From Pegea sp. RAD2-039 (Eukaryota; Chordata; Thaliacea; Salpida; Salpidae), in assembly GCA_034620365.1 (NCBI GenBank), contig JAQGEQ010000344.1:186001-250000 (forward strand): a DNA stretch of 64,000 nt, written 5' to 3'. Numbering within the stretch: the stretch's first letter is position 1; each line of letters begins with the position of its first letter. The position numbers were made by a program, and so were the translations under genes. The notes under the pieces were generated by a model. That model saw only the letters and a list, made by a program, of their open reading frames with translations, made no database searches and was not told the DNA's origin. Below, one piece after another: positions 1-64,000 of this stretch.

Positions 1-72
1 AATTAAAATCAGAAAACAAAAACTTTAATAAAATTAAAAATAATCTAAATTCAATTCTGATAAATTAGAAAA

Positions 73-78
73 TTTATT
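73..78 (-). promoter_or_regulatory. poly(A) signal AATAAA downstream of MFSD12
   Basis: AATAAA on the minus strand, about 140 bp past the MFSD12 stop. It is the nearest canonical hexamer, but in such AT-rich DNA the motif is common, so the assignment is tentative. Confidence 0.4.
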
Positions 79-217
79 CATAAACTAACCTATATATTTG
101 ATACCTACATAAACAATTAGAAATTTAATGAAAGCATTCACCCATATTATCTAAAGGTGGGCAAAAAAATCATTGAATTTAATTTATAATAATAAAATAT
201 AAATCAATAAAATGAAA

Positions 218-3200
218 TTACAAATGTGGAACCATATTTTGTAAAATAGCAACTGCAACTCCATTTGATATCTTGTCAAGTAAACTCATAATTCCATAAA
301 CAAAACCAGTAGTTGACTGAAACAACGAGAAATATGAAGATATCAACATCGAAATGCGTCTACTAACAGTGTTATCTCCAATTAGCTTCGAAATCATCGA
401 CAAAGCCATTACCAACATCACAGATCCACCCATTCCAAGTAAGACAGCGACACCCCAAAAGTAATTGTTTGTTGCATTTGCGTAAATAATCCAAATAGAA
501 GCAGAAACAGTTACCAAGCAACCGATCAAATATATGATCTATCAAAAGTTAGTGACAAAAGTTGGAAAAGTTGCAGCTTACCTGCTGTGAAAGGAATTTG
601 TTGAACTGGGTGACTATAATAGTCCCAATAAACCCAGATAGAAGTGATGCTAATGGGACCATGGCAGTGTAAGAAAACTTCAAATTCAAAGTGTATGTCA
701 AATACATAGGTAGATAAACCTGTATAATCTCAGCTGATTTATAGAATAATTATCGATTTATCATACCTGTGATAGATTAACTACTAATCTCGCTGACATG
801 TAGATAAATCCATTCTGTTTAAAAATTCAAACGAATAAATTACAAAATACAAGTTTCTCAATTACTCTTCACTTGATATTATTCATCAAAATTCACGTTT
901 GAACCAATGAAAAACTTATTTGCTTTTCGTAAAATCAGATTTTTTAATAATAAACGGTTAAAACAAATATTTATTTATTTAGAAAACTTTTAAATCATTT
1001 TATCGTAAATTTGTTTTTGAACAATTATTCAAATTCACAATGATTTGGTTCGATAAAGTTCATGAGCAAAATGACTTGGGATTTTTTCAAACAAAAGTTT
1101 TTGTAGTGAAATAGAACGTGGGAACTTTAAGTAAACAATAAATTGATGAAAACAAATATGAAGTTATGAAATAAACTTACGAGATAAAAATACGGATTTT
1201 TAAACCAAATCCTCCAACTTATAGGCGAATTCTCATCAACGCCTTCTTGTTCTAATAAAAAAATCAGATTTAAGTATTTGTTCAACAATTGAATTTATCT
1301 TACCACAACTATTTAAATTCAGACAATTTGTAGATTTCTCTTCAAGAAAAATGTGAAAAATTAAAGAACAGAAAAGACCAGAGCCAGCGATTGTTAAAAC
1401 TAAGTTCTGTAAAGTGGTTGTTAGTAGCTACAACAAATCAGAGGTTTGAGCGGCTTACACGTATTGAAGGTAGTTCATTTGGAGATAAATCTGACGAGGA
1501 TGGGTTGATGAATGCAAGTATAAGTAAATAGATACAAACATTACTAGTGACAGTAACTGCATATCTGTAAAAAAAATAAAGTTTTTAAAATGTTGGAGTG
1601 AAAACCAATTGAACCTTAATGAGTTGAGGAAGACTTGGTCTCGTTCAGTCACTGACAGATCTGATACCAAAGCTAAATGACTTATCTGGGTCGCAGCCCA
1701 TCCAAACTGAAATATTATCACAAATGGAACGTAATAAATGAACTTGGATAATTCTGAAGTTCCTTCACTACAACCGAGGCAATTAATAAACAATAAAGGA
1801 AACGAAACAGCAACACATATAGTTCCTGATAAATAAATAATTCAGTTGAGAGTTGTTGATAGTTTAATTGTTGAGCTACACAAATATATAATTATTAATA
1901 TTTATTTTTATAATTTAAATTTAATAATTACAATAATAAGGCGAATAATACTTTCTCTTATTTAAACAAGTGGGTTATATCAAATATTAAAAACTATTAA
2001 ATCAATATCAATGTCTTCTTGCTTGAGTCTGCAGAATCATTTTAAGAGTCGAGTTGGAATTTTGAGTTGGTTATGAGTGATGTTTTTTGATAATTTTAAA
2101 AGTTTAATTTTCAAAAGATTTTTTTTGACATAAAATAAAAAAAGAATTATTTTTTTTGAAGTAAATAGATCATGGAAAAGCTTGTTAATACAAACTAACT
2201 TCTTGATTAAAAAGATTTCTATAATTTAGAAACAAATTAAAACTTATTCTGATTCTCATTTTAATAAAATATAGTTAAGATATAGAAAAAGAAGTATAAT
2301 TTATAGTATTTTTTACATAATTATATAAATTCGTTTTTATTATATGAATTAAACAAAATAACTATACAAATAATTCTTATAGAGCTTAAGTCACATTAGT
2401 TAGCAATAAACTTATCAAACCTAATAATAGTAATTAACTATTACTCGTTAGAGTTTTAATGAGTATCAATTTAATTTCACAAAATGATTTAACAGTTTAC
2501 TGATTAGTTTTATATAAAATGAGCTAACATTATCACTGACTTGAAGATCTAACTTGTTACAAACTTAAGTAACAAGTCAATCTACAAATTATATTTCAAT
2601 TGTCTTTCAGTAGAAAGAATTATAATTAATAATATATCTACAAATATCTACTAAGCTCATTACTTTATTATCAAAAAGTTTAAATCGGGTATTTGAAGCA
2701 ATTAATAATCTAATAAAGTAAAATTGACAGATTTATCAATTAAATCATGAAAATCTCACCTAATAAGTGCCATGATTTTCGCTTCGTATATCGACAAAAC
2801 CAAATAGTTCTATCTGATTCATATCCAATAAAAGTAGTTGAAGCCCCATCAGCAATCTGACCAATTAGTAGTATATACCCAGCAGTTGGTTGACTAAAAC
2901 TCAACACCTGATTAACATAAAAGTATCAGAGCAAGACAGAATTTATTTTTACAAAAAATTATTAGAAATACTTTAACAAATATTTAATCAAATGGAAAAG
3001 TCTGTAGTTGTCATTTATAAATATCAAATAATAATTATATTCGACTCTATGTGATAAAGTTTATAATTATTCAAATTCCTATCAAGTAACTTGAAGTATT
3101 TTCATCTGATTATATTAAGTTAACTTTGATATTAAATCCACTTAAAGAATATAAAATATTAAGGTTCAAACCTCTTGAAAAAAGAGTAACAAATAAGTGA

Positions 3201-3279
3201 ACCACATTGTAGCACATAAGTCATTAAGTATATGTCCAAATCCAAACACAAGTTTTTGTTTGATAGATAAAGCAGTCAT
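218..3279 (-). CDS. MFSD12: MFSD12-like major facilitator transporter (9 exons, complete)
   Basis: Multi-pass membrane transporter of the MFSD12 branch of the major facilitator superfamily; vertebrate MFSD12 acts in lysosome and melanosome membranes in cysteine import. Exons (minus): 3279-3172, 2907-2760, 1825-1615, 1564-1459, 1406-1304, 1251-1181, 814-767, 719-582, 538-218; all use GT/AG and phases join to a predicted 417 aa (human about 480). Family signatures seen: [19 protein letters not shown] at the N terminus, IGQIADG followed by GYESDR, the [15 protein letters not shown] segment, LVVNLSQ, and near the C terminus [16 protein letters not shown]. The start is the ATG at 3279, whose peptide matches the family N terminus directly. 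The charged loop between the two halves is shorter than in human. No neighbour is functionally linked. Family assignment is secure; substrate is inferred. Confidence 0.93.
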
Positions 3280-6081
3280 CTTACTGATTCTAATTTTTAC
3301 AAAATTTTAAACCTGATATTTAAACATAAAAATTACATAAATTGTAACAGCACAATTTTATTTAAACAATTTCAACAAGAATTTTAATAAGTTTTATAAA
3401 TTATAATACATAAATTATCATTCTATAGCTTTATACTATAATAGTATATCATAAAAAGATAGTGATTATATATAATATCTTTAGGTTAGATTTATAAATA
3501 AATTTATTAAAAAAAAATAAATTTTGTTTAAAAATATTTCATTCACAAAATTAAACGAACAAAACAACTGAATGAAAAACCAAATATAAAAAAGAATTAT
3601 CCAAAAAACTATTAAACTTTATTTACCAAATTATTTGTCAGTTTATTGTTACAAAAACAGGTAGCCACAGGCAAATTTGTTTTCATTTAACCACAGAAAG
3701 TAAATCCTAAACTAAACTTACTAAATGAAATCATGTGGTAAGGTAAACATAAATAAGAAAATATGAATTTAGCTGATTTATGAGAACAATATGGCTTTTT
3801 TCGATAACAATTTTTGTACAACCAGTAAAAAAACTGTGTTTAAGATAGAAATTATTTCACCATAAAAACTCAATTTCCAAAATATTCCTGAGAATTATAT
3901 TTGTGATTTAATTGCTCTTTTACTTTAATCTTTATTTTTTTGTAACATAATCAAACCAAAATTTAGGCAAAATAGCAAACCAAATTTTATTTTTCAAATA
4001 TATTTTAGTTTTTGAGTGACAAATTTTTATAAAAAAAAAAGCAATCAACGTCCAAAATTGTCATAATAATAATAATAAGTTGAAATAAGTCTCTCTCAGA
4101 TAGCTTTAATCTTAGTGAGAGGTGCTTTGAAAGCTAATGCAGAATCGAAATCAACATATTTCAGTTGTTTTATTAAACTTTATATGAAGACTAAGTTATA
4201 ACAACAATTTTATCTTTAGGTTTTGGTAGCATTTTGCATAAGATAAGTGTTTTCTTAGTTTATTTTTTTCTCTAAAATATCTTCTAGGTCAACTTTTCAT
4301 CAAGTACTTCAATGGATTCTTCCAAATACTTCTCTAAAATGTCTACTCATACATCTTTAAAATATGATTAAAACAGCATCGTTGTTAAAGTTAACAACAA
4401 ACTTATTTTTTCAATTTATCGTAAGCTAACGACTTAGTTTACTTCTTATCCTTTCTTTAGCATTCTAACGAACTATTTTACGAAAAAAAAGTATCTAAAT
4501 TGTCTCTTTTATTAAATGAATTTTTTCTTAAAATGTTTGATGCTTCCAACAAAAGCTTTCTGTTTTTTAAATTTGTGAACAGTTAAGACAAATTAATAAA
4601 AAGCTAAATTTCGATAAAAGTATTTTTGTTAAAGACTTGATTTGTCACTCTTTTTTAAGTGAAAACTTTCTTTTGTTTGGAAAACAATTAATAACAAAAA
4701 TTGATTTAATATAATTATTATTTAATATTTATTTATAATATTTATTTAGACTTATATATAAGTCTGTCAAAACAGTTAGAACTTAAACTCTCGAAGAACC
4801 TCAATTTACTAGTTATTTAAAATGTTAAATAAAGAACAAAAATTGATATAAAAGTCTTTTGAATTAGTCATTTTTTCCAATATCAATTAATTAACAAAAT
4901 AACCTCATCTACAGTTTTTTTGTAAAACAAGTTATAGTCGAAGGTGCTTAAAAGTCATAATTAAAATCATCTTCAACTTAAAGTTTTGCGTTTCCTAGTT
5001 GGGCAGTAGTTGGCCAGACTAACAACGCCTTTTTACCCGAGTTTTTTATGGACTTTTTCTTGTCGCAAATTACCGTTACACTACGGAAACGGACACACAA
5101 TTATGAGATTTATAAAGTTATTTGATTATTTTTATAAACTGATATGCAAATACTTTCAAACATTTCAAATATCTGTGTTTTCTTTTATATAACAGACTTC
5201 ATAGTCTATATACTAACCATTATACAGCCTTTGCAAGAGCTTTCAAAGTTTAAATAGATCATAATTTATTTTAATTTCTTAAGTTTATTTTGGATCAATA
5301 TTTTTGAAATTCGTTTAGATTTTAGTAAGCGAATAATTTAAAGTGAAACCACCATTTAGCAGGGGCCAATTTCAACGAAATTGTGAGATTTTAGATTTCT
5401 GTGTATGACTTGAGATTTAATTACGATTTTGTAATATCAATGAAAATTATTCCAATTGTAAATTTTATTAGAAGTTTTCATTTTTGGAATTTTTATCTGA
5501 ATTTATATTTGTTTATTTATTTGTAGTTATATACTTTCATAAAGCCTTTTTTATGCTTTTGATTTACTTGTACAATGATAATAAATGTAATATTTCTATC
5601 AAATGTTTAAATATGAAATTTTCCTGGTAGTCATCTTGATTTTTATATATTTTATTTTATTAGTCTTTTCATTTTTTTTTAACTTGAAATGATTTTATCA
5701 TTTCTACTTATTATTTAAACCTTATTTAATTTATTTTCTAATATTTAAAATTGTTATTTATTTTTAATGAAAAATCATAATAAATTTTTGATGTTTTTTA
5801 TATTTTCTGAAAAATTTATTAAATAAATGTGATGAAGAATTTTGTACTTTTAAAGTAATAACAACTCATATTTTAAAATTATTTTTAAACTGATTTTTAG
5901 TTGAAATAAATATTTTTATTCAAATAAATACCAGATTTTATGCAATTAAATCTTTTTACTGCTATCTGTTATCATTAACATAAAACTAATTGATGAAATT
6001 GATAATTTAAACAATTTGAATAATTATATCTTAAATTAATTAATGAATTTTATGTAGTTCTAGCAATTTTGTTAAGAAATT
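3280..6081. other. Intergenic AT-rich stretch between divergent MFSD12 and TNPO3
   Basis: About 2.8 kb between two divergently transcribed genes, so it should hold both promoters. It is mostly A/T homopolymer-rich sequence. A short patch around 4995-5100 is richer in G and C than its surroundings, but I cannot assign it to a gene. The 60-residue frame there has no recognisable similarity or splice context. Confidence 0.5.
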
Positions 6082-9000
6082 ATGGCAAACACTCGATGTA
6101 GTGTTGATATGGTTCTTATTGCTGTCAATAAGTTATATAATGAACCAAACACATTAGAAAAAGAAAAAGCATCAAGGTGGTTAAATGATTTTCAACGCTC
6201 AGTATGTTTCAAATTCATACTTTGATTACTTAGTAAAGTTTTAATCTAAGACTTATTAATCTAAGGTTTTTTAATTATACATTTAGAAGATATTAATATT
6301 TGATAAAAACATAAAATTGAATTATTTCAAGTCATTAAAATTTGTTATTAAACTTTTATGTGAATTTTATAGTTGGCCTTTTAATTAATTATATTTACAA
6401 TTATTTTATTATTTAAAAACTCCTTTAAAGTTTGATACTAAAAGTTAAGTTTGTTTAAAGATATTATCTAGAAGGTATTTTTAGCTATAAGCAACAACAC
6501 GTATAAGTTTATAATTATTGAATATTTTTCAGGTGTTTGCTTGGGAAACTTCTGATAAATTACTTCAAACAAAAAATGATGTAGAATCTACATATTTTGC
6601 TGCTCAGACAATGAGATCAAAAGTAGATTTTGATTACAAATGAAATTAATCTGTTTCATTGTTTCTATTTTTAGGTTTTATATTCTTTTAATGAACTGCC
6701 TGAGAGTAGTCACATGTCTTTAAAGGATTCTCTTTTGAATCATATTGAGCAACTTTATAATATGTCTCCTGTGATTCTTACACAAGTAAATTTTGAATTT
6801 TTATAAAAACTTAAAATATTTTTATCAATATTTTTATAGAATAAAACAATAAAATATTCTTTTGAATTTTAATCTTTTCCATTCAGCTACTTTTAAAGAA
6901 ATTTTTTTGTCTGATGGAAAGTTTCTATCAATTTTAGTTTTAAACAAACCATGTGAGACATTTTATGAGCTATTTGGGATTGACTTAGCATCACAACACT
7001 ATAAAAAGTGATATGAACAATTAGTGACTAGTTATCTATTTAATTTTTTCAATTGTGCGACATTTTAAAAGAATTATTTTGCTTTTTTTAAGCAGTAATT
7101 GATGTTTTTTAGCTTTCTCTCGCTGTATGTGACTTGGCTCTTCAGATGATCACGTGGAAAAATCCTGCAGTAACTTTTATGCAAACGTAATCTTCACAAA
7201 TCTCTTTCTAATTATTATGTTTTTTAAATAATAACATTTATATTTCAACTTTCTTATTGTAGTTCTATTTCATAATATTTTCTAAACTTGATAAAATTTT
7301 GATAAAAACTTTTACTTATAACATCAGAAAGTCATCATAGAGTAACATTTCAATAAATTCAATTAACCTGCTTAGCACCTTGAAACCCACATCATTTTTA
7401 TGATAAAATCTTTGAAAATTGTCATATGTTTTTGCAGATATGCAAATAATAAAGATTCTTTGGTGTATCTATTGGAGTTATTAACAGTACTCCCAGAAGA
7501 AGTAAAAATTCGAAAAAAGTCCTCCTATATTCTGATCTTCATCTTTTTCAGGTGAAGAATAAATCTTTGAGACTTGGAGATAATCGACGTAATGAGGTTA
7601 TGGAAGAGATGGAAAATTCAGCACCAATGGTTGTTGATTTGTTAAAAGCTTATCTCAGTGAAGGTTTGATAATAGTTAGTAAAATCTTATTTGCATATGG
7701 TTGTCTCATTTGCATATGGTTGTTTCATTTGCATATGGTTGTCTCATTTGCATATGGTTGTCTCATTTGCATATGGTTGTCTCATTTGCATATGGTTGTT
7801 TCATTTGCATATGGTTGTTTCATTTGCATATGGTTGTCTCATTTGCATATGGTTGTCTCATTTGCATATGGTTGTTTCATTTGCATATGGTTGTTTCATT
7901 TGCATATGGTTGTCTTATTTGCATATGGTTGTCTCATTTGCATATGGTTGTTTCATTTGCATATGGTTGTTTCATTTGCATATGGTTGTTTCATTTGCAT
8001 ATGGTTGTTTCATTTGCATATGGTTGTCTCATTTGCATATGGTTGTCTCATTTGCATATGGTTGTCTTATTTGCATATGGTTGTCTTATTTGCATATGGT
8101 TGTCTTATTTGCATATGGTTGTTTCATTTGCATATGGTTGTCTCATTTGCATATGGTTGTCTCATTTGCATATGGTTGTTCCATTTTACAATTTTATATT
8201 TTCAGAAACAACAAAGAATGATAAAACGATGAGTAAAATCTTTAAATGTCTCGCTAGTTGGTTTTATCTCGCTATTTTACCTGGTAACCATGTTGCAAGG
8301 AGCAAACTACTAGATTTCCCATTTGCAATTTTAGTAAGTTAATTACTTTTTCGGTCATATTTTCACGATACCAGCTTACAGCAAGACATTGGTACTTCCA
8401 ACTTATTATACGAAGCAGCATGTGATTGTGTTTGTGCTGCTCTTTATACTACTGAAGACATCAACAGACATTCAGATCTAGTAACAACTTTGTTTCATGG
8501 AACTCATAAATTGCGAGAAACATTTCATAGTGCTGTGGCACACGAAGATACTGACAAGTTTGTACCTCACTACTTGCTACTTCTACTTCTTACTTGTGTC
8601 TTTAAGGTGTATGAGCCTTTGTCGTGTCTTTTCTGAACTCACCGAAACCTTGATGGATACTATTGTTTCAAGTCCTAACGAAGGTTTAGGTGATTTAAAG
8701 ACCTTGGATTTACTTTTGATATGCAACGGGCATTTTCAATACGATGTCAGTTACATCTAACTTTCACAACTAACCTCTAACTTCAAAACACATCAACAGG
8801 TCGCCGAAATCACTTTCAACGCTTGGTATCGCTTGTCAGAGATGCTGCATCGATCCACGAATGATTTAAAGACCATCTTCACGCCCTTCATTGAAAGATT
8901 AATCTACTCAATCGTCAGACATTGTCAGATGGAACCTGATACAGTACTTGATCAATTACATTCGTGTGTTGTCAATAATTTTGTTGGTTTTTAGGATAAA

Positions 9001-12000
9001 TTGTTGGATGAGAATGATGACTTTTATGACTTCCGTCTTCGAGTAACTGATCTTGTTCGAGATGTAGTAGGTCTTGTTGGAGCTACTCAGTGTTACAGTC
9101 ATCTTTTCTCACTGCTGAGTAACGTGAAAAACCCTCCTAGTTGGGATGTAACTGAAGCAACATTATTTGTGATGAGTGCGATTGCCAAAAATATCGATTT
9201 GTAAGTTCGCATCTGGTTGTTGATAGCTAGTAAGATTAGTATCTTGGTTTGTGTCTACTGTTCCAAGGTGTTCAGGGTTTTGTTGGTCTATACTTCTGCA
9301 ATATCCTGACTTATGTGATTGTACTTGCTTCATCTTTTATAGAACACTAAAAATGATAAAAGTCCCAAAATATCGTGGAAGGTAACTCCGTCCATAAAGT
9401 CCTGGTCCACCACCTTTGACGACCTTCGTCAACAATCTCTAGTTAGTCCTGCCCTGGTACCCAAGTGTGTGGTTTCCCTGGGACATCACCTCTTGTCTTC
9501 CTTCTGATGGATGACTTCAGGGACTTTCACAAACCTTCTTCTTCACACATCTACGGATGTTTATTTTATCCGCTTACTTCTTGAATACAATTTTTACCAA
9601 CCACAAAACTTTAGAGAAGAGGAAGCAACGACAAGTCAAGTCTTGCAAGCAATCGTTTCTCTTCCAGATGATGTACATATCATACTGAAACATACGAGTG
9701 TGGTAATGTTAGGTGAACTTGCCAAGTGGATATCTGCTCATTCTCATATATTAGGTTTGTATCAATCAATCTAACTACATCTCAAAGTGATCTGTACAGA
9801 TCCGATCTTACAATTTCTCACTGGAGCCTTGCACACAAAAGAATTATCTTCAGCTGCTGCTACGTCACTTCAGTACCTTTGTCTGGCATGTACAGATGGT
9901 ATGACCCAACACCATGCGTCCCTTGTTCAATTAATTTCAGTATCTGATCATCTACACATCTCAAATGAAGCTTCTTTAGGATTATTAAAAGGTTTGAAGA
10001 GATTTGGTAGCAAGTCAGTTTTTATAGGAATGATTTGCTTGTAGGTATTACATCTGTTCTCAATCGATTACCTGCTGAACAATGTCATTCTTGTGTAAGA
10101 CAACTTGTTCTTACTCAATCTGTTAGTATACAAAAAACTACAAGTTGTAATGAAACATCAAATCAAGGTTTGAGTTTCTTTCTATTTCATACATCAAATA
10201 GAAAATCATCACATTTATGAAGCATAAAATAAATTCAAATTTGTTGTGAAATGTTTAATAAAATGTAATTATTCGTAGATATCACAATACCCTTGGATAG
10301 ATTAGCAGCAATTTTTCAAGGACTACGTTCAGATAAAAACTCTCAGACGCACACCAAACTGATATGTGAAAATGTCTTCAAGGAAGTGAGTTCCATACAT
10401 CAAGTTGTTAACAACAAACGTGATAATTGTGTTGTTTGCAGTTGTGGCCTGTCTTATGTGAAATGTTAGAATATTGCAAAGCAGAAAACAAGATAGTTGA
10501 AAGGTGGTGTAGGTTGGTAAACATTTAATTCGATTAGTTGATGTAATAGTTTCGATTTTTAGGTGTATCAGGTTTGCTGTTCGATCTTGTGGTAAGACAG
10601 AAACAAATGAAATGTTAGAAGTAATTGGTGAGGCAATCGCAAATACTTATCGTTGCCATCAACATAGTTGTTTCTTGTATCTTGGAAGTGTTCTTGTAAG
10701 TATACAAACACAATTTGCTACAAACACAATTTGCCACAAACACAATTTGCTGCAAACACAATCTGCTACAAACACAATTTGCTACAAACACAATCTGCTA
10801 CAAACACAATCTGCTACAAACACAGTCTGCTACAAACACAATCTGCTACAAACACAATTTGCTACAAACACAATTTGCTACAAACACAATTTGCTACAAA
10901 CACAATCTGCTACAAACACAATTTGCTACAAACACAATCTGCTACAAACACAATTTGCTACAAACACAGTTTGCCACAAACACAATTTGCTACAAACACA
11001 ATTTGCCACAAACATAATTTGCTACAAACACAATCTGCTACAAACACAATCTACAAACACAATCTGCTACAAACAAAATTTTGTACAAACACAATCTACT
11101 ACAAACACAATTTTGTAGAAACAAAATTTTGTACAAACACAATTTGCTACAAACACAATTTGCTACAAACACAATTTGCTACAAACACAATTTGCTACAA
11201 ACACAATCTACTACAAACACAATTTGCTACAAACACAATTTGCTACAAACACAATTTGCTACAAACACAATCTGCTACAAACACAATCTACTACAAACAC
11301 AATTTGCTGCAAACACAATTTGCTACAAACACAATTTGCTACAAACACAATTTGCTACAAACACAATCTGCTACAAACACAATTTGCTACAAACACAGTT
11401 TGCCACAAACACAATTTGCTACAAACACAATTTGCCACAAACATAATTTGCTACAAACACAATCTGCTACAAACACAATTTGCTACAAACACAATCTGCT
11501 ACAAACAAAATTTTGTACAAACACAATCTACTACAAACACAATTTTGTAGAAACAAAATTTTGTACAAACACAATTTGCTACAAACACAATTTGCTACAA
11601 ACACAATTTGCTACAAACACAATCTACTACAAACACAATTTGCTACAAACACAATTTGCTACAAACACAATTTGCTACAAACACAATTTGCTACAAACAC
11701 AATCTGCTACAAACACAATCTACTACAAACACAATTTGCTGCAAACACAATTTGCTACAAACACAATTTGCTACAAACACAATTTGCTACAAACATAATC
11801 TACTACAAACACAATCTGCTACAAACATAATTTGCCACAAACACAATTTGCTACAAACACAATTTTGCACAAACACAATTTGCTACAAACACAATTTGCT
11901 ACAAACACAATTTTGTACAAACACAATTTGCCACAAACACAATTTGCTACAAACATAATTTGCTACAAACAAAATTTTGTACAAACACAATTTGCTACAA

Positions 12001-13853
12001 ACACAATTTGCTACAAACACAATTTGCTACAAACACAATCTACTACAAACACAATTTGCTACAAACACAATTTGCTACAAACACAATTTGCTACAAACAC
12101 AATCTGCTACAAACACAGTTTGCTACAAACACAATTTGCTACAAACACAATTTGCTACAAACACAATCTGCTACAAACACAATCTGCTACAAACACAATC
12201 TGCTACAAACACAATTTGCCACAAACACAATTTGCTACAAACACAATTTTGCACAAACACAATTTGCTACAAACACAATTTGCTACAAACACAATTTGCT
12301 ACAAACACAATCTGCTACAAACACAATCTGCTACAAACATAATTTGCCACAAACACAATTTGCTACAAACACAATTTTGCACAAACACAATTTGCTACAA
12401 ACACAATTTGCTACAAACACAATTTGCTACAAACACAGTTTGCCACAAACACAATTTGCTACAAACACAATTTGCTACAAACACAATCTGCTACAAACAC
12501 AATCTGCTACAAACACAATTTTGCACAAACACAATTTGCTACAAACACAATTTTGCACAAACACAATTTGCTACAAACACAATTTGCTACAAACACAATT
12601 TGCTACAAACACAGTTTGCCACAAACACAATTTGCTACAAACACAATTTGCTACAAACACAATCTGCTACAAACACAATCTGCTACAAACACAATTTTGC
12701 ACAAACACTATTTGCTACAAACACAATTTGCTACAAACACAATCTACTACAAACACAATTTGCTACAAACACAATCTGCTACAAACACAGTTTGCTACAA
12801 ACACAATTTGCTACAAACACAATTTGCTACAAACACAATCTGCTACAAACACAATCTGCTACAAACACAATTTGCCACAAACACAATTTGCTACAAACAC
12901 AATTTGCTACAAACTTATTCAACTACAAACCGATTTTCAGGTTGATGTTTACGATGACAATCCAGTTTTATTGTCACTTCTAAATAGCTTTTTAGAACCT
13001 CTTTTTAAACTACTCAATGAAGACAAAGGTTTAGAAAATAATCCAGATACGGTTGATGATTTATTCCGTCTCTGCAACAGGTACAAGACATCCTCAAAAC
13101 TGATAACATCCTAAATATTCTTCATCTTCTAGATTCATCGAACATAATCCTTTTCAATTCTTATCACATCAAGCTTGTTCACCTCTACTCCATTGCGCCA
13201 TCAAGTGTTTAAAACATGATCAACGTGAAGCTAACCAATCAGTGACCAAGTTTTTACGTTGTGTCATTACTTGTCGTCCTCCTCAGGTTTGTATGACGTC
13301 ACAATTTCACTATAAGTCCTCATGCGTGTGTATAGGGACAAAATGGCGCCCGACAGAAAATAACTGATGAAGTAGTACAAACATTTGGAGAAGCAATCGT
13401 GAATGACTCTTTGATCGCTTGTCTCTTCCACATTCCATCGTACCTGTATCCAGACATCGCAGAATTATGGTGGCAACTGATACAGCGAGATCGAGCAGTT
13501 AGTCTTTGCTCTTCCATTTCTTATTCTTCACTTAGTTGTTTACAGATGTTTGCTGATTGGTTGAAACAAGCGCTAAATGCTTTACCAGCAGGTGCAAGTT
13601 TAGCAACAGCTACAAGTGAACAGACATTCGCGTTTCATTCAAATATTATCTGGTTTGTATATTCAGTGTTTGCAAATATTTTTTTGAAACTTTTAATTTG
13701 TATTTTTAGATATTTAAATTAGATTTTAGTTTTGAATTAATATTTTCAGTTTATTGTATCTGTAGTAAAATCTACTAAAATCTTGTTTATAGCGCTAAGG
13801 AATGGACAGCAGTGAGCTATCACCTACGTGATTTCTGTCGCTTGTACAGATGA
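6082..13853 (+). CDS. TNPO3: Transportin-3 (importin-beta family), 22 exons, complete
   Basis: Nuclear import receptor of the importin-beta family; TNPO3 carries SR splicing factors into the nucleus. Exons: 6082-6201, 6533-6622, 6675-6785, 7113-7186, 7438-7501, 7552-7663, 8206-8333, 8382-8557, 8607-8745, 8800-8943, 8995-9200, 9615-9754, 9800-9991, 10045-10167, 10279-10385, 10442-10512, 10563-10695, 12941-13080, 13133-13286, 13336-13497, 13546-13652, 13793-13853. All phases agree; predicted 917 aa against 923 in human. Landmarks in order: the N-terminal [91 protein letters not shown] and the C-terminal LRDFCRLYR. The start at 6082 gives the family N terminus. Two introns are expanded by minisatellites (7664-8205, 10696-12940). 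Orthology is clear over the whole length. Confidence 0.96.
7689..8186. repeat. 19-bp minisatellite, 26 units, in a TNPO3 intron; every unit holds ATTTGCAT
   Basis: Tandem repeat of TTGCATATGGTTGTCTCAT with C/T changes at two or three positions. I counted 26 GCATATGG cores from 7693 to 8168, an exact spacing of 25 x 19 bp with no indels. Each unit contains the octamer ATTTGCAT (reverse complement ATGCAAAT) overlapping a CATATG hexamer. The array fills most of the intron between the exons ending 7663 and starting 8206. Because 19 is not a multiple of 3 and the unit lacks stop codons, long artificial frames run through it. Confidence 0.97.
10702..12917. repeat. 16-bp minisatellite, about 138 units, in a TNPO3 intron
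   Basis: Tandem repeat of CTACAAACACAATTTG and variants (AATCTG, AATCTA, TTTTGTAC, TTTTGCAC, TTGCCAC, ACAGTT). It makes up nearly all of the 2.2-kb intron between the exons ending 10695 and starting 12941. Higher-order structure is visible: a distinctive block with two ACAAAATTTTGT palindromes starts at 11071 and again at 11503, 432 bp (27 x 16) later, with similar unit variants on both sides. All three forward frames are open for long stretches because the unit has no stop codon; these frames are not coding. Confidence 0.97.
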
Positions 13854-14005
13854 TCCAACAACTTTCAGTTATCGCTGAATGTATATCATGATGATCTTCA
13901 TCAGATTGAACCAAAAACTGAATCATGAAACTAGACGTGAGATTTTTGCTGTTTTCAGCATCTTTAAAGCTCATCAAATAGTTCGTTTTTGTGACTTTGT
14001 GCTAA

Positions 14006-14011
14006 AATAAA
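14006..14011 (+). promoter_or_regulatory. poly(A) signal AATAAA of TNPO3
   Basis: AATAAA about 150 bp after the TNPO3 stop at 13853, the first canonical hexamer downstream on this strand. Confidence 0.5.
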
Positions 14012-14659
14012 AGGGATAATTTTTACTGCTTCTACAATCTTTTCTAGATTTGATTTAGATGAGATTTTATTCTATTTTTCATGTCTTCAATCCAGTTTTA
14101 AAAGGTCCTATTTTTTTGTAATTAAATGTCAGATCTTTCTTCTAGTTTCAATTTGTAAAAAAAAAGTTAAAATATGAATTATTCAAACTTTGAAAAAAGA
14201 AATTGAAATATTATATTTGTTTTATTAACTTTCCTTCAGTGAATTAAAAGTTGAATTTGTGAAGAAAATAAATTATCAATTTTAGAAGAAATACTTTAAA
14301 ACCGACTAGACGAATTAGGATTTCTGTGATTTTCAAAATTAGGGGATTATTTGCTTGAGAGGTCTTTTCATTGATAATTAATAAAAATCTTTCAACTTGA
14401 TCGAAGCAAATCGAAAAACTTTGTTTATCTACAGAAATTAAAGAGAAAAATTTACTGACTCAAATTGATTAAGAGTAAAAATCACTACTGATACTTAGCT
14501 ACAAAGTGATTTAAAACTTCGCGCAAATTTGTCCGCCAGCCAAAATTGTACTTTGTCGAAGGCTAATTATTAAACTCAACAACTTTCATTTTCGTCGTAT
14601 ATTAATGTGGTAAAAAAAGATCTTAAATAACATCTTGAATCCCACTGATCTAAGAACTG

Positions 14660-14905
14660 TGCTAAGCAAGCAAAGACTTTGCTGACTTGGACGTCCGTTG
14701 GGTGAAGGATGGACGGATCCCAAAGGACCTGTTTTAGCTGTCAAAAGGCAAACGCAACATCAGTCGTCCCTGTCTTCATGTTAAGGATACTTGCAAGCGC
14801 GATATGAAATCGCTCAACATCAATATCAGCAATTGAGAGGATATCGTAGCGGATCGCTCCGAATGGCGCTCTCTACTTCGCAAACAAATGAAGAAAAGGT
14901 AAAAA
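14660..14905 (+). mobile_element. LINE reverse-transcriptase C-terminal fragment, decayed (copy A)
   Basis: The plus-strand translation gives the conserved tail found after the reverse transcriptase of many non-LTR retrotransposons: DGRIPKDLF, then GKRNISRPCLH, KDTCKRDMKSLNIN and EDI.ADRSEWRSLLRKQ. At least two in-frame stops (one where SNWEDI is expected) and a frame break before the first motif show it is dead. Related pieces are at 23120-23510, 42435-42970 and 46145-46310. Clade cannot be fixed from this short tail. Confidence 0.85.
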
Positions 14906-17175
14906 ACCAACATCAAAAGAAGATACCTTAAAGACTTTTTCGTTTGCATCTCACTGTATTTTTCTTTTTAGAACACTTTTTCAGCACAATCAGCATGGCC
15001 CTTCTCAGTAAAAGCTGACTATTGTCAGTTAGTTTTACCAGGTTTTGTGTCATACTAGCAAACTTGCTCACTAGAATCACTCAAACGTTGAATACAATCT
15101 TCTACATTCTCTTTTATATAGATTAAGGATAAACCTTTAGGCTTTTCACTGTTTCACAATGTCAAAATCTAGGATAATGTATTGGTTATAAGTTTTTGAA
15201 AGAAACTTTTTATGTATTAAGAAAGTTGATTTGACACATTACGTCAAAATTGAAGTTTTTGTTTTGAATCCTTTTATTGATAATTTCTTTGAACAATTTA
15301 AAAAAATTTAATAATTTTACCTTTGCTTTCTATTTGTTTCTTTTCAGTTTTTAAGATAAAAGTAATAATAATGTAATTATAAAGGTAATAATTTGAGTTT
15401 AGTATTTATGTGTCGGCTCACTTTTACATTTCAAATAATTCATTAAGACTATTAGATATTGTTACCACTTCAATAAATCAATTGCAAACAGAAATAAACA
15501 TTTCTTATGAGCACTGAACACCCTTTGTTTGTACCTTTCATAAAAAATAATAAAAGGATGATCGAAAAAAAAGTGTTAGCTGCTATTTACGTACTTTATA
15601 GCAGTTTTTAAAAAGTTGATTTTGTACTGCATTATTTTTACTAGCTTACTACGTTTTGTTTGTAAGATATTTTTCTTTTAAAAACCCAACTGATAAACGA
15701 AACAAAAAATGCGATAAGAGCTTTTATAAGTTACAAAAAACAAGGCATAGTTAGCAAGTTGCAAACTATAAACTGACATTTTTTTTGCAAAAATGTTATG
15801 AAATATAAGAACAAAAGAAAATTCGATAGAATATCTTGATTTTTATTTTTACAGAGTATATTTGAAGTATATAATAAATCCAATGCTTCAGTTAAAAAAA
15901 ATGTGTAGTAATTAATTCTATTACTGACGTTACAAAACTTTCTATTATTAAGGTTTCATTTATTTTAACTTGAAACAACTACTATGAAATCACACCACAA
16001 TTTATAGAAAGATATTCTTTTAAAAGTTTGGTAATAATCACTTAGTGAAATTTTGGATGTGCCAAACGCGATAATACTCTGGCATTCATTAATAAACTTT
16101 AAGTTAAAATTAGAGCAGATTAATATGTTGAAGACGGTTGTAGATATACAAATGAGTTGAACTCGAACGGTATTAAAAAATATTTTATTTCTGGATATAT
16201 TCTCATGAAAACATATAACAATATTATTTTCAATTTCACATATACATTTTAACATATCTTTTAAATTTAAAACCTTAGTTGTTAGTTTTTATTTAACTTA
16301 TTTTATATTAATTTTTGCTTTCGAATTTTATATTTAACTGAAATTATCTGATTTCTTTTAAAATCTGGAATTAACAAAGGCTGATTGTCACTAGCAACTA
16401 GTTACCGAAGGTTTGTAAGTTAAAATCAGTTTGAGCCTAGCTACTTTGTTTACTGATTTTTCTACGTTTTTAGGTTTCAGTTAAACATTTATTATGAATT
16501 TATAAGATACTTATTTGATAAGTTTTTATTTTTGGATATTTTACTAAAAACCAATTTATCCAAAAAGTGCGACGATCAGATTTTATAGATGAATGTTTAT
16601 ATTTTAGTTATTATACAAATTTTAATAAAATTATACCATTTTGATATATTTTGAGTCTAAATTTAGAAAAAAATTGTAAACGTATATTTAAATACTTTAT
16701 TTGTAAGACATTTTTTATGCTTAAAGCATTAAAAAATAAAAATAATATTGCAATTTCTTATAAGACAGCAATAAATAATTGATAATTTTAAAAATTGTTT
16801 TAACTATTAGATGTTTGTTATTAAAATGATATTTTGGTTTTAGCTATTGTTTAATTTTATAATATTGATAATTTTTATTTGTAGTAACATTACAAAATGT
16901 ATCATTTCAGTGTTTTCTACAAAATAGTCTGATATTATTATTATTATTATATAAAATAGATATAGAAATTATTTTTGCTTATTTATATATAGTTTTTTAA
17001 TATTCAATTAACATGCATAGAAAAACTTGACAATTTATAGTATTTCTAGCTCAGCAGATTATTTTAAATGTTTTTTTGATTTCATATACTTTAATTTTAC
17101 TTTCTAATTTTTTATAAAGTCTTTTATTCTATTTCAGAAATTTTTTATTTTAATTCTTATTGAAAATTTTCAACT

Positions 17176-18649
17176 ATGGTGAGTCATGTATTTTACTTTT
17201 AATAACATTTCAATGTTGTTGACATCATAATCTTTTAAAAGCTTTTACATTTGTATTTAATGCTTTTTATATAGATAGCTGTTATCTTTATAAATATTTT
17301 AAAAAATATAGTTTTTAGTTAAGTGTAAAGTGTGCTTAATTTTGTAACTGCTCTTATTATGGTTTTTTTATTTATTTTTTTACTTTTATCTGCTTTTAGT
17401 CTGAAGTTGAGGAAACTATTAAAAGAATTCAAGGACATAAAGGAGTTGTGGGTGTAATAGTGGTTAACTCAGAAGGTAATTATTTCATTAATTACTTGAT
17501 GATAAAAGTTACATATTTTTTCTAATACTATTTGTGTTTATCTTTTTAATTTGGGTTAGTACTTCTGTAATTATGTTCCATCTTTTTTAAGTATACCAAG
17601 TATTTAAAACCTTAGTTATTTATCATCAAGTTTTAAAAACTTATTTTAGCTATCTATCAACTAAAAGATGAATTTTATGTTAATTTTAAAAACTTATTTG
17701 TTCTTTTATGATCAATCATTAAAGTTACAAAATTATAGGTATTCCTATTAGAACAACATTGGATAACTCCACAACTGTTCAATATGCTGGATTAATTCAT
17801 CAACTGACCAACAAAGCTAGAAGTACTGTTCGTGATATTGATCCTCAAAATGATTTGACTTTTCTTAGACTGAGATCTAAAAAACATGAAATTATGGTGG
17901 CTCCGGGTAAATGATTTATTTATAGAATTATTGAAGATTTTAAAACAATTATTTAGTTTACATTTAAAAACGTTTTAAAAACTATAAAAAATATGTTTAT
18001 CTTAAATACTGATGATTACTTTTCAAAATTTTTGAAATTTATTACATAATATTACTTTTATAATTGCTAAAAACTCATAATATCAATCAAATAAATGATT
18101 AGTTTGGATATTTGATATATGTAACTAGCGTGCCCATCTTGAGTTTAGTAAATTGAAGGAATGCTCAGGGGTTGAAGTTCAATAGGTCTAGAGTAAGTTC
18201 AGTAGTTTCTCAACCCATGACAGTTAGAATATTTTATGCATCTAGAAAAACTTGTCACTGTTGTAAGGATCAGTAAAAATCTCTTTACCTTCTGCTAGTA
18301 GTACTAAACATACCTCGATAGAAGTTCTACTAAATACTACTTTTTATGATTTAAAAACTTTTAAAATTATTCAATTTTATTTTGAATAAAAAAGAGATGT
18401 TAACAGCATCCAGAATAGCTTTAAAATAGATTTTCTAGAGGTAGACTTCCAACACCTGGTTTAAATGTTACTTGCTATCAATCACTTTGTAATAATTTTG
18501 TTAAAAATTAAATTTTCATTTTTCATTTTCTAATTAAATATTAGATGATTTGAAATATTGATCATCTTTATAAGAACATATTCTAATGTGATCTGTCTTT
18601 TTCAGATAAAGAATACCTTCTGATAGTCATACAGAACCCAACCGAGTAG
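17176..18649 (+). CDS. DYNLRB: Dynein light chain roadblock (4 exons, complete)
   Basis: Roadblock/LC7-domain subunit of cytoplasmic dynein that dimerises on the intermediate chain. Exons: 17176-17178, 17400-17475, 17739-17906, 18606-18649; predicted 96 aa, the same length as human DYNLRB1. Seen: [67 protein letters not shown] and terminal NPTE. The first coding exon is only the ATG, directly followed by GTGAGT; a 3'-splice-like CTATTTCAG lies about 40 bp upstream of it, so the 5' UTR is probably itself spliced or trans-spliced. Introns are larger than in the GC-richer genes of the window. Which vertebrate paralogue (1 or 2) it corresponds to is not meaningful here. Confidence 0.97.
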
Positions 18650-18773
18650 TTTGTCGTTGAAAAGCTTGTTATTGGTGTTATCAACAACAATTTACATATA
18701 TCAGAAAATGCTTGTATTTTGTGTTAATTATATCTTTCCTTTTTGAGTGATTGATTGTTCTTTTTGGTTAAAT

Positions 18774-18779
18774 AATAAA
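18774..18779 (+). promoter_or_regulatory. poly(A) signal AATAAA of DYNLRB
   Basis: AATAAA 125 bp after the stop codon at 18649, with no closer canonical hexamer on this strand. Confidence 0.55.
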
Positions 18780-19111
18780 CATCAATTAAAACCTCTAAGG
18801 TTCTATTTTTATTTTTTATAGAATTTTTAATGCAGCCTGTTCAATTTGTCATTAAACTTTTTGATGTCGTTTTTGTTAATATCGTTTCATTTATGAAAGC
18901 TTATTTGAGTAGAATTGAATAAAATAATTCAGTTACAAGAACAGTTTTTAGTGATTTCATATATTAGCTGTTGTCTAAATTATTCTCCAATCTTCTAGTC
19001 CTGGAGTTTCTCATTCAATTGCTTTAAATATTTTCTTGCTGATTTTTATTAACTTTTAAATGTAATGCCAATCAAACAGTTTCTGGAAATTAAAGATGAT
19101 GATGTTAAAGA

Positions 19112-22100
19112 TAGAGTAAGACACAGTGCAGAGGACACAGTAAGCACAGAGAGGAACTAATCAAGTAAGACACAGTGCAGATAATCAAGTAAGACACAGT
19201 GCAGAGGAACTAATCAAGTAAGACACAGTGCAGAGGAACTAATCAAGTAAGACACAGTGCAGAGGAACTAATCAAGTAAGACACAGTGCAGAGGAACTAA
19301 TCAAGTAAGACACAGTGCAGAGGAACTAATCAAGTAAGACACAGTGCAGAGGAACTAATCAAGTAAGACACAGTGCAGAGGAACTAATCAAGTAAGACAC
19401 AGTGCAGAGGAACTAATCAAGTAAGACACAGTGCAGAGGAACTAATCAAGTAAGACACAGTGCAGAGGAACTAATCAAGTAAGACACAGTGCAGAGGAAC
19501 TAATCAAGTAAGACACAGTGCAGAGGAACTAATCAAGTAAGACACAGTGCAGAGGAACTAATCAAGTAAGACACAGTGCAGAGGAGCTAATCAAGTAAGA
19601 CACAGTGCAGAGGGACTAATCAAGTAAGACACAGTGCAGAGGAGCTAATCAAGTAAGACACAGTGCAGAGGAACTAATCAAGTAAGACACAGTGCAGAGG
19701 AACTAATCAAGTAAGACACAGTGCAGAGGAACTAATCAAGTAAGACACAGTGCAGAGGAGCTAATCAAGTAAGACACAGTGCAGAGGAACTAATCAAGTA
19801 AGACAAAGTGCAGAGGAACTGATCAAGTAAGACACAGTGCAGAGGGACTAATCAAGTAAGACACAGTGCAGAGGAACTAATCAAGTAAGACACAGTGCAG
19901 AGGAACTAATCAAGTAAGACACAGTGCAGAGGAACTAATCAAGTAAGACACAGTGCAGAGGAACTAATCAAGTAAGACACAGTGCAGAGGAACTAATCAA
20001 GTAAGACACAGTGCAGAGGAACTAATCAAGTAAGACACAGTGCAGAGGAACTAATCAAGTAAGACACAGTGCAGAGGAACTAATCAAGTAAGACACAGTG
20101 CAGAGGAACTAATCAAGTAAGACACAGTGCAGAGGAACTAATCAAGTAAGACACAGTGCAGAGGAACTAATCAAGTAAGACACAGTGCAGAGGAGCTAAT
20201 CAAGTAAGACACAGTGCAGAGGAACTAATCAAGTAAGACACAGTGCAGAGGAACTAATCAAGTAAGACACAGTGCAGAGGAGCTAATCAAGTAAGACACA
20301 GTGCAGAGGAGCTAATCAAGTAAGACACAGTGCAGAGGAACTAATCAAGTAAGACACAGTGCAGAGGAACTAATCAAGTAAGACACAGTGCAGAGGAGCT
20401 AATCAAGTAAGACACAGTGCAGAGGAGCTAATCAAGTAAGACACAGTGCAGAGGAACTAATCAAGTAAGACAAAGTGCAGAGGAACTGATCAAGTAAGAC
20501 ACAGTGCAGAGGGACTAATCAAGTAAGACACAGTGCAGAGGAGCTAATCAAGTAAGACACAGTACAGAGGAGCTAATCAAGTAAGACACAGTGCAGAGGA
20601 ACTAATCAAGTAAGACACAGTGCAGAGGGACTAATCAAGTAAGACACAGTGCAGAGGAACTAATCAAGTAAGACACAGTGCAGAGGAGCTAATCAAGTAA
20701 GACACAGTGCAGAGGGACTAATCAAGTAAGACACAGTGCAGAGGAGCTAATCAAGTAAGACACAGTGCAGAGGAACTAATCAAGTAAGACACAGTGCAGA
20801 GAAACTAATCAAGTAAGACACAGTGCAGAGGAACTAATCAAGTAAGACACAGTGCAGAGGAACTAATCAAGTAAGACACAGTGCAGAGGAACTAATCAAG
20901 TAAGACACAGTGCAGAGGAACTAATCAAGTAAGACACAGTGCAGAGGAACTAATCAAGTAAGACACAGTGCAGAGGAGCTAATCAAGTAAGACACAGTGC
21001 AGAGGAGCTAATCAAGTAAGACACAGTGCAGAGGAACTAATCAAGTAAGACAAAGTGCAGAGGAACTGATCAAGTAAGACACAGTGCAGAGGGACTAATC
21101 AAGTAAGACACAGTGCAGAGGAGCTAATCAAGTAAGACACAGTGCAGAGGAGCTAATCAAGTAAGACACAGTGCAGAGGAACTAATCAAGTAAGACACAG
21201 TGCAGAGGGACTAATCAAGTAAGACACAGTGCAGAGGAACTAATCAAGTAAGACACAGTACAGAGGAACTAATCAAGTAAGACACAGTGCAGAGGAGCTA
21301 ATCAAGTAAGACACAGTGCAGAGGAGCTAATCAAGTAAGACAAAGTGCAGAGGAACTAATCAAGTAAGACACAGTGCAGAGGGACTAATCAAGTAAGACA
21401 AAGTGCAGAGGAGCTAATCAAGTAAGACACAGTACAGAGGAACTAATCAAGTAAGACACAGTGCAGAGGAACTAATCAAGTAAGACAAAGTGCAGAGGAA
21501 CTAATCAAGTAAGACACAGTGCAGAGGAGCTAATCAAGTAAGACACAGTGCAGAGGAACTAATCAAGTAAGACAAAGTGCAGAGGAACTGATCAAGTAAG
21601 ACACAGTGCAGAGGGACTAATCAAGTAAGACACAGTGCAGAGGAACTAATCAAGTAAGACACAGTGCAGAGGAACTAATCAAGTAAGACACAGTACAGAG
21701 GAACTAATCAAGTAAGACACAGTGCAGAGGAACTAATCAAGTAAGACACAGTGCAGAGGAACTAATCAAGTAAGACACAGTGCAGAGGAACTAATCAAGT
21801 AAGACACAGTGCAGAGGAACTAATCAAGTAAGACACAGTGCAGAGGAACTAATCAAGTAAGACACAGTGCAGAGGAGCTAATCAAGTAAGACACAGTGCA
21901 GAGGAACTAATCAAGTAAGACACAGTGCAGAGGAACTAATCAAGTAAGACACAGTGCAGAGGAGCTAATCAAGTAAGACACAGTGCAGAGGAACTAATCA
22001 AGTAAGACAAAGTGCAGAGGAACTGATCAAGTAAGACACAGTGCAGAGGGACTAATCAAGTAAGACACAGTGCAGAGGGACTAATCAAGTAAGACACAGT

Positions 22101-23088
22101 GCAGAGGAACTAATCAAGTAAGACACAGTGCAGAGGAACTAATCAAGTAAGACACAGTGCAGAGGAACTAATCAAGTAAGACACAGTACAGAGGAACTAA
22201 TCAAGTAAGACACAGTGCAGAGGAGCTAATCAAGTAAGACACAGTGCAGAGGAACTAATCAAGTAAGACACAGTGCAGAGGAACTAATCAAGTAAGACAC
22301 AGTGCAGAGGAACTAATCAAGTAAGACACAGTGCAGAGGAACTAATCAAGTAAGACACAGTGCAGAGGAACTAATCAAGTAAGACACAGTGCAGAGGAAC
22401 TAATCAAGTAAGACACAGTGCAGAGGAACTAATCAAGTAAGACACAGTGCAGAGGAGCTAATCAAGTAAGACACAGTGCAGAGGAACTAATCAAGTAAGA
22501 CACAGTGCAGAGGAACTAATCAAGTAAGACACAGTGCAGAGGAGCTAATCAAGTAAGACACAGTGCAGAGGAACTAATCAAGTAAGACAAAGTGCAGAGG
22601 AACTGATCAAGTAAGACACAGTGCAGAGGGACTAATCAAGTAAGACACAGTGCAGAGGACTAATCAAGTAAGACACAGTGCAGAGGAGCTAATCAAGTAA
22701 GACACAGTGCAGAGGAACTAATCAAGTAAGACACAGTGCAGAGGAACTAATCAAGTAAGACACAGTGCAGAGGAACTAATCAAGTAAGACACAGTGCAGA
22801 GGAACTAATCAAGTAAGACACAGTGCAGAGGAACTAATCAAGTAAGACACAGTGCAGAGGAACTAATCAAGTAAGACACAGTGCAGAGGAACTAATCAAG
22901 TAAGACACAGTGCAGAGGAACTAATCAAGTAAGACACAGTGCAGAGGAACTAATCAAGTAAGACACAGTGCAGAGGAGCTAATCAAGTAAGACACAGTGC
23001 AGAGGAGCTAATCAAGTAAGACACAGTACAGAGGAACTAATCAAGTAAGACACAGTGCAGAGGAACTAATCAAGTAAGACACAGTGAA
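19112..23088. repeat. 4-kb minisatellite of a 29-bp unit, about 137 copies, intergenic
   Basis: The unit reads GTAAGACACAGTGCAGAGG followed by AACTAATCAA. Divergence is very low; the main variants are AACTAAT/AGCTAAT/GACTAAT, ACACAG/ACAAAG and GTGCAG/GTACAG. A rare double variant (ACAAAG followed by AACTGATC) sits at about 19801, 20468, 21048, 21570, 22005 and 22585. The spacings are 667, 580, 522, 435 and 580 bp, all exact multiples of 29, showing higher-order duplication of blocks. One unit near 22655 lacks a base. The left edge (19113-19165) holds degenerate partial units. The right edge ends at GACACAGTG and passes directly into a LINE remnant. No spacers are present, so this is not CRISPR. 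Confidence 0.97.
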
Positions 23089-23119
23089 ATGAAAAAAAGT
23101 CTGTAGGATTTCTGTGAAG

Positions 23120-23510
23120 CTGGTTTCTTCTCTTTTCCTTCAGTTACTGGAAGAGTAGAGAGCGACATTTGAAGCGATATCTTCCCAGTTGCTGATATCG
23201 ATGTTAAGCGATTTCATATCGCCCCTGTGTCTTTAAAACGTAAACAGGGACGGCTGATGTTGCGTTTGCTTTTTGATAGCTCTCCACACAACAGATCGTT
23301 TGGGATCCGTTCCTCATCCATTCGACGGAGGTTTCCGAGCCAGCGAAGCCCTTGTTTGCCTAGCATGATGTACATTGTTGTCAGATTGGTGCGCAAGACT
23401 TCCTTTGAAATCTAATGCTGCCAATAGAAATGAAAAGTGTGGAGTTTATTTTCGTTGGCCTTCGACAAATTCCCTGTATTGCTGGTGTACAATAGCATAC
23501 TACAAACTTG
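23120..23510 (-). mobile_element. LINE reverse-transcriptase C-terminal fragment, decayed (copy B)
   Basis: On the minus strand the frame at 23396-23214 reads LGKQGLRWLGNLRRMDEERIP, then LLCGELSKSKRNISRPCL and RFKDTG, the same tail as copy A, then breaks. Further minus-strand homology to copy C extends to about 23510 (the segment rendered GTACAATAGC on the plus strand). The 29-bp array ends about 30-60 bp from it. No intact reverse transcriptase is present. Confidence 0.85.
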
Positions 23511-26340
23511 TTTGAAATCTTTCTAGTGTAAAAATATATTAGAAAATACTTCTTAGGTGACACAGATACATTTGATATTGAGCTTTACAATTATTTTTTG
23601 TGAACACAAATTTGCCTGACATTGTGAGATGTATTTGGGATTTCAATAAATTCTGACCTTCAGAAGTTCAACTTTGTTCACTTACTTCAGAAGTTTAATT
23701 CTATATTATAGGGTGATATAAGTTGGCAAGTTTTGCTTTTAAATAATTATGTGATGTACTTTGACGAATAGTTCGAAATCTACTTTCTTTAGTACAAAAA
23801 ACTTTCTAATGTAAATTGTAATTCCTTGTGAATGTATTTTGATTTGATTATTTGCATGCTTTAAATCGAGTCTATCAGATCTAAATAAAATTTATTTGAC
23901 TTAAATAATTCCAAATTTGTTTCCAAAAGTTTTTTTCTATTTTTATCAGAGTTGTAAAAGTCTATTTTGTAATCTTTTGATAAGTTTGGATTGTTTATTG
24001 CTAATCAATTTTGCTTACAAGATCTTAAAAATGTATTTAATTAAATTCAAAGTTTTACAATTCTATTATCGTAATGCTGCTATCAAAGTTATTTCATCTT
24101 AAATAGTTTTTGTGACTGGTTACTATAAAAATCTGCAGAAAAAACATTTAAGTAAAAATAATTTGTTGTAATTGTTAAAGAGATGAAATCCGTTGAGTTA
24201 AATCGAAAATTTAGTTGCAAGTACTTGTTATAAATACATTTTCATAATATTACATGAATCTAACTGTTGAATTGGTTAAATATTGCTTATATATGATGTT
24301 ACAAAAGCAATTATTTGTAAAACTTCTATTTCAGGATAATTAGATTAGTTATAAAAATCGAATAATTGTAGTTATTGGTTGAATATATCAAAATTGTAAA
24401 ACATTTTTGTGTCTCTGTAATCAAAAGCTTAAAATTGTTGAAAGCAACCAAAAATATATTTTCAATTTATAAAAACTTTTAAACTAAAAAATCGAATTGG
24501 TCAAGCTATTAGGTTTATAAGTACTAAGCAAGAATGAAAATATTAACTTTTGTTAAAGAAATTGTAAAAAAATTGAAATTAAGAGTATTTAACAGTTTGT
24601 CAATAGATTCTGTTTAAAAATAAAATTTAACTTTCAAAAGTCCAGATAATTTACTGTAAGATATTATTTTTAAAAATACAAACAAAAAACTTAGTTGTAG
24701 CTTCAGTGAATTCAAATTGAAAGCTTTTATATTTTTAACAAAATAATTTACTGAAAATTTCCAGTTGTAGTTCAACTAAGAGATTTTTCTCGTGGTTTTC
24801 GCTTTGAAGTAAATAAGATTATATAATTTTTGACTCTTTTGTTTTTACTTTGAAACTTATAGTTTTTAAATCTGTTAATTAATAAAATGATTACACTTAA
24901 AAAATCTGAGTATCAAAATAAAGTTAATTAAATTGTAATTTATACTATTCTTGTAAAAAGTTAAAATATCGAAATTGATAAATCGTCAGAATTCATTTTT
25001 GTGTTTATCTCTGCTTCATGTAAGACTTCATGTTTACTAAAATGAATAATTGCTACTTGTTAAGAAGTTTGCAGCTTCATTTTTTTGCAAAAGATTAATT
25101 AAAATGTAAAAAGCTCTGAAATTTGATTTAATAATTTGGTTTATTACCAACAATTTCTAAATTACGAACAAATAGTTAATTTTTAATGAGATATAATTAT
25201 TTTCAATTTTTATATTAAAAGTTTTTTACAATTTCCTTTGAAAATTAAATTCAAATGAAGTTTTTTCGATAAAACCAACAAATTATTTGAGAACAGTAAA
25301 TAACATTGTTTCTAAAATAGTTTGAAACGTACAATTAAATATTTGTTTGAAAGAACTGCTGGTAGATGATACAACAAATTTCAAATCTCTCATTTAAGAA
25401 GTGAATTAAACGAGTGTTAACGGATTTATTTTCAGTTGAAACTTCTTACTAACAAAGATATGTCTTTGATGTAAACAAATATTAGAACTCTAAAAACCAT
25501 TTATAAGATTTGAAAATTTTAAAAAATGAAAAAACAACAAATTTTGCGGCAAAAAGTAAAATAATTTTTATGATTTTCAACATTTGAGTTGAAGAAATAA
25601 TAAATTGAACATAATTTCCAATTAGTAGAAAAATAAAAGTCTTTTTTTTTGATGAAAATATAATTTGAAAATCATTTGATATGTTGAGTTCATAAAAAAA
25701 AAACTTATTTAAAGATAAAGACACATTTAGACTAATCAATTGCTTAATTCGGTTAAGAACAACAAATATTTGTTTAACTTCAATGAAACTAATGAGGTTT
25801 GTTAAAAAGTGGCAAAATAAAAACAAAAAAGTTTTGTGTAAAAGAGCTTTTTGTAAACCAATTTCATCTTATCGTCTACAACTTCTATTACCATCGAGTA
25901 ATTTAGTGAAAAATTGTCTTCAATAATTGAGGTAGTTTTTAAATTCATGAAAAAAATTGAAATTGAAGAATTATTGGTGAAATCTGAAAAGAAAACAATT
26001 TTAATACAAATTATTCATCTATTTATTTAATTAGTTCAATATTTCTACAATCTACTGTTTAATTATCACTAAAAACAACTCAGCAACTTTCTGTATAGAA
26101 AATTAGATATTTAATTGGTTAATTTGAAAATTCAAATTCAAATTTAAGATTTTACTTTTACTTAAAAATTACAATCAATTCAAATTTATTCAAAATTATT
26201 TTAATTTTTTATTCAATTATTTAAAATTATAAACTTATATCAAACAATTTAAGAAATTTTAAATCGAAAAGAGAAATTACCGAAAACCAACTTTAATTAG
26301 AAAATATTTCAACTAAATCACAAAAACATCTTTTCAAAGA
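23511..26340. other. Intergenic AT-rich stretch, nothing recognised
   Basis: About 2.8 kb of A/T-rich DNA with short open frames (for example the minus frame 25826-25482) whose hydrophobic, low-complexity translations look like AT-rich noise. The 3' UTR of NKAIN presumably occupies the right end. Confidence 0.45.
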
Positions 26341-29018
26341 TTAATAAAAAGTAGAAATGGTTTTGAGTACAAACCCATGAACAAGTGGTTCTTCATAAGC
26401 TGATTCAAACGGTAGTTCCACCATCTTATCTTTACGACTTCGTTCTAATGAGTTGACATATTTCATGGATAGGACAGCTGAAAAAGATGAAGATGAAGAG
26501 ATGATGATCTTTGTGAAGTTATTTACATGATGTATCGTGTCCTTTCTCAATTTCTTTAATCGTTCCGAATGTGAACAACAAACCAAGTAACTGTAAGAAA
26601 AATATTCAGTTTTTAAATTTAGAATTATTTGAAAATTATCCAAAAAAATTTCAGAATTTATCTTCATTTACATAATTCGTGTTTTTTCCTCCAATTTTTT
26701 ACTTTTTTTTTTTTACAAAAAATCTCAACTAATTGTTGATATGTTTGCTGGCTTCTGATTGGTCAATTGTATTTAGATCATTTATGCTTCAATTGAATAT
26801 AAAAGCTTTCAAATCTAATTTATGAAAAGTTTAAAGTTGATCAAATAAGTTGAAAGTTTTAAATTTTAGTGGAAATTGAAGTCGCTTGTAAGCTAACAGT
26901 CACAAATTAGTTGCCACAATTAATTAATTTGAATAAAAACAAACAAACATATTTTAAGAAGAATAAATTGCCAAAAAATTTAAGAGAACACTGTTGATAC
27001 GCTTCAGTGATTATCGAACTAAGAAGTCGAGAAGTAAAATTCTAGAAAATGGAAGGAAGGGAAATTGTGGAGCAATTGAAGAAATTAGATTTATTTCTAA
27101 CTACTTTTCTAAAAGTACTTACAACTTTTAAAAAATTTCAATTTTTGAAGATGAAGCTACATTTGTAAAAGTTGTATTGATGAAAAAAACAATTTTTGAG
27201 CAAGTTACAACAACAATTGTAGCCTAAAGCAAAATATGCTGAAATCATTACATAGATAAACAAGTAGATCTTCCTATAAACATCTGTAAACAATTTCTTC
27301 AAATTATAAACAACATTTTTCAAACATTAAAAGTTTAAAACAATTTCAAATATTTTCCAAAACTTTTCTAGATTTGTAAAATATCAAATATTAGATTAAA
27401 TCATGAAAACCTTCATAAACATCAAAGTGTTTGCTAGTAGTTGTTGTTTGGTCATACTACAAGCAGCGATTTGTGAAAAAACAAAAGTTGCTTCAACCTC
27501 CTTCACTAAATTGAATCTTTTTCAGCAATTAATCTTTTTATTAAATCAGTTGTATCATTAACAGTTTTATAAATATTCCAAAAATTAGTTTTTTGTTGAA
27601 GTATTTACAGAAAACTGAAAGATTTTCTTTTTTCTAAGAAGCCATGAGTATAAGAAATACAAAAGTGGTCCTTACCGACAAAAAGATTTGAAAAGACGAA
27701 CTATAAACTTCCAAATATCTGAAGTCTGACCAACAAAACGTCTTCGGTATTAGATCAGTAGATAATTGTTTGGTGTCACTGTAATTAGCAAGTCTTGCAC
27801 AAGCAAATGGGTTAGTTCTGAACCAAGTGGTTGAACCTCCCTCGTCTTTCAGATTAACTGTCCACGAATGTAAGTTCTGTTGACCAAATAATTGATAAAA
27901 ATGAAATTAATGGAAAGTTAAGAGATAACTAAAGATGGTGTTTATGAAGCTAAATTATAACTTCAGTTGACAAAAGTAGCATTAAATTATATTCATTAAA
28001 ATTGAACAATACTTAATGAAAGCTTATTTATTCTTATTTCTTTTCAAAAAGTTCAAAATGAACGTTTATTACAAATACTTCATTCATCAAAATTTCCTTG
28101 CTCAGTTTTATTAGCTATTTGAATAAAATGAAAGTTTCAAAATTCATCTAAACTACTTTGTGTAAAAGTTCACGAGAATTTTATGAAATATTCAATTGTA
28201 ACCACAAAATTCTATTTTATTCACTTACCAAGTTTAAAGAACCGACTTCGAGATAGAGACAGATCAAATATGAGCTCCATGCTACCCATAAAACTGTCCA
28301 TAAGCTATACTAGAATATTAATGAGTTAGAATTTAAATAATTTGTTGTTTTTTCAACTTTTAAGCTCAAAAAGAAAGTGCTAGAAGAAATTTAGTTCAAT
28401 TTTTTCAAAAAACTGAATTGATAAAAAATTGTTGACAAAATGAAACTTGCTAAGTGTTAAAAAGCTCAGAAAATAGTTTTCTTTGCTTTTACTAATAATA
28501 TTACTTCAAAACTGTTGGATTAATCATAAAATTTGAAACAATGAGGTTAGTTGTGAAAGTATGGAGGGTTGTGGTTCATATTTGCATATTAGAAGTTATT
28601 GAAAAATGCAAAAGTCTGATTGGAAAGTTGGTTATCTGCTGTGAGTTCAAATAACACGATTCCAAAAACAAGTTTAAAATGAAATATTTATCAGAAAACT
28701 GATGAAAAAATTACTAGGCGATATATCAAATATTCTACAAATAAAAAGATGAACTTACAATCCGGAGAAGAGGTCTCTTTAGTCTCCATGAAGCAAATGT
28801 CCCAATTATCAGGCCACAAACTTGACAGAAGTCTGCAGCTATGGCAGCATATTGATACCCAAGAAAGTCGATTATTAACTTCATAAAAATCGAAATCTAC
28901 AAATTCAAGTTTTTATATGAAAAAAAGTTGAATCACTCAGAAAATTTGAACTTACCATTTGTACAACAAGAACAAAAAACAAACCAGAAAAACAAGAACA
29001 ACAACGTTTAAGTTTCAT
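26341..29018 (-). CDS. NKAIN: NKAIN family membrane protein (6 exons, complete)
   Basis: Four-pass membrane protein of the NKAIN family (Na+/K+-ATPase beta-subunit interacting; TCF/BC013-like). Exons (minus): 29018-28956, 28896-28759, 28309-28229, 27876-27676, 26590-26527, 26477-26341; predicted 227 aa, human paralogues about 207. Family landmarks: the short cysteine-rich start MKLKRCCSC, IIDFLGYQYAAI, LWTVLWVAWSSYLICLYLEVG, NLHSWTVN in the extracellular loop, FRYLEVYSSSFQIFLS before the last membrane segment, and a polar cytoplasmic tail. All phases agree and the start matches the family N terminus. A 3'-splice-like TTCTAATTTTAG lies just upstream of the ATG. Role is known mainly from vertebrate and fly homologues. 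Confidence 0.92.
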
Positions 29019-30572
29019 CAGAAAATGTTGACAATTAAATTGCTAAAATTAGAAATTCTTCAATTAGAAAAATCATAAAATAGAAAGTTTACTTCATAAG
29101 AACAATATCAATGAAAAGATGACTTTGTTCAAAAAATTATCAAGTCTTCTGCAATTTATCATAAAAATATTTTGAGATAACATCATAAAATAACTTAAAA
29201 TATTATATTAGAAAGATATTATCATAAAATTTGTATATAAATAACTTATATTTAGTGAAAAATTAAATATTATGCTAAAATAGGAAAGTATGTAAATGAA
29301 TTGGACAAAAAACTTAAAAACAAATTATTTAAACTTATCATATTTTTAAAACAAATAGTTTAATTATATATCACTATTCATTTATAAAAAATTATTAGCA
29401 TTACTTAGCATATTTATAAATTTAGTATTTTTTAATTAGCTGTGAAAACATTATCGTGAAAATATTGCAGAAATATTTAACCAATAGCAAAGCAACTTCA
29501 AGCTTCAACATTTAAAACTGATCACAAACTCATGCCAATATTTTTAAATATTTCCAAAAAGACTTTTAGCAAAAAAGTTTGAAAAAAAGTTTGATGTAAA
29601 AAAAATGAGTTCGCTCATATCAATTGTTTTATAAATTTCTTTTTTATATGTATTAAAACACTATAATTTTAAAAATTTAAACATTTTAACAGTTAGAATA
29701 CTATATCACCGATAGATAATTAAAATATTCATGATAAACAAATAAAATTAAAAGTAAATGTAAAATAGCATAGTTTGTTAAGATAGTTTCGATAAATATA
29801 AGCATTAAGCTAGTCTAAATTTGTTTCAAATCAAACAGAGATCTTAGGCTTAATTGAATAAACTTTAAATTTTCTAAAAGTAATATATTTCTATTTTATA
29901 ATAAGTTTTATAATTTTATAAGAGTGGAACTACAACTATAATAGTATAAGCAGTTCTTTTGAATTCTTCTTTTGTAATTGTTATGAAAATTAATGGATCA
30001 ACAATTTTTTTAAATGAAAGTGATTATTTCCAACAACTTGTTTAAAGTAAAAACACTCCAAATAAACACATCTTGAGAAACTTAGAAGCGTTTTCTAAAG
30101 CTGTTCATTTCATAGTTAACAAAAAATTCAATCAAAATTTAAGAGATTCTGAAGTAACTTGTAATCAAAAAAAGTACACTAAGACTAAGTTTTATTATTA
30201 AAAGTGCGCAGACACATACAGTAAAAAACAATCAAGGCTTGGTTATAAAAAAAGCTCGCAATAACACCCATCTGGCATTACCACTTTTCACCTTCTAGTC
30301 TGTGGGTTCCAAATCCGAAAACAACTACCAAAGTTGGATGTATAGTTTCATCTGGATATTCGATTTTGATGCTACTACGGAGTATTGTTCTGAGAGACAA
30401 CTATATTAACGTTTTTTCCTTAGTTTTAGTTTTAACATTATTTTTTATTGTATTTGTAATTCTGACTAATTCTGACTTGTTTAATTTGACAGACTTTTTA
30501 GAATTTTTGTTTTGAGCAATTTGTATTCTTTTTTGTCGAATACTTTCACTTGTAGATCATTTAGAAGGTGAA
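29019..30572. other. Intergenic stretch between NKAIN and the PAM2 protein gene
   Basis: Divergent genes flank 1.55 kb, so promoters of both should be here. Mostly AT-rich. Around 30245-30410 the base composition changes (richer in G and C) and a stretch GGGTTCCAAATCC loosely resembles a tRNA B box, so a SINE fragment is possible but unproven. Confidence 0.4.
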
Positions 30573-31067
30573 ATGGAAAAAACTTTCGTGAATTCAAGTC
30601 TTCAGCCAGTACCTCCTCGAGTTCTAAACCGTGCTGCACAGTTTAAAACTTCAACTTTGAACCCGGAGAGTAAACCATTCATACCTCGATGGTTACAGCC
30701 GAAGGTTGGTGCTGAGAATATGGGATCAAATATCGGACCAGGCCACTTTTACGCTCTATATCCTAGCCCAACTTATTTGGCAAATAGATCTCATGTTAAC
30801 ATGCCTCCAAATTATTTTGTTGATTCTCCACGAGCACCACCAATGAACATGTCACCTCAGTACCAACAACATCGTTACCTGACCTATCCAAGACCTGCCC
30901 CATACAACGGCGATTCGAACTGGTCTCGGCGTAAGACTGTGGCTCGTCGCCAGGATCGACGGACTGTAAACCATCCGAGAAATGGTTCACGTCTTCCTTA
31001 CAATGATTATCAGAATAGACGATTCAATAATATGAAAGGAACGAAAAGTTTCAAACCAGTAAACTGA
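30573..31067 (+). CDS. Small PAM2-motif, arginine-rich protein (single exon)
   Basis: 164-aa uninterrupted frame. Residues 27-38, TSTLNPESKPFIP region, carry L29-N30 and F36-x-P38 in the exact spacing of a PAM2 motif (LNxxAxxFxP; here Ser replaces the usual Ala), the peptide that binds the MLLE domain of poly(A)-binding protein in Paip, Tob, ataxin-2 and others. The middle is rich in Pro, Tyr, Met and Asn; residues about 117-160 are rich in Arg, Lys, Asn and Tyr, as in RNA-binding disordered tails. No folded domain is evident. Likely role (inferred): cytoplasmic mRNA-associated partner of PABP. The ATG is preceded by a 3'-splice-like TTTCACTTGTAG, and AATAAA lies 78 bp after the stop. Its codon use is more GC-rich than the flanks, and the frame is conserved-looking, so I regard it as real. 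I do not recognise an orthologue. Confidence 0.8.
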   Translation: MEKTFVNSSLQPVPPRVLNRAAQFKTSTLNPESKPFIPRWLQPKVGAENMGSNIGPGHFYALYPSPTYLANRSHVNMPPNYFVDSPRAPPMNMSPQYQQHRYLTYPRPAPYNGDSNWSRRKTVARRQDRRTVNHPRNGSRLPYNDYQNRRFNNMKGTKSFKPVN

Positions 31068-31130
31068 TTTTGTAAACTGATTTTGTACTTTTCCGGCCCA
31101 TACCCAACACCAATGAGCCAATTTCTGTTT

Positions 31131-31136
31131 TTTATT
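31131..31136 (-). promoter_or_regulatory. poly(A) signal AATAAA of the VEGFR-like gene
   Basis: TTTATT on the plus strand reads AATAAA on the minus strand, 105 bp past the receptor stop at 31242. It lies inside the 3' UTR of the convergent PAM2 gene. Confidence 0.7.
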
Positions 31137-31144
31137 CGATTTGC

Positions 31145-31150
31145 AATAAA
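31145..31150 (+). promoter_or_regulatory. poly(A) signal AATAAA of the PAM2 protein gene
   Basis: AATAAA 78 bp after the stop at 31067. Nine bases away lies a minus-strand AATAAA (31131-31136) for the convergent receptor gene, so the two 3' ends overlap. Confidence 0.75.
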
Positions 31151-31241
31151 GTGAAACCAACTAAAATTTGATTTTTTTTGAAAGTGCTTTTAATATTATC
31201 AAATTTACAAAATACAGAAGAATAGCGGCGTCGAACGACTT

Positions 31242-33900
31242 TCATTTAGTTGCTAGATCGTCGTAGTTAGGAGGTGCTGTATCAGGAGAGTCTTCTAGAA
31301 GCGGAAGTGGTGAAGACTCGCTGTGGGAAGTTGAACATCCAGCAACTGATTGACTCCCTGCAACAACATCAGTTTACAGTTTGCTAGTTAACAAAATTAA
31401 TTTAAACTTCTACTACTTCTGCTAAAACCAAGTTTCAGAGTAAGCTTGTAAACTGATAACTGAAAATGCTCGGAAAGCTGTTTGCAGTTTTAAGCCCCTC
31501 CGCCATTTGCTAAAACCTCACTTAACCAGCTAGTTGACCCAAATTATGCGCATAGATCATATAAAACTGTTTCTGGCGTAATCTAAGATACCAGAATGTA
31601 TATAAACTGTTTGTACTAGATTATAGAAATATAAAAATCGCTTGGGCATGTTTACTACAAGCCCTGTTAGTATTTTTAACAATGTGGAACAGAAGTAGTT
31701 TCAAACCTTCAGAAAAGTTTCGATGACGTCGAGAGCTTGCTAGAGAAATTTCATCTTCCGTCACCAACATTATCTCACTGTGTTGAATTTTCTGTAAATT
31801 TAATTATTTCAATTTCCGCTAAGTGGCGCTATTTGATGAAATCTTACAATAGCGTCAGTATAATCTGTTTCATCTGAAGATACTTGAGCAGATGTTTCAA
31901 AGACCTCTGCTGGTAGAAGAGCTTCAAGTCTATTTAGTTCTGATACTCCTTCATTAAAAACTTCTTTCATATCCAAATATTCCTGAATCATCATTTTTAT
32001 CTACTGACCTCAATACATACCAACTCACCTGTCCAGCACTTTGTTGTAAAATGTCACCAATGACCGAAAATAGGGTCGAAAATGTGGGACGCTTCTCTGC
32101 ACTGTCTGCCCAACAACTTAGCATCATATTATATCTGAAATTTGAAGATTTCTTCGTTTAATGATTTCTTATTGGCAGTTCTTCAAGGTTTCAACGAGAA
32201 AGAGTTACAGAAGAAAAAGTGCAAAGATAGAGAGTCACAGTTGATTCTTCTTTGGAAGAATAAGTGAAAGACACATCCGGCCATATTGTAAGGAGAGTAT
32301 GATATAACATTCAACTTTTATCTTCTCTTTTTTAGATATTTTTGATATTTATCTTTCAGTTTCAACGAAACCAACAAGTTAGAAGAATGAAGTAATTTTT
32401 GATTCGAAACAATTTGGCGGAAAACTATTTTGGATTTCAACTCACATTTCTTCAGTTGAACATTCAGGCTTCGTCATTCGAGCTCCTCGTTTCAATCTGC
32501 TACAAAAATCATCATCCATTTTTACTCCTGGGTACGGGGTTTCCCCTAAAGAAAAAATCTCCCACAACAACACTCCAAACGACCAGCTACAACAAAAAGA
32601 AGTGTAAGTGACGTCATCAGCCACTTAATGACGTCATCAACTAACACATCGCTCTTTTGAGAGTAGACTCTGTCAAAAATCGATTCAGGTGACATCCACT
32701 TTAGCGGTAATCGCGCTTCGCCTCTCATGACGTAATCAGGATCATTATAGACGTCACGCGCCATACCGAAGTCGCAAATCTTGATCACGTGGTAATCAGC
32801 GAGCAAAACATTCCGCGCAGCTAAATCGCGATGAATGAACTGAAAAAAGAAGTGACGTCAGCATCCATGACGTCATCAAGTCCCGCGAACCTTTTTCGAG
32901 GCTAAATATTCCATTCCTCGGGATACTTGAAGACTGTAAGAGAGAAGATCAAGAAGAGAGATGATCTTCTTCTCATCGTCGTTGTCATCGATACTGTTGA
33001 TGACCGGTTAGTGACGTCATCAGTGGTGACGTCATCAACTACTTACAATGACACGCTGCTGCGTTTTTCGATCGATGTTTTAGATTCGCGGTCCTCTTTT
33101 CGAATTTCAACGAAACTGAATTGCTCTTTGCTGTCACGTGACCGCTTTTGTTCGAGTGCTTCGCGGTGATCTTCGATGTAATAGCGACGCATACGGCGCA
33201 GATAGTTGGAGAGGTTACCATAGCGACAGTACTCGACAATGATCATTAAAGGTCCTGAAGGATTTAGGATGAGAAATTGATGGAAGAACTTCATGTAACT
33301 GACCGTCTTTAGTGGTACAAGCTCCAAGTAGATTGACGATGTTGAGATGAGGTGTTAGGTGGATGAGGATGTTGAGTTCACTCATCAACGCGCTGTGTTC
33401 ATCAACACGCGATCCAACTACACAAAGATCAATAAAGTTTTAAATTGTTGAGACAATAAAAAAATCTCTCCGAAAAAAAACGACTTTTTTCAGACTGATT
33501 TATTTAACAGGAAACAATTAAGTTTCAAATTTTATTCAATTTTAATTTTCTTTGAAATTAAAGAGAAATTCTTCTTGAGATCACCTTTCAACATCTTCAC
33601 AGCAACTGTTCGACAAGAAATCTTCTTGTTTATATCAAATGCTGTCGCTTGAAGGACTTTCCCAAATGCTCCTCTTCCTAAGACCTTACCAAGTCGGAGT
33701 CTATCTCGAGGGAACTCCCATTTGTTTGTATCGTACGTGAAGTCGGATGACTCCGACAACGAAGACGGTTGTTGCTGCTGGTTACTTGTTTCTATGACAG
33801 GGGAACTTATTTCAGGTTGAATCACTGGCAGCAGATATTTCTTTTCCATTGCTAGTCGGCGAACAAGCTGGAAAAGAAGTTGAGCAGAAATTAATCTTTA

Positions 33901-33932
<32 letters not shown>

Positions 33933-36900
33933 GTTGAAACATCAAATTTATCTGCTGCTAACTATTTGCAACTTTTCTCGCTTACTTTTTTGACGCGCAG
34001 ACTTTTCAGCAAGTACAAGATAAAAGTTGTGGTGAGTACAACTAATATAAAAGAAATCGAAATGAAAAGAATTGTTTTGCTAATTCGGAATTGTTCTGTA
34101 CAAAGATACTTTCGATCAAGAAACAGTTCAACTCGATTCGAAGCAAGAATTACCTTCAACATGAATCACAAACGACCTGGTTTGTTGACTAAAGGAGTTT
34201 TGTGCGTGACAAATGTATTCCCCTGCATCTTCTTCAGCTATGACCTTGATCACTAGTGTGTCTGAGATGACTATTAATGAAGAAGTTGTTATTCTATCAG
34301 ACTTATTAAAGTATTTTCCATCAACTAGGGACTTACCTGAGATATTTCGTTTCTTGTTCGACCACGTGACTAGCGGTGTTGGGAAGCCAACTGCTTTACA
34401 ATGCAATACTGCCTTTTCACCTGATTTGAAATAAACTTGTTTTTTGTAGAAGTCAATAATCCTTGCAGTTCTTGGCTCTGAAAGTTGAACAAGTTTCAAC
34501 AGAGGAGAAATGTTTCAAAGAAGTCCTCACCTTGAACAAATATCTCCATACATCGGTTGAAAGATGCATAACCTGATTTGATTATCACCATATATAAAGT
34601 CGATGCTTTGATTTCATTCATATGCTTGCTGATTGAGATCGAATAATCATCAGAACCGAAACGTTTGCTTGTAACTTTAAAGATGTTTACTTCTTGCATT
34701 TTACTGTCTACTACAATCACAGTTGGTTTTGGATATGCAAATATATGGAAAGTGTGCGAGAAAGTAGAGTTGACAATCAAATGTCTTGTTAAACATTCAA
34801 CAGTTGGTTCAGTTGTTTGAATGTAATTCTTATCTGTTCGAAACAACAGATTTCAATTTCTTAGATGATATATTAGGTTGTGACTCACCTAAAACTTGTA
34901 ACTCTAATTCTGCAGTTTGATTTTTGAACGAGTTGTCAATGACACATCTATATATTCCAGAGTTTTCTTTGTTAGTATTTTCGATTTTAAAAGAAGCCCG
35001 ACACATTGCACGTTTTGAACTGGATGCTTTAACATCTGTCAAAGTCTAAAAGTTTTGTTGTTAACAAATCATTCACTTAATCCCTTCAAAACTTACTTTC
35101 ATTGCTTTTGATGAACTAGTGTTGAACCACGAAAACGAAATACTATATTTGCCAAGAATCTTTTTTGCTATTGTAAAGTTACACATCGCTTTCAAGGATC
35201 CACCTTCCTGAATTCTAACTATTGGTCTTTCACCACCAACTTTAATTAATTGACCATTTAATGAGCTATACACTTCCAAGTCACTTGTGTCTAAATCTCC
35301 AACTAGTAATAGAAAAAGTTTTTTGTTAAAATTCATTTAATTGGCATCACTATGCACCAAGTATTTTGACTTTAAACAACCTTTTACAAATTTCATCAAT
35401 ATTCTAGAAGCAAATGATTTATTTCTATTTGTTATTAGTTTAGTTGGTTAAGGATTTCTTATAAGGAACTAAATCGAGCTTTTCATGAAGTTGGATCTGA
35501 ACCAACTTTATTAGTTCAAAAGTTCACAAATTCTAGCTCTTAGATGCATAATGATGTTTATAAAATTTGTGTTTGCCTCACAAACATCTAAATATTGACA
35601 CATTTTCAAACTTTCACCTGGAATCAGATGAACAACAAATGTTCTTGTGGTAGTTATGTTTTTGTAAGAAGCTATACACTTCCAGACACCAGCATCTTTC
35701 AGTTCAGCTCCAGTTACAGTAAGACCTTCAGATGGGTCATAGGATATCTGAAAAAGTCAACTTTTGAAAATTTCTTAATATTAGTTGAAGTAAAAAGTCA
35801 GCTACATTGTTTGAAGCACTCTCAATCACCAAACAGAGGATTTAGAAAAGTGTTTTGAAATCTTACTCGTTCATCATAAAAGTTGTTGTAGTTGGAAGTG
35901 TAAGAAAATTGAGCTTTTTCATGAGTTTTTATACAAGGCAGTGTGAGGTCCCTACCTTCTTTCACCTTCACGCTAGATAACTTCGAATCACTATCAAGCA
36001 GCAAACTCTTACCATCTACAAAAAGTAAGATTATAAGGTCAGTGATGACGTCATACACACGAAAAAGCTTTTTCAGGTAGATAGTTATGTATTGGGTGGT
36101 TGGTGGCCAATAACTTTGGTTTCCCACGCTAAGACTTATCATACGATTGACAAGTAGTTAAGAGAAATAAATCTTTGCAGTTTACTTTTCATACAAACAA
36201 TTCTTTTGAACTATTTATAGCTCTATAGATGTCTAAGTACACGTTTTCGAGAGAGTTTTTGCACCTCAAAAACAGAGGATTTTCATGTGATTTACACTCA
36301 ATCAAGTTTAGTAAATATGTTTTTTTCAAATTATCAACTGATGCCAAGTTGTTTGTTTCGAGAAATTAAAAGAAAATTTATTGATTAATCTAACAATTTT
36401 GAAAAAGATGAAAAGTATATTTTAATATCAGATCAAAAAGATGTCTGTAGCAAACTCACCGTAAACGTAAACGTTGAAATATTTGAAAGTCACATATAGA
36501 GGATTATCGCGACTCACAAACAAGTTGGTCCTTTTACAACAATACAAGCCCGTCTCCTTCTGTCCCACATTATCTATTGTAAGCGTCGATATTTCATCAC
36601 CAGATTGTATATCGTAACTAGTAGTGATTGTAACGTTGCTATGGTTATTAGGAAACTTCCATGATATGTTTTCTTGGAATTCGAAGTCGCAGTTAATTTG
36701 AAGTCGATCACCAACTGCCAGTTGTTTGTTGTTATCAAGTTCTGAAGAGAAAATAGAAAATGATTTTTTGTCAGTTTTTCTTTTGCAACTTTGACAACTT
36801 TCTGACAAATCGTTTTTGAATTTTCTGTTTATATTTAAAATGATTTGTCATTCTCACAATAACTCACTTGATTCTAAAAGTTCAGCAATAAAACGTTTTT

Positions 36901-37211
36901 GGAAATTTACAAATTATTTGGACATTTATAACAGCTGTTAGCTGTTAGTAACAAAATTAATTTCAAAACTTTATAAACACATTTCTTATTATCGTTAAAA
37001 AATGTTCTTAACTTCTTTAAACCATTAATAAGCAGTTGGCAATTTTTAAGTTGACACAAAAAATTACTATTTATTAGAAATAAATTAAATTATTAAATTT
37101 AAAATAAATAAATTATTTATTAAATTACAAAATGTAAATACCTTCATAATCGTAGTAACCAAACACATCACTTGAAAAGCATAAAAATAGAAAATATATA
37201 ACAGATTTCAT
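31242..37211 (-). CDS. VEGFR: VEGFR-like receptor tyrosine kinase with five Ig-like domains (20 exons)
   Basis: Exons (minus): 37211-37142 (signal peptide), 36741-36460, 36015-35867, 35747-35618, 35302-35097, 35045-34889, 34833-34531, 34477-34337, 34270-34154, 34095-33986 (membrane span), 33867-33585, 33417-33304, 33254-33047, 32993-32891, 32839-32646, 32586-32446, 32134-32029, 32000-31848, 31791-31707, 31357-31242. Phases all agree; about 1055 aa. Five Ig-like regions, span near residues 523-548, then a split kinase: GRGAFG 619-624, VAVK Lys646, a charged kinase insert, HRDLAARN 794-801, DFG 814-816, [47 protein letters not shown] and [11 protein letters not shown] are closest to VEGFR among class III/V kinases. 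The kinase looks active. Vertebrate VEGFRs have seven Ig domains; five is the class III number. The tail ends in [10 protein letters not shown]. Ligand is unknown. Confidence 0.92.
33901..33930. repeat. (CAT)10 microsatellite
   Basis: Ten perfect CAT triplets in the VEGFR intron between the membrane-span exon and the juxtamembrane exon. Confidence 0.98.
34271..34336 (-). other. 66-nt intron in frame and without stops inside the last Ig domain
   Basis: The segment starts GTAAGT after CTCAG and ends TTAATAG on the minus strand, so both splice sites are good, but it is 66 nt long and open in frame. Spliced protein reads [13 protein letters not shown]; retained protein inserts 22 residues (starting [10 protein letters not shown]). 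Both keep the Ig cysteine and the DAGEYIC motif. Confidence 0.6.
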
Positions 37212-40200
37212 TTTATATAAAAATCAGTTTAATAAATAAAATCAACTTCAAAAAAGTCCTGAAAAAAGAATATGAATTAAATTACTTGAAATTAAAATAG
37301 AAATTCTGCTGCTTTCCAAAAATCTTTTTAAATGTTTCTAATATTGAAGTTATTTGAATAGAGGGTACTTTGCATCAATAAATGGTTAATGAAATGTAGT
37401 GTATGATCTTAAATATCAATTCTTACAAATGAGAATAACAAGATGCTTAAAAGATAAAAACTTTTTATATAAAACTGCTTTTTGTTAACTGATACAACTG
37501 TTTGTTTATAAAATAGTTTTGAATCTAATTTAAATAAAACTTTAATTTGTATCAACAAATACAAAAAGAAATTGTTAAAATTCTGAAAACTCATTTGTTC
37601 TACAAACTAAAACTGATTTCGAATAATTCAAGAAAATAATTTTTACAAATCTTAAATAGACTTAGAATAAAAAATATATGATAAGTTCGTAAGCTGGTTT
37701 GTAGATATCATCAGATAATTAGCAAATCTCACTGACACTTAATGATTGATTAGGATTTTGTGATTAGACTTTAAGCAAATGAACATCTTTAAAACTAACT
37801 TCTATTTGAAAGCTTTTTTATTTAAAATTGGTCGGAAAAAAATCATTTCCTGTATAAGCGACTAGATCGTAAATTGAATTTCTATTCCAATGACTTTTTA
37901 ATTGTGTTGTCTGGCGCCATACTTCTATTTCATATCTTCACACAGTTATTACGTTTTCTTCATATTTACCATATTTAACACATCAACACTAACTCAACAT
38001 TTAATCTACAAATATTATCTGATTTGCTGACATTATTTTTGTTGATATTTCAAATAAAATCATTTCTACATGACGCGTTTTAGTTGATTTTTTAGAAAAC
38101 CTTAAACATAATTTCAGTTAAAAAACAAATTGTACCCATATACTGGCCACACTTTTATTAGGGTCATAATAACCAGATAGTATTGTCCTGATGCTTTGAA
38201 AGATTAACGAATGGTTCTCATTACCACATCACTTTTAGCATTTTCTTGAAAATCTTTTAATCAATCTTAGAAGTTGATGAGTCTTACATGAGTTAGAGAT
38301 TTCAAACTTAAATTTTCTCAATTTTCAAACCACTGTTTTTGAACCGAACACTTTTCAAATGAATTCTTTAAAAAATAAATTTAGAAATTTATTTACTGTT
38401 GGTGGTGGTCAGCTTATAAACTGTATATTTTCTCATTTGAAATTAGGTAAAATGTCAAAAAGACTGAGAAATGTACCACTAAGTACTTTTCTTCAATAAA
38501 AAGAACAAAGATATCTTGAAAGAATAAGAAGCAAGCACTACTAGAAGTTGGACTTGTTACAACTTAACGTCAATTCAAATATTAAATTGTTGTTGACGTA
38601 CAACGTAATAAGAAAAATTTATTGTTGGGTATTAACCAACGTAAAGGTTTCAATTATTACGTGAGTTATAATTAGAGCTACTTATTAACTAAGGGAGAAA
38701 TATGATGAAGTTTGCACAACAGTTCGACCTTAGTTATTTTTAAATAGTAATTTGCTAAATAAGTTGTTGTTTCTATTTAGAAATTTTGGGATTTATTTAG
38801 AGTTTCATAATCTTTATTATTTTTAATCTTAACTTAAAGCTGATCATGACTTTATCAAAACAAAGATTTATAAAATTATTGATATGAAAGGTAACTTGTT
38901 TAAGTTCCATTTTGTAGAAAATACCTTTATCAATATGATTAATGTTATCTAAGAATCCATCACAGCTTGAACTAAATTAGATCTTTAAATAAATAAAGTT
39001 TTGTCTAAACTTAGTTCGTTCCAAAATTAATCAAAAATACTTTTGTGAATACTGAAAGTAGTTTCAGAACTATCAAAAAGCTCAAAAACTTGAACAAACT
39101 TCTTAAAAAAAGCTTCTTTAAGTGAATTCTTATTGTAAACTCTTGTCAAAATTCAAGTAAATAGTTTTTCTTACTAATAAGAATTTGATTGTAAAAATAA
39201 ATACTCAAAAATTCTATGCAACTTTTATAGTTCTTATAAATCACAAATTATTCTGAGCTTTCAAAATGTTGGCTAACTCTTCGTGTTATGCAATCAATTT
39301 TGTGTCTTTGAATAAACTGAAACTAAAAATAAAAATTAAAACAAATTTTATTCTGTTTCTGTACTAAAAGCGTTTGTTTGTTTTTTAATTTTCATTTCAT
39401 AATTGGGAGCTCTAAAATAAAAAAAGTAAATGAAAAACGTAATTAAAGAAATTACATTAAATGGTTTTCAAAACTGGAAATAAATTTTATTACTAATTTT
39501 TATTTAAGTAATTTCAACTTAACTCATAGCTGTTAGTACTTTTTTGTAAATAGTTTAAATCAAAAATTGAATTATGCAAATTGTTTTACTTATAAATTAT
39601 TTGTCTTTATTTATGTTTAACTAGACGTATTTGTAAATAAGTTTGAAAAAATAATAATAAAAAAGATAAAACCAATTTAAGGTTATTTAAAAATCAAAGA
39701 AATTAAAAAAGTAAATCTATTCAACTAATTTCTTTTTCAAATACTTTTTATTATTATTGAACACTTAAGTTGCTAGTTCTTCTGTGGGAAAATCTCTCTT
39801 GAACAGTTTCAATTACAAACTTATTGCTTTGAAATCGTCAATTAAAATTCTCTTATTGTGTCTTTAGTTAGTTTTTTGATAAAAGATATTGTTAATAAAT
39901 TGTATAAATAGTAGTTGTGAGCACCAAACAATGAATTAAAACTACATATTCAAATAAACCCCATATTATAACCAAAAGGTTAAGTACAAAAGTTGTAGAC
40001 TTATTTCTTCGATCAGATTTGTTTAATCTTCGTGTTGCTCGGATCTAAAGAGTAACTCAACTACTTTCCACTATATGTGCATATCACTGTAGGAAAAGAT
40101 GAAGATGACAAGCAGAAGATGTTAATATGAGCCACAGTCTCACCTTTGAAGCTGATGAGGAAAGAACAAGATCAACAAGTTGCATTTGGCAGCAAAAAAA

Positions 40201-42099
40201 TTGATTTCTAAATAAGTAATTTCTAAAACTAGCGAAAATATAAAAACAATAGTAATATAGTTAATCAAGTTTGGTTTAAAGAACATGTAATCAATTTAGT
40301 ATTTTGAAACTTGTATAACTTACGATTTACCAAATAGTACTTCACTTGCCTTTCTATAACAGCAAGTAGTATTTATGATTGAAAAATTCAATTTGCAAGA
40401 AATACCGGTTAACAACAATACGTTTAGACAACTTTAAAATGTTTTTCTAATTTAAATAGTTGATATTTTGTACTGAAACGTCTTACTTCAATTTACATAA
40501 ATATCATTTTACATAAAATTGAATTAATAAATTAATTTAGTTTAATAAAATAAACTGCGATTTAATGAAAATATCAAAACGAAAACCACATATTGCTTTT
40601 GTATGCTAAAAACTTGAACTTTTCAGTTAATTAGTTTTTATCTAGCTGGCTTTCCATATGTTCTAGTTAAGTAGTTATTTGATATCAATTATTTTCTCTT
40701 TAAAATGATCCAAATAATTCAAAATCTTTTGCAATCTCAGATGAAATTTTAATTTATTAGAATAGATAAGCTGTCAACGAATACATAAATGTAAAAACAC
40801 TTTCCTGAAAAATTGTATCTTAACTTTTACTTTTATGTTTCACTTTTGTTAAATGAATTGTTACTTCAGTCAATAAATCTTCAAACAATTAATTTTTCTG
40901 CAACTTTTTCAATCGATTTTATACTTGAGATAATTTTTTAATTTTGATATTTTCTCATGACAACTTAACTTTCAATTACAAGTTGTTTGATAGATAAAGT
41001 AAGAAGATTATTCTTACATCAATTCGGTTCTCAGCTGAACTTCTGTTCGTCATTCTAGCAGCTTCTTTCTGATACATTTGTGAATATATACTTGCAAGAA
41101 GATATAAAAAATTATTCATGAATATTTAGCTTGTAATCAAATATCTACCAGTTTTAATTTAGATGCTTTAAAAATATGTAATGTTATTTTAATTTATAAA
41201 TAAACAAACTTATTCTTTATTAGATAAAATCTAGAATACATAAACATCAATTTTATTCTTCTTTATTACTTTTATAACTCACAATATCATCTTATAAAAA
41301 GAATAAATTATAAAATTTTGAGTAAAATTACAATTTGTAGCGTCGAAAAAAACTTACTAGATTAATTTGCTAAGTAAAACAAATAACTTAGTTTATTGAT
41401 TAATTTAATTACTGAAGTTTACTGAAAGTTATATATTTTGAATTAAAATTGTACTTGTATAATGTTTACTAAATTGATAATCACAATTATTTCTCTGCTA
41501 TTAGTAAACTTTTATGTCAACTTCTTTTTACAGTTCATTTGTAATCCTGATTTTATCTTATTACTGCATTTGTATATAATTTCAGTCTCAAGTAAAAGTG
41601 TTATAGATTGTGAATGAGATATCTGTTTTTGATATAAAGTAATAATTTTGAACAATCAAATGAGTGAATTTTTGAAATAAGCTATTAACTTATTAGATAG
41701 ATAGTTTAACTATTATTAGAGAATTTATTCAAGCAATATGACATTAACAGTTTTAAGTAGTGACCTGATGTTCTCTTTTTTGGTTAATAATAAACATTCA
41801 ATTTTTATTTTATTAATTTTTTATTTAATTTACAGAAATGGGGAAATAATTGAAACTGCTAATTTACAGTTAGTAAGTGATTTATGGTAATTTAAAATCA
41901 TTTATTTCAATCTAATTTGAGTTGAAAAGTTTGTAAAATTTTCACTGAACATTTTTCACTTTTATGGTTTTTAAACTAAAAAAAAACTTTTCAAATCTTT
42001 TCTATAAACTTAAGCTTTTATTTAAGAACTTTTTTGACACCATAATGACTTTTTAAAAGAAAGCAGAAGAACATTATTCAGCATAAGATGATGAAAGAC
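37212..42099. other. Gene-poor AT-rich stretch upstream of the VEGFR-like gene
   Basis: 4.9 kb that must include the receptor promoter. It is A/T-rich throughout with no recognisable coding block. A possible short minus-strand exon near 41107-41012 (ATG start, peptide KEAARMTNRSSAENRID, then GTAAGA) and another around 40185-40140 (ending AAG before GTGAGA) have splice-like edges but no supporting homology, so no gene is called. Confidence 0.45.
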
Positions 42100-42119
42100 T
42101 CACACAAAAGATTTGAGGG

Positions 42120-42260
42120 CTGATCGGGTCCAGACCACTTGTATTTGTCCAGATACTGAGATAGTTCGAGCCCCAGTTATGTCAGCTGGCATTTTGAATA
42201 ATCTTGATATAAAATAAACCAATCTAATTACTCGAGAGGTGAGTTGACAGCAATGAGTTG
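42120..42260 (+). mobile_element. Possible tRNA-derived SINE fragment
   Basis: AGTTCGAGCCCCAG at about 42167-42180 matches the Pol III B-box consensus GWTCRANNC, within a GC-richer patch set in AT-rich DNA. The flanking bases do not pair as a tRNA T-arm and no clear A box is visible, so a decayed SINE or chance are both possible. Confidence 0.25.
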
Positions 42261-42434
42261 GAGCTAAATGTTATAAGGATGGCTTCAATTGTCGAAAAAT
42301 ACCTGTTTCAGCCAAGAACCACCATGCTGGTTGTGCTATAAAAGATGGTGTTAAAACCAAATCAGAAATATGTAAATGAGCTAAACGTTTCTAGGATTTC
42401 TTTTTATTTCTCTGAATCTGTTTTTTATTCTCTA

Positions 42435-42970
42435 TCATTTAGTTGTTTGCGGAGTAGAGAGCGTCATTCGGAGCGATCCGCTGCGATATCCTCTCAATTG
42501 CTGGTATTGATGTTGAGCGATTTCATATCGCGCTTGCAAGTATCCTTAAAATGAAGACAGGGACGACTGATGTTGCGTTTGCCTTTTTGACAGCTAAAAC
42601 AGATTCTTTGAAATCTTCCATTCGACGTATGTGACCAGGCCAGCAAAATCTGTGGTAAAACGTTGTATACGACAAAGACAACAAAAATGAAAGGTGCCCT
42701 CGACAAAGTCCAAGTTCTGCTGGCCTACAATAGCGTACTGCAGATAAAGACTCTGTAGATGGTTGACAGATTTGGTTTTGCTAGATAGTCTTTGATTATC
42801 CCAGACCCTGGAGGTAAACCGTGCGAGTGTACCAGATGCAGCTGTTGATCTCTGCTTCAATTGATGTTGATGATATTACTTTTGAGTCGAGGCAGACAAT
42901 CTCAACTTAAGAGCTATCGATGTTGATTAGCAAAGGGAGTGCTATTTTCCCTAAGAGCTTTTGTCCAAAG
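42435..42970 (-). mobile_element. LINE reverse-transcriptase C-terminal fragment, decayed (copy C)
   Basis: The longest LINE piece. On the minus strand, frames near 42860-42700 read SRVWDNQRLSSKTK and VNHLQSLYLQYAIV, matching the thumb region after a LINE reverse transcriptase. After frame shifts, 42600-42440 read GKRNISRPCLHFKDTCKRD and SNWEDIAADRSEWRSLLR. The tail is nearly identical at DNA level to copy A (14740-14890), indicating one recently active family. Multiple frame breaks; no intact element. Confidence 0.85.
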
Positions 42971-43140
42971 CTCCTACATTACGTTCGTACCAGGTGCCCT
43001 TTATTTTGGTTGTCCCCAAATAAACAAATTGAGACTTACAAATATCTCTGCAAATAATTCACCAATTTCACTTTTACTAAAGCATTTTTTATGATTTGGT
43101 TTGTGACGCAATCTTCTTTATTGTATCTTTATCTTCTCTT

Positions 43141-43612
43141 CTTTAGACTGAAGGAGACTTGTTAGCTGAATTGTTGTTTGAATGTGATGAGTTTTGGAAG
43201 AAGTATCCCAACAAAAATGACCGTCAAATTTCACTTATATTGAAGCATTTTTTGAACGAAAGATGCCTGAATTGAAGCAGGTGATTGAAGTACTTGATCC
43301 TTTGACCACTGTGAAAGTGTAGACATCTGAAAATTGAAAGTTTCAACTTTTGTTGGTCACTGAGATAGTAGAAAGGTCTACTATGATGAAAGTCATTTGT
43401 AGTTTTATTTCTGAACGATTGCTACGTTATCAGCAAACGCAGGTCGCGGGTGTCGATCTTTCTACTTTGTTCTCTGATTTTAAATATGATGCAGAAATCT
43501 GTCAGATATTTCATCATGTTAAAGAGACTTGCCAATCTTGAACAGCATCGAGAACAAACCATACTGATTAGGTTGAGAGCTAAGAAGATGCAATGTACAA
43601 GGGCTTGAGTTG
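43141..43612 (+). pseudogene. Broken coding-like block, family not recognised
   Basis: Beginning at a 3'-splice-like CTTCTTTAG, one frame reads TEGDLLAELLFECDEFWKKYP and continues to ILKHF, where a shift of one base continues as FERKMPELKQVIEVLDPLTT before a stop. A third frame (43350-43541) gives ERLLRYQQTQVAGVDLSTLF and HHVKETCQS, and another LEQHREQTILIRLRAKK up to 43612. The ordered, polar, non-repetitive peptides look like former protein sequence spread over several frames. It lies just beyond LINE copy C. It could be a decayed gene, a processed pseudogene, or part of a transposon; I cannot name the family. Confidence 0.35.
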
Positions 43613-44505
43613 TTTTTTATGTTTTCCTCTAGCGAACAGTTTTCAAATAATCAATCTTATTTATCTGTCAGACTAGAAGTTCTTAAGTATTAATATAAAG
43701 ATGATAAATTGTTAATCGGTTGAAATTGATGGTGGTGACTTTAGAAAAGCAGACCGGGGTTGAAACACGTTGTCATGGTTACCATGTGAGAAATGTAAAT
43801 ACTACATTATAAAATTGCTATATCATTTATACAAAATGTAATTTTGTTTTCGAGGATTTGTAGAAAATAAAATAGTAAGAATCACTAATAAGACTTTTTG
43901 GTTTTAATAAATATTTTTGGGGATTTTTTTAATCTGCCCTTATTTTCAAATCCTTTTATTTTAAATTAGCTTTTTTTCAGATGTTGATATAAAGTTGTAT
44001 ATTTGTTCATAAGGATGTAAATTTAAAGGTTTTATAACATAACAACAGTTAAACTATAAAAACAAATAAAATTACTTGAGTATTTTTCATTAACTAATAA
44101 GAATAATGCTAATATAACCATATCTTTAAATAATGTTTAAGTAATTTATTTTTCATTAAAAGGTTTTTAATTATAAAAAAAACTTTAGATTACTTGTCTT
44201 TTTTATAAGCTGTTGAAACTGATCAAATGGTTTTTGATTTCATTTCTGTTGTTAGAATGCTTTGTATTTGATTTCAGTTTATGTTTACCATTCTTTACTT
44301 TCGTAATTATTATTATAAATTTTATTATTTTCAATTTAAGTTGGAGTAAAATCTTTTTATATCTTCCAGTTTTATTTATACTTTGAAATCAGTTTTTATA
44401 TAACTTCAAATATTAAAGTTCAAGTGGAAAACTTTATAAGTTTGCTTATTCATTAAAATTGTAATTTTCTGCAGCTTTTATATATTTAAATATTTCAATA
44501 TTTTT

Positions 44506-45566
44506 ATGATGTCAAGTCAACAGAATGACAGAAAATTCACTCAACAGATTAGCGAAATAAAGATTCAATTAAGACTTTATTTAGTTATCAGAACTTCATA
44601 TTTAGATTTTGAATATTTAATGAATATAAGTAAAGAACAATTTGGGGTAGTCAATTTAGTAAATCACAAATATAATGATGTAAAGATGATTGAGACGAAG
44701 ATTTTGAGTGAGCAACTTCCAGCTAGATGGAAAGAAGCTATTGATGGTATATCAACTAATGCTGAGCTTTGTGCTTCACATGAAAATGTAACTGGGTTTT
44801 GTGGAATCAATTACTATCTCGGTAATAATAGTATTTATTATAATGTCATGAAGTTTGGTAACTTGTGTCAAATTGTAGAGAAGTTCGGGAAATTTCCAGA
44901 AGGTGTATTAGCAAATATGTGTAAGGGACTACTAGGTGCTTTGATATATTTGAAAGAACAAATTGATATTTCTTCAATTATTTATCCCTCAAATATTTAT
45001 CTAAACTCAAAAGGTATTTTTAAACTGGGAGATTTTGGTAAATTAGGAGAATTAATTATTAGCAAAGGTTCTACTTACAATGAAGGGTACTATCAAGCCC
45101 CTGAGCAGATAAAAGCACTTGAAACAACACCTCTATCTTCTTTGTGGTCGCTTGGTATGATAATAATAGAACTAGCTGAAGGGAAATTCCCTATATTAGA
45201 AGAAATTATGCAAAAGAAGTTCGTGAACCAATCAGAAGATGTTATTTATCAGAAACAAGCGATGTTAAAAGCTATTCACAGCTATATACTCGAAGAGGTA
45301 AAAAACTATTTTCTAAATATCTGTTTTATTCAATCTAATCATATTCAGTATTTAGTTTGCTTGATTTTCTTACAATTTTTTAGGACCCACCCGAACTTTC
45401 TCGAAAATATTTCAGTGAAAAAGCTTTTTTGTTTACAAATCGATGTCTGCAAAAAGATGTTCAAAATCGCGCTTCTCTCGTTGATATTTCCAAGTTTGAT
45501 TTTGTAGTTAAAGATGTTTGGAGTTCGTATAATGTTCTTAGTTGGTTTGTAGAAAATGATAATTAA
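44506..45566 (+). CDS. MAP2K-like pseudokinase (2 exons)
   Basis: Exons 44506-45297 and 45384-45566; phase 0 join, predicted 324 aa. The layout is that of a MAP kinase kinase catalytic domain without extra domains: an N-terminal lobe, then FGNLCQIVEKFGKFPE, LANMCKGLLGALIYLKEQ, the region YPSNIYLNSKGIFKLGDFGKLGELI that corresponds to the MAP2K stretch HRDVKPSN..DFG, then YQAPEQI, LSSLWSLGMIIIELAEGKFPI and a C-terminal lobe ending VWSSYNVLSWFVEN. The His-Arg-Asp of the catalytic loop is replaced (SSIIYPSN), the glycine loop is not recognisable, and the Asp of DVWSLG is Ser, whereas DFG is kept. It is therefore probably catalytically dead. AATAAA follows 67 bp after the stop. Kinase-fold assignment is firm; the exact MAP2K subgroup is not. 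Confidence 0.82.
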
Positions 45567-45633
45567 GTATTTAGTGGCAAGCTACTTTTTATATACTTTC
45601 ACATTCAACTTCAGTTACAAAAAAGATTTCTTG

Positions 45634-45639
45634 AATAAA
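45634..45639 (+). promoter_or_regulatory. poly(A) signal AATAAA of the MAP2K-like gene
   Basis: First AATAAA downstream of the stop at 45566 on the coding strand. Confidence 0.6.
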
Positions 45640-47101
45640 ACGACCATTTTTGTGATGCTAGTTTGATTATATAAAAGAACTTTTGAATCTGTTGATAAAA
45701 ATAATTTCTATTCTTCAATTTATTACTCAAATCTCTTGATTCCAACCAACTCAACCTCTAATAGTAGCTAGACGAAGGAATAAGTGACGAAACTAACCTT
45801 TAGTTGAGAAGTAGTAAGAGAAGTTCGATTTTTTATGATTTTAGTGAAGATAGAGCAAGTTGTGACACTGAAACTGAACATCAAACTTCAACAAAAACCT
45901 ACAAATCAAATTTGTTTAAATTCAAAACTGTTGTAAAAATGTTTCAATAAAATTTATTCGTGATAAAAAAGTTAATTCAGATTTGCCAGTTGCATATAAG
46001 TTTGAGTAAACGAAGATTAGAAGATGTACTTTTATCTAACAGCTGTAAAGGTCTTGAAAGATGAAGAAATATAAAAAGATAAATTAGAAAAATAGAAACT
46101 TTAATTCTAATTCTGTTAATTCGGTCAGCTTAAATTCTTTATACTACGATAAAGACAACGAAAATAAAAACTGTTTAGTTTAATTACGACTTTGATAGAG
46201 TTTTGATGACGTATGATAACGTGCTGCAGATGAAACTTCTCTAAATTGTTTTAATGAACAACTTTAGATGATCCCAGACCTTGGAGGTTAACTGTGCTAA
46301 AATGATCTTAAACTAAAAAGTCCTAAAGTGAATTGACCTGACAACAAATGTACTAAATGGTAAGTAATGTTGTTGGCTTTTTCTTTTATGTTAGACTAGA
46401 GACGAAATTCAAATGTTCTGTTGCATCTGAAAGACATCATTGTCGCTATTCACGTGGTTGAGAGTTTGAAATAGAGGTAATAGTAATCAAATATTGAAAA
46501 GTATCACAATTGAAGATCGGAGAGAATAAGTGTAGAGGTTTGAGTGAGACATGAAGGTGAAGCAACAACTGGATCTCCATAATTTCTAATATACCGTTTT
46601 CAGGTGAAGTAGGCCAAAAAAAATAAAGTCTTGGATCACAAAATTGTTGAGCGTTCAAGAACATCTTCAAAACTTAAATCAGCTGATCTCTCAAGACACC
46701 ACTTGATCCTAATACCCAGCTTCAACATGTAGACTTAAAATTATATTTGAAACAAATCTTTAAACAAGAATATCTTCATCAATTAGAGAACAGATTTACA
46801 GATGTTTCTGATTCTTCTTCAGATTGATCCAATTTCAATCTAAAAGTTGTTTCAAGTTGAAAAGATTTGTTGCAACTTTGTACCACTTCAACATGACACC
46901 AGTAAAAATTGTAAATGAATTAAATATAATCAATTGATCGAATTTTCTGAATTTTTTATTTAGTTGGAAATCCGAAGAAATATTTTTTTATTTGAAACAA
47001 GAAAAATGAAATTTCGATTTTTTCGAAAACTTTTTATTTTGAAATTATCAAAAAAATCTCAAATTGAAAAACAATTTGTTAAATTTGTGACGTCATCATC
47101 A
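45640..47101. other. Intergenic stretch with a LINE scrap
   Basis: Between the convergent MAP2K-like and TELO2 genes. It contains the LINE remnant at 46145-46310 and the TELO2 3' UTR at its right end; nothing else is recognised. Confidence 0.5.
46145..46310 (-). mobile_element. LINE remnant (copy D), strongly decayed
   Basis: The plus strand from TACGATAAAGACAACGAAAA to ATCCCAGACCTTGGAGGT parallels copy C (42667-42820) base by base with many changes, including the segment AACGTGCTGCAGATGAAACT against GCGTACTGCAGATAAAGACT. No readable frame remains. Confidence 0.65.
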
Positions 47102-50100
47102 TTACGTCATCGTCTTCATCTTCTGTTGCACTGAAGTCAGGGCGATAATCGCGCCTTCGACACATGTTGCGTCTTGATTCGCTTCAATGACGTCACAGAG
47201 CCATTGACGCGTTTCAAAGATGAGATTGAGAAGAAGAGGATCAGATGAAGCAAACGGAATCAGAATCGGAAGCAGAATTGAACAACTGAAAATTACTGAG
47301 CGACGCACGACGCGTTCACCATGACAACGCATCGATACGACGAAGCCAAGAGCATCTGAAGCCATTTTCGGTGCTTTCTGTAAAATAATGAAACTTCTTG
47401 AAAAATGTTCTTTTTTGGACTTTTTACAAACTTACCGGACAATTACTTGCCACGTCACATACTGACGTCATCGCAAAGATAAGTCGACAAAGAACAGAAG
47501 TATCAGTTTGCAGCAAATCAAGAGTTGGGATTTTACGATCAAAATATTGAATAAACGGATAGAAGAGAAACCCCGCGACGCTAACTAGTTGCGTAGCAAC
47601 CACATTTCGTGGTTCGCGTCGTCGTGATGTAAATCGACGAGTTTTCTTCTCAATTCGATCTTCAACAACCTTTTTCCATGGCAACGCATCATTTGTTGTT
47701 GATGACGTCACTTTCACTGCCTATAATAAACAACATAATGACGTCATCGTTAGTGACGTCACTCAATTACTTGACGTTTCGGAATTTGTCGAAAATGATT
47801 TGTTGTTATGACAACGACATCGAGAATCGTCAATCGCGTTTGAATCGCGTATTTTGAACTATAAAATTCATCAGCTAAAAACTGACCAATCTACAAGTAA
47901 AGATGAAATGACGTCATTATCGCCAGATGAAAGGTCAAAGTTGAAACCTGTTCAGGATCGGTGATCAGGATTTTCATCATCGCAGATTTTCGAAGTTCGT
48001 CAAAAAATTCCAAATCAAATTTGTTTTCAAGATTTAAAAGAAGATGACAAAGTTTCTGCGATACCTACGTCATAAACACGTCATCAACGACTACGTCATC
48101 AACAATACGTCATTAACAACTACGTCATAAACAATCACGTCATCAACGACAACGTCATCAACAATCACGTCATCAACAATCACGTCATCAACAACTACGT
48201 CATTAACGACTACGTCATCAACTAACTTCTTTCACTTCATGTTGACACTTTTCAATCAAGTTATTTAGTGACGTCATACAAATAGTAAATTTTTCTACAT
48301 CAATATCTTTGTGAGTAATTGCTTCTATGAAGTCATCAATATAAACTGGAATTTTATGCTGAAAATAGGAAATTAAAACAATTTAACTTCAACTGATTTA
48401 CACCAACTTTTGAAAATGGTTTTTCTTCTGGTATATAAAGTGGTTCGATATCGTCATCGCTATCTAAATCGCTGACGTCATCATTTTGTGAGCTAGCAAC
48501 TTTTATATGTTCTTTTAAGTCGTTCAAATTATGATTAGTTGAATAAACTAGTTGATCAGATACAACTTGATTTGTAGCTTCAACTGTAAATGCTGCAATC
48601 GATTTTCTGCAAAAAGTTGCAACTTATTAGCGGCATTTGATAGCAGCATTCGATTGCAGCATTTGAAACTTACCGGAAGCGAGCTTCTTCTCGATTAATC
48701 AAATCTTCTCTTCCAGCTTTCAGCACTTCTTTTTCGACCAAATTTGTTAACTTTTTGATCACTTTATTGTTACTATCATACTCGAACCGAAGCCTAGAAC
48801 AAATGACGTCATCAACGCCCTTGATGAGTAACACGTGAACAAATTACTTCGAAGTAACTTGTAACAAGTCAGTGACGTATTCGGCCGTTACCATGGCAAT
48901 TGAACGAATATCTTGATCGGGTGAATCGAGATGCTCTTTCATTCCTTTCATCAACATTTCCATTAAACCTGTGACGTCACGAATGATGTCATCATAATGA
49001 AGTCATCAACAACTTTAAAAACTTACAACTCCTATATTCGTCAGTGACGTCATCATGACGTATGAATCGCGCACAACAGATGACGGCAGCGGTGACGTAA
49101 TGATGTTGTTCAAAAGGCGATCGCGACATAAAAGCTTCTAGACACCAAATTTCCAACGATTTCCTCAGCAACTACATCATCGACAAATTAGTGACGTCAT
49201 CAAGAAATTAGTGACGTCATCGACAAATTAGTGACGTCATCGACAAACTAGTGACGTCATTACAAACCTGAATGAGCAGTTTTGGGTAGATTGAACTGAT
49301 GTAGTAGAAAATGTTTAGAATAATTTGAAAATCATCAAAATATTTGCTAAATAGAAGTCGTGACGTCATCAGTTCTTCGACTTTTCGATTTTTGACAATT
49401 AAATCATCAAATAAATAAACTAAAACATCTGGTCTGAAATTGATTGGTTTTTATTTGTTAGATTTTCATCAAAATCTTTCAACTCACTCAATTGTGGCTC
49501 GTAATATGCAAATGAGAATTCCTTCGATACCAACTGTGACGTCACTTAACAACCGACGAATGAGGGACAGAAAATTAGGCTTTAAAATATTCGAGTTGAA
49601 ATAAGGAATTAAAATATCAAAAATAATGTCATTTTTGCCCAAATTTGAACTCTGGCCCAAAACATTTGATAAAAACGCCAAATTAGAAGGTTGTTGACAA
49701 TTAGTGGTCACGTGATCGAGGCATGACGTCATTTGAAACGCGAGAAGTCGATAATATTGGACGTGATGACAAACATGTGATCTATTTGCAAACAATTTAA
49801 TGACGTCACATGTTACTAAGAAGGATGATGACGTCACCTGTTCACTGGTGGAAGAAAGCGCGATATGACATCAGGAAGCGAAAGAAGCGATCTGATGAGA
49901 TTGTTTTGTAAGATTGGATTTCGATTTCTGTGAATCTCCGCCAAAAATAAATTCTTTAAAAAGTTGTTCTTTAAAAGCTCTTGAAGCAGAAAAAGTACCA
50001 ACTCATGAGTCTCAGTTCTGCAAAATGACGTCATCACTAGGTGAAAATGACGTCATCACCAGGTGAAAATGACGTCATCAACTAACCTGTTTGATTTGAT

Positions 50101-50421
50101 GATTGAAATGAAAGTATTGAAAGAAATTGAAGGATGTATTTGTTGTAGAAGTTGAAATGATAGATTTGATGAATATTTACATTTCAACCACAAAATTGGA
50201 GAATTTTTGAGAATTTGTTGAAAAATTTTCATTATTTTTCTTTGAGTTTGTTCCGAAATTGAATTTTTCATCTTCTGAAATAAAAATCAATAAAATTTGA
50301 AGAAAAAAATTAGGAATTAATCAACCTCAATAAAGAGAAGAAGACATTCACTACATTTGCTAGATTCAAAATCATTTTCTTCTAAAATTTTTATCCATTC
50401 ATTTATTTCATTTTCATTCAT
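47102..50421 (-). CDS. TELO2: TELO2 (TTT complex, PIKK maturation), 14 exons, complete
   Basis: HEAT-repeat scaffold of the Tel2-Tti1-Tti2 complex, which with R2TP/HSP90 stabilises mTOR, ATM, ATR and related kinases. Exons (minus): 50421-50326, 50274-50087, 50017-49838, 49781-49488, 49433-49268, 49171-49027, 48968-48848, 48793-48674, 48606-48408, 48358-48227, 48064-47948, 47890-47771, 47720-47436, 47377-47102; predicted 812 aa against 837 in human. The best matches are WKKVVEDRIEKKTRRF, QLVSVAGFLFYPFIQYFDR, TLDLLQTD and the C-terminal ETRQWLCDVIEAN. The acidic SDLDSDDD at residues 482-489 corresponds to the CK2-phosphorylated site that recruits PIH1D1. TGACGTCA motifs fill its introns and enter exons (for example MTSCLDHV, SDVTVG). 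Exons 1-5 are more divergent than the C-terminal half. Confidence 0.93.
48065..48226. repeat. 15-bp minisatellite of ACGTCATCAACAATC in a TELO2 intron
   Basis: About 11 imperfect copies of ACGTCATCAACAATC (variants ACGTCATAAAC, ACGTCATTAAC). Each carries the half-palindrome ACGTCA of the TGACGTCA motif. It fills the whole intron between exons 48358-48227 and 48064-47948. Confidence 0.92.
49185..49260. repeat. 20-bp tandem repeat around TGACGTCAT in a TELO2 intron
   Basis: Four copies of AAATTAGTGACGTCATCGAC in the intron between the exons 49433-49268 and 49171-49027, each with a complete TGACGTCA. Confidence 0.92.
50022..50083. repeat. 22-bp tandem repeat around TGACGTCATCA in a TELO2 intron
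   Basis: Three copies of AAAATGACGTCATCACTAGG-like sequence between exons 50274-50087 and 50017-49838; only the last few bases differ. Confidence 0.9.
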
Positions 50422-52349
50422 TTCTAATTATTTGTTTAAAAAAATAAATTTCCTGAATTTAAAAATCAAATAATTTTCTTACATGGAAAATTTTACAGAA
50501 ATTTTAGGAAATTTTTATAAAATATCAAAAAATATATAATATAATTTTTATTATTTAATAGAAAAACCAAAAAGATACAAAAATAATTAAATAAATAGTT
50601 ATACAAATATTGAAAAATAAAAAAGTTATTAATAACTTCAAAATTAAGTGATAAACTTAAAAAATATTAACTAAAAAATTTGTAGAAATGTAATTAACTA
50701 AACAACAACTTTTTCTAGTTTAAATTTTTAATAATAATTTTAATAATTTAAATACAATTTTTAAAAAAATTCTTTTTTAAGTATCAAATTAATTATAAGA
50801 AAATTAATTGATAAGAAGCACAAAATAAAACTGTTTCTATTTATATTACATAAAACTAAAAATTTATACAAAGATAAGTTCCTGAAAAAGTCTATTATAT
50901 AATACTTTTTGAAAAATTCAATCACTTTAAATAATTTAAAATTCTAACAGCTCAATAATAGAGAGAAAATAAATTTTTAACAAAATTTTATTTAAATGAA
51001 CATCAGCTTATTTCTATTTAAAAAAGGGGAAAACCCACAGTGAAAAAATTGGAATTCTTTTTTGTTGCTTCGTCTGCTTAACATTTTCTCTAACGTCTAT
51101 TTTACCTATTTTGAAACCTCGAAGTACTGCCAATAATATAAATTATTTAAAAAAGAAGAAAAAGCTTAAAGATCTGATAGAAACTATAAGCAAAGTTTAA
51201 TGAATTTCAATCACACTGTGATATTAGATTGGTGTTAGTGCAGCTATTTTCAACAAAATTATTAGACTAAGAAGATATTCTTTTCAACTGTAAATGTTAA
51301 ACACTAATGTAATCAAAATGACGGAAGAATACTTTACTATTTTAAATGTCGAACATATCACAAGCAGTATATTTTAAAAGCTTACAATTTATTCATGAAG
51401 TTAAAATTCAAACTAAACATAAAAATAAATAAATTGATAATTAAACAAGTTTAATAGATACACACAATTTAAGGTAGAATAATAAGTGAAGTCTATTTAG
51501 TTTAAAAATATAGTTTGAAAAATATAGCATCAAAACGGTATGAAACTCTGCAGTTATGAATTTATTATTGAGGCAGTTATGAATAATTATAGAGTAGATA
51601 CTATCTACACTAACATATGTGTGAAAGGCTTGAAGTTTCATCATTAATTTTCATCAGCTGTTTAAATATCAAGAATAAAATATTAAAAGTTGAAATTATT
51701 CTTGTTTGAAAGCAACACAACAATGTTTTTTCAATTTCAAAACGTTTTTAGATTTGCTATTTATTTGATAAACATTTACAGTTTAAGTAAAAATAGAAAT
51801 TAAATAAAACTTAATAAGATTTTATTCAAACACATTTATTCTAATTAGCTTTCATTTCAAATCGATTTTTTTTTTAACTTTTTAACTTGTTAAATTCGAC
51901 TAAGCTAAAAAACGATTAAAAGTTATAAAAATAATCTTTCTTAAATTTATTTGAAAGTAAGCAAATAAATATAATTTTGAGTATTTTATTTTTAATTCAA
52001 TTTTAAATATTAAACATTAACTAACTAATAATAATAGATTTTAAAATCTTTATAATCAACAACCAAAAAAAAGTTTATTATTTTGAAAACTTTATTTGTA
52101 AAAAGACAGAAAAGTCGTTCGGAATTACGTTTGTTAAAAAAATATTTTCATCTTACAAATTGTTAAAAATTCCTAGATATCTTTTTACTTCTGTTGCAAT
52201 GTTGAAACGTAAATTTAGAATTTAAACGTCACATCTAATTTTGTCAGTAATTATTTCTTTAACTTTTTCTTCACTTTTTTTCTTGTTTAAATTTGTATCA
52301 CTTTTACATTTATAAGACTGAATCAAGTTAATGATTTGATAAATATCTG
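50422..52349. other. Divergent intergenic region between TELO2 and the myotubularin gene
   Basis: 1.9 kb of very AT-rich DNA that must contain the promoters of both genes. No coding block is recognised; the minus frame at 51644-51441 has no support. Note that TGACGTCA is absent here although it is dense in both flanking genes. Confidence 0.5.
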
Positions 52350-55300
52350 ATGGAGCATATCAAAACACCAAAGGTAAGAATTCTCTCATAAATTTTATTT
52401 CTAAAACTTTTATTTGTTATTTTTATATTTAATTTCAACTTTTATGAATAATTTTGTTTTTTAAATTTTTGTTTATATTTTTTCTTTCTAATCTGTTTTC
52501 TTCTGTTTACATTAAAAAGTTGAAAATTTAATGATTAAAAAGTTGAAATATTTTTGAGTAATTAATAACTTGAATTCAACTTAATTCTTGTCAAGAAAAC
52601 TTATAGATAGATTTTATTAATTTGATTATTTAACTAATTAGAATGATTATTTTATGATTTTTTAGTTATAAAACTATTTGGAATAATTTTATAAATAATT
52701 TTTTTGCTTCACTTTTACAAATATTTCAAATAATTAATTTTTTATCATTAGAAAGTTTTGCAAAAAAAGATCTAATAATAAATTGTTGAAAGATTGTAAA
52801 TATTTCTAAATATAATAATATATATAATATTTTAAAGACTATTTTTTTAATGATTTAAACAGCTCAAAAAAATATGAAAATATAATTAACAATTATATAA
52901 ATTTTGTTGATAAAAAAGTAACTTGAAAATAAGTCATAAAAATATAATTTTTTTGTAAATTATATAAATTTTATCAATAAATTATTTTATTAAAAGACAA
53001 ATCTTGTAATTAGTGAAATTAAAGATGAAATTGTCAAACTTTCAATTCTAATTTTAATATTTTGTCACTTCTACATCCTGAACCTATAAAAGTTCCGATC
53101 GAAAATAGAACTTTTATTGATTTCAAATATAATTCAGGTTGAAAATGTCCGCCTCATTGAAAATCATTCTCGAAACAGTGACGTAGGCACGCTCTACCTC
53201 ACCGCGACTCATCTCATCTTTGTTGATTCCAAAAGAAGTAAGGAGAAATGGATTGTTCATTCTCACATTCAGCAAGTTGAAAAACTAAATTTGGTCCAAA
53301 GCGGATCTCCTCTTCGCATCAGGTTCGTTCCGCTTCACTGATTTCACTAACATTTCGTTCCGCTTCACTGATTCCACTTTTCAACAGATGCAAGAACTTT
53401 CAAGTCCTGAATTTTATCATCGCGCAAGAACGCGACTGTCACGATCTTCATTTATCACTTTGCAAGTTATCGCGACCAAGTCAGTGTTAATGACGTCATC
53501 ACCTTGTGGTAATTAACATGTTGTCATGACAGCAAGTTTAAGGGAGTTGTACGCTTTCACATATGTACCACGTGACCAGCAATTACTGACCAATCATGAG
53601 GTAGGTTGGGACATGTATCAGCTGACCAAAGACTTTATGCAAATGGGACTTCCCACTCTTCACTGGAAAATTTCACGAATCAATAACGAATTTGGTTTGT
53701 ATGACGTCATCATCGCTATTCACTGACGTCATCACTTGCTGCAGAAGTATGCAAGACGTATCCACCAATAATTTGTGTTCCTTCCATGGCAACTGCAGCT
53801 TTACTTCTGGGAAGTGCTGACTTCCGGTCCAAACATCGACTTCCGGTGCTTTCATATCGTCATAGCAACGGGGCGGCTGTTGTTAGGTGCGCGCAGCCGA
53901 TGTCAGGTTTCAATTCACGATCAATTGAAGATGAAGCTTATGTGGATTTGATTCGGAGATCGAAACCGCGTCCAAATGACTTCATGTATATCGTCGATAC
54001 GCGTCCTATGGTTAGTGACGTCATCACTGTATCTGTCATGTGGTTAGTGACGTCATCAATTGGCAGATTAACGCGATGGCGAATCGCGCTCAGGGCAAAG
54101 GTTATGAGAATACAGATTTCTATGAAAATATCAAATTTCATTTCTTGGGTATCGACAACATTCATGTGATGCGCGCAAGCCTTCATAAAATGCTCGATGG
54201 TAAGGCGTCGATGACGTCATCATCGCTACACTGACGTCATTGTTTGTAGCTTGTTGTGACGTGGAATCAAATGGAAATTGGCTAGATGCGTTGATAAGTA
54301 GTGGTTGGCAACGTCACGTGCACAGTGTCTTACAAGTGTCACGCTTCATTGCACATGTGAGTTTGTGACGTCATATGATTAGTTGTGATCGATGTAATGA
54401 CGTCACAGGCGGTTGGGATCGAAGGTCGAAGCGTTTTGGTGCATTGTAGTGACGGATGGGATAGAACAGCTCAAGTGTGCTCTCTAGCGGCGATTATGTT
54501 GGAATCGCGTTATCGAACCATCGATGGATTATTCGCGTTGATTCAACGTGAATGGTTGGATCTTGGACATAAATTTTCTGATCGCTGTGGACATCTAGAT
54601 CGCGATTCACGCGAAGTATCGCCGATTTTCACGCAATTTATCGACGCGGTGTGGCAATTACTTCGATTAAAACCAACAAGTTTTCAATTTAATGAGAAGT
54701 TGTTGATGGAACTTCATGATCATGTCTATTCTTGTCAATTTGGTACATTCCTTTGTAACTCAGCTCGTGAAAGAATCGATGAAAAGTAAGTCGGGTGATG
54801 ACGTCATCAGTTACTAATCGAATGACGTCATCAGTTTAAATACGAGTACTTACTCGTTGTGGGCATATATGACTGAGAAGATACCAATGTTTACTAATCC
54901 ATTTTTTTCAATCGAATCTTCAAAAGATCAACTTCTTCTTCCACCAACTCAACCTCATTTCGTCAAATTCTGGCTTGCAATGTATAGCAGGTTGGTTTGT
55001 GACGTCATCGAGTTGTATGTGTGACGTCATCGAGCGTGATGTATAGATACAGTTTGGGATTACAACCTCGTGAAAATCTTGAAAATGCCATGATAAAATT
55101 AAATGAACATGCTGTCAAGTTAGAAGCTGAAAAAACTTCTTTGAGAAAAGCAAAAAGTTTAATTCGTTCTGCTTTTGGTCTTATTAAAAGAAGATCTGAC
55201 CAAAATATTACTACAGGTTTGTTGTTATATTGTTGTGTGTTGTTGTTATTATTGTTTGTTGCTTTAGTTGTTGTTTGTTGCAATATTGTTGTTGTTATGA

Positions 55301-55678
55301 TTGTTGTTTGTTGCTATATTGTTGTTATTGTTGTTTGTAGTTGTTATTGTTGCTTTAGTTGTTGTTATTGTTTGTTGTTATGGTTACTTGTTGCTTCAAA
55401 AAAGTTCTTATGCTTAAGGGTCAACTTTATGTGGAGCGCTTACTTCGGTTAATCAAACTATCCTTAATAATAATGACGTCACAATAACTAATCACGTTAT
55501 CGATGAAGAATGTTCTACGTCATCAATTACTACGCGCGATGCTTGTGTGATGTATAAACGAGCAAGTGATGACGTCGATGATACGTCATCAATCTCGACA
55601 AGTCATGACGTAACTAGTGAAAAAATCAGTCCATCACTGACTGATTTGAAACTGACGTCATCAGATGAAGTAGCATAG
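52350..55678 (+). CDS. MTMR6/7/8: Myotubularin-related phosphatase, MTMR6/7/8 group (11 exons, complete)
   Basis: Phosphoinositide 3-phosphatase acting on PI3P and PI(3,5)P2 at endosomal membranes. Exons: 52350-52373, 53138-53322, 53388-53479, 53533-53694, 53745-54010, 54067-54199, 54250-54356, 54409-54785, 54835-54990, 55047-55216, 55419-55678; predicted 643 aa (human MTMR6 621). Starts [12 protein letters not shown] like MTMR6, then a PH-GRAM region ([14 protein letters not shown]), [49 protein letters not shown], and the active-site loop HCSDGWDRT with Cys336 and Arg342, so it should be active. FSDRCGHLD and EVSPIFTQF follow, then KFWLAMYSR and a coiled-coil-like segment. The Ser/Thr/Asp-rich C terminus (TSS, SDDVDD) is partly made from TGACGTCA-type repeats. 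At 54808-54834 two CATCAG acceptors compete; phase selects the second. The last exon is less certain. Confidence 0.94.
55217..55390. repeat. Imperfect (TTG)n-rich tract in the last MTMR intron
   Basis: GTTGTTGTTATTGTTTGTTG-type low-complexity sequence filling most of intron 55217-55418. It remains open in one frame, which is not considered coding. Confidence 0.85.
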
Positions 55679-55881
55679 CGTTCGTATGACGTCATCAGCA
55701 AATCTTCCATCAGTTGTTGAAATTAGAAATTTTTAGTTGAAATGTAATTGTTGATGACGTCATCGTCGATGTTAGCGCGCTTTAGATCTAGAATCCTCTT
55801 CCACTTTTTTGATCTTTCTCTTCTCTTTAGTGATCCTCTATCTTCGCAATCAACTTTTTTGATGTCATCTTTTTTCAGTGC

Positions 55882-55887
55882 AATAAA
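55882..55887 (+). promoter_or_regulatory. poly(A) signal AATAAA of the myotubularin gene
   Basis: AATAAA 204 bp after the stop at 55678, facing the minus-strand signal of PRUNE 20 bp away. Confidence 0.65.
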
Positions 55888-55907
55888 AATTGTAAAAACT
55901 TCAATCT

Positions 55908-55913
55908 TTTATT
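55908..55913 (-). promoter_or_regulatory. poly(A) signal AATAAA of PRUNE
   Basis: Minus-strand AATAAA 31 bp past the PRUNE stop. Together with 55882-55887 it makes a second tail-to-tail gene pair with overlapping 3' ends in this window. Confidence 0.65.
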
Positions 55914-55943
55914 TTCACGCGATTCAACGAAGCAGTGACGTCA

Positions 55944-58900
55944 TTAAGTGACGCGTAAGTGAGTGATGACGTCAACAACTGCAGGAAGAAGTTGCTTTCT
56001 TGTTGCTTGAACGAAACTCATCCTAAAATATTTACATTTGATCATTACTCGCTTTTATGACGTCATCAACTGACCTCAGAAGACGAAAGTGCAACTGATG
56101 AGGAAGCGAGGAAGATTTGAGGATCAGATGACTTTTTTGTGAGCAGATAGCGTCTGAAAACTAAAATTATATTAGTAACCATAACAACCAATCAGTAGCT
56201 ATAGAAACCAACCAGTAACCATAACAACCAATCAGTAGCTATAGAAACCAACCAGTAATTATATCAACCAATCAGTAGCTATAGCAACCAACCAGTAGCT
56301 ATAGAAGCCAACCAGTAGCTATAGAAACCAACCAGTAATTATATCAACCAATCAATAGCTATAGCAACCAACCAGTAGCTATAGAAACCAATCAGTAGCT
56401 ATAGAAACCAATCAGTAGCTATAGAAGCCAACCAGTAGCTATAGAAACCAATCAATAGCTATAGAAGCCAACCAGTAGCTATAGAAACCAATCAGTAGCT
56501 ATAGAAACAAACCAGTAGCTATAAAAACCAACCAGTAGCTATAGAAACCAATCAGTAGTTATAGAAACCAACCAGTAGCTATAGAAACTAACCAGTAGCT
56601 ATAGAAACCAATCAGTAGCTATAGAAGCCAACCAGTAGCTATAGAAACCAATCAGTAGCTATAGAAGCCAACCAGTAGCTATAGAAGCCAACCAGTAGCT
56701 ATAGAAACCAATCAGTAGCTATAGAAACAATCAGTAGCCAGTAGCTATAGTAGCTATAGAAGCCAACCAACCAGTAGTTATAGAAACCAACCAGTAGCTA
56801 TAGAAGCCAACCAGTAGCTATAGAAACCAATCAGTAGCTATAGAAACCAACCAGTAGCTATAGAAACCAACCAGTAGCTATAGAAGCCAACCAGTAGCTA
56901 TAGAAACCAATCAGCAGCTATAGAAACCAACCAGTAGCTATAGAAGCCAACCAGTAGCTATAGAAACCAATCAGTAGCCAACCAGTAGCTATAGAAACCA
57001 ATCAGTAGCTATAGAAACCAATCAGTAGCTATAGAAACCAACAGTAGCTATAGAAACCAACCAGTAGCTATAGAAACCAATCAGTAGCTATAGAAACCAA
57101 TCAGTAGCTATAGAAACCAATCAGTAGCTATAGAAGTAGCTATAGAAACCAATCAGTAGCTATAGAAACCAATCAGTAGCTATAGAAACCAACCAGTAGC
57201 TATAGAAACCAATCAGTAGCTATAGAAACCAACCAGTAGCTATAGAAACCAATATAGCTCAATCAGTAGCTATAGAAACCAATCAGTAGCTATAGCCAAC
57301 AGTAGCTATAGAAACCAATCAGTAGCTATAGAAACCAATCAGTAGCTATAGAAACCAACCAGTAGCTATAGAAGCCAACCAGTAGCTATAGAAGCCAACC
57401 AGTAGCTATAGAAACCAACCAGTAGCTATAGAAACCAATCAGTAGCTATAGAAGCCAACCAGTAGCTATAGAAACCAATCAGTAGCTATAGAAGCCAACC
57501 AGTAGCTATAGAAACCAATCAGTAGCTATAGAAACAAACCAGTAGCTATAGAAACCAACCAGTAGCTATAGAAACCAACCAGTAGCTATAGAAACCAATC
57601 AGTAGCTATAGAAACCAATCAGTAGCTATAGAAACCAATCAGTAGCTATAGAAGCCAACCAGTAGCTATATAAACCTACCAGTAGCTATAGAAGCCAATC
57701 AGTAGCTATAGAAACCAACCAGTAATTATATCAACCAACCAGTAGCTATAGAAACCAATCAGTAGCTATAGAAACCAATCAGTAGCTATAGAAGCCAACC
57801 AGTAGCTATAGAAACCAACCAGTAGCTATAGAAACCAACCAGTAGCTATAGAAACCAATCAGTAGCTATAGAAACCAATCAGTAGCTATAGAAACCAATC
57901 AGTAGCTATAGAAACCAAACAGTAGCAAAGATAAACCTTTTGAAGTAACTCTTCATCTTCTGAAAAGACGAGAATCGGTTTAAAATCTTGATCTTGTAAA
58001 AAGAGTCCAATCCACATCTTTACATCACTTTGTGACGTCATTCGTCGAATCGATTTGCTCCAATCCAATTTTTGAAACTTCTCTAAGCTCAGATGCATCG
58101 AGCTGATGATGACGTCATCAGTTGCAAGCTTCGCATCCTGTTTGCATCAATTAAAGCAGACGACACGGATGATGACGTCATCACCTTGCGAAGTAAATCA
58201 AAAGCTGAAAGTTGTGTGACGTCATATTTAGCTTCCATCAATTGATGACGTAATTGATTGTGATCGAAATCTTGCGCTAAATCGTTGATAGCTGATTGGT
58301 CGTCAGGCCAACTGCGTCCTCCACTTGTATCCACCACAATCGCTCCTACAAGTCTTGACGTCATCATATGATGTAGTAAATGACGTCACTTACCGACGAG
58401 AAGTTGACGTAAATCGCTAGGCAGCTGATTAGTATCGAAGTGATGACGTAATTGACGCCAGACTAATGTAGAACAAGATCCAATTGTTTCGTTGCAAATT
58501 GAAACTCCAACCGGAAGTTGTGTGACGTCAGTGGGTGGATGATGATCAATGACGTCAGTAACGCGCGTCTGAAGCGCTTTCAATTGACTTGTGAAGAGTT
58601 AGAACAAAACATGATTTGGTCAGGGGAATTACCTGATGATGACGTGGTGGTCTACAAGTGTGACTGATAAATTGAAGTCGTGGACCAGTTGATCAAGACC
58701 ACTGTCCACAAACAACATGGAATCGTGGACACATGGCAACGCAAGTTTGGTTGCTAGGTAAGTGATTTCAGTGCGCAGTTTCAAATCATCTTTCACGATA
58801 CTCATCACTGGTACACATAAGGCGTCCTGTATGACGTCACTGCTTAAATGATGACGTCACTACTTGAATGATGACGTCGCTACTCAAATGATGACGTCAT

Positions 58901-59084
58901 CTCTCACCGTCAAATGACTCTTCATCCATGACACAGCTAGAGCAGAAGCAAATGAATCAAGATCACAAGAACAATTTCCAACCACTAGATGGAGCTTTTG
59001 TCGAGTTGGAAGTTGAGATGATGTCATCAGATTTTGCAAATGAGGTGCAAGATCAGTAAGAAAGTCTTTGAGAGATCTTAACAT
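55944..59084 (-). CDS. PRUNE1: PRUNE exopolyphosphatase, DHH family (7 exons, complete)
   Basis: DHH-superfamily phosphoesterase; vertebrate PRUNE1 hydrolyses short-chain polyphosphate and cyclic nucleotides. Exons (minus): 59084-58908, 58826-58633, 58587-58394, 58345-58185, 58137-57937, 56160-56075, 56022-55944; predicted 363 aa, shorter than human PRUNE1 (453) because the disordered tail is missing. Metal-site motifs are present: VVGNCSCDLDS, LVDHHVI (the DHH signature), IDHHPP, ETIGSCSTLVW, and IVVDTSGG where the fourth Asp is expected; so probably active. DHHA2 region: LMEAKYDVTQLSAFDLLRK, later SFVQATRKQLLPA. The intron between exons 5 and 6 (56161-57936) is a minisatellite. The exon-6 acceptor ATAATTTTAG is chosen by phase over TTTTCAG seven bases on. 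It starts 109 bp after the stop of the CUSTOS-like gene on the same strand. Confidence 0.92.
56166..57930. repeat. 20-bp minisatellite, about 85-88 units, filling a PRUNE intron
   Basis: Unit AGTAGCTATAGAAACCAATC with alternatives CCAACC, GAAGCC and others. Most spacings are 20 bp, with several local breaks (near 56735, 56980, 57130, 57255, 57290). The left edge (56170-56240) shows a different-looking 40-bp dimer, AGTAACCATAACAACCAATC followed by the standard unit, repeated twice, which may preserve the founder form. Many units contain AACCAATCAG, which matches the CCAAT-box consensus. Confidence 0.96.
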
Positions 59085-59107
59085 GATAAATTAACAATTT
59101 ACAAAAA

Positions 59108-59110
59108 CTG
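59108..59110 (-). promoter_or_regulatory. Candidate trans-splice (or 5'-UTR) acceptor between CUSTOS-like gene and PRUNE
   Basis: On the minus strand a tract TTTCAAATTTTTTTTTCAG ends here, 23 bases before the PRUNE ATG and within the 109-bp gap after the upstream gene's stop. No AATAAA is present in the gap. This is the arrangement seen in operons resolved by spliced-leader trans-splicing, but a 5'-UTR cis intron with a donor inside the upstream gene is an alternative. Confidence 0.45.
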
Positions 59111-59193
59111 AAAAAAAAATTTGAAATTGAAAAAAAACCTAATCGGTAGCCTAGTACCGGTTGTCATGGCAATTAGTAATTGTCAACAAGCTT

Positions 59194-59622
59194 TCACTTC
59201 TTGCTTTCAGCAATGACGTCATCAGCGTCAATGACGACACCCGATAAATCGTCATCAGACGAATCGTTTGTAGCAAAAATCTTTCTTCGCTTCAATCGCG
59301 GCTTCTTCTGCTTATTTTCCACTTTCTTGATGACGTCATCATTTACAAACGCTTGAGAATCTTTCAACAACTTCACTCCACCACTAGAGGGCAACCGCGC
59401 GCGTTTTCGAGTGATGACGTCAACGTAATCGATGCAAGTGTCGTAATAGTTGGTTAATTTATCAGAAATAAACTTTTGTTGAGATTTTGAGATCTTGATC
59501 TCCATTCCACCGCCTACACTCTTCATCTGATCTTCTTCTTCTTTCTTCATCTTTTTAACTTCTTTCCGTTCGAAATCTTCACAAACAGCAGCAGATAACT
59601 GATCTTCATCAGAAGATGACAT
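59194..59622 (-). CDS. Small acidic/basic nuclear-type protein, CUSTOS (C12orf43)-like candidate
   Basis: Single-exon 142-aa frame ending 109 bp upstream of PRUNE on the same strand. Starts MSSSDEDQLSAAVCEDFERK; then a Lys/Glu-rich segment, a helix ISKSQQKFISDKLTNYYDTC, a basic stretch RLKRRKIF near residue 115 that could be a nuclear localisation signal, and an Asp/Ser-rich end. The order Ser-rich acidic start, a conserved central helix, then a basic segment resembles CUSTOS, a small nuclear protein linked to Wnt signalling in vertebrates; the similarity is weak, so this is a hypothesis. The peptides VDVI, NDDVI and ADDVI are each encoded by a GACGTCAT motif. Its compact frame and position make it likely to be a real gene. 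Confidence 0.65.
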   Translation of the reverse strand: MSSSDEDQLSAAVCEDFERKEVKKMKKEEEDQMKSVGGGMEIKISKSQQKFISDKLTNYYDTCIDYVDVITRKRARLPSSGGVKLLKDSQAFVNDDVIKKVENKQKKPRLKRRKIFATNDSSDDDLSGVVIDADDVIAESKK

Positions 59623-59634
59623 TTCAAACTTTGA

Positions 59635-62570
59635 TCAACAATTTTTAGAATCAAATTGAACAAATAAATTTAGAAGAAGAAATTTTACAAGTTGCAAGAT
59701 TTAGCCAAATATTCACTTAAGCTTTAATAAACATAAAATAAAAATTACAAATTAAAAAAAATATTTGAAAATATTTGAAAGTTTTTTAACAAAGTTACAA
59801 AAATAATTTGATAAGCAATTTAAAAATAATTTTTTTGATAAATTAAATAAAATTATTTGATTTTATAAAACAATATTAATCATAAAAATTATAATAACAT
59901 GAAAAAGTTAAAAACGTTAAGAAATATAAAATATATTTATTGATTAAAAAATAATTAATAAATAGTTTTCTTTCCTAAAGATTTCTAACCATATGATTTT
60001 AATAAAACTTTTTCAAAGTTGGCAAGATAACTATAACTTATTAAAAAGCAAAAGGACTAATTTGGCCTTTTTTAAGTTTGGAGCTTTATATGTTTTTGTA
60101 GATTTTTAAAGCCATTTTTTTACTTTTACTTAATATAATAATTCTATTTTTAATACAGTTTAATAATACCATTTTTATTGAATTATAAAGCTATCATTTA
60201 CAAATGAAAAATTTAGTTTTTGATTGTCTATAGTTGTCAATGACTAAAAATAACTGTAGATATAAAGTACTTGTAGTTGTTTATATTGTAGAATAGTTTT
60301 TAACTTTTTTTTTAGTTTTTCACTGAATACATCAGTAAACTAACCAAATCTAAAAATAATTCAAAATAATAAAAATGAAGTCATTCTTCAAATTGTAATA
60401 TCAGTGATTAGTTACACAAAAAGTTAGTTTTAAAATTCTTTTTATCCAAAAGTTGTAATGTTTGTTAGTGATTCAATCACTCTAACTTTGAGTTAAAATA
60501 TGCAAATAATAATCAATTAAAAAATCATCTTCTATCAAAAAGTAAGTTCTAAAATAGAAATAAATATATAGAATAGATTCTATAATACTTTATACGATGA
60601 GCATTGAATCAGTGCTGATAACAGATTAAAAATTATTTTACCAAAATGTAAATTTCAAAACTAACTTAATATAAGATGTAAGTCTTCATCTTATGATCTC
60701 TAAATTCAGTTTGCTGATAGATTAATCAAAATTTCACATAAGATGCTAACTGGTGAATTTTACATCAACTTTTGACAGCCTTCTGGACGCGAAGATGATT
60801 TTACCAAATATTAAAGACTTTATTCTCCAAGTATTTCAAAGATGAAACGGTTTTCTTTAAGATTTATTTTATTGTGAAGATAAAGTAATGATTGTATTAT
60901 TATCAAACTAATTTGCTTCACTTTCTTATTACAAAAGGCTCCTAAAAGTTTAAAAAAATAAATCTTTACTTTTAAACCAGATTAATACTAATCCAAATTA
61001 CTAACATATACTATTTGCATGTTTGCTAAGAAAAGCTTTGCTTGTAAACGAACATTCTAACAATGCACCAAGTTAACAGCTATCTAAAAAATCTAATTTT
61101 TAACACCTTGACTTGTAAAAGCTTTTCAGAAAATAACATCAAGCAAAGAAAAGAACTCTTTAAATTAGCTCTTTAGATTTAATTCGAAAGTGAAAAGGTA
61201 ATGAAAGTAGAAGTTCATTTTTTTCATATTATATCAACTAGATGTTATTTAAGGTTACTCATGTATGTATCAAATCACAACAATTTTCAAGTAACTAACA
61301 GCAAGTGTAATGCTTTTGTTACCAAAAGTTTATTTCTTCTAATAAAATACTCACTATGACTAGTGTGGATCATATATCCTTGAAAACTAATCAGTTAAAT
61401 CAAAAATTTGTTGTTTCTAACAAATTTAAGTCGAAATTTTTTCTGTTCGGTTTAAATTGAATTTTCCACGATTTGGTTTCTATTTCATCTATTTCAATAT
61501 ATCACCGAAATCAGTGACCTTTTGAATAATTAAACATATTACCAAAAACCTTAAACATTTCAGCTATTATTTTAATTTTACTTTCAAGCTGAAATGAATG
61601 CTGAAATTCTATAGCATCTCTTTATACAAACAATTCATCTTCTTATTTAAAAGTTTTCAAACTTATATAATGGGGTATATGAGGAATTATTTATGCAAAT
61701 AGTTTAAAAATATACAGAAAAGAAAATAATAATATAGATATAATAGTAACTCTAGAAAAAACTAAATTCAACAAATCTTTTTTTAATTAGTCAATTTAAG
61801 TGAAAAAAATTTAATTTTGTTGAAAATACATTTGAAGCTTTCAATAAAACTCTACTAGATAAACACAATCTGTTTCTACTTTTTCATACAAATGTATGAA
61901 GTTATTTCAGATTTTATAGAAATTGTTTTGCCCAAAATAAACTTGTTGATGCAAAATTGGTTAATAAAGTTTTAATGAAATTTATAAAGTTTAAATAAGC
62001 TAATCTCACAAACAATGCTTTTGAAGAAGTAATTAAATTTGATAAGTTACATGAATTACTGGTTAGAAGTTTGTGTTGGTAATAAACAGTTTCCAGCTTA
62101 CATAGAATTGATATTTGAAAAACCTTTTTGAAAGCATTAAATTAAAGATCACTTTTATGAATCAGTTACAAGCTCTTCAAATAACTCACATGTGATTACA
62201 TATTAGACAATTCAATCTCTTAATTAAGAATACAAAAAACGTGATATAAATATCATAAATATTTATATAATTATAAAAATTAATAAAATATTTATAAAAT
62301 AATTAGCGGCTTTATAAATCAACATCATGAAAATGTTCATGAAATTCTTCAATTTTATCTTTGTTACATGAAATGAGATGAAGTTAACAGATCTTGCAAC
62401 GAGATGCACGAGTGACGGAGTCGATTTCCAAGGTAACTACTCGCCAGCCAATTCATCGTCGAAGGCAACTACGCCACCTACTGAGCGCGAAAAATATCCT
62501 CTTCAATTTTGTCTCACAAGTTACTTCAGGAGAAAAAAAAGTTGTGGGTCCAGACAGAAAAGCTACAATC
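59635..62570. other. Intergenic AT-rich stretch, nothing recognised
   Basis: About 2.9 kb of AT-rich DNA upstream of the CUSTOS-like gene; should contain the promoter of the putative CUSTOS-PRUNE unit. No gene, RNA or repeat family is recognised until the 13-bp repeat at 62586. Confidence 0.45.
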
Positions 62571-62585
62571 CGTTGACCTCCTTGT

Positions 62586-62722
62586 CACTGTCCCAGGTCA
62601 CTGTCCCAGGTCACTGTCTTAGGTCACTGTCCTAGGTCACTGTCTTAGGTCAGTGTTCAAGGTCACTGTCCCAGGTCACTGTTCCAGGTCACTGTCTCAG
62701 GTCACTGTCCTAGGTCACTGGA
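62586..62722. repeat. 13-bp minisatellite with ten AGGTCA motifs
   Basis: Unit CACTGTCCCAGGT. AGGTCA starts at 62595, 62608, 62621, 62634, 62647, 62660, 62673, 62686, 62699 and 62712, i.e. ten perfect copies at exactly 13-bp steps; the seven bases between vary (CTGTCCC, CTGTCTT, CTGTCCT, GTGTTCA and others). An imperfect unit precedes and one follows. Confidence 0.97.
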
Positions 62723-62745
62723 CTGCGTCACCGAACAGCAAATCT

Positions 62746-63553
62746 AGAAAATGGAGATAGTTTCTTAGTTATTAACAAAACCAAAGATGAGATGGGAAAA
62801 GAGGAATCATGAGACATCATCATCTCTATCTACTTTCACCAACCAGCAAGTTGAATGAAACAAAATAAATTCTCACTTTGCTTGCTAAGAAATTCGAAGT
62901 TACGTTTCTTAACAATTTAAAAATTTAAAAAGATTTGCTTATTTGTTGAAGATCAAATTGATAAGTTGTTTGTCTGCAAACCTACAAATATCAAGTTCTA
63001 TTTGATTAATCGAAGATTAAGCTCTCTAAAAACTTTCTTTTTATTAAATCTAAAAACATTTTAAAAATTTATGTATTAAATCTAAAAACATTTTTAAAAC
63101 TTCAAATAAGACAAGTAGAAAGGAATTCAAGCTGCTTATTGGTTGTTTAAGTCTTGTAAATGACCTAAAGTAACCTTTCTGGGTTACTAGCCTGTTGATG
63201 ACGTCATCATGACATGCAAGATGTGCCTCGTGATTGAACAAGCTATCAACAATCTTCATCTTTGAATATTAGAGAAGCAATTACAAACTTTTTCTTCAAT
63301 TATTTTCTAATTTCGTTTTTATCTTCTAAACTTGTCGAATTCTCATCAAATTTCCTGAATCTTGAAAAAGAAGAATCAGTTGCTGCAAATTTGCTGCAAG
63401 CTCTGCATTCATCGACATGTTCTGTTTATTTATCTTTTATTTTTTGTTTACTTTCGCATTGTAATTCATCAAAATATCAATAAATAAATTAAGAACAAAA
63501 AAAGCTTCATTAAATCTTCCTCTACGTCGCGCTTCAAGTGTGACGTCATCAAC
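62746..63553. other. Stretch between the 13-bp repeat and the ShKT gene
   Basis: Short frames exist on both strands (minus 63259-63050, plus 63262-63483), one with a TGACGTCATCA motif typical of genic DNA here, but neither translation is recognisable or has a clear splice structure. The ShKT gene's 3' UTR should run into it (a minus-strand AATAAA lies near 63426). Confidence 0.4.
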
Positions 63554-64000
63554 TCAACAAAGTCCGCAACTTTTTTGACATTTTATTTTCATAAATTCAG
63601 GATACGATCCATAACAATAACCAGAAGTTGCAAACATCGAACAGCTTGTCACGTGATCGAGACATTCTGCAAACAACTTGATGACGTCATCATCTTTACT
63701 AGCATCATTATACCTTTAGATTGGCAAGTCGAACAACAATTCTTTTTCATCCAAATTGGGGCACTTTCACAGGCCCCAATCCCTTTCCAGTAACTACAAT
63801 CGCTTCTGACGTCATCACATCGCGACTTAGTGACGCGATTCAACCGACAACTAACGCAGCAAAGCGATTGAATCGACTTCGACCAACAGCGTCCATTAAT
63901 CGCGTACATGAAGCAGAAGCTATGACGGTCCAAACAAACAGTTGCCCCTGGCGACCACGGACCAGTCTGGTAACCAGTTGTGACCACTGGGTAAGCAGAA
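63554..64000 (-). CDS. ShKT-domain protein, partial (5' end outside window)
   Basis: Two exons seen on the minus strand: from the window edge to 63714, and 63666-63554 (stop TGA). The protein carries three cysteine-rich modules in a row. The first runs CLDRHSFCF to CCVSC; the second CDDVRSDCSYWKGIGAC to CCSTC; the third CLDHVTSCSM to CQKSCGLC, ending two residues before nothing but the stop. Spacing (six Cys, GxC in the middle, CxxC at the end) fits the ShKT fold, and the last two fit best. Such domains occur in secreted proteins, often beside metalloprotease or peroxidase domains; what precedes them here is unknown. A TGACGTCATCA motif lies in the intron and another in the exon. The frame is open to the window edge, but an acceptor-like TTACCCAG near 63993-63986 could mark an exon start. 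Confidence 0.8.

Follow-up and report, generated by a model that had tools for sequence, protein, structure and literature searches.

Sites of the CRE/ATF/FOS-JUN bZIP class form known clusters in promoters and enhancers. Short DNA words are also found enriched inside active genes, as are the MSL recognition elements of Drosophila X chromosomes. The word studied here, TGACGTCA, shares with the bZIP sites the 8-bp core and the palindromic consensus of 12–13 bp; however, its copies lie predominantly inside predicted genes without a 5' bias and not in the promoter or enhancer position of the described sites. With MSL recognition elements it has in common that a short word lies inside genes, whereas here the word is palindromic and of bZIP type, with no known link to a sex chromosome or to dosage. 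The PATCs of C. elegans are likewise a pervasive non-coding DNA signal of introns, and PATC-rich introns lower the germline silencing of transgenes (PMC7725773). PATCs are AT periodicities, whereas the present signal is one exact palindrome that contains a CpG and occurs in exons as well. None of the titles and opening lines of abstracts listed for the motif, its extended form, tunicates, short introns, thaliacean genomes or PATCs, mainly from openly accessible papers, describes a distribution of this kind, and the string ACGTCA was absent from the available part of a paper on tunicate splicing (PMC13326754).

The window (the whole 64-kb stretch analyzed, C132:186001-250000) contained exactly 70 copies of TGACGTCA, the number that the original prediction had estimated by eye against a chance level of about one; in 100 dinucleotide-preserving shuffles, the mean was 0.63 and the maximum was 4. 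The runner-up palindromic 8-mer, AAATATTT, had 33 copies, and other palindromes with four G/C had at most 4 copies each. A single copy lay at 13294 and the other 69 within 32609-63807, in agreement with the statement that all but one (placed near 13296) lie at 32 kb or beyond. The exception claimed for the VEGFR ectodomain was likewise recovered, 36046 being the only copy in that half of the gene, and the intergenic sequence between TELO2 and MTMR, said to be empty, held zero copies within 50078-53490. In the TELO2 and MTMR regions there was one copy per ~125–135 bp. That most copies extend to TGACGTCATCA held in part: on the + strand TCA followed the core in 34 of 70 copies, which is short of a majority, whereas TCA after the core or TGA before it was present in 42 of 70.

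Genes were delineated with a home-made Viterbi predictor run without RNA support, and all exon and intron figures below rest on these predicted models. The motif was left unmasked when the later models were scored, so that some introns carrying it may be called exons. The TELO2 model is incomplete, and a + strand model at 30.5–34.4 kb, which overlaps VEGFR in antisense, was excluded from the intron counts. Matches to Pfam or PDB backed a TNPO3/IPO13-like gene, an MFS transporter, VEGFR (best PDB matches: entries named VEGFR1 and VEGFR2), TELO2, MTMR6-9, a PRUNE-like DHH protein and an ShK gene. The names given beforehand were thus recovered for MFSD12 (as an MFS transporter), VEGFR, TELO2, MTMR, PRUNE (as DHH) and ShK, but the CUSTOS-like assignment had no Pfam match, and the TNPO3/IPO13-like gene, which hosts the copy at 13294 in a predicted 49-nt intron, had not been named. 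The word counts are firm, while the intron and exon figures depend on predicted models and the function is one that we infer. The motif sites are as follows.

13294..13301, unstranded: single TGACGTCA in the predicted 49-nt intron of the TNPO3/IPO13-like gene (gene model and Pfam/PDB)
32587..32645, - strand: VEGFR kinase intron of 59 nt, two copies (gene model)
32840..32890, - strand: VEGFR kinase intron of 51 nt, two copies (gene model)
32994..33046, - strand: VEGFR kinase intron of 53 nt, two copies (gene model)
36046..36053, unstranded: sole copy in the ectodomain half of VEGFR (later model: 444-nt intron; earlier model: coding)
47088..50086, - strand: TELO2 region, 24 intronic and exonic copies (models and word positions)
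49177-49260, - strand: TELO2 region, four-copy 20-bp array (tandem-repeat listing)
49782-49837, - strand: TELO2 region, two copies (earlier model only)
50018-50086, - strand: TELO2 region, 69-nt intron identified by eye and absent from every model, three copies
53480..53542, + strand: MTMR intron of 63 nt, one copy (gene model)
53695..53744, + strand: MTMR intron of 50 nt, two copies (gene model)
54011..54066, + strand: MTMR intron of 56 nt, two copies, with flanks suggesting local duplication (gene model and flank comparison)
54200..54249, + strand: MTMR intron of 50 nt, two copies (gene model)
54357..54408, + strand: MTMR intron of 52 nt, two copies (gene model)
54786..54834, + strand: MTMR intron of 49 nt, two copies, the second reaching into the 3' splice site (TGACGTCATCAG) (gene model)
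54991..55034, + strand: MTMR intron modeled at 44 nt, its 3' end further on by eye, two copies (gene model and eye)
55474..55694, + strand: MTMR C-terminal exon copies at 55474 and 55653 (read NNDVT and LTSSDE) and one just past the stop (55687) (gene model)
58033..59076, - strand: PRUNE-like gene, exonic copies and introns 58346-58393 (two copies) and 58827-58907 (three copies), the copy at 58033 lying beyond the model end (gene model and Pfam/PDB)
59198..59622, - strand: CUSTOS-like exon, three copies read DVIT, DDVI and DDVI (fused by the predictor with PRUNE-like exons, split by eye)
63199..63814, unstranded: ShK-domain gene and its surroundings, four copies (Pfam/PDB and word positions)

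The assembly comprises 105.7 Mb in 387 contigs. When the MTMR DNA was compared with its own genome, the matches listed gave no second allele or paralogue, only the locus itself and matches to its TTG-repeat intron. No COX1 (PF00115) was detected in the assembly. GH6, a tunicate hallmark, appeared as one exon in the genome at 27.5 bits against a family cut-off of 27; this exon and the VEGFR with its PDB matches suggest that the genome is probably that of a tunicate.

Genome-wide, TGACGTCA occurred 27,792 times, whereas the control palindromes of equal base composition and with the same central CpG occurred 694 (AGTCGACT) and 4,614 (TCACGTGA) times, and the CpG-free backward-read words 969 (ACTGCAGT), 237 (AGTGCACT) and 2,917 (TCAGCTGA) times. 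That is, TGACGTCA was 40 times as frequent as a palindrome matched in composition and CpG, and its genome-wide count did not follow the expectation from composition. The word was distributed in patches: the first 100 matches listed extended to 1.56 Mb of contig C1, or ~64 per Mb compared with a genome mean of 263, and among the pairs of copies listed, those at C1:2.01-2.22 Mb were dense. As a separate observation, TCACGTGA is a USF-type E-box; it forms a weaker second word that looks more evenly spread among the C1 matches listed.

We then considered 15 round-coordinate stretches, which were picked after the first TGACGTCA listing had been seen (one of them, L011, falls in the region that this listing covers). 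In first-pass models, predicted exons and introns held 28 of the 34 copies yet spanned 51 of the 150 kb, and the 99 kb outside predicted genes held 6; the density outside was ~1/9 of that inside, and equal intergenic density was thus not observed in the sampled stretches. The first fifth of predicted genes held 13 of 102 copies, showing no 5' concentration. The suggestion of a genome-wide intronic signal was largely supported: the signal is mainly intragenic, occurs in exons as well as short introns, and is confined to some of the genes. Its dissimilarity to promoter elements was also supported, as the 5' part of genes had fewer copies in the predicted models and most copies were intragenic in the sample.

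Within genes, the copies were concentrated in the shortest introns. The commonest intron class was 45–59 nt (118 of 214 introns). Across the 17 genes that carry the motif, 39 copies fell within the 5.65 kb of introns of <=70 nt (6.9 per kb) and 42 within 32.9 kb of exons (1.3 per kb); in longer introns of motif genes the density was 2.1 per kb at 71–130 nt, 1.9 per kb at 131–400 nt and 0.5 per kb at 401–3000 nt. Among 128 introns of <=70 nt from 30 genes, 102 had zero copies, 13 had one and 13 had exactly two; these counts, from the 17 motif genes and 128 short introns, describe an enriched set, since two loci (L035 and L036) had been chosen for motif richness. Redistribution of the copies among the short introns of each gene gave 5.2 introns with exactly two, and the observed 13 were reached in 0 of 5000 simulations. 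Pairing accounted for 26 of the 39 short-intron copies but only 4 of the 42 exonic copies, the remaining 38 being single. In MTMR, six introns of 44–56 nt had two copies each, as did three of 51–59 nt in the VEGFR kinase half. Exonic copies were translated as DV or TS (e.g., DDVI and MTSS), and the frame that creates a stop was used by 0 of 42, which the predictor itself enforces. Pairs with starts 11–44 bp apart numbered 5,954 genome-wide, a mean of 175 per spacing over 34 spacings; the four spacings counted singly gave 199 (15 bp), 366 (19 bp), 466 (20 bp, the commonest of the four) and 251 (25 bp). We make no claim of helical phasing, as the mode near 20 bp is broad and is inflated by arrays of 20 and 25 bp. 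The flank identity of near pairs was somewhat above that of far pairs, and pairing could partly stem from duplication; at 100–4000 bp apart flank identity was hardly raised.

The sequence surrounding the core followed a preference, pooled over both sides, for T or C at +1, C at +2 and A at +3, in the same order in exons and introns but weaker in exons. These flanks prolong the palindrome to GATGACGTCATC(A), a site of FOS/JUN/ATF type with R...Y flanks; in the available part of one source, GATGACGTCATCA is tabulated as the JASPAR FOS consensus (PMC9164029). Relative to gene sense, TC on the right and GA on the left were found 27 and 25 times in introns and 12 and 16 times in exons; this near symmetry is as expected of a double-stranded DNA site. 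An RNA signal read by orientation on the sense strand was rejected, since there was no clear sense bias in introns or exons. An order-2 Markov model, fitted to motif-rich sequence after masking of the motif, predicted for that sequence 0.59 copies of the exact word against 113 observed (~190-fold), whereas single-mismatch words reached just 1–12 times their expectation, indicating that the exact word is what accumulates.

The pairing in short introns could have a structural cause: two UGACGUCA in one ~50-nt intron could pair as an 8-bp stem, which would shorten the distance between splice sites or mark the intron for splicing. Such a stem would account for the near restriction of pairing to short introns, and the predicted minimum-energy fold paired both copies in 12 of 13 two-copy introns. 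Stems of at least 6 bp were present in a 0.46 fraction of the 13 single-copy introns compared with 0.25 of shuffles, a mild excess, and inner flank positions 5 and 6 were complementary in 0.56 and 0.62 of near pairs versus 0.42 and 0.38 of far pairs, although the pairs are few. However, the adjoining flanks did not lengthen the helix beyond chance: the outer ones were complementary at 0.69/0.31/0.41 compared with 0.66/0.42/0.41 in far pairs, and the inner ones at 0.67/0.26/0.42 compared with 0.65/0.36/0.46. The 102 zero-copy short introns had no stem excess (0.294 versus 0.300 shuffled), a fixed sequence is unnecessary for a stem, and the word also occurs singly in exons with similar flanks. 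A one-mismatch partner accompanied the intact copy in 3 of 13 single-copy introns, among them TGACGTTA, which still permits a G-U pair. An RNA stem is not the simplest reading, and we judge it unlikely. The two inverted-repeat-capable copies per short intron might alternatively be the terminal repeats of an introner-like or MITE insertion, but the sequence between and around the copies looked unrelated by eye across the 13 two-copy introns, and neither there nor in the flank comparison was homology beyond the motif found across copies. Single exonic copies would not fit such an element, and two VEGFR kinase introns lie at positions that we take to be shared with vertebrate KIT (one before ARLPVKWM); those introns would thus predate the motif. 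We regard an origin by insertion as hardly credible. A word with no function for the host, multiplying through local duplication or some unknown drive, would explain the clear tandem copies at 49192-49252, 50026-50070 and 58832-58892, the larger 20- and 25-bp arrays elsewhere in the genome and the co-orientation of the asymmetric flank. The latter ran along the window (22 clusters versus 5, with 19 undecided, p 0.0015) independently of gene direction, and pairs on C1 were co-oriented in runs (20 of 29 neighbors concordant, p 0.025); local copying and a replication-strand effect are candidates for its cause. On the other hand, copies 100–4000 bp apart had no clear flank homology past the +/-3 consensus, sequence outside predicted genes was motif-poor (99 of the 150 kb, with 6 of the 34 copies), and the motif was not the building unit of the window's largest minisatellites and appeared in only 4 of the window's 30 TRF rows. 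To our knowledge, no mechanism copies a word of 8–12 bp without its flanks. The idea of a self-spreading motif in the original prediction was thus not supported, although the co-oriented flanks leave some room for local copying, and we regard spread free of host function as rather unlikely.

The motif was also associated with CpG content, and the word might be a passive by-product, CpG words simply surviving in unmethylated, CpG-rich genes. The observed/expected CpG ratio (O/E) was 0.99 in 38 1-kb windows with copies nearby compared with 0.56 in 162 motif-free windows. Motif density correlated with the CpG O/E of the motif-masked CDS (rho 0.65, p 0.0007) in 23 predicted genes from outside the window, as passive survival would have it; L035 and L036 are among these genes, as are two models that overlie retrotransposon-like sequence. 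Exon CpG O/E was 0.90 in motif genes versus 0.53 in motif-free genes, and short-intron CpG O/E was 0.59 versus 0.36; at merely 0.59, an unmethylated state of the short introns of motif genes is not implied. DNMT-family genes are present in the genome, and a methylation link of the motif genes is therefore possible. Nevertheless, survival as the sole cause is refuted by the Markov expectation (0.59 against 113) and by AGTCGACT, which has the same composition and CpG but a genome-wide count of only 694; the low excess of the one-mismatch words also argues against it, leaving passive survival highly improbable.

We tentatively favor, at somewhat less than an even chance and on sequence evidence, intragenic arrays of bZIP-type DNA sites that would be retained by selection and act on the chromatin of gene bodies, some of the copies having arisen by local duplication. 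In this reading TGACGTCA, with its extension to GATGACGTCATC(A), would be the double-stranded recognition site of a dimeric bZIP factor of the ATF/CREB/FOS-JUN class, and the animal would have accumulated this word within the bodies of some of its genes. bZIP proteins may occupy these sites in germ-line cells or in the early embryo, and this occupancy might keep the gene body accessible and its CpGs unmethylated, or guard it against silencing, by analogy with the PATC-rich introns of C. elegans. Selection would then retain the copies gene by gene, and local tandem duplication may add some of those in introns, where changes in length would be tolerated. Several observations count against this favored account: the lower density in longer introns is not predicted by a general gene-body role in chromatin; the motif genes, named by eye, have no obvious common function, some apparent housekeeping genes being without the motif; the account does not explain the regional strand bias of the flank; and the pairing would equally suit an RNA stem or, in part, duplication. 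A more specific form, which we consider doubtful, is a genome-wide code within genes, in which paired bZIP palindromes in ~50-nt introns, with single exonic copies (DV/TS dipeptides) as backup, would mark a gene class for a chromatin or germline-licensing state; chordates would then have an equivalent of PATCs based on a transcription-factor word in place of AT periodicity.

The tens of thousands of copies, by sample mostly inside genes and often two per very short intron, suggest an unrecognized gene-body signal. Its imprint on intron sequence, and even on protein sequence, is visible. If the sites are bound, a classic signaling-responsive word would be placed in transcribed gene bodies on a scale unlike that of a promoter element, and the animal would offer a system in which to test how an intragenic DNA signal may separate gene classes and how transcription-factor sites may accumulate by the tens of thousands.

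The asymmetric TC 3' of the TGACGTCA core was co-oriented by chromosome strand across window positions 32609-63814, whichever way the genes run. The USF/MITF-type E-box TCACGTGA was also over-represented, with 4,614 copies genome-wide versus 694 of the control palindrome AGTCGACT; at times it overlaps TGACGTCA (e.g., C1:23084-23096). The following arrays were found in the window:

7685-8179, minisatellite, 19-bp unit
10703-12914, minisatellite, 16-bp unit
19115-23086, minisatellite, 29-bp unit
48078-48227, 15-bp array (ACGTCATCAACAACT) built from half-motif units, inside a predicted TELO2 intron
56186-57926, minisatellite, 20-bp unit

TGACGTCA was the repeat unit in none of the four large window minisatellites (16, 29, 20 and 19 bp). 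Some of these lie in predicted introns, of the TNPO3-like gene and, by eye, perhaps of PRUNE.

DNA_methylase (PF00145) matched 11 times in the genome, and seven of these matches fell within open frames of 832-873 aa. Open frames with these matches and a GH6 exon were located as follows:

C57, C249, C32 and C52 (loci L025-L030), open frames with PF00145 matches
C14:74494-74718 (locus L037), GH6 exon

By eye, the six inspected of the seven frames look like intronless DNMT1-type retrocopies; the PCQ catalytic motif was retained in three and lost in the other three, whose reading frame nonetheless remained open. On C49, PF00145 matches in split pieces suggest a gene with introns. Sequence judged by eye to be membrane-spanning lies upstream of the GH6 exon, which points to tunicates.
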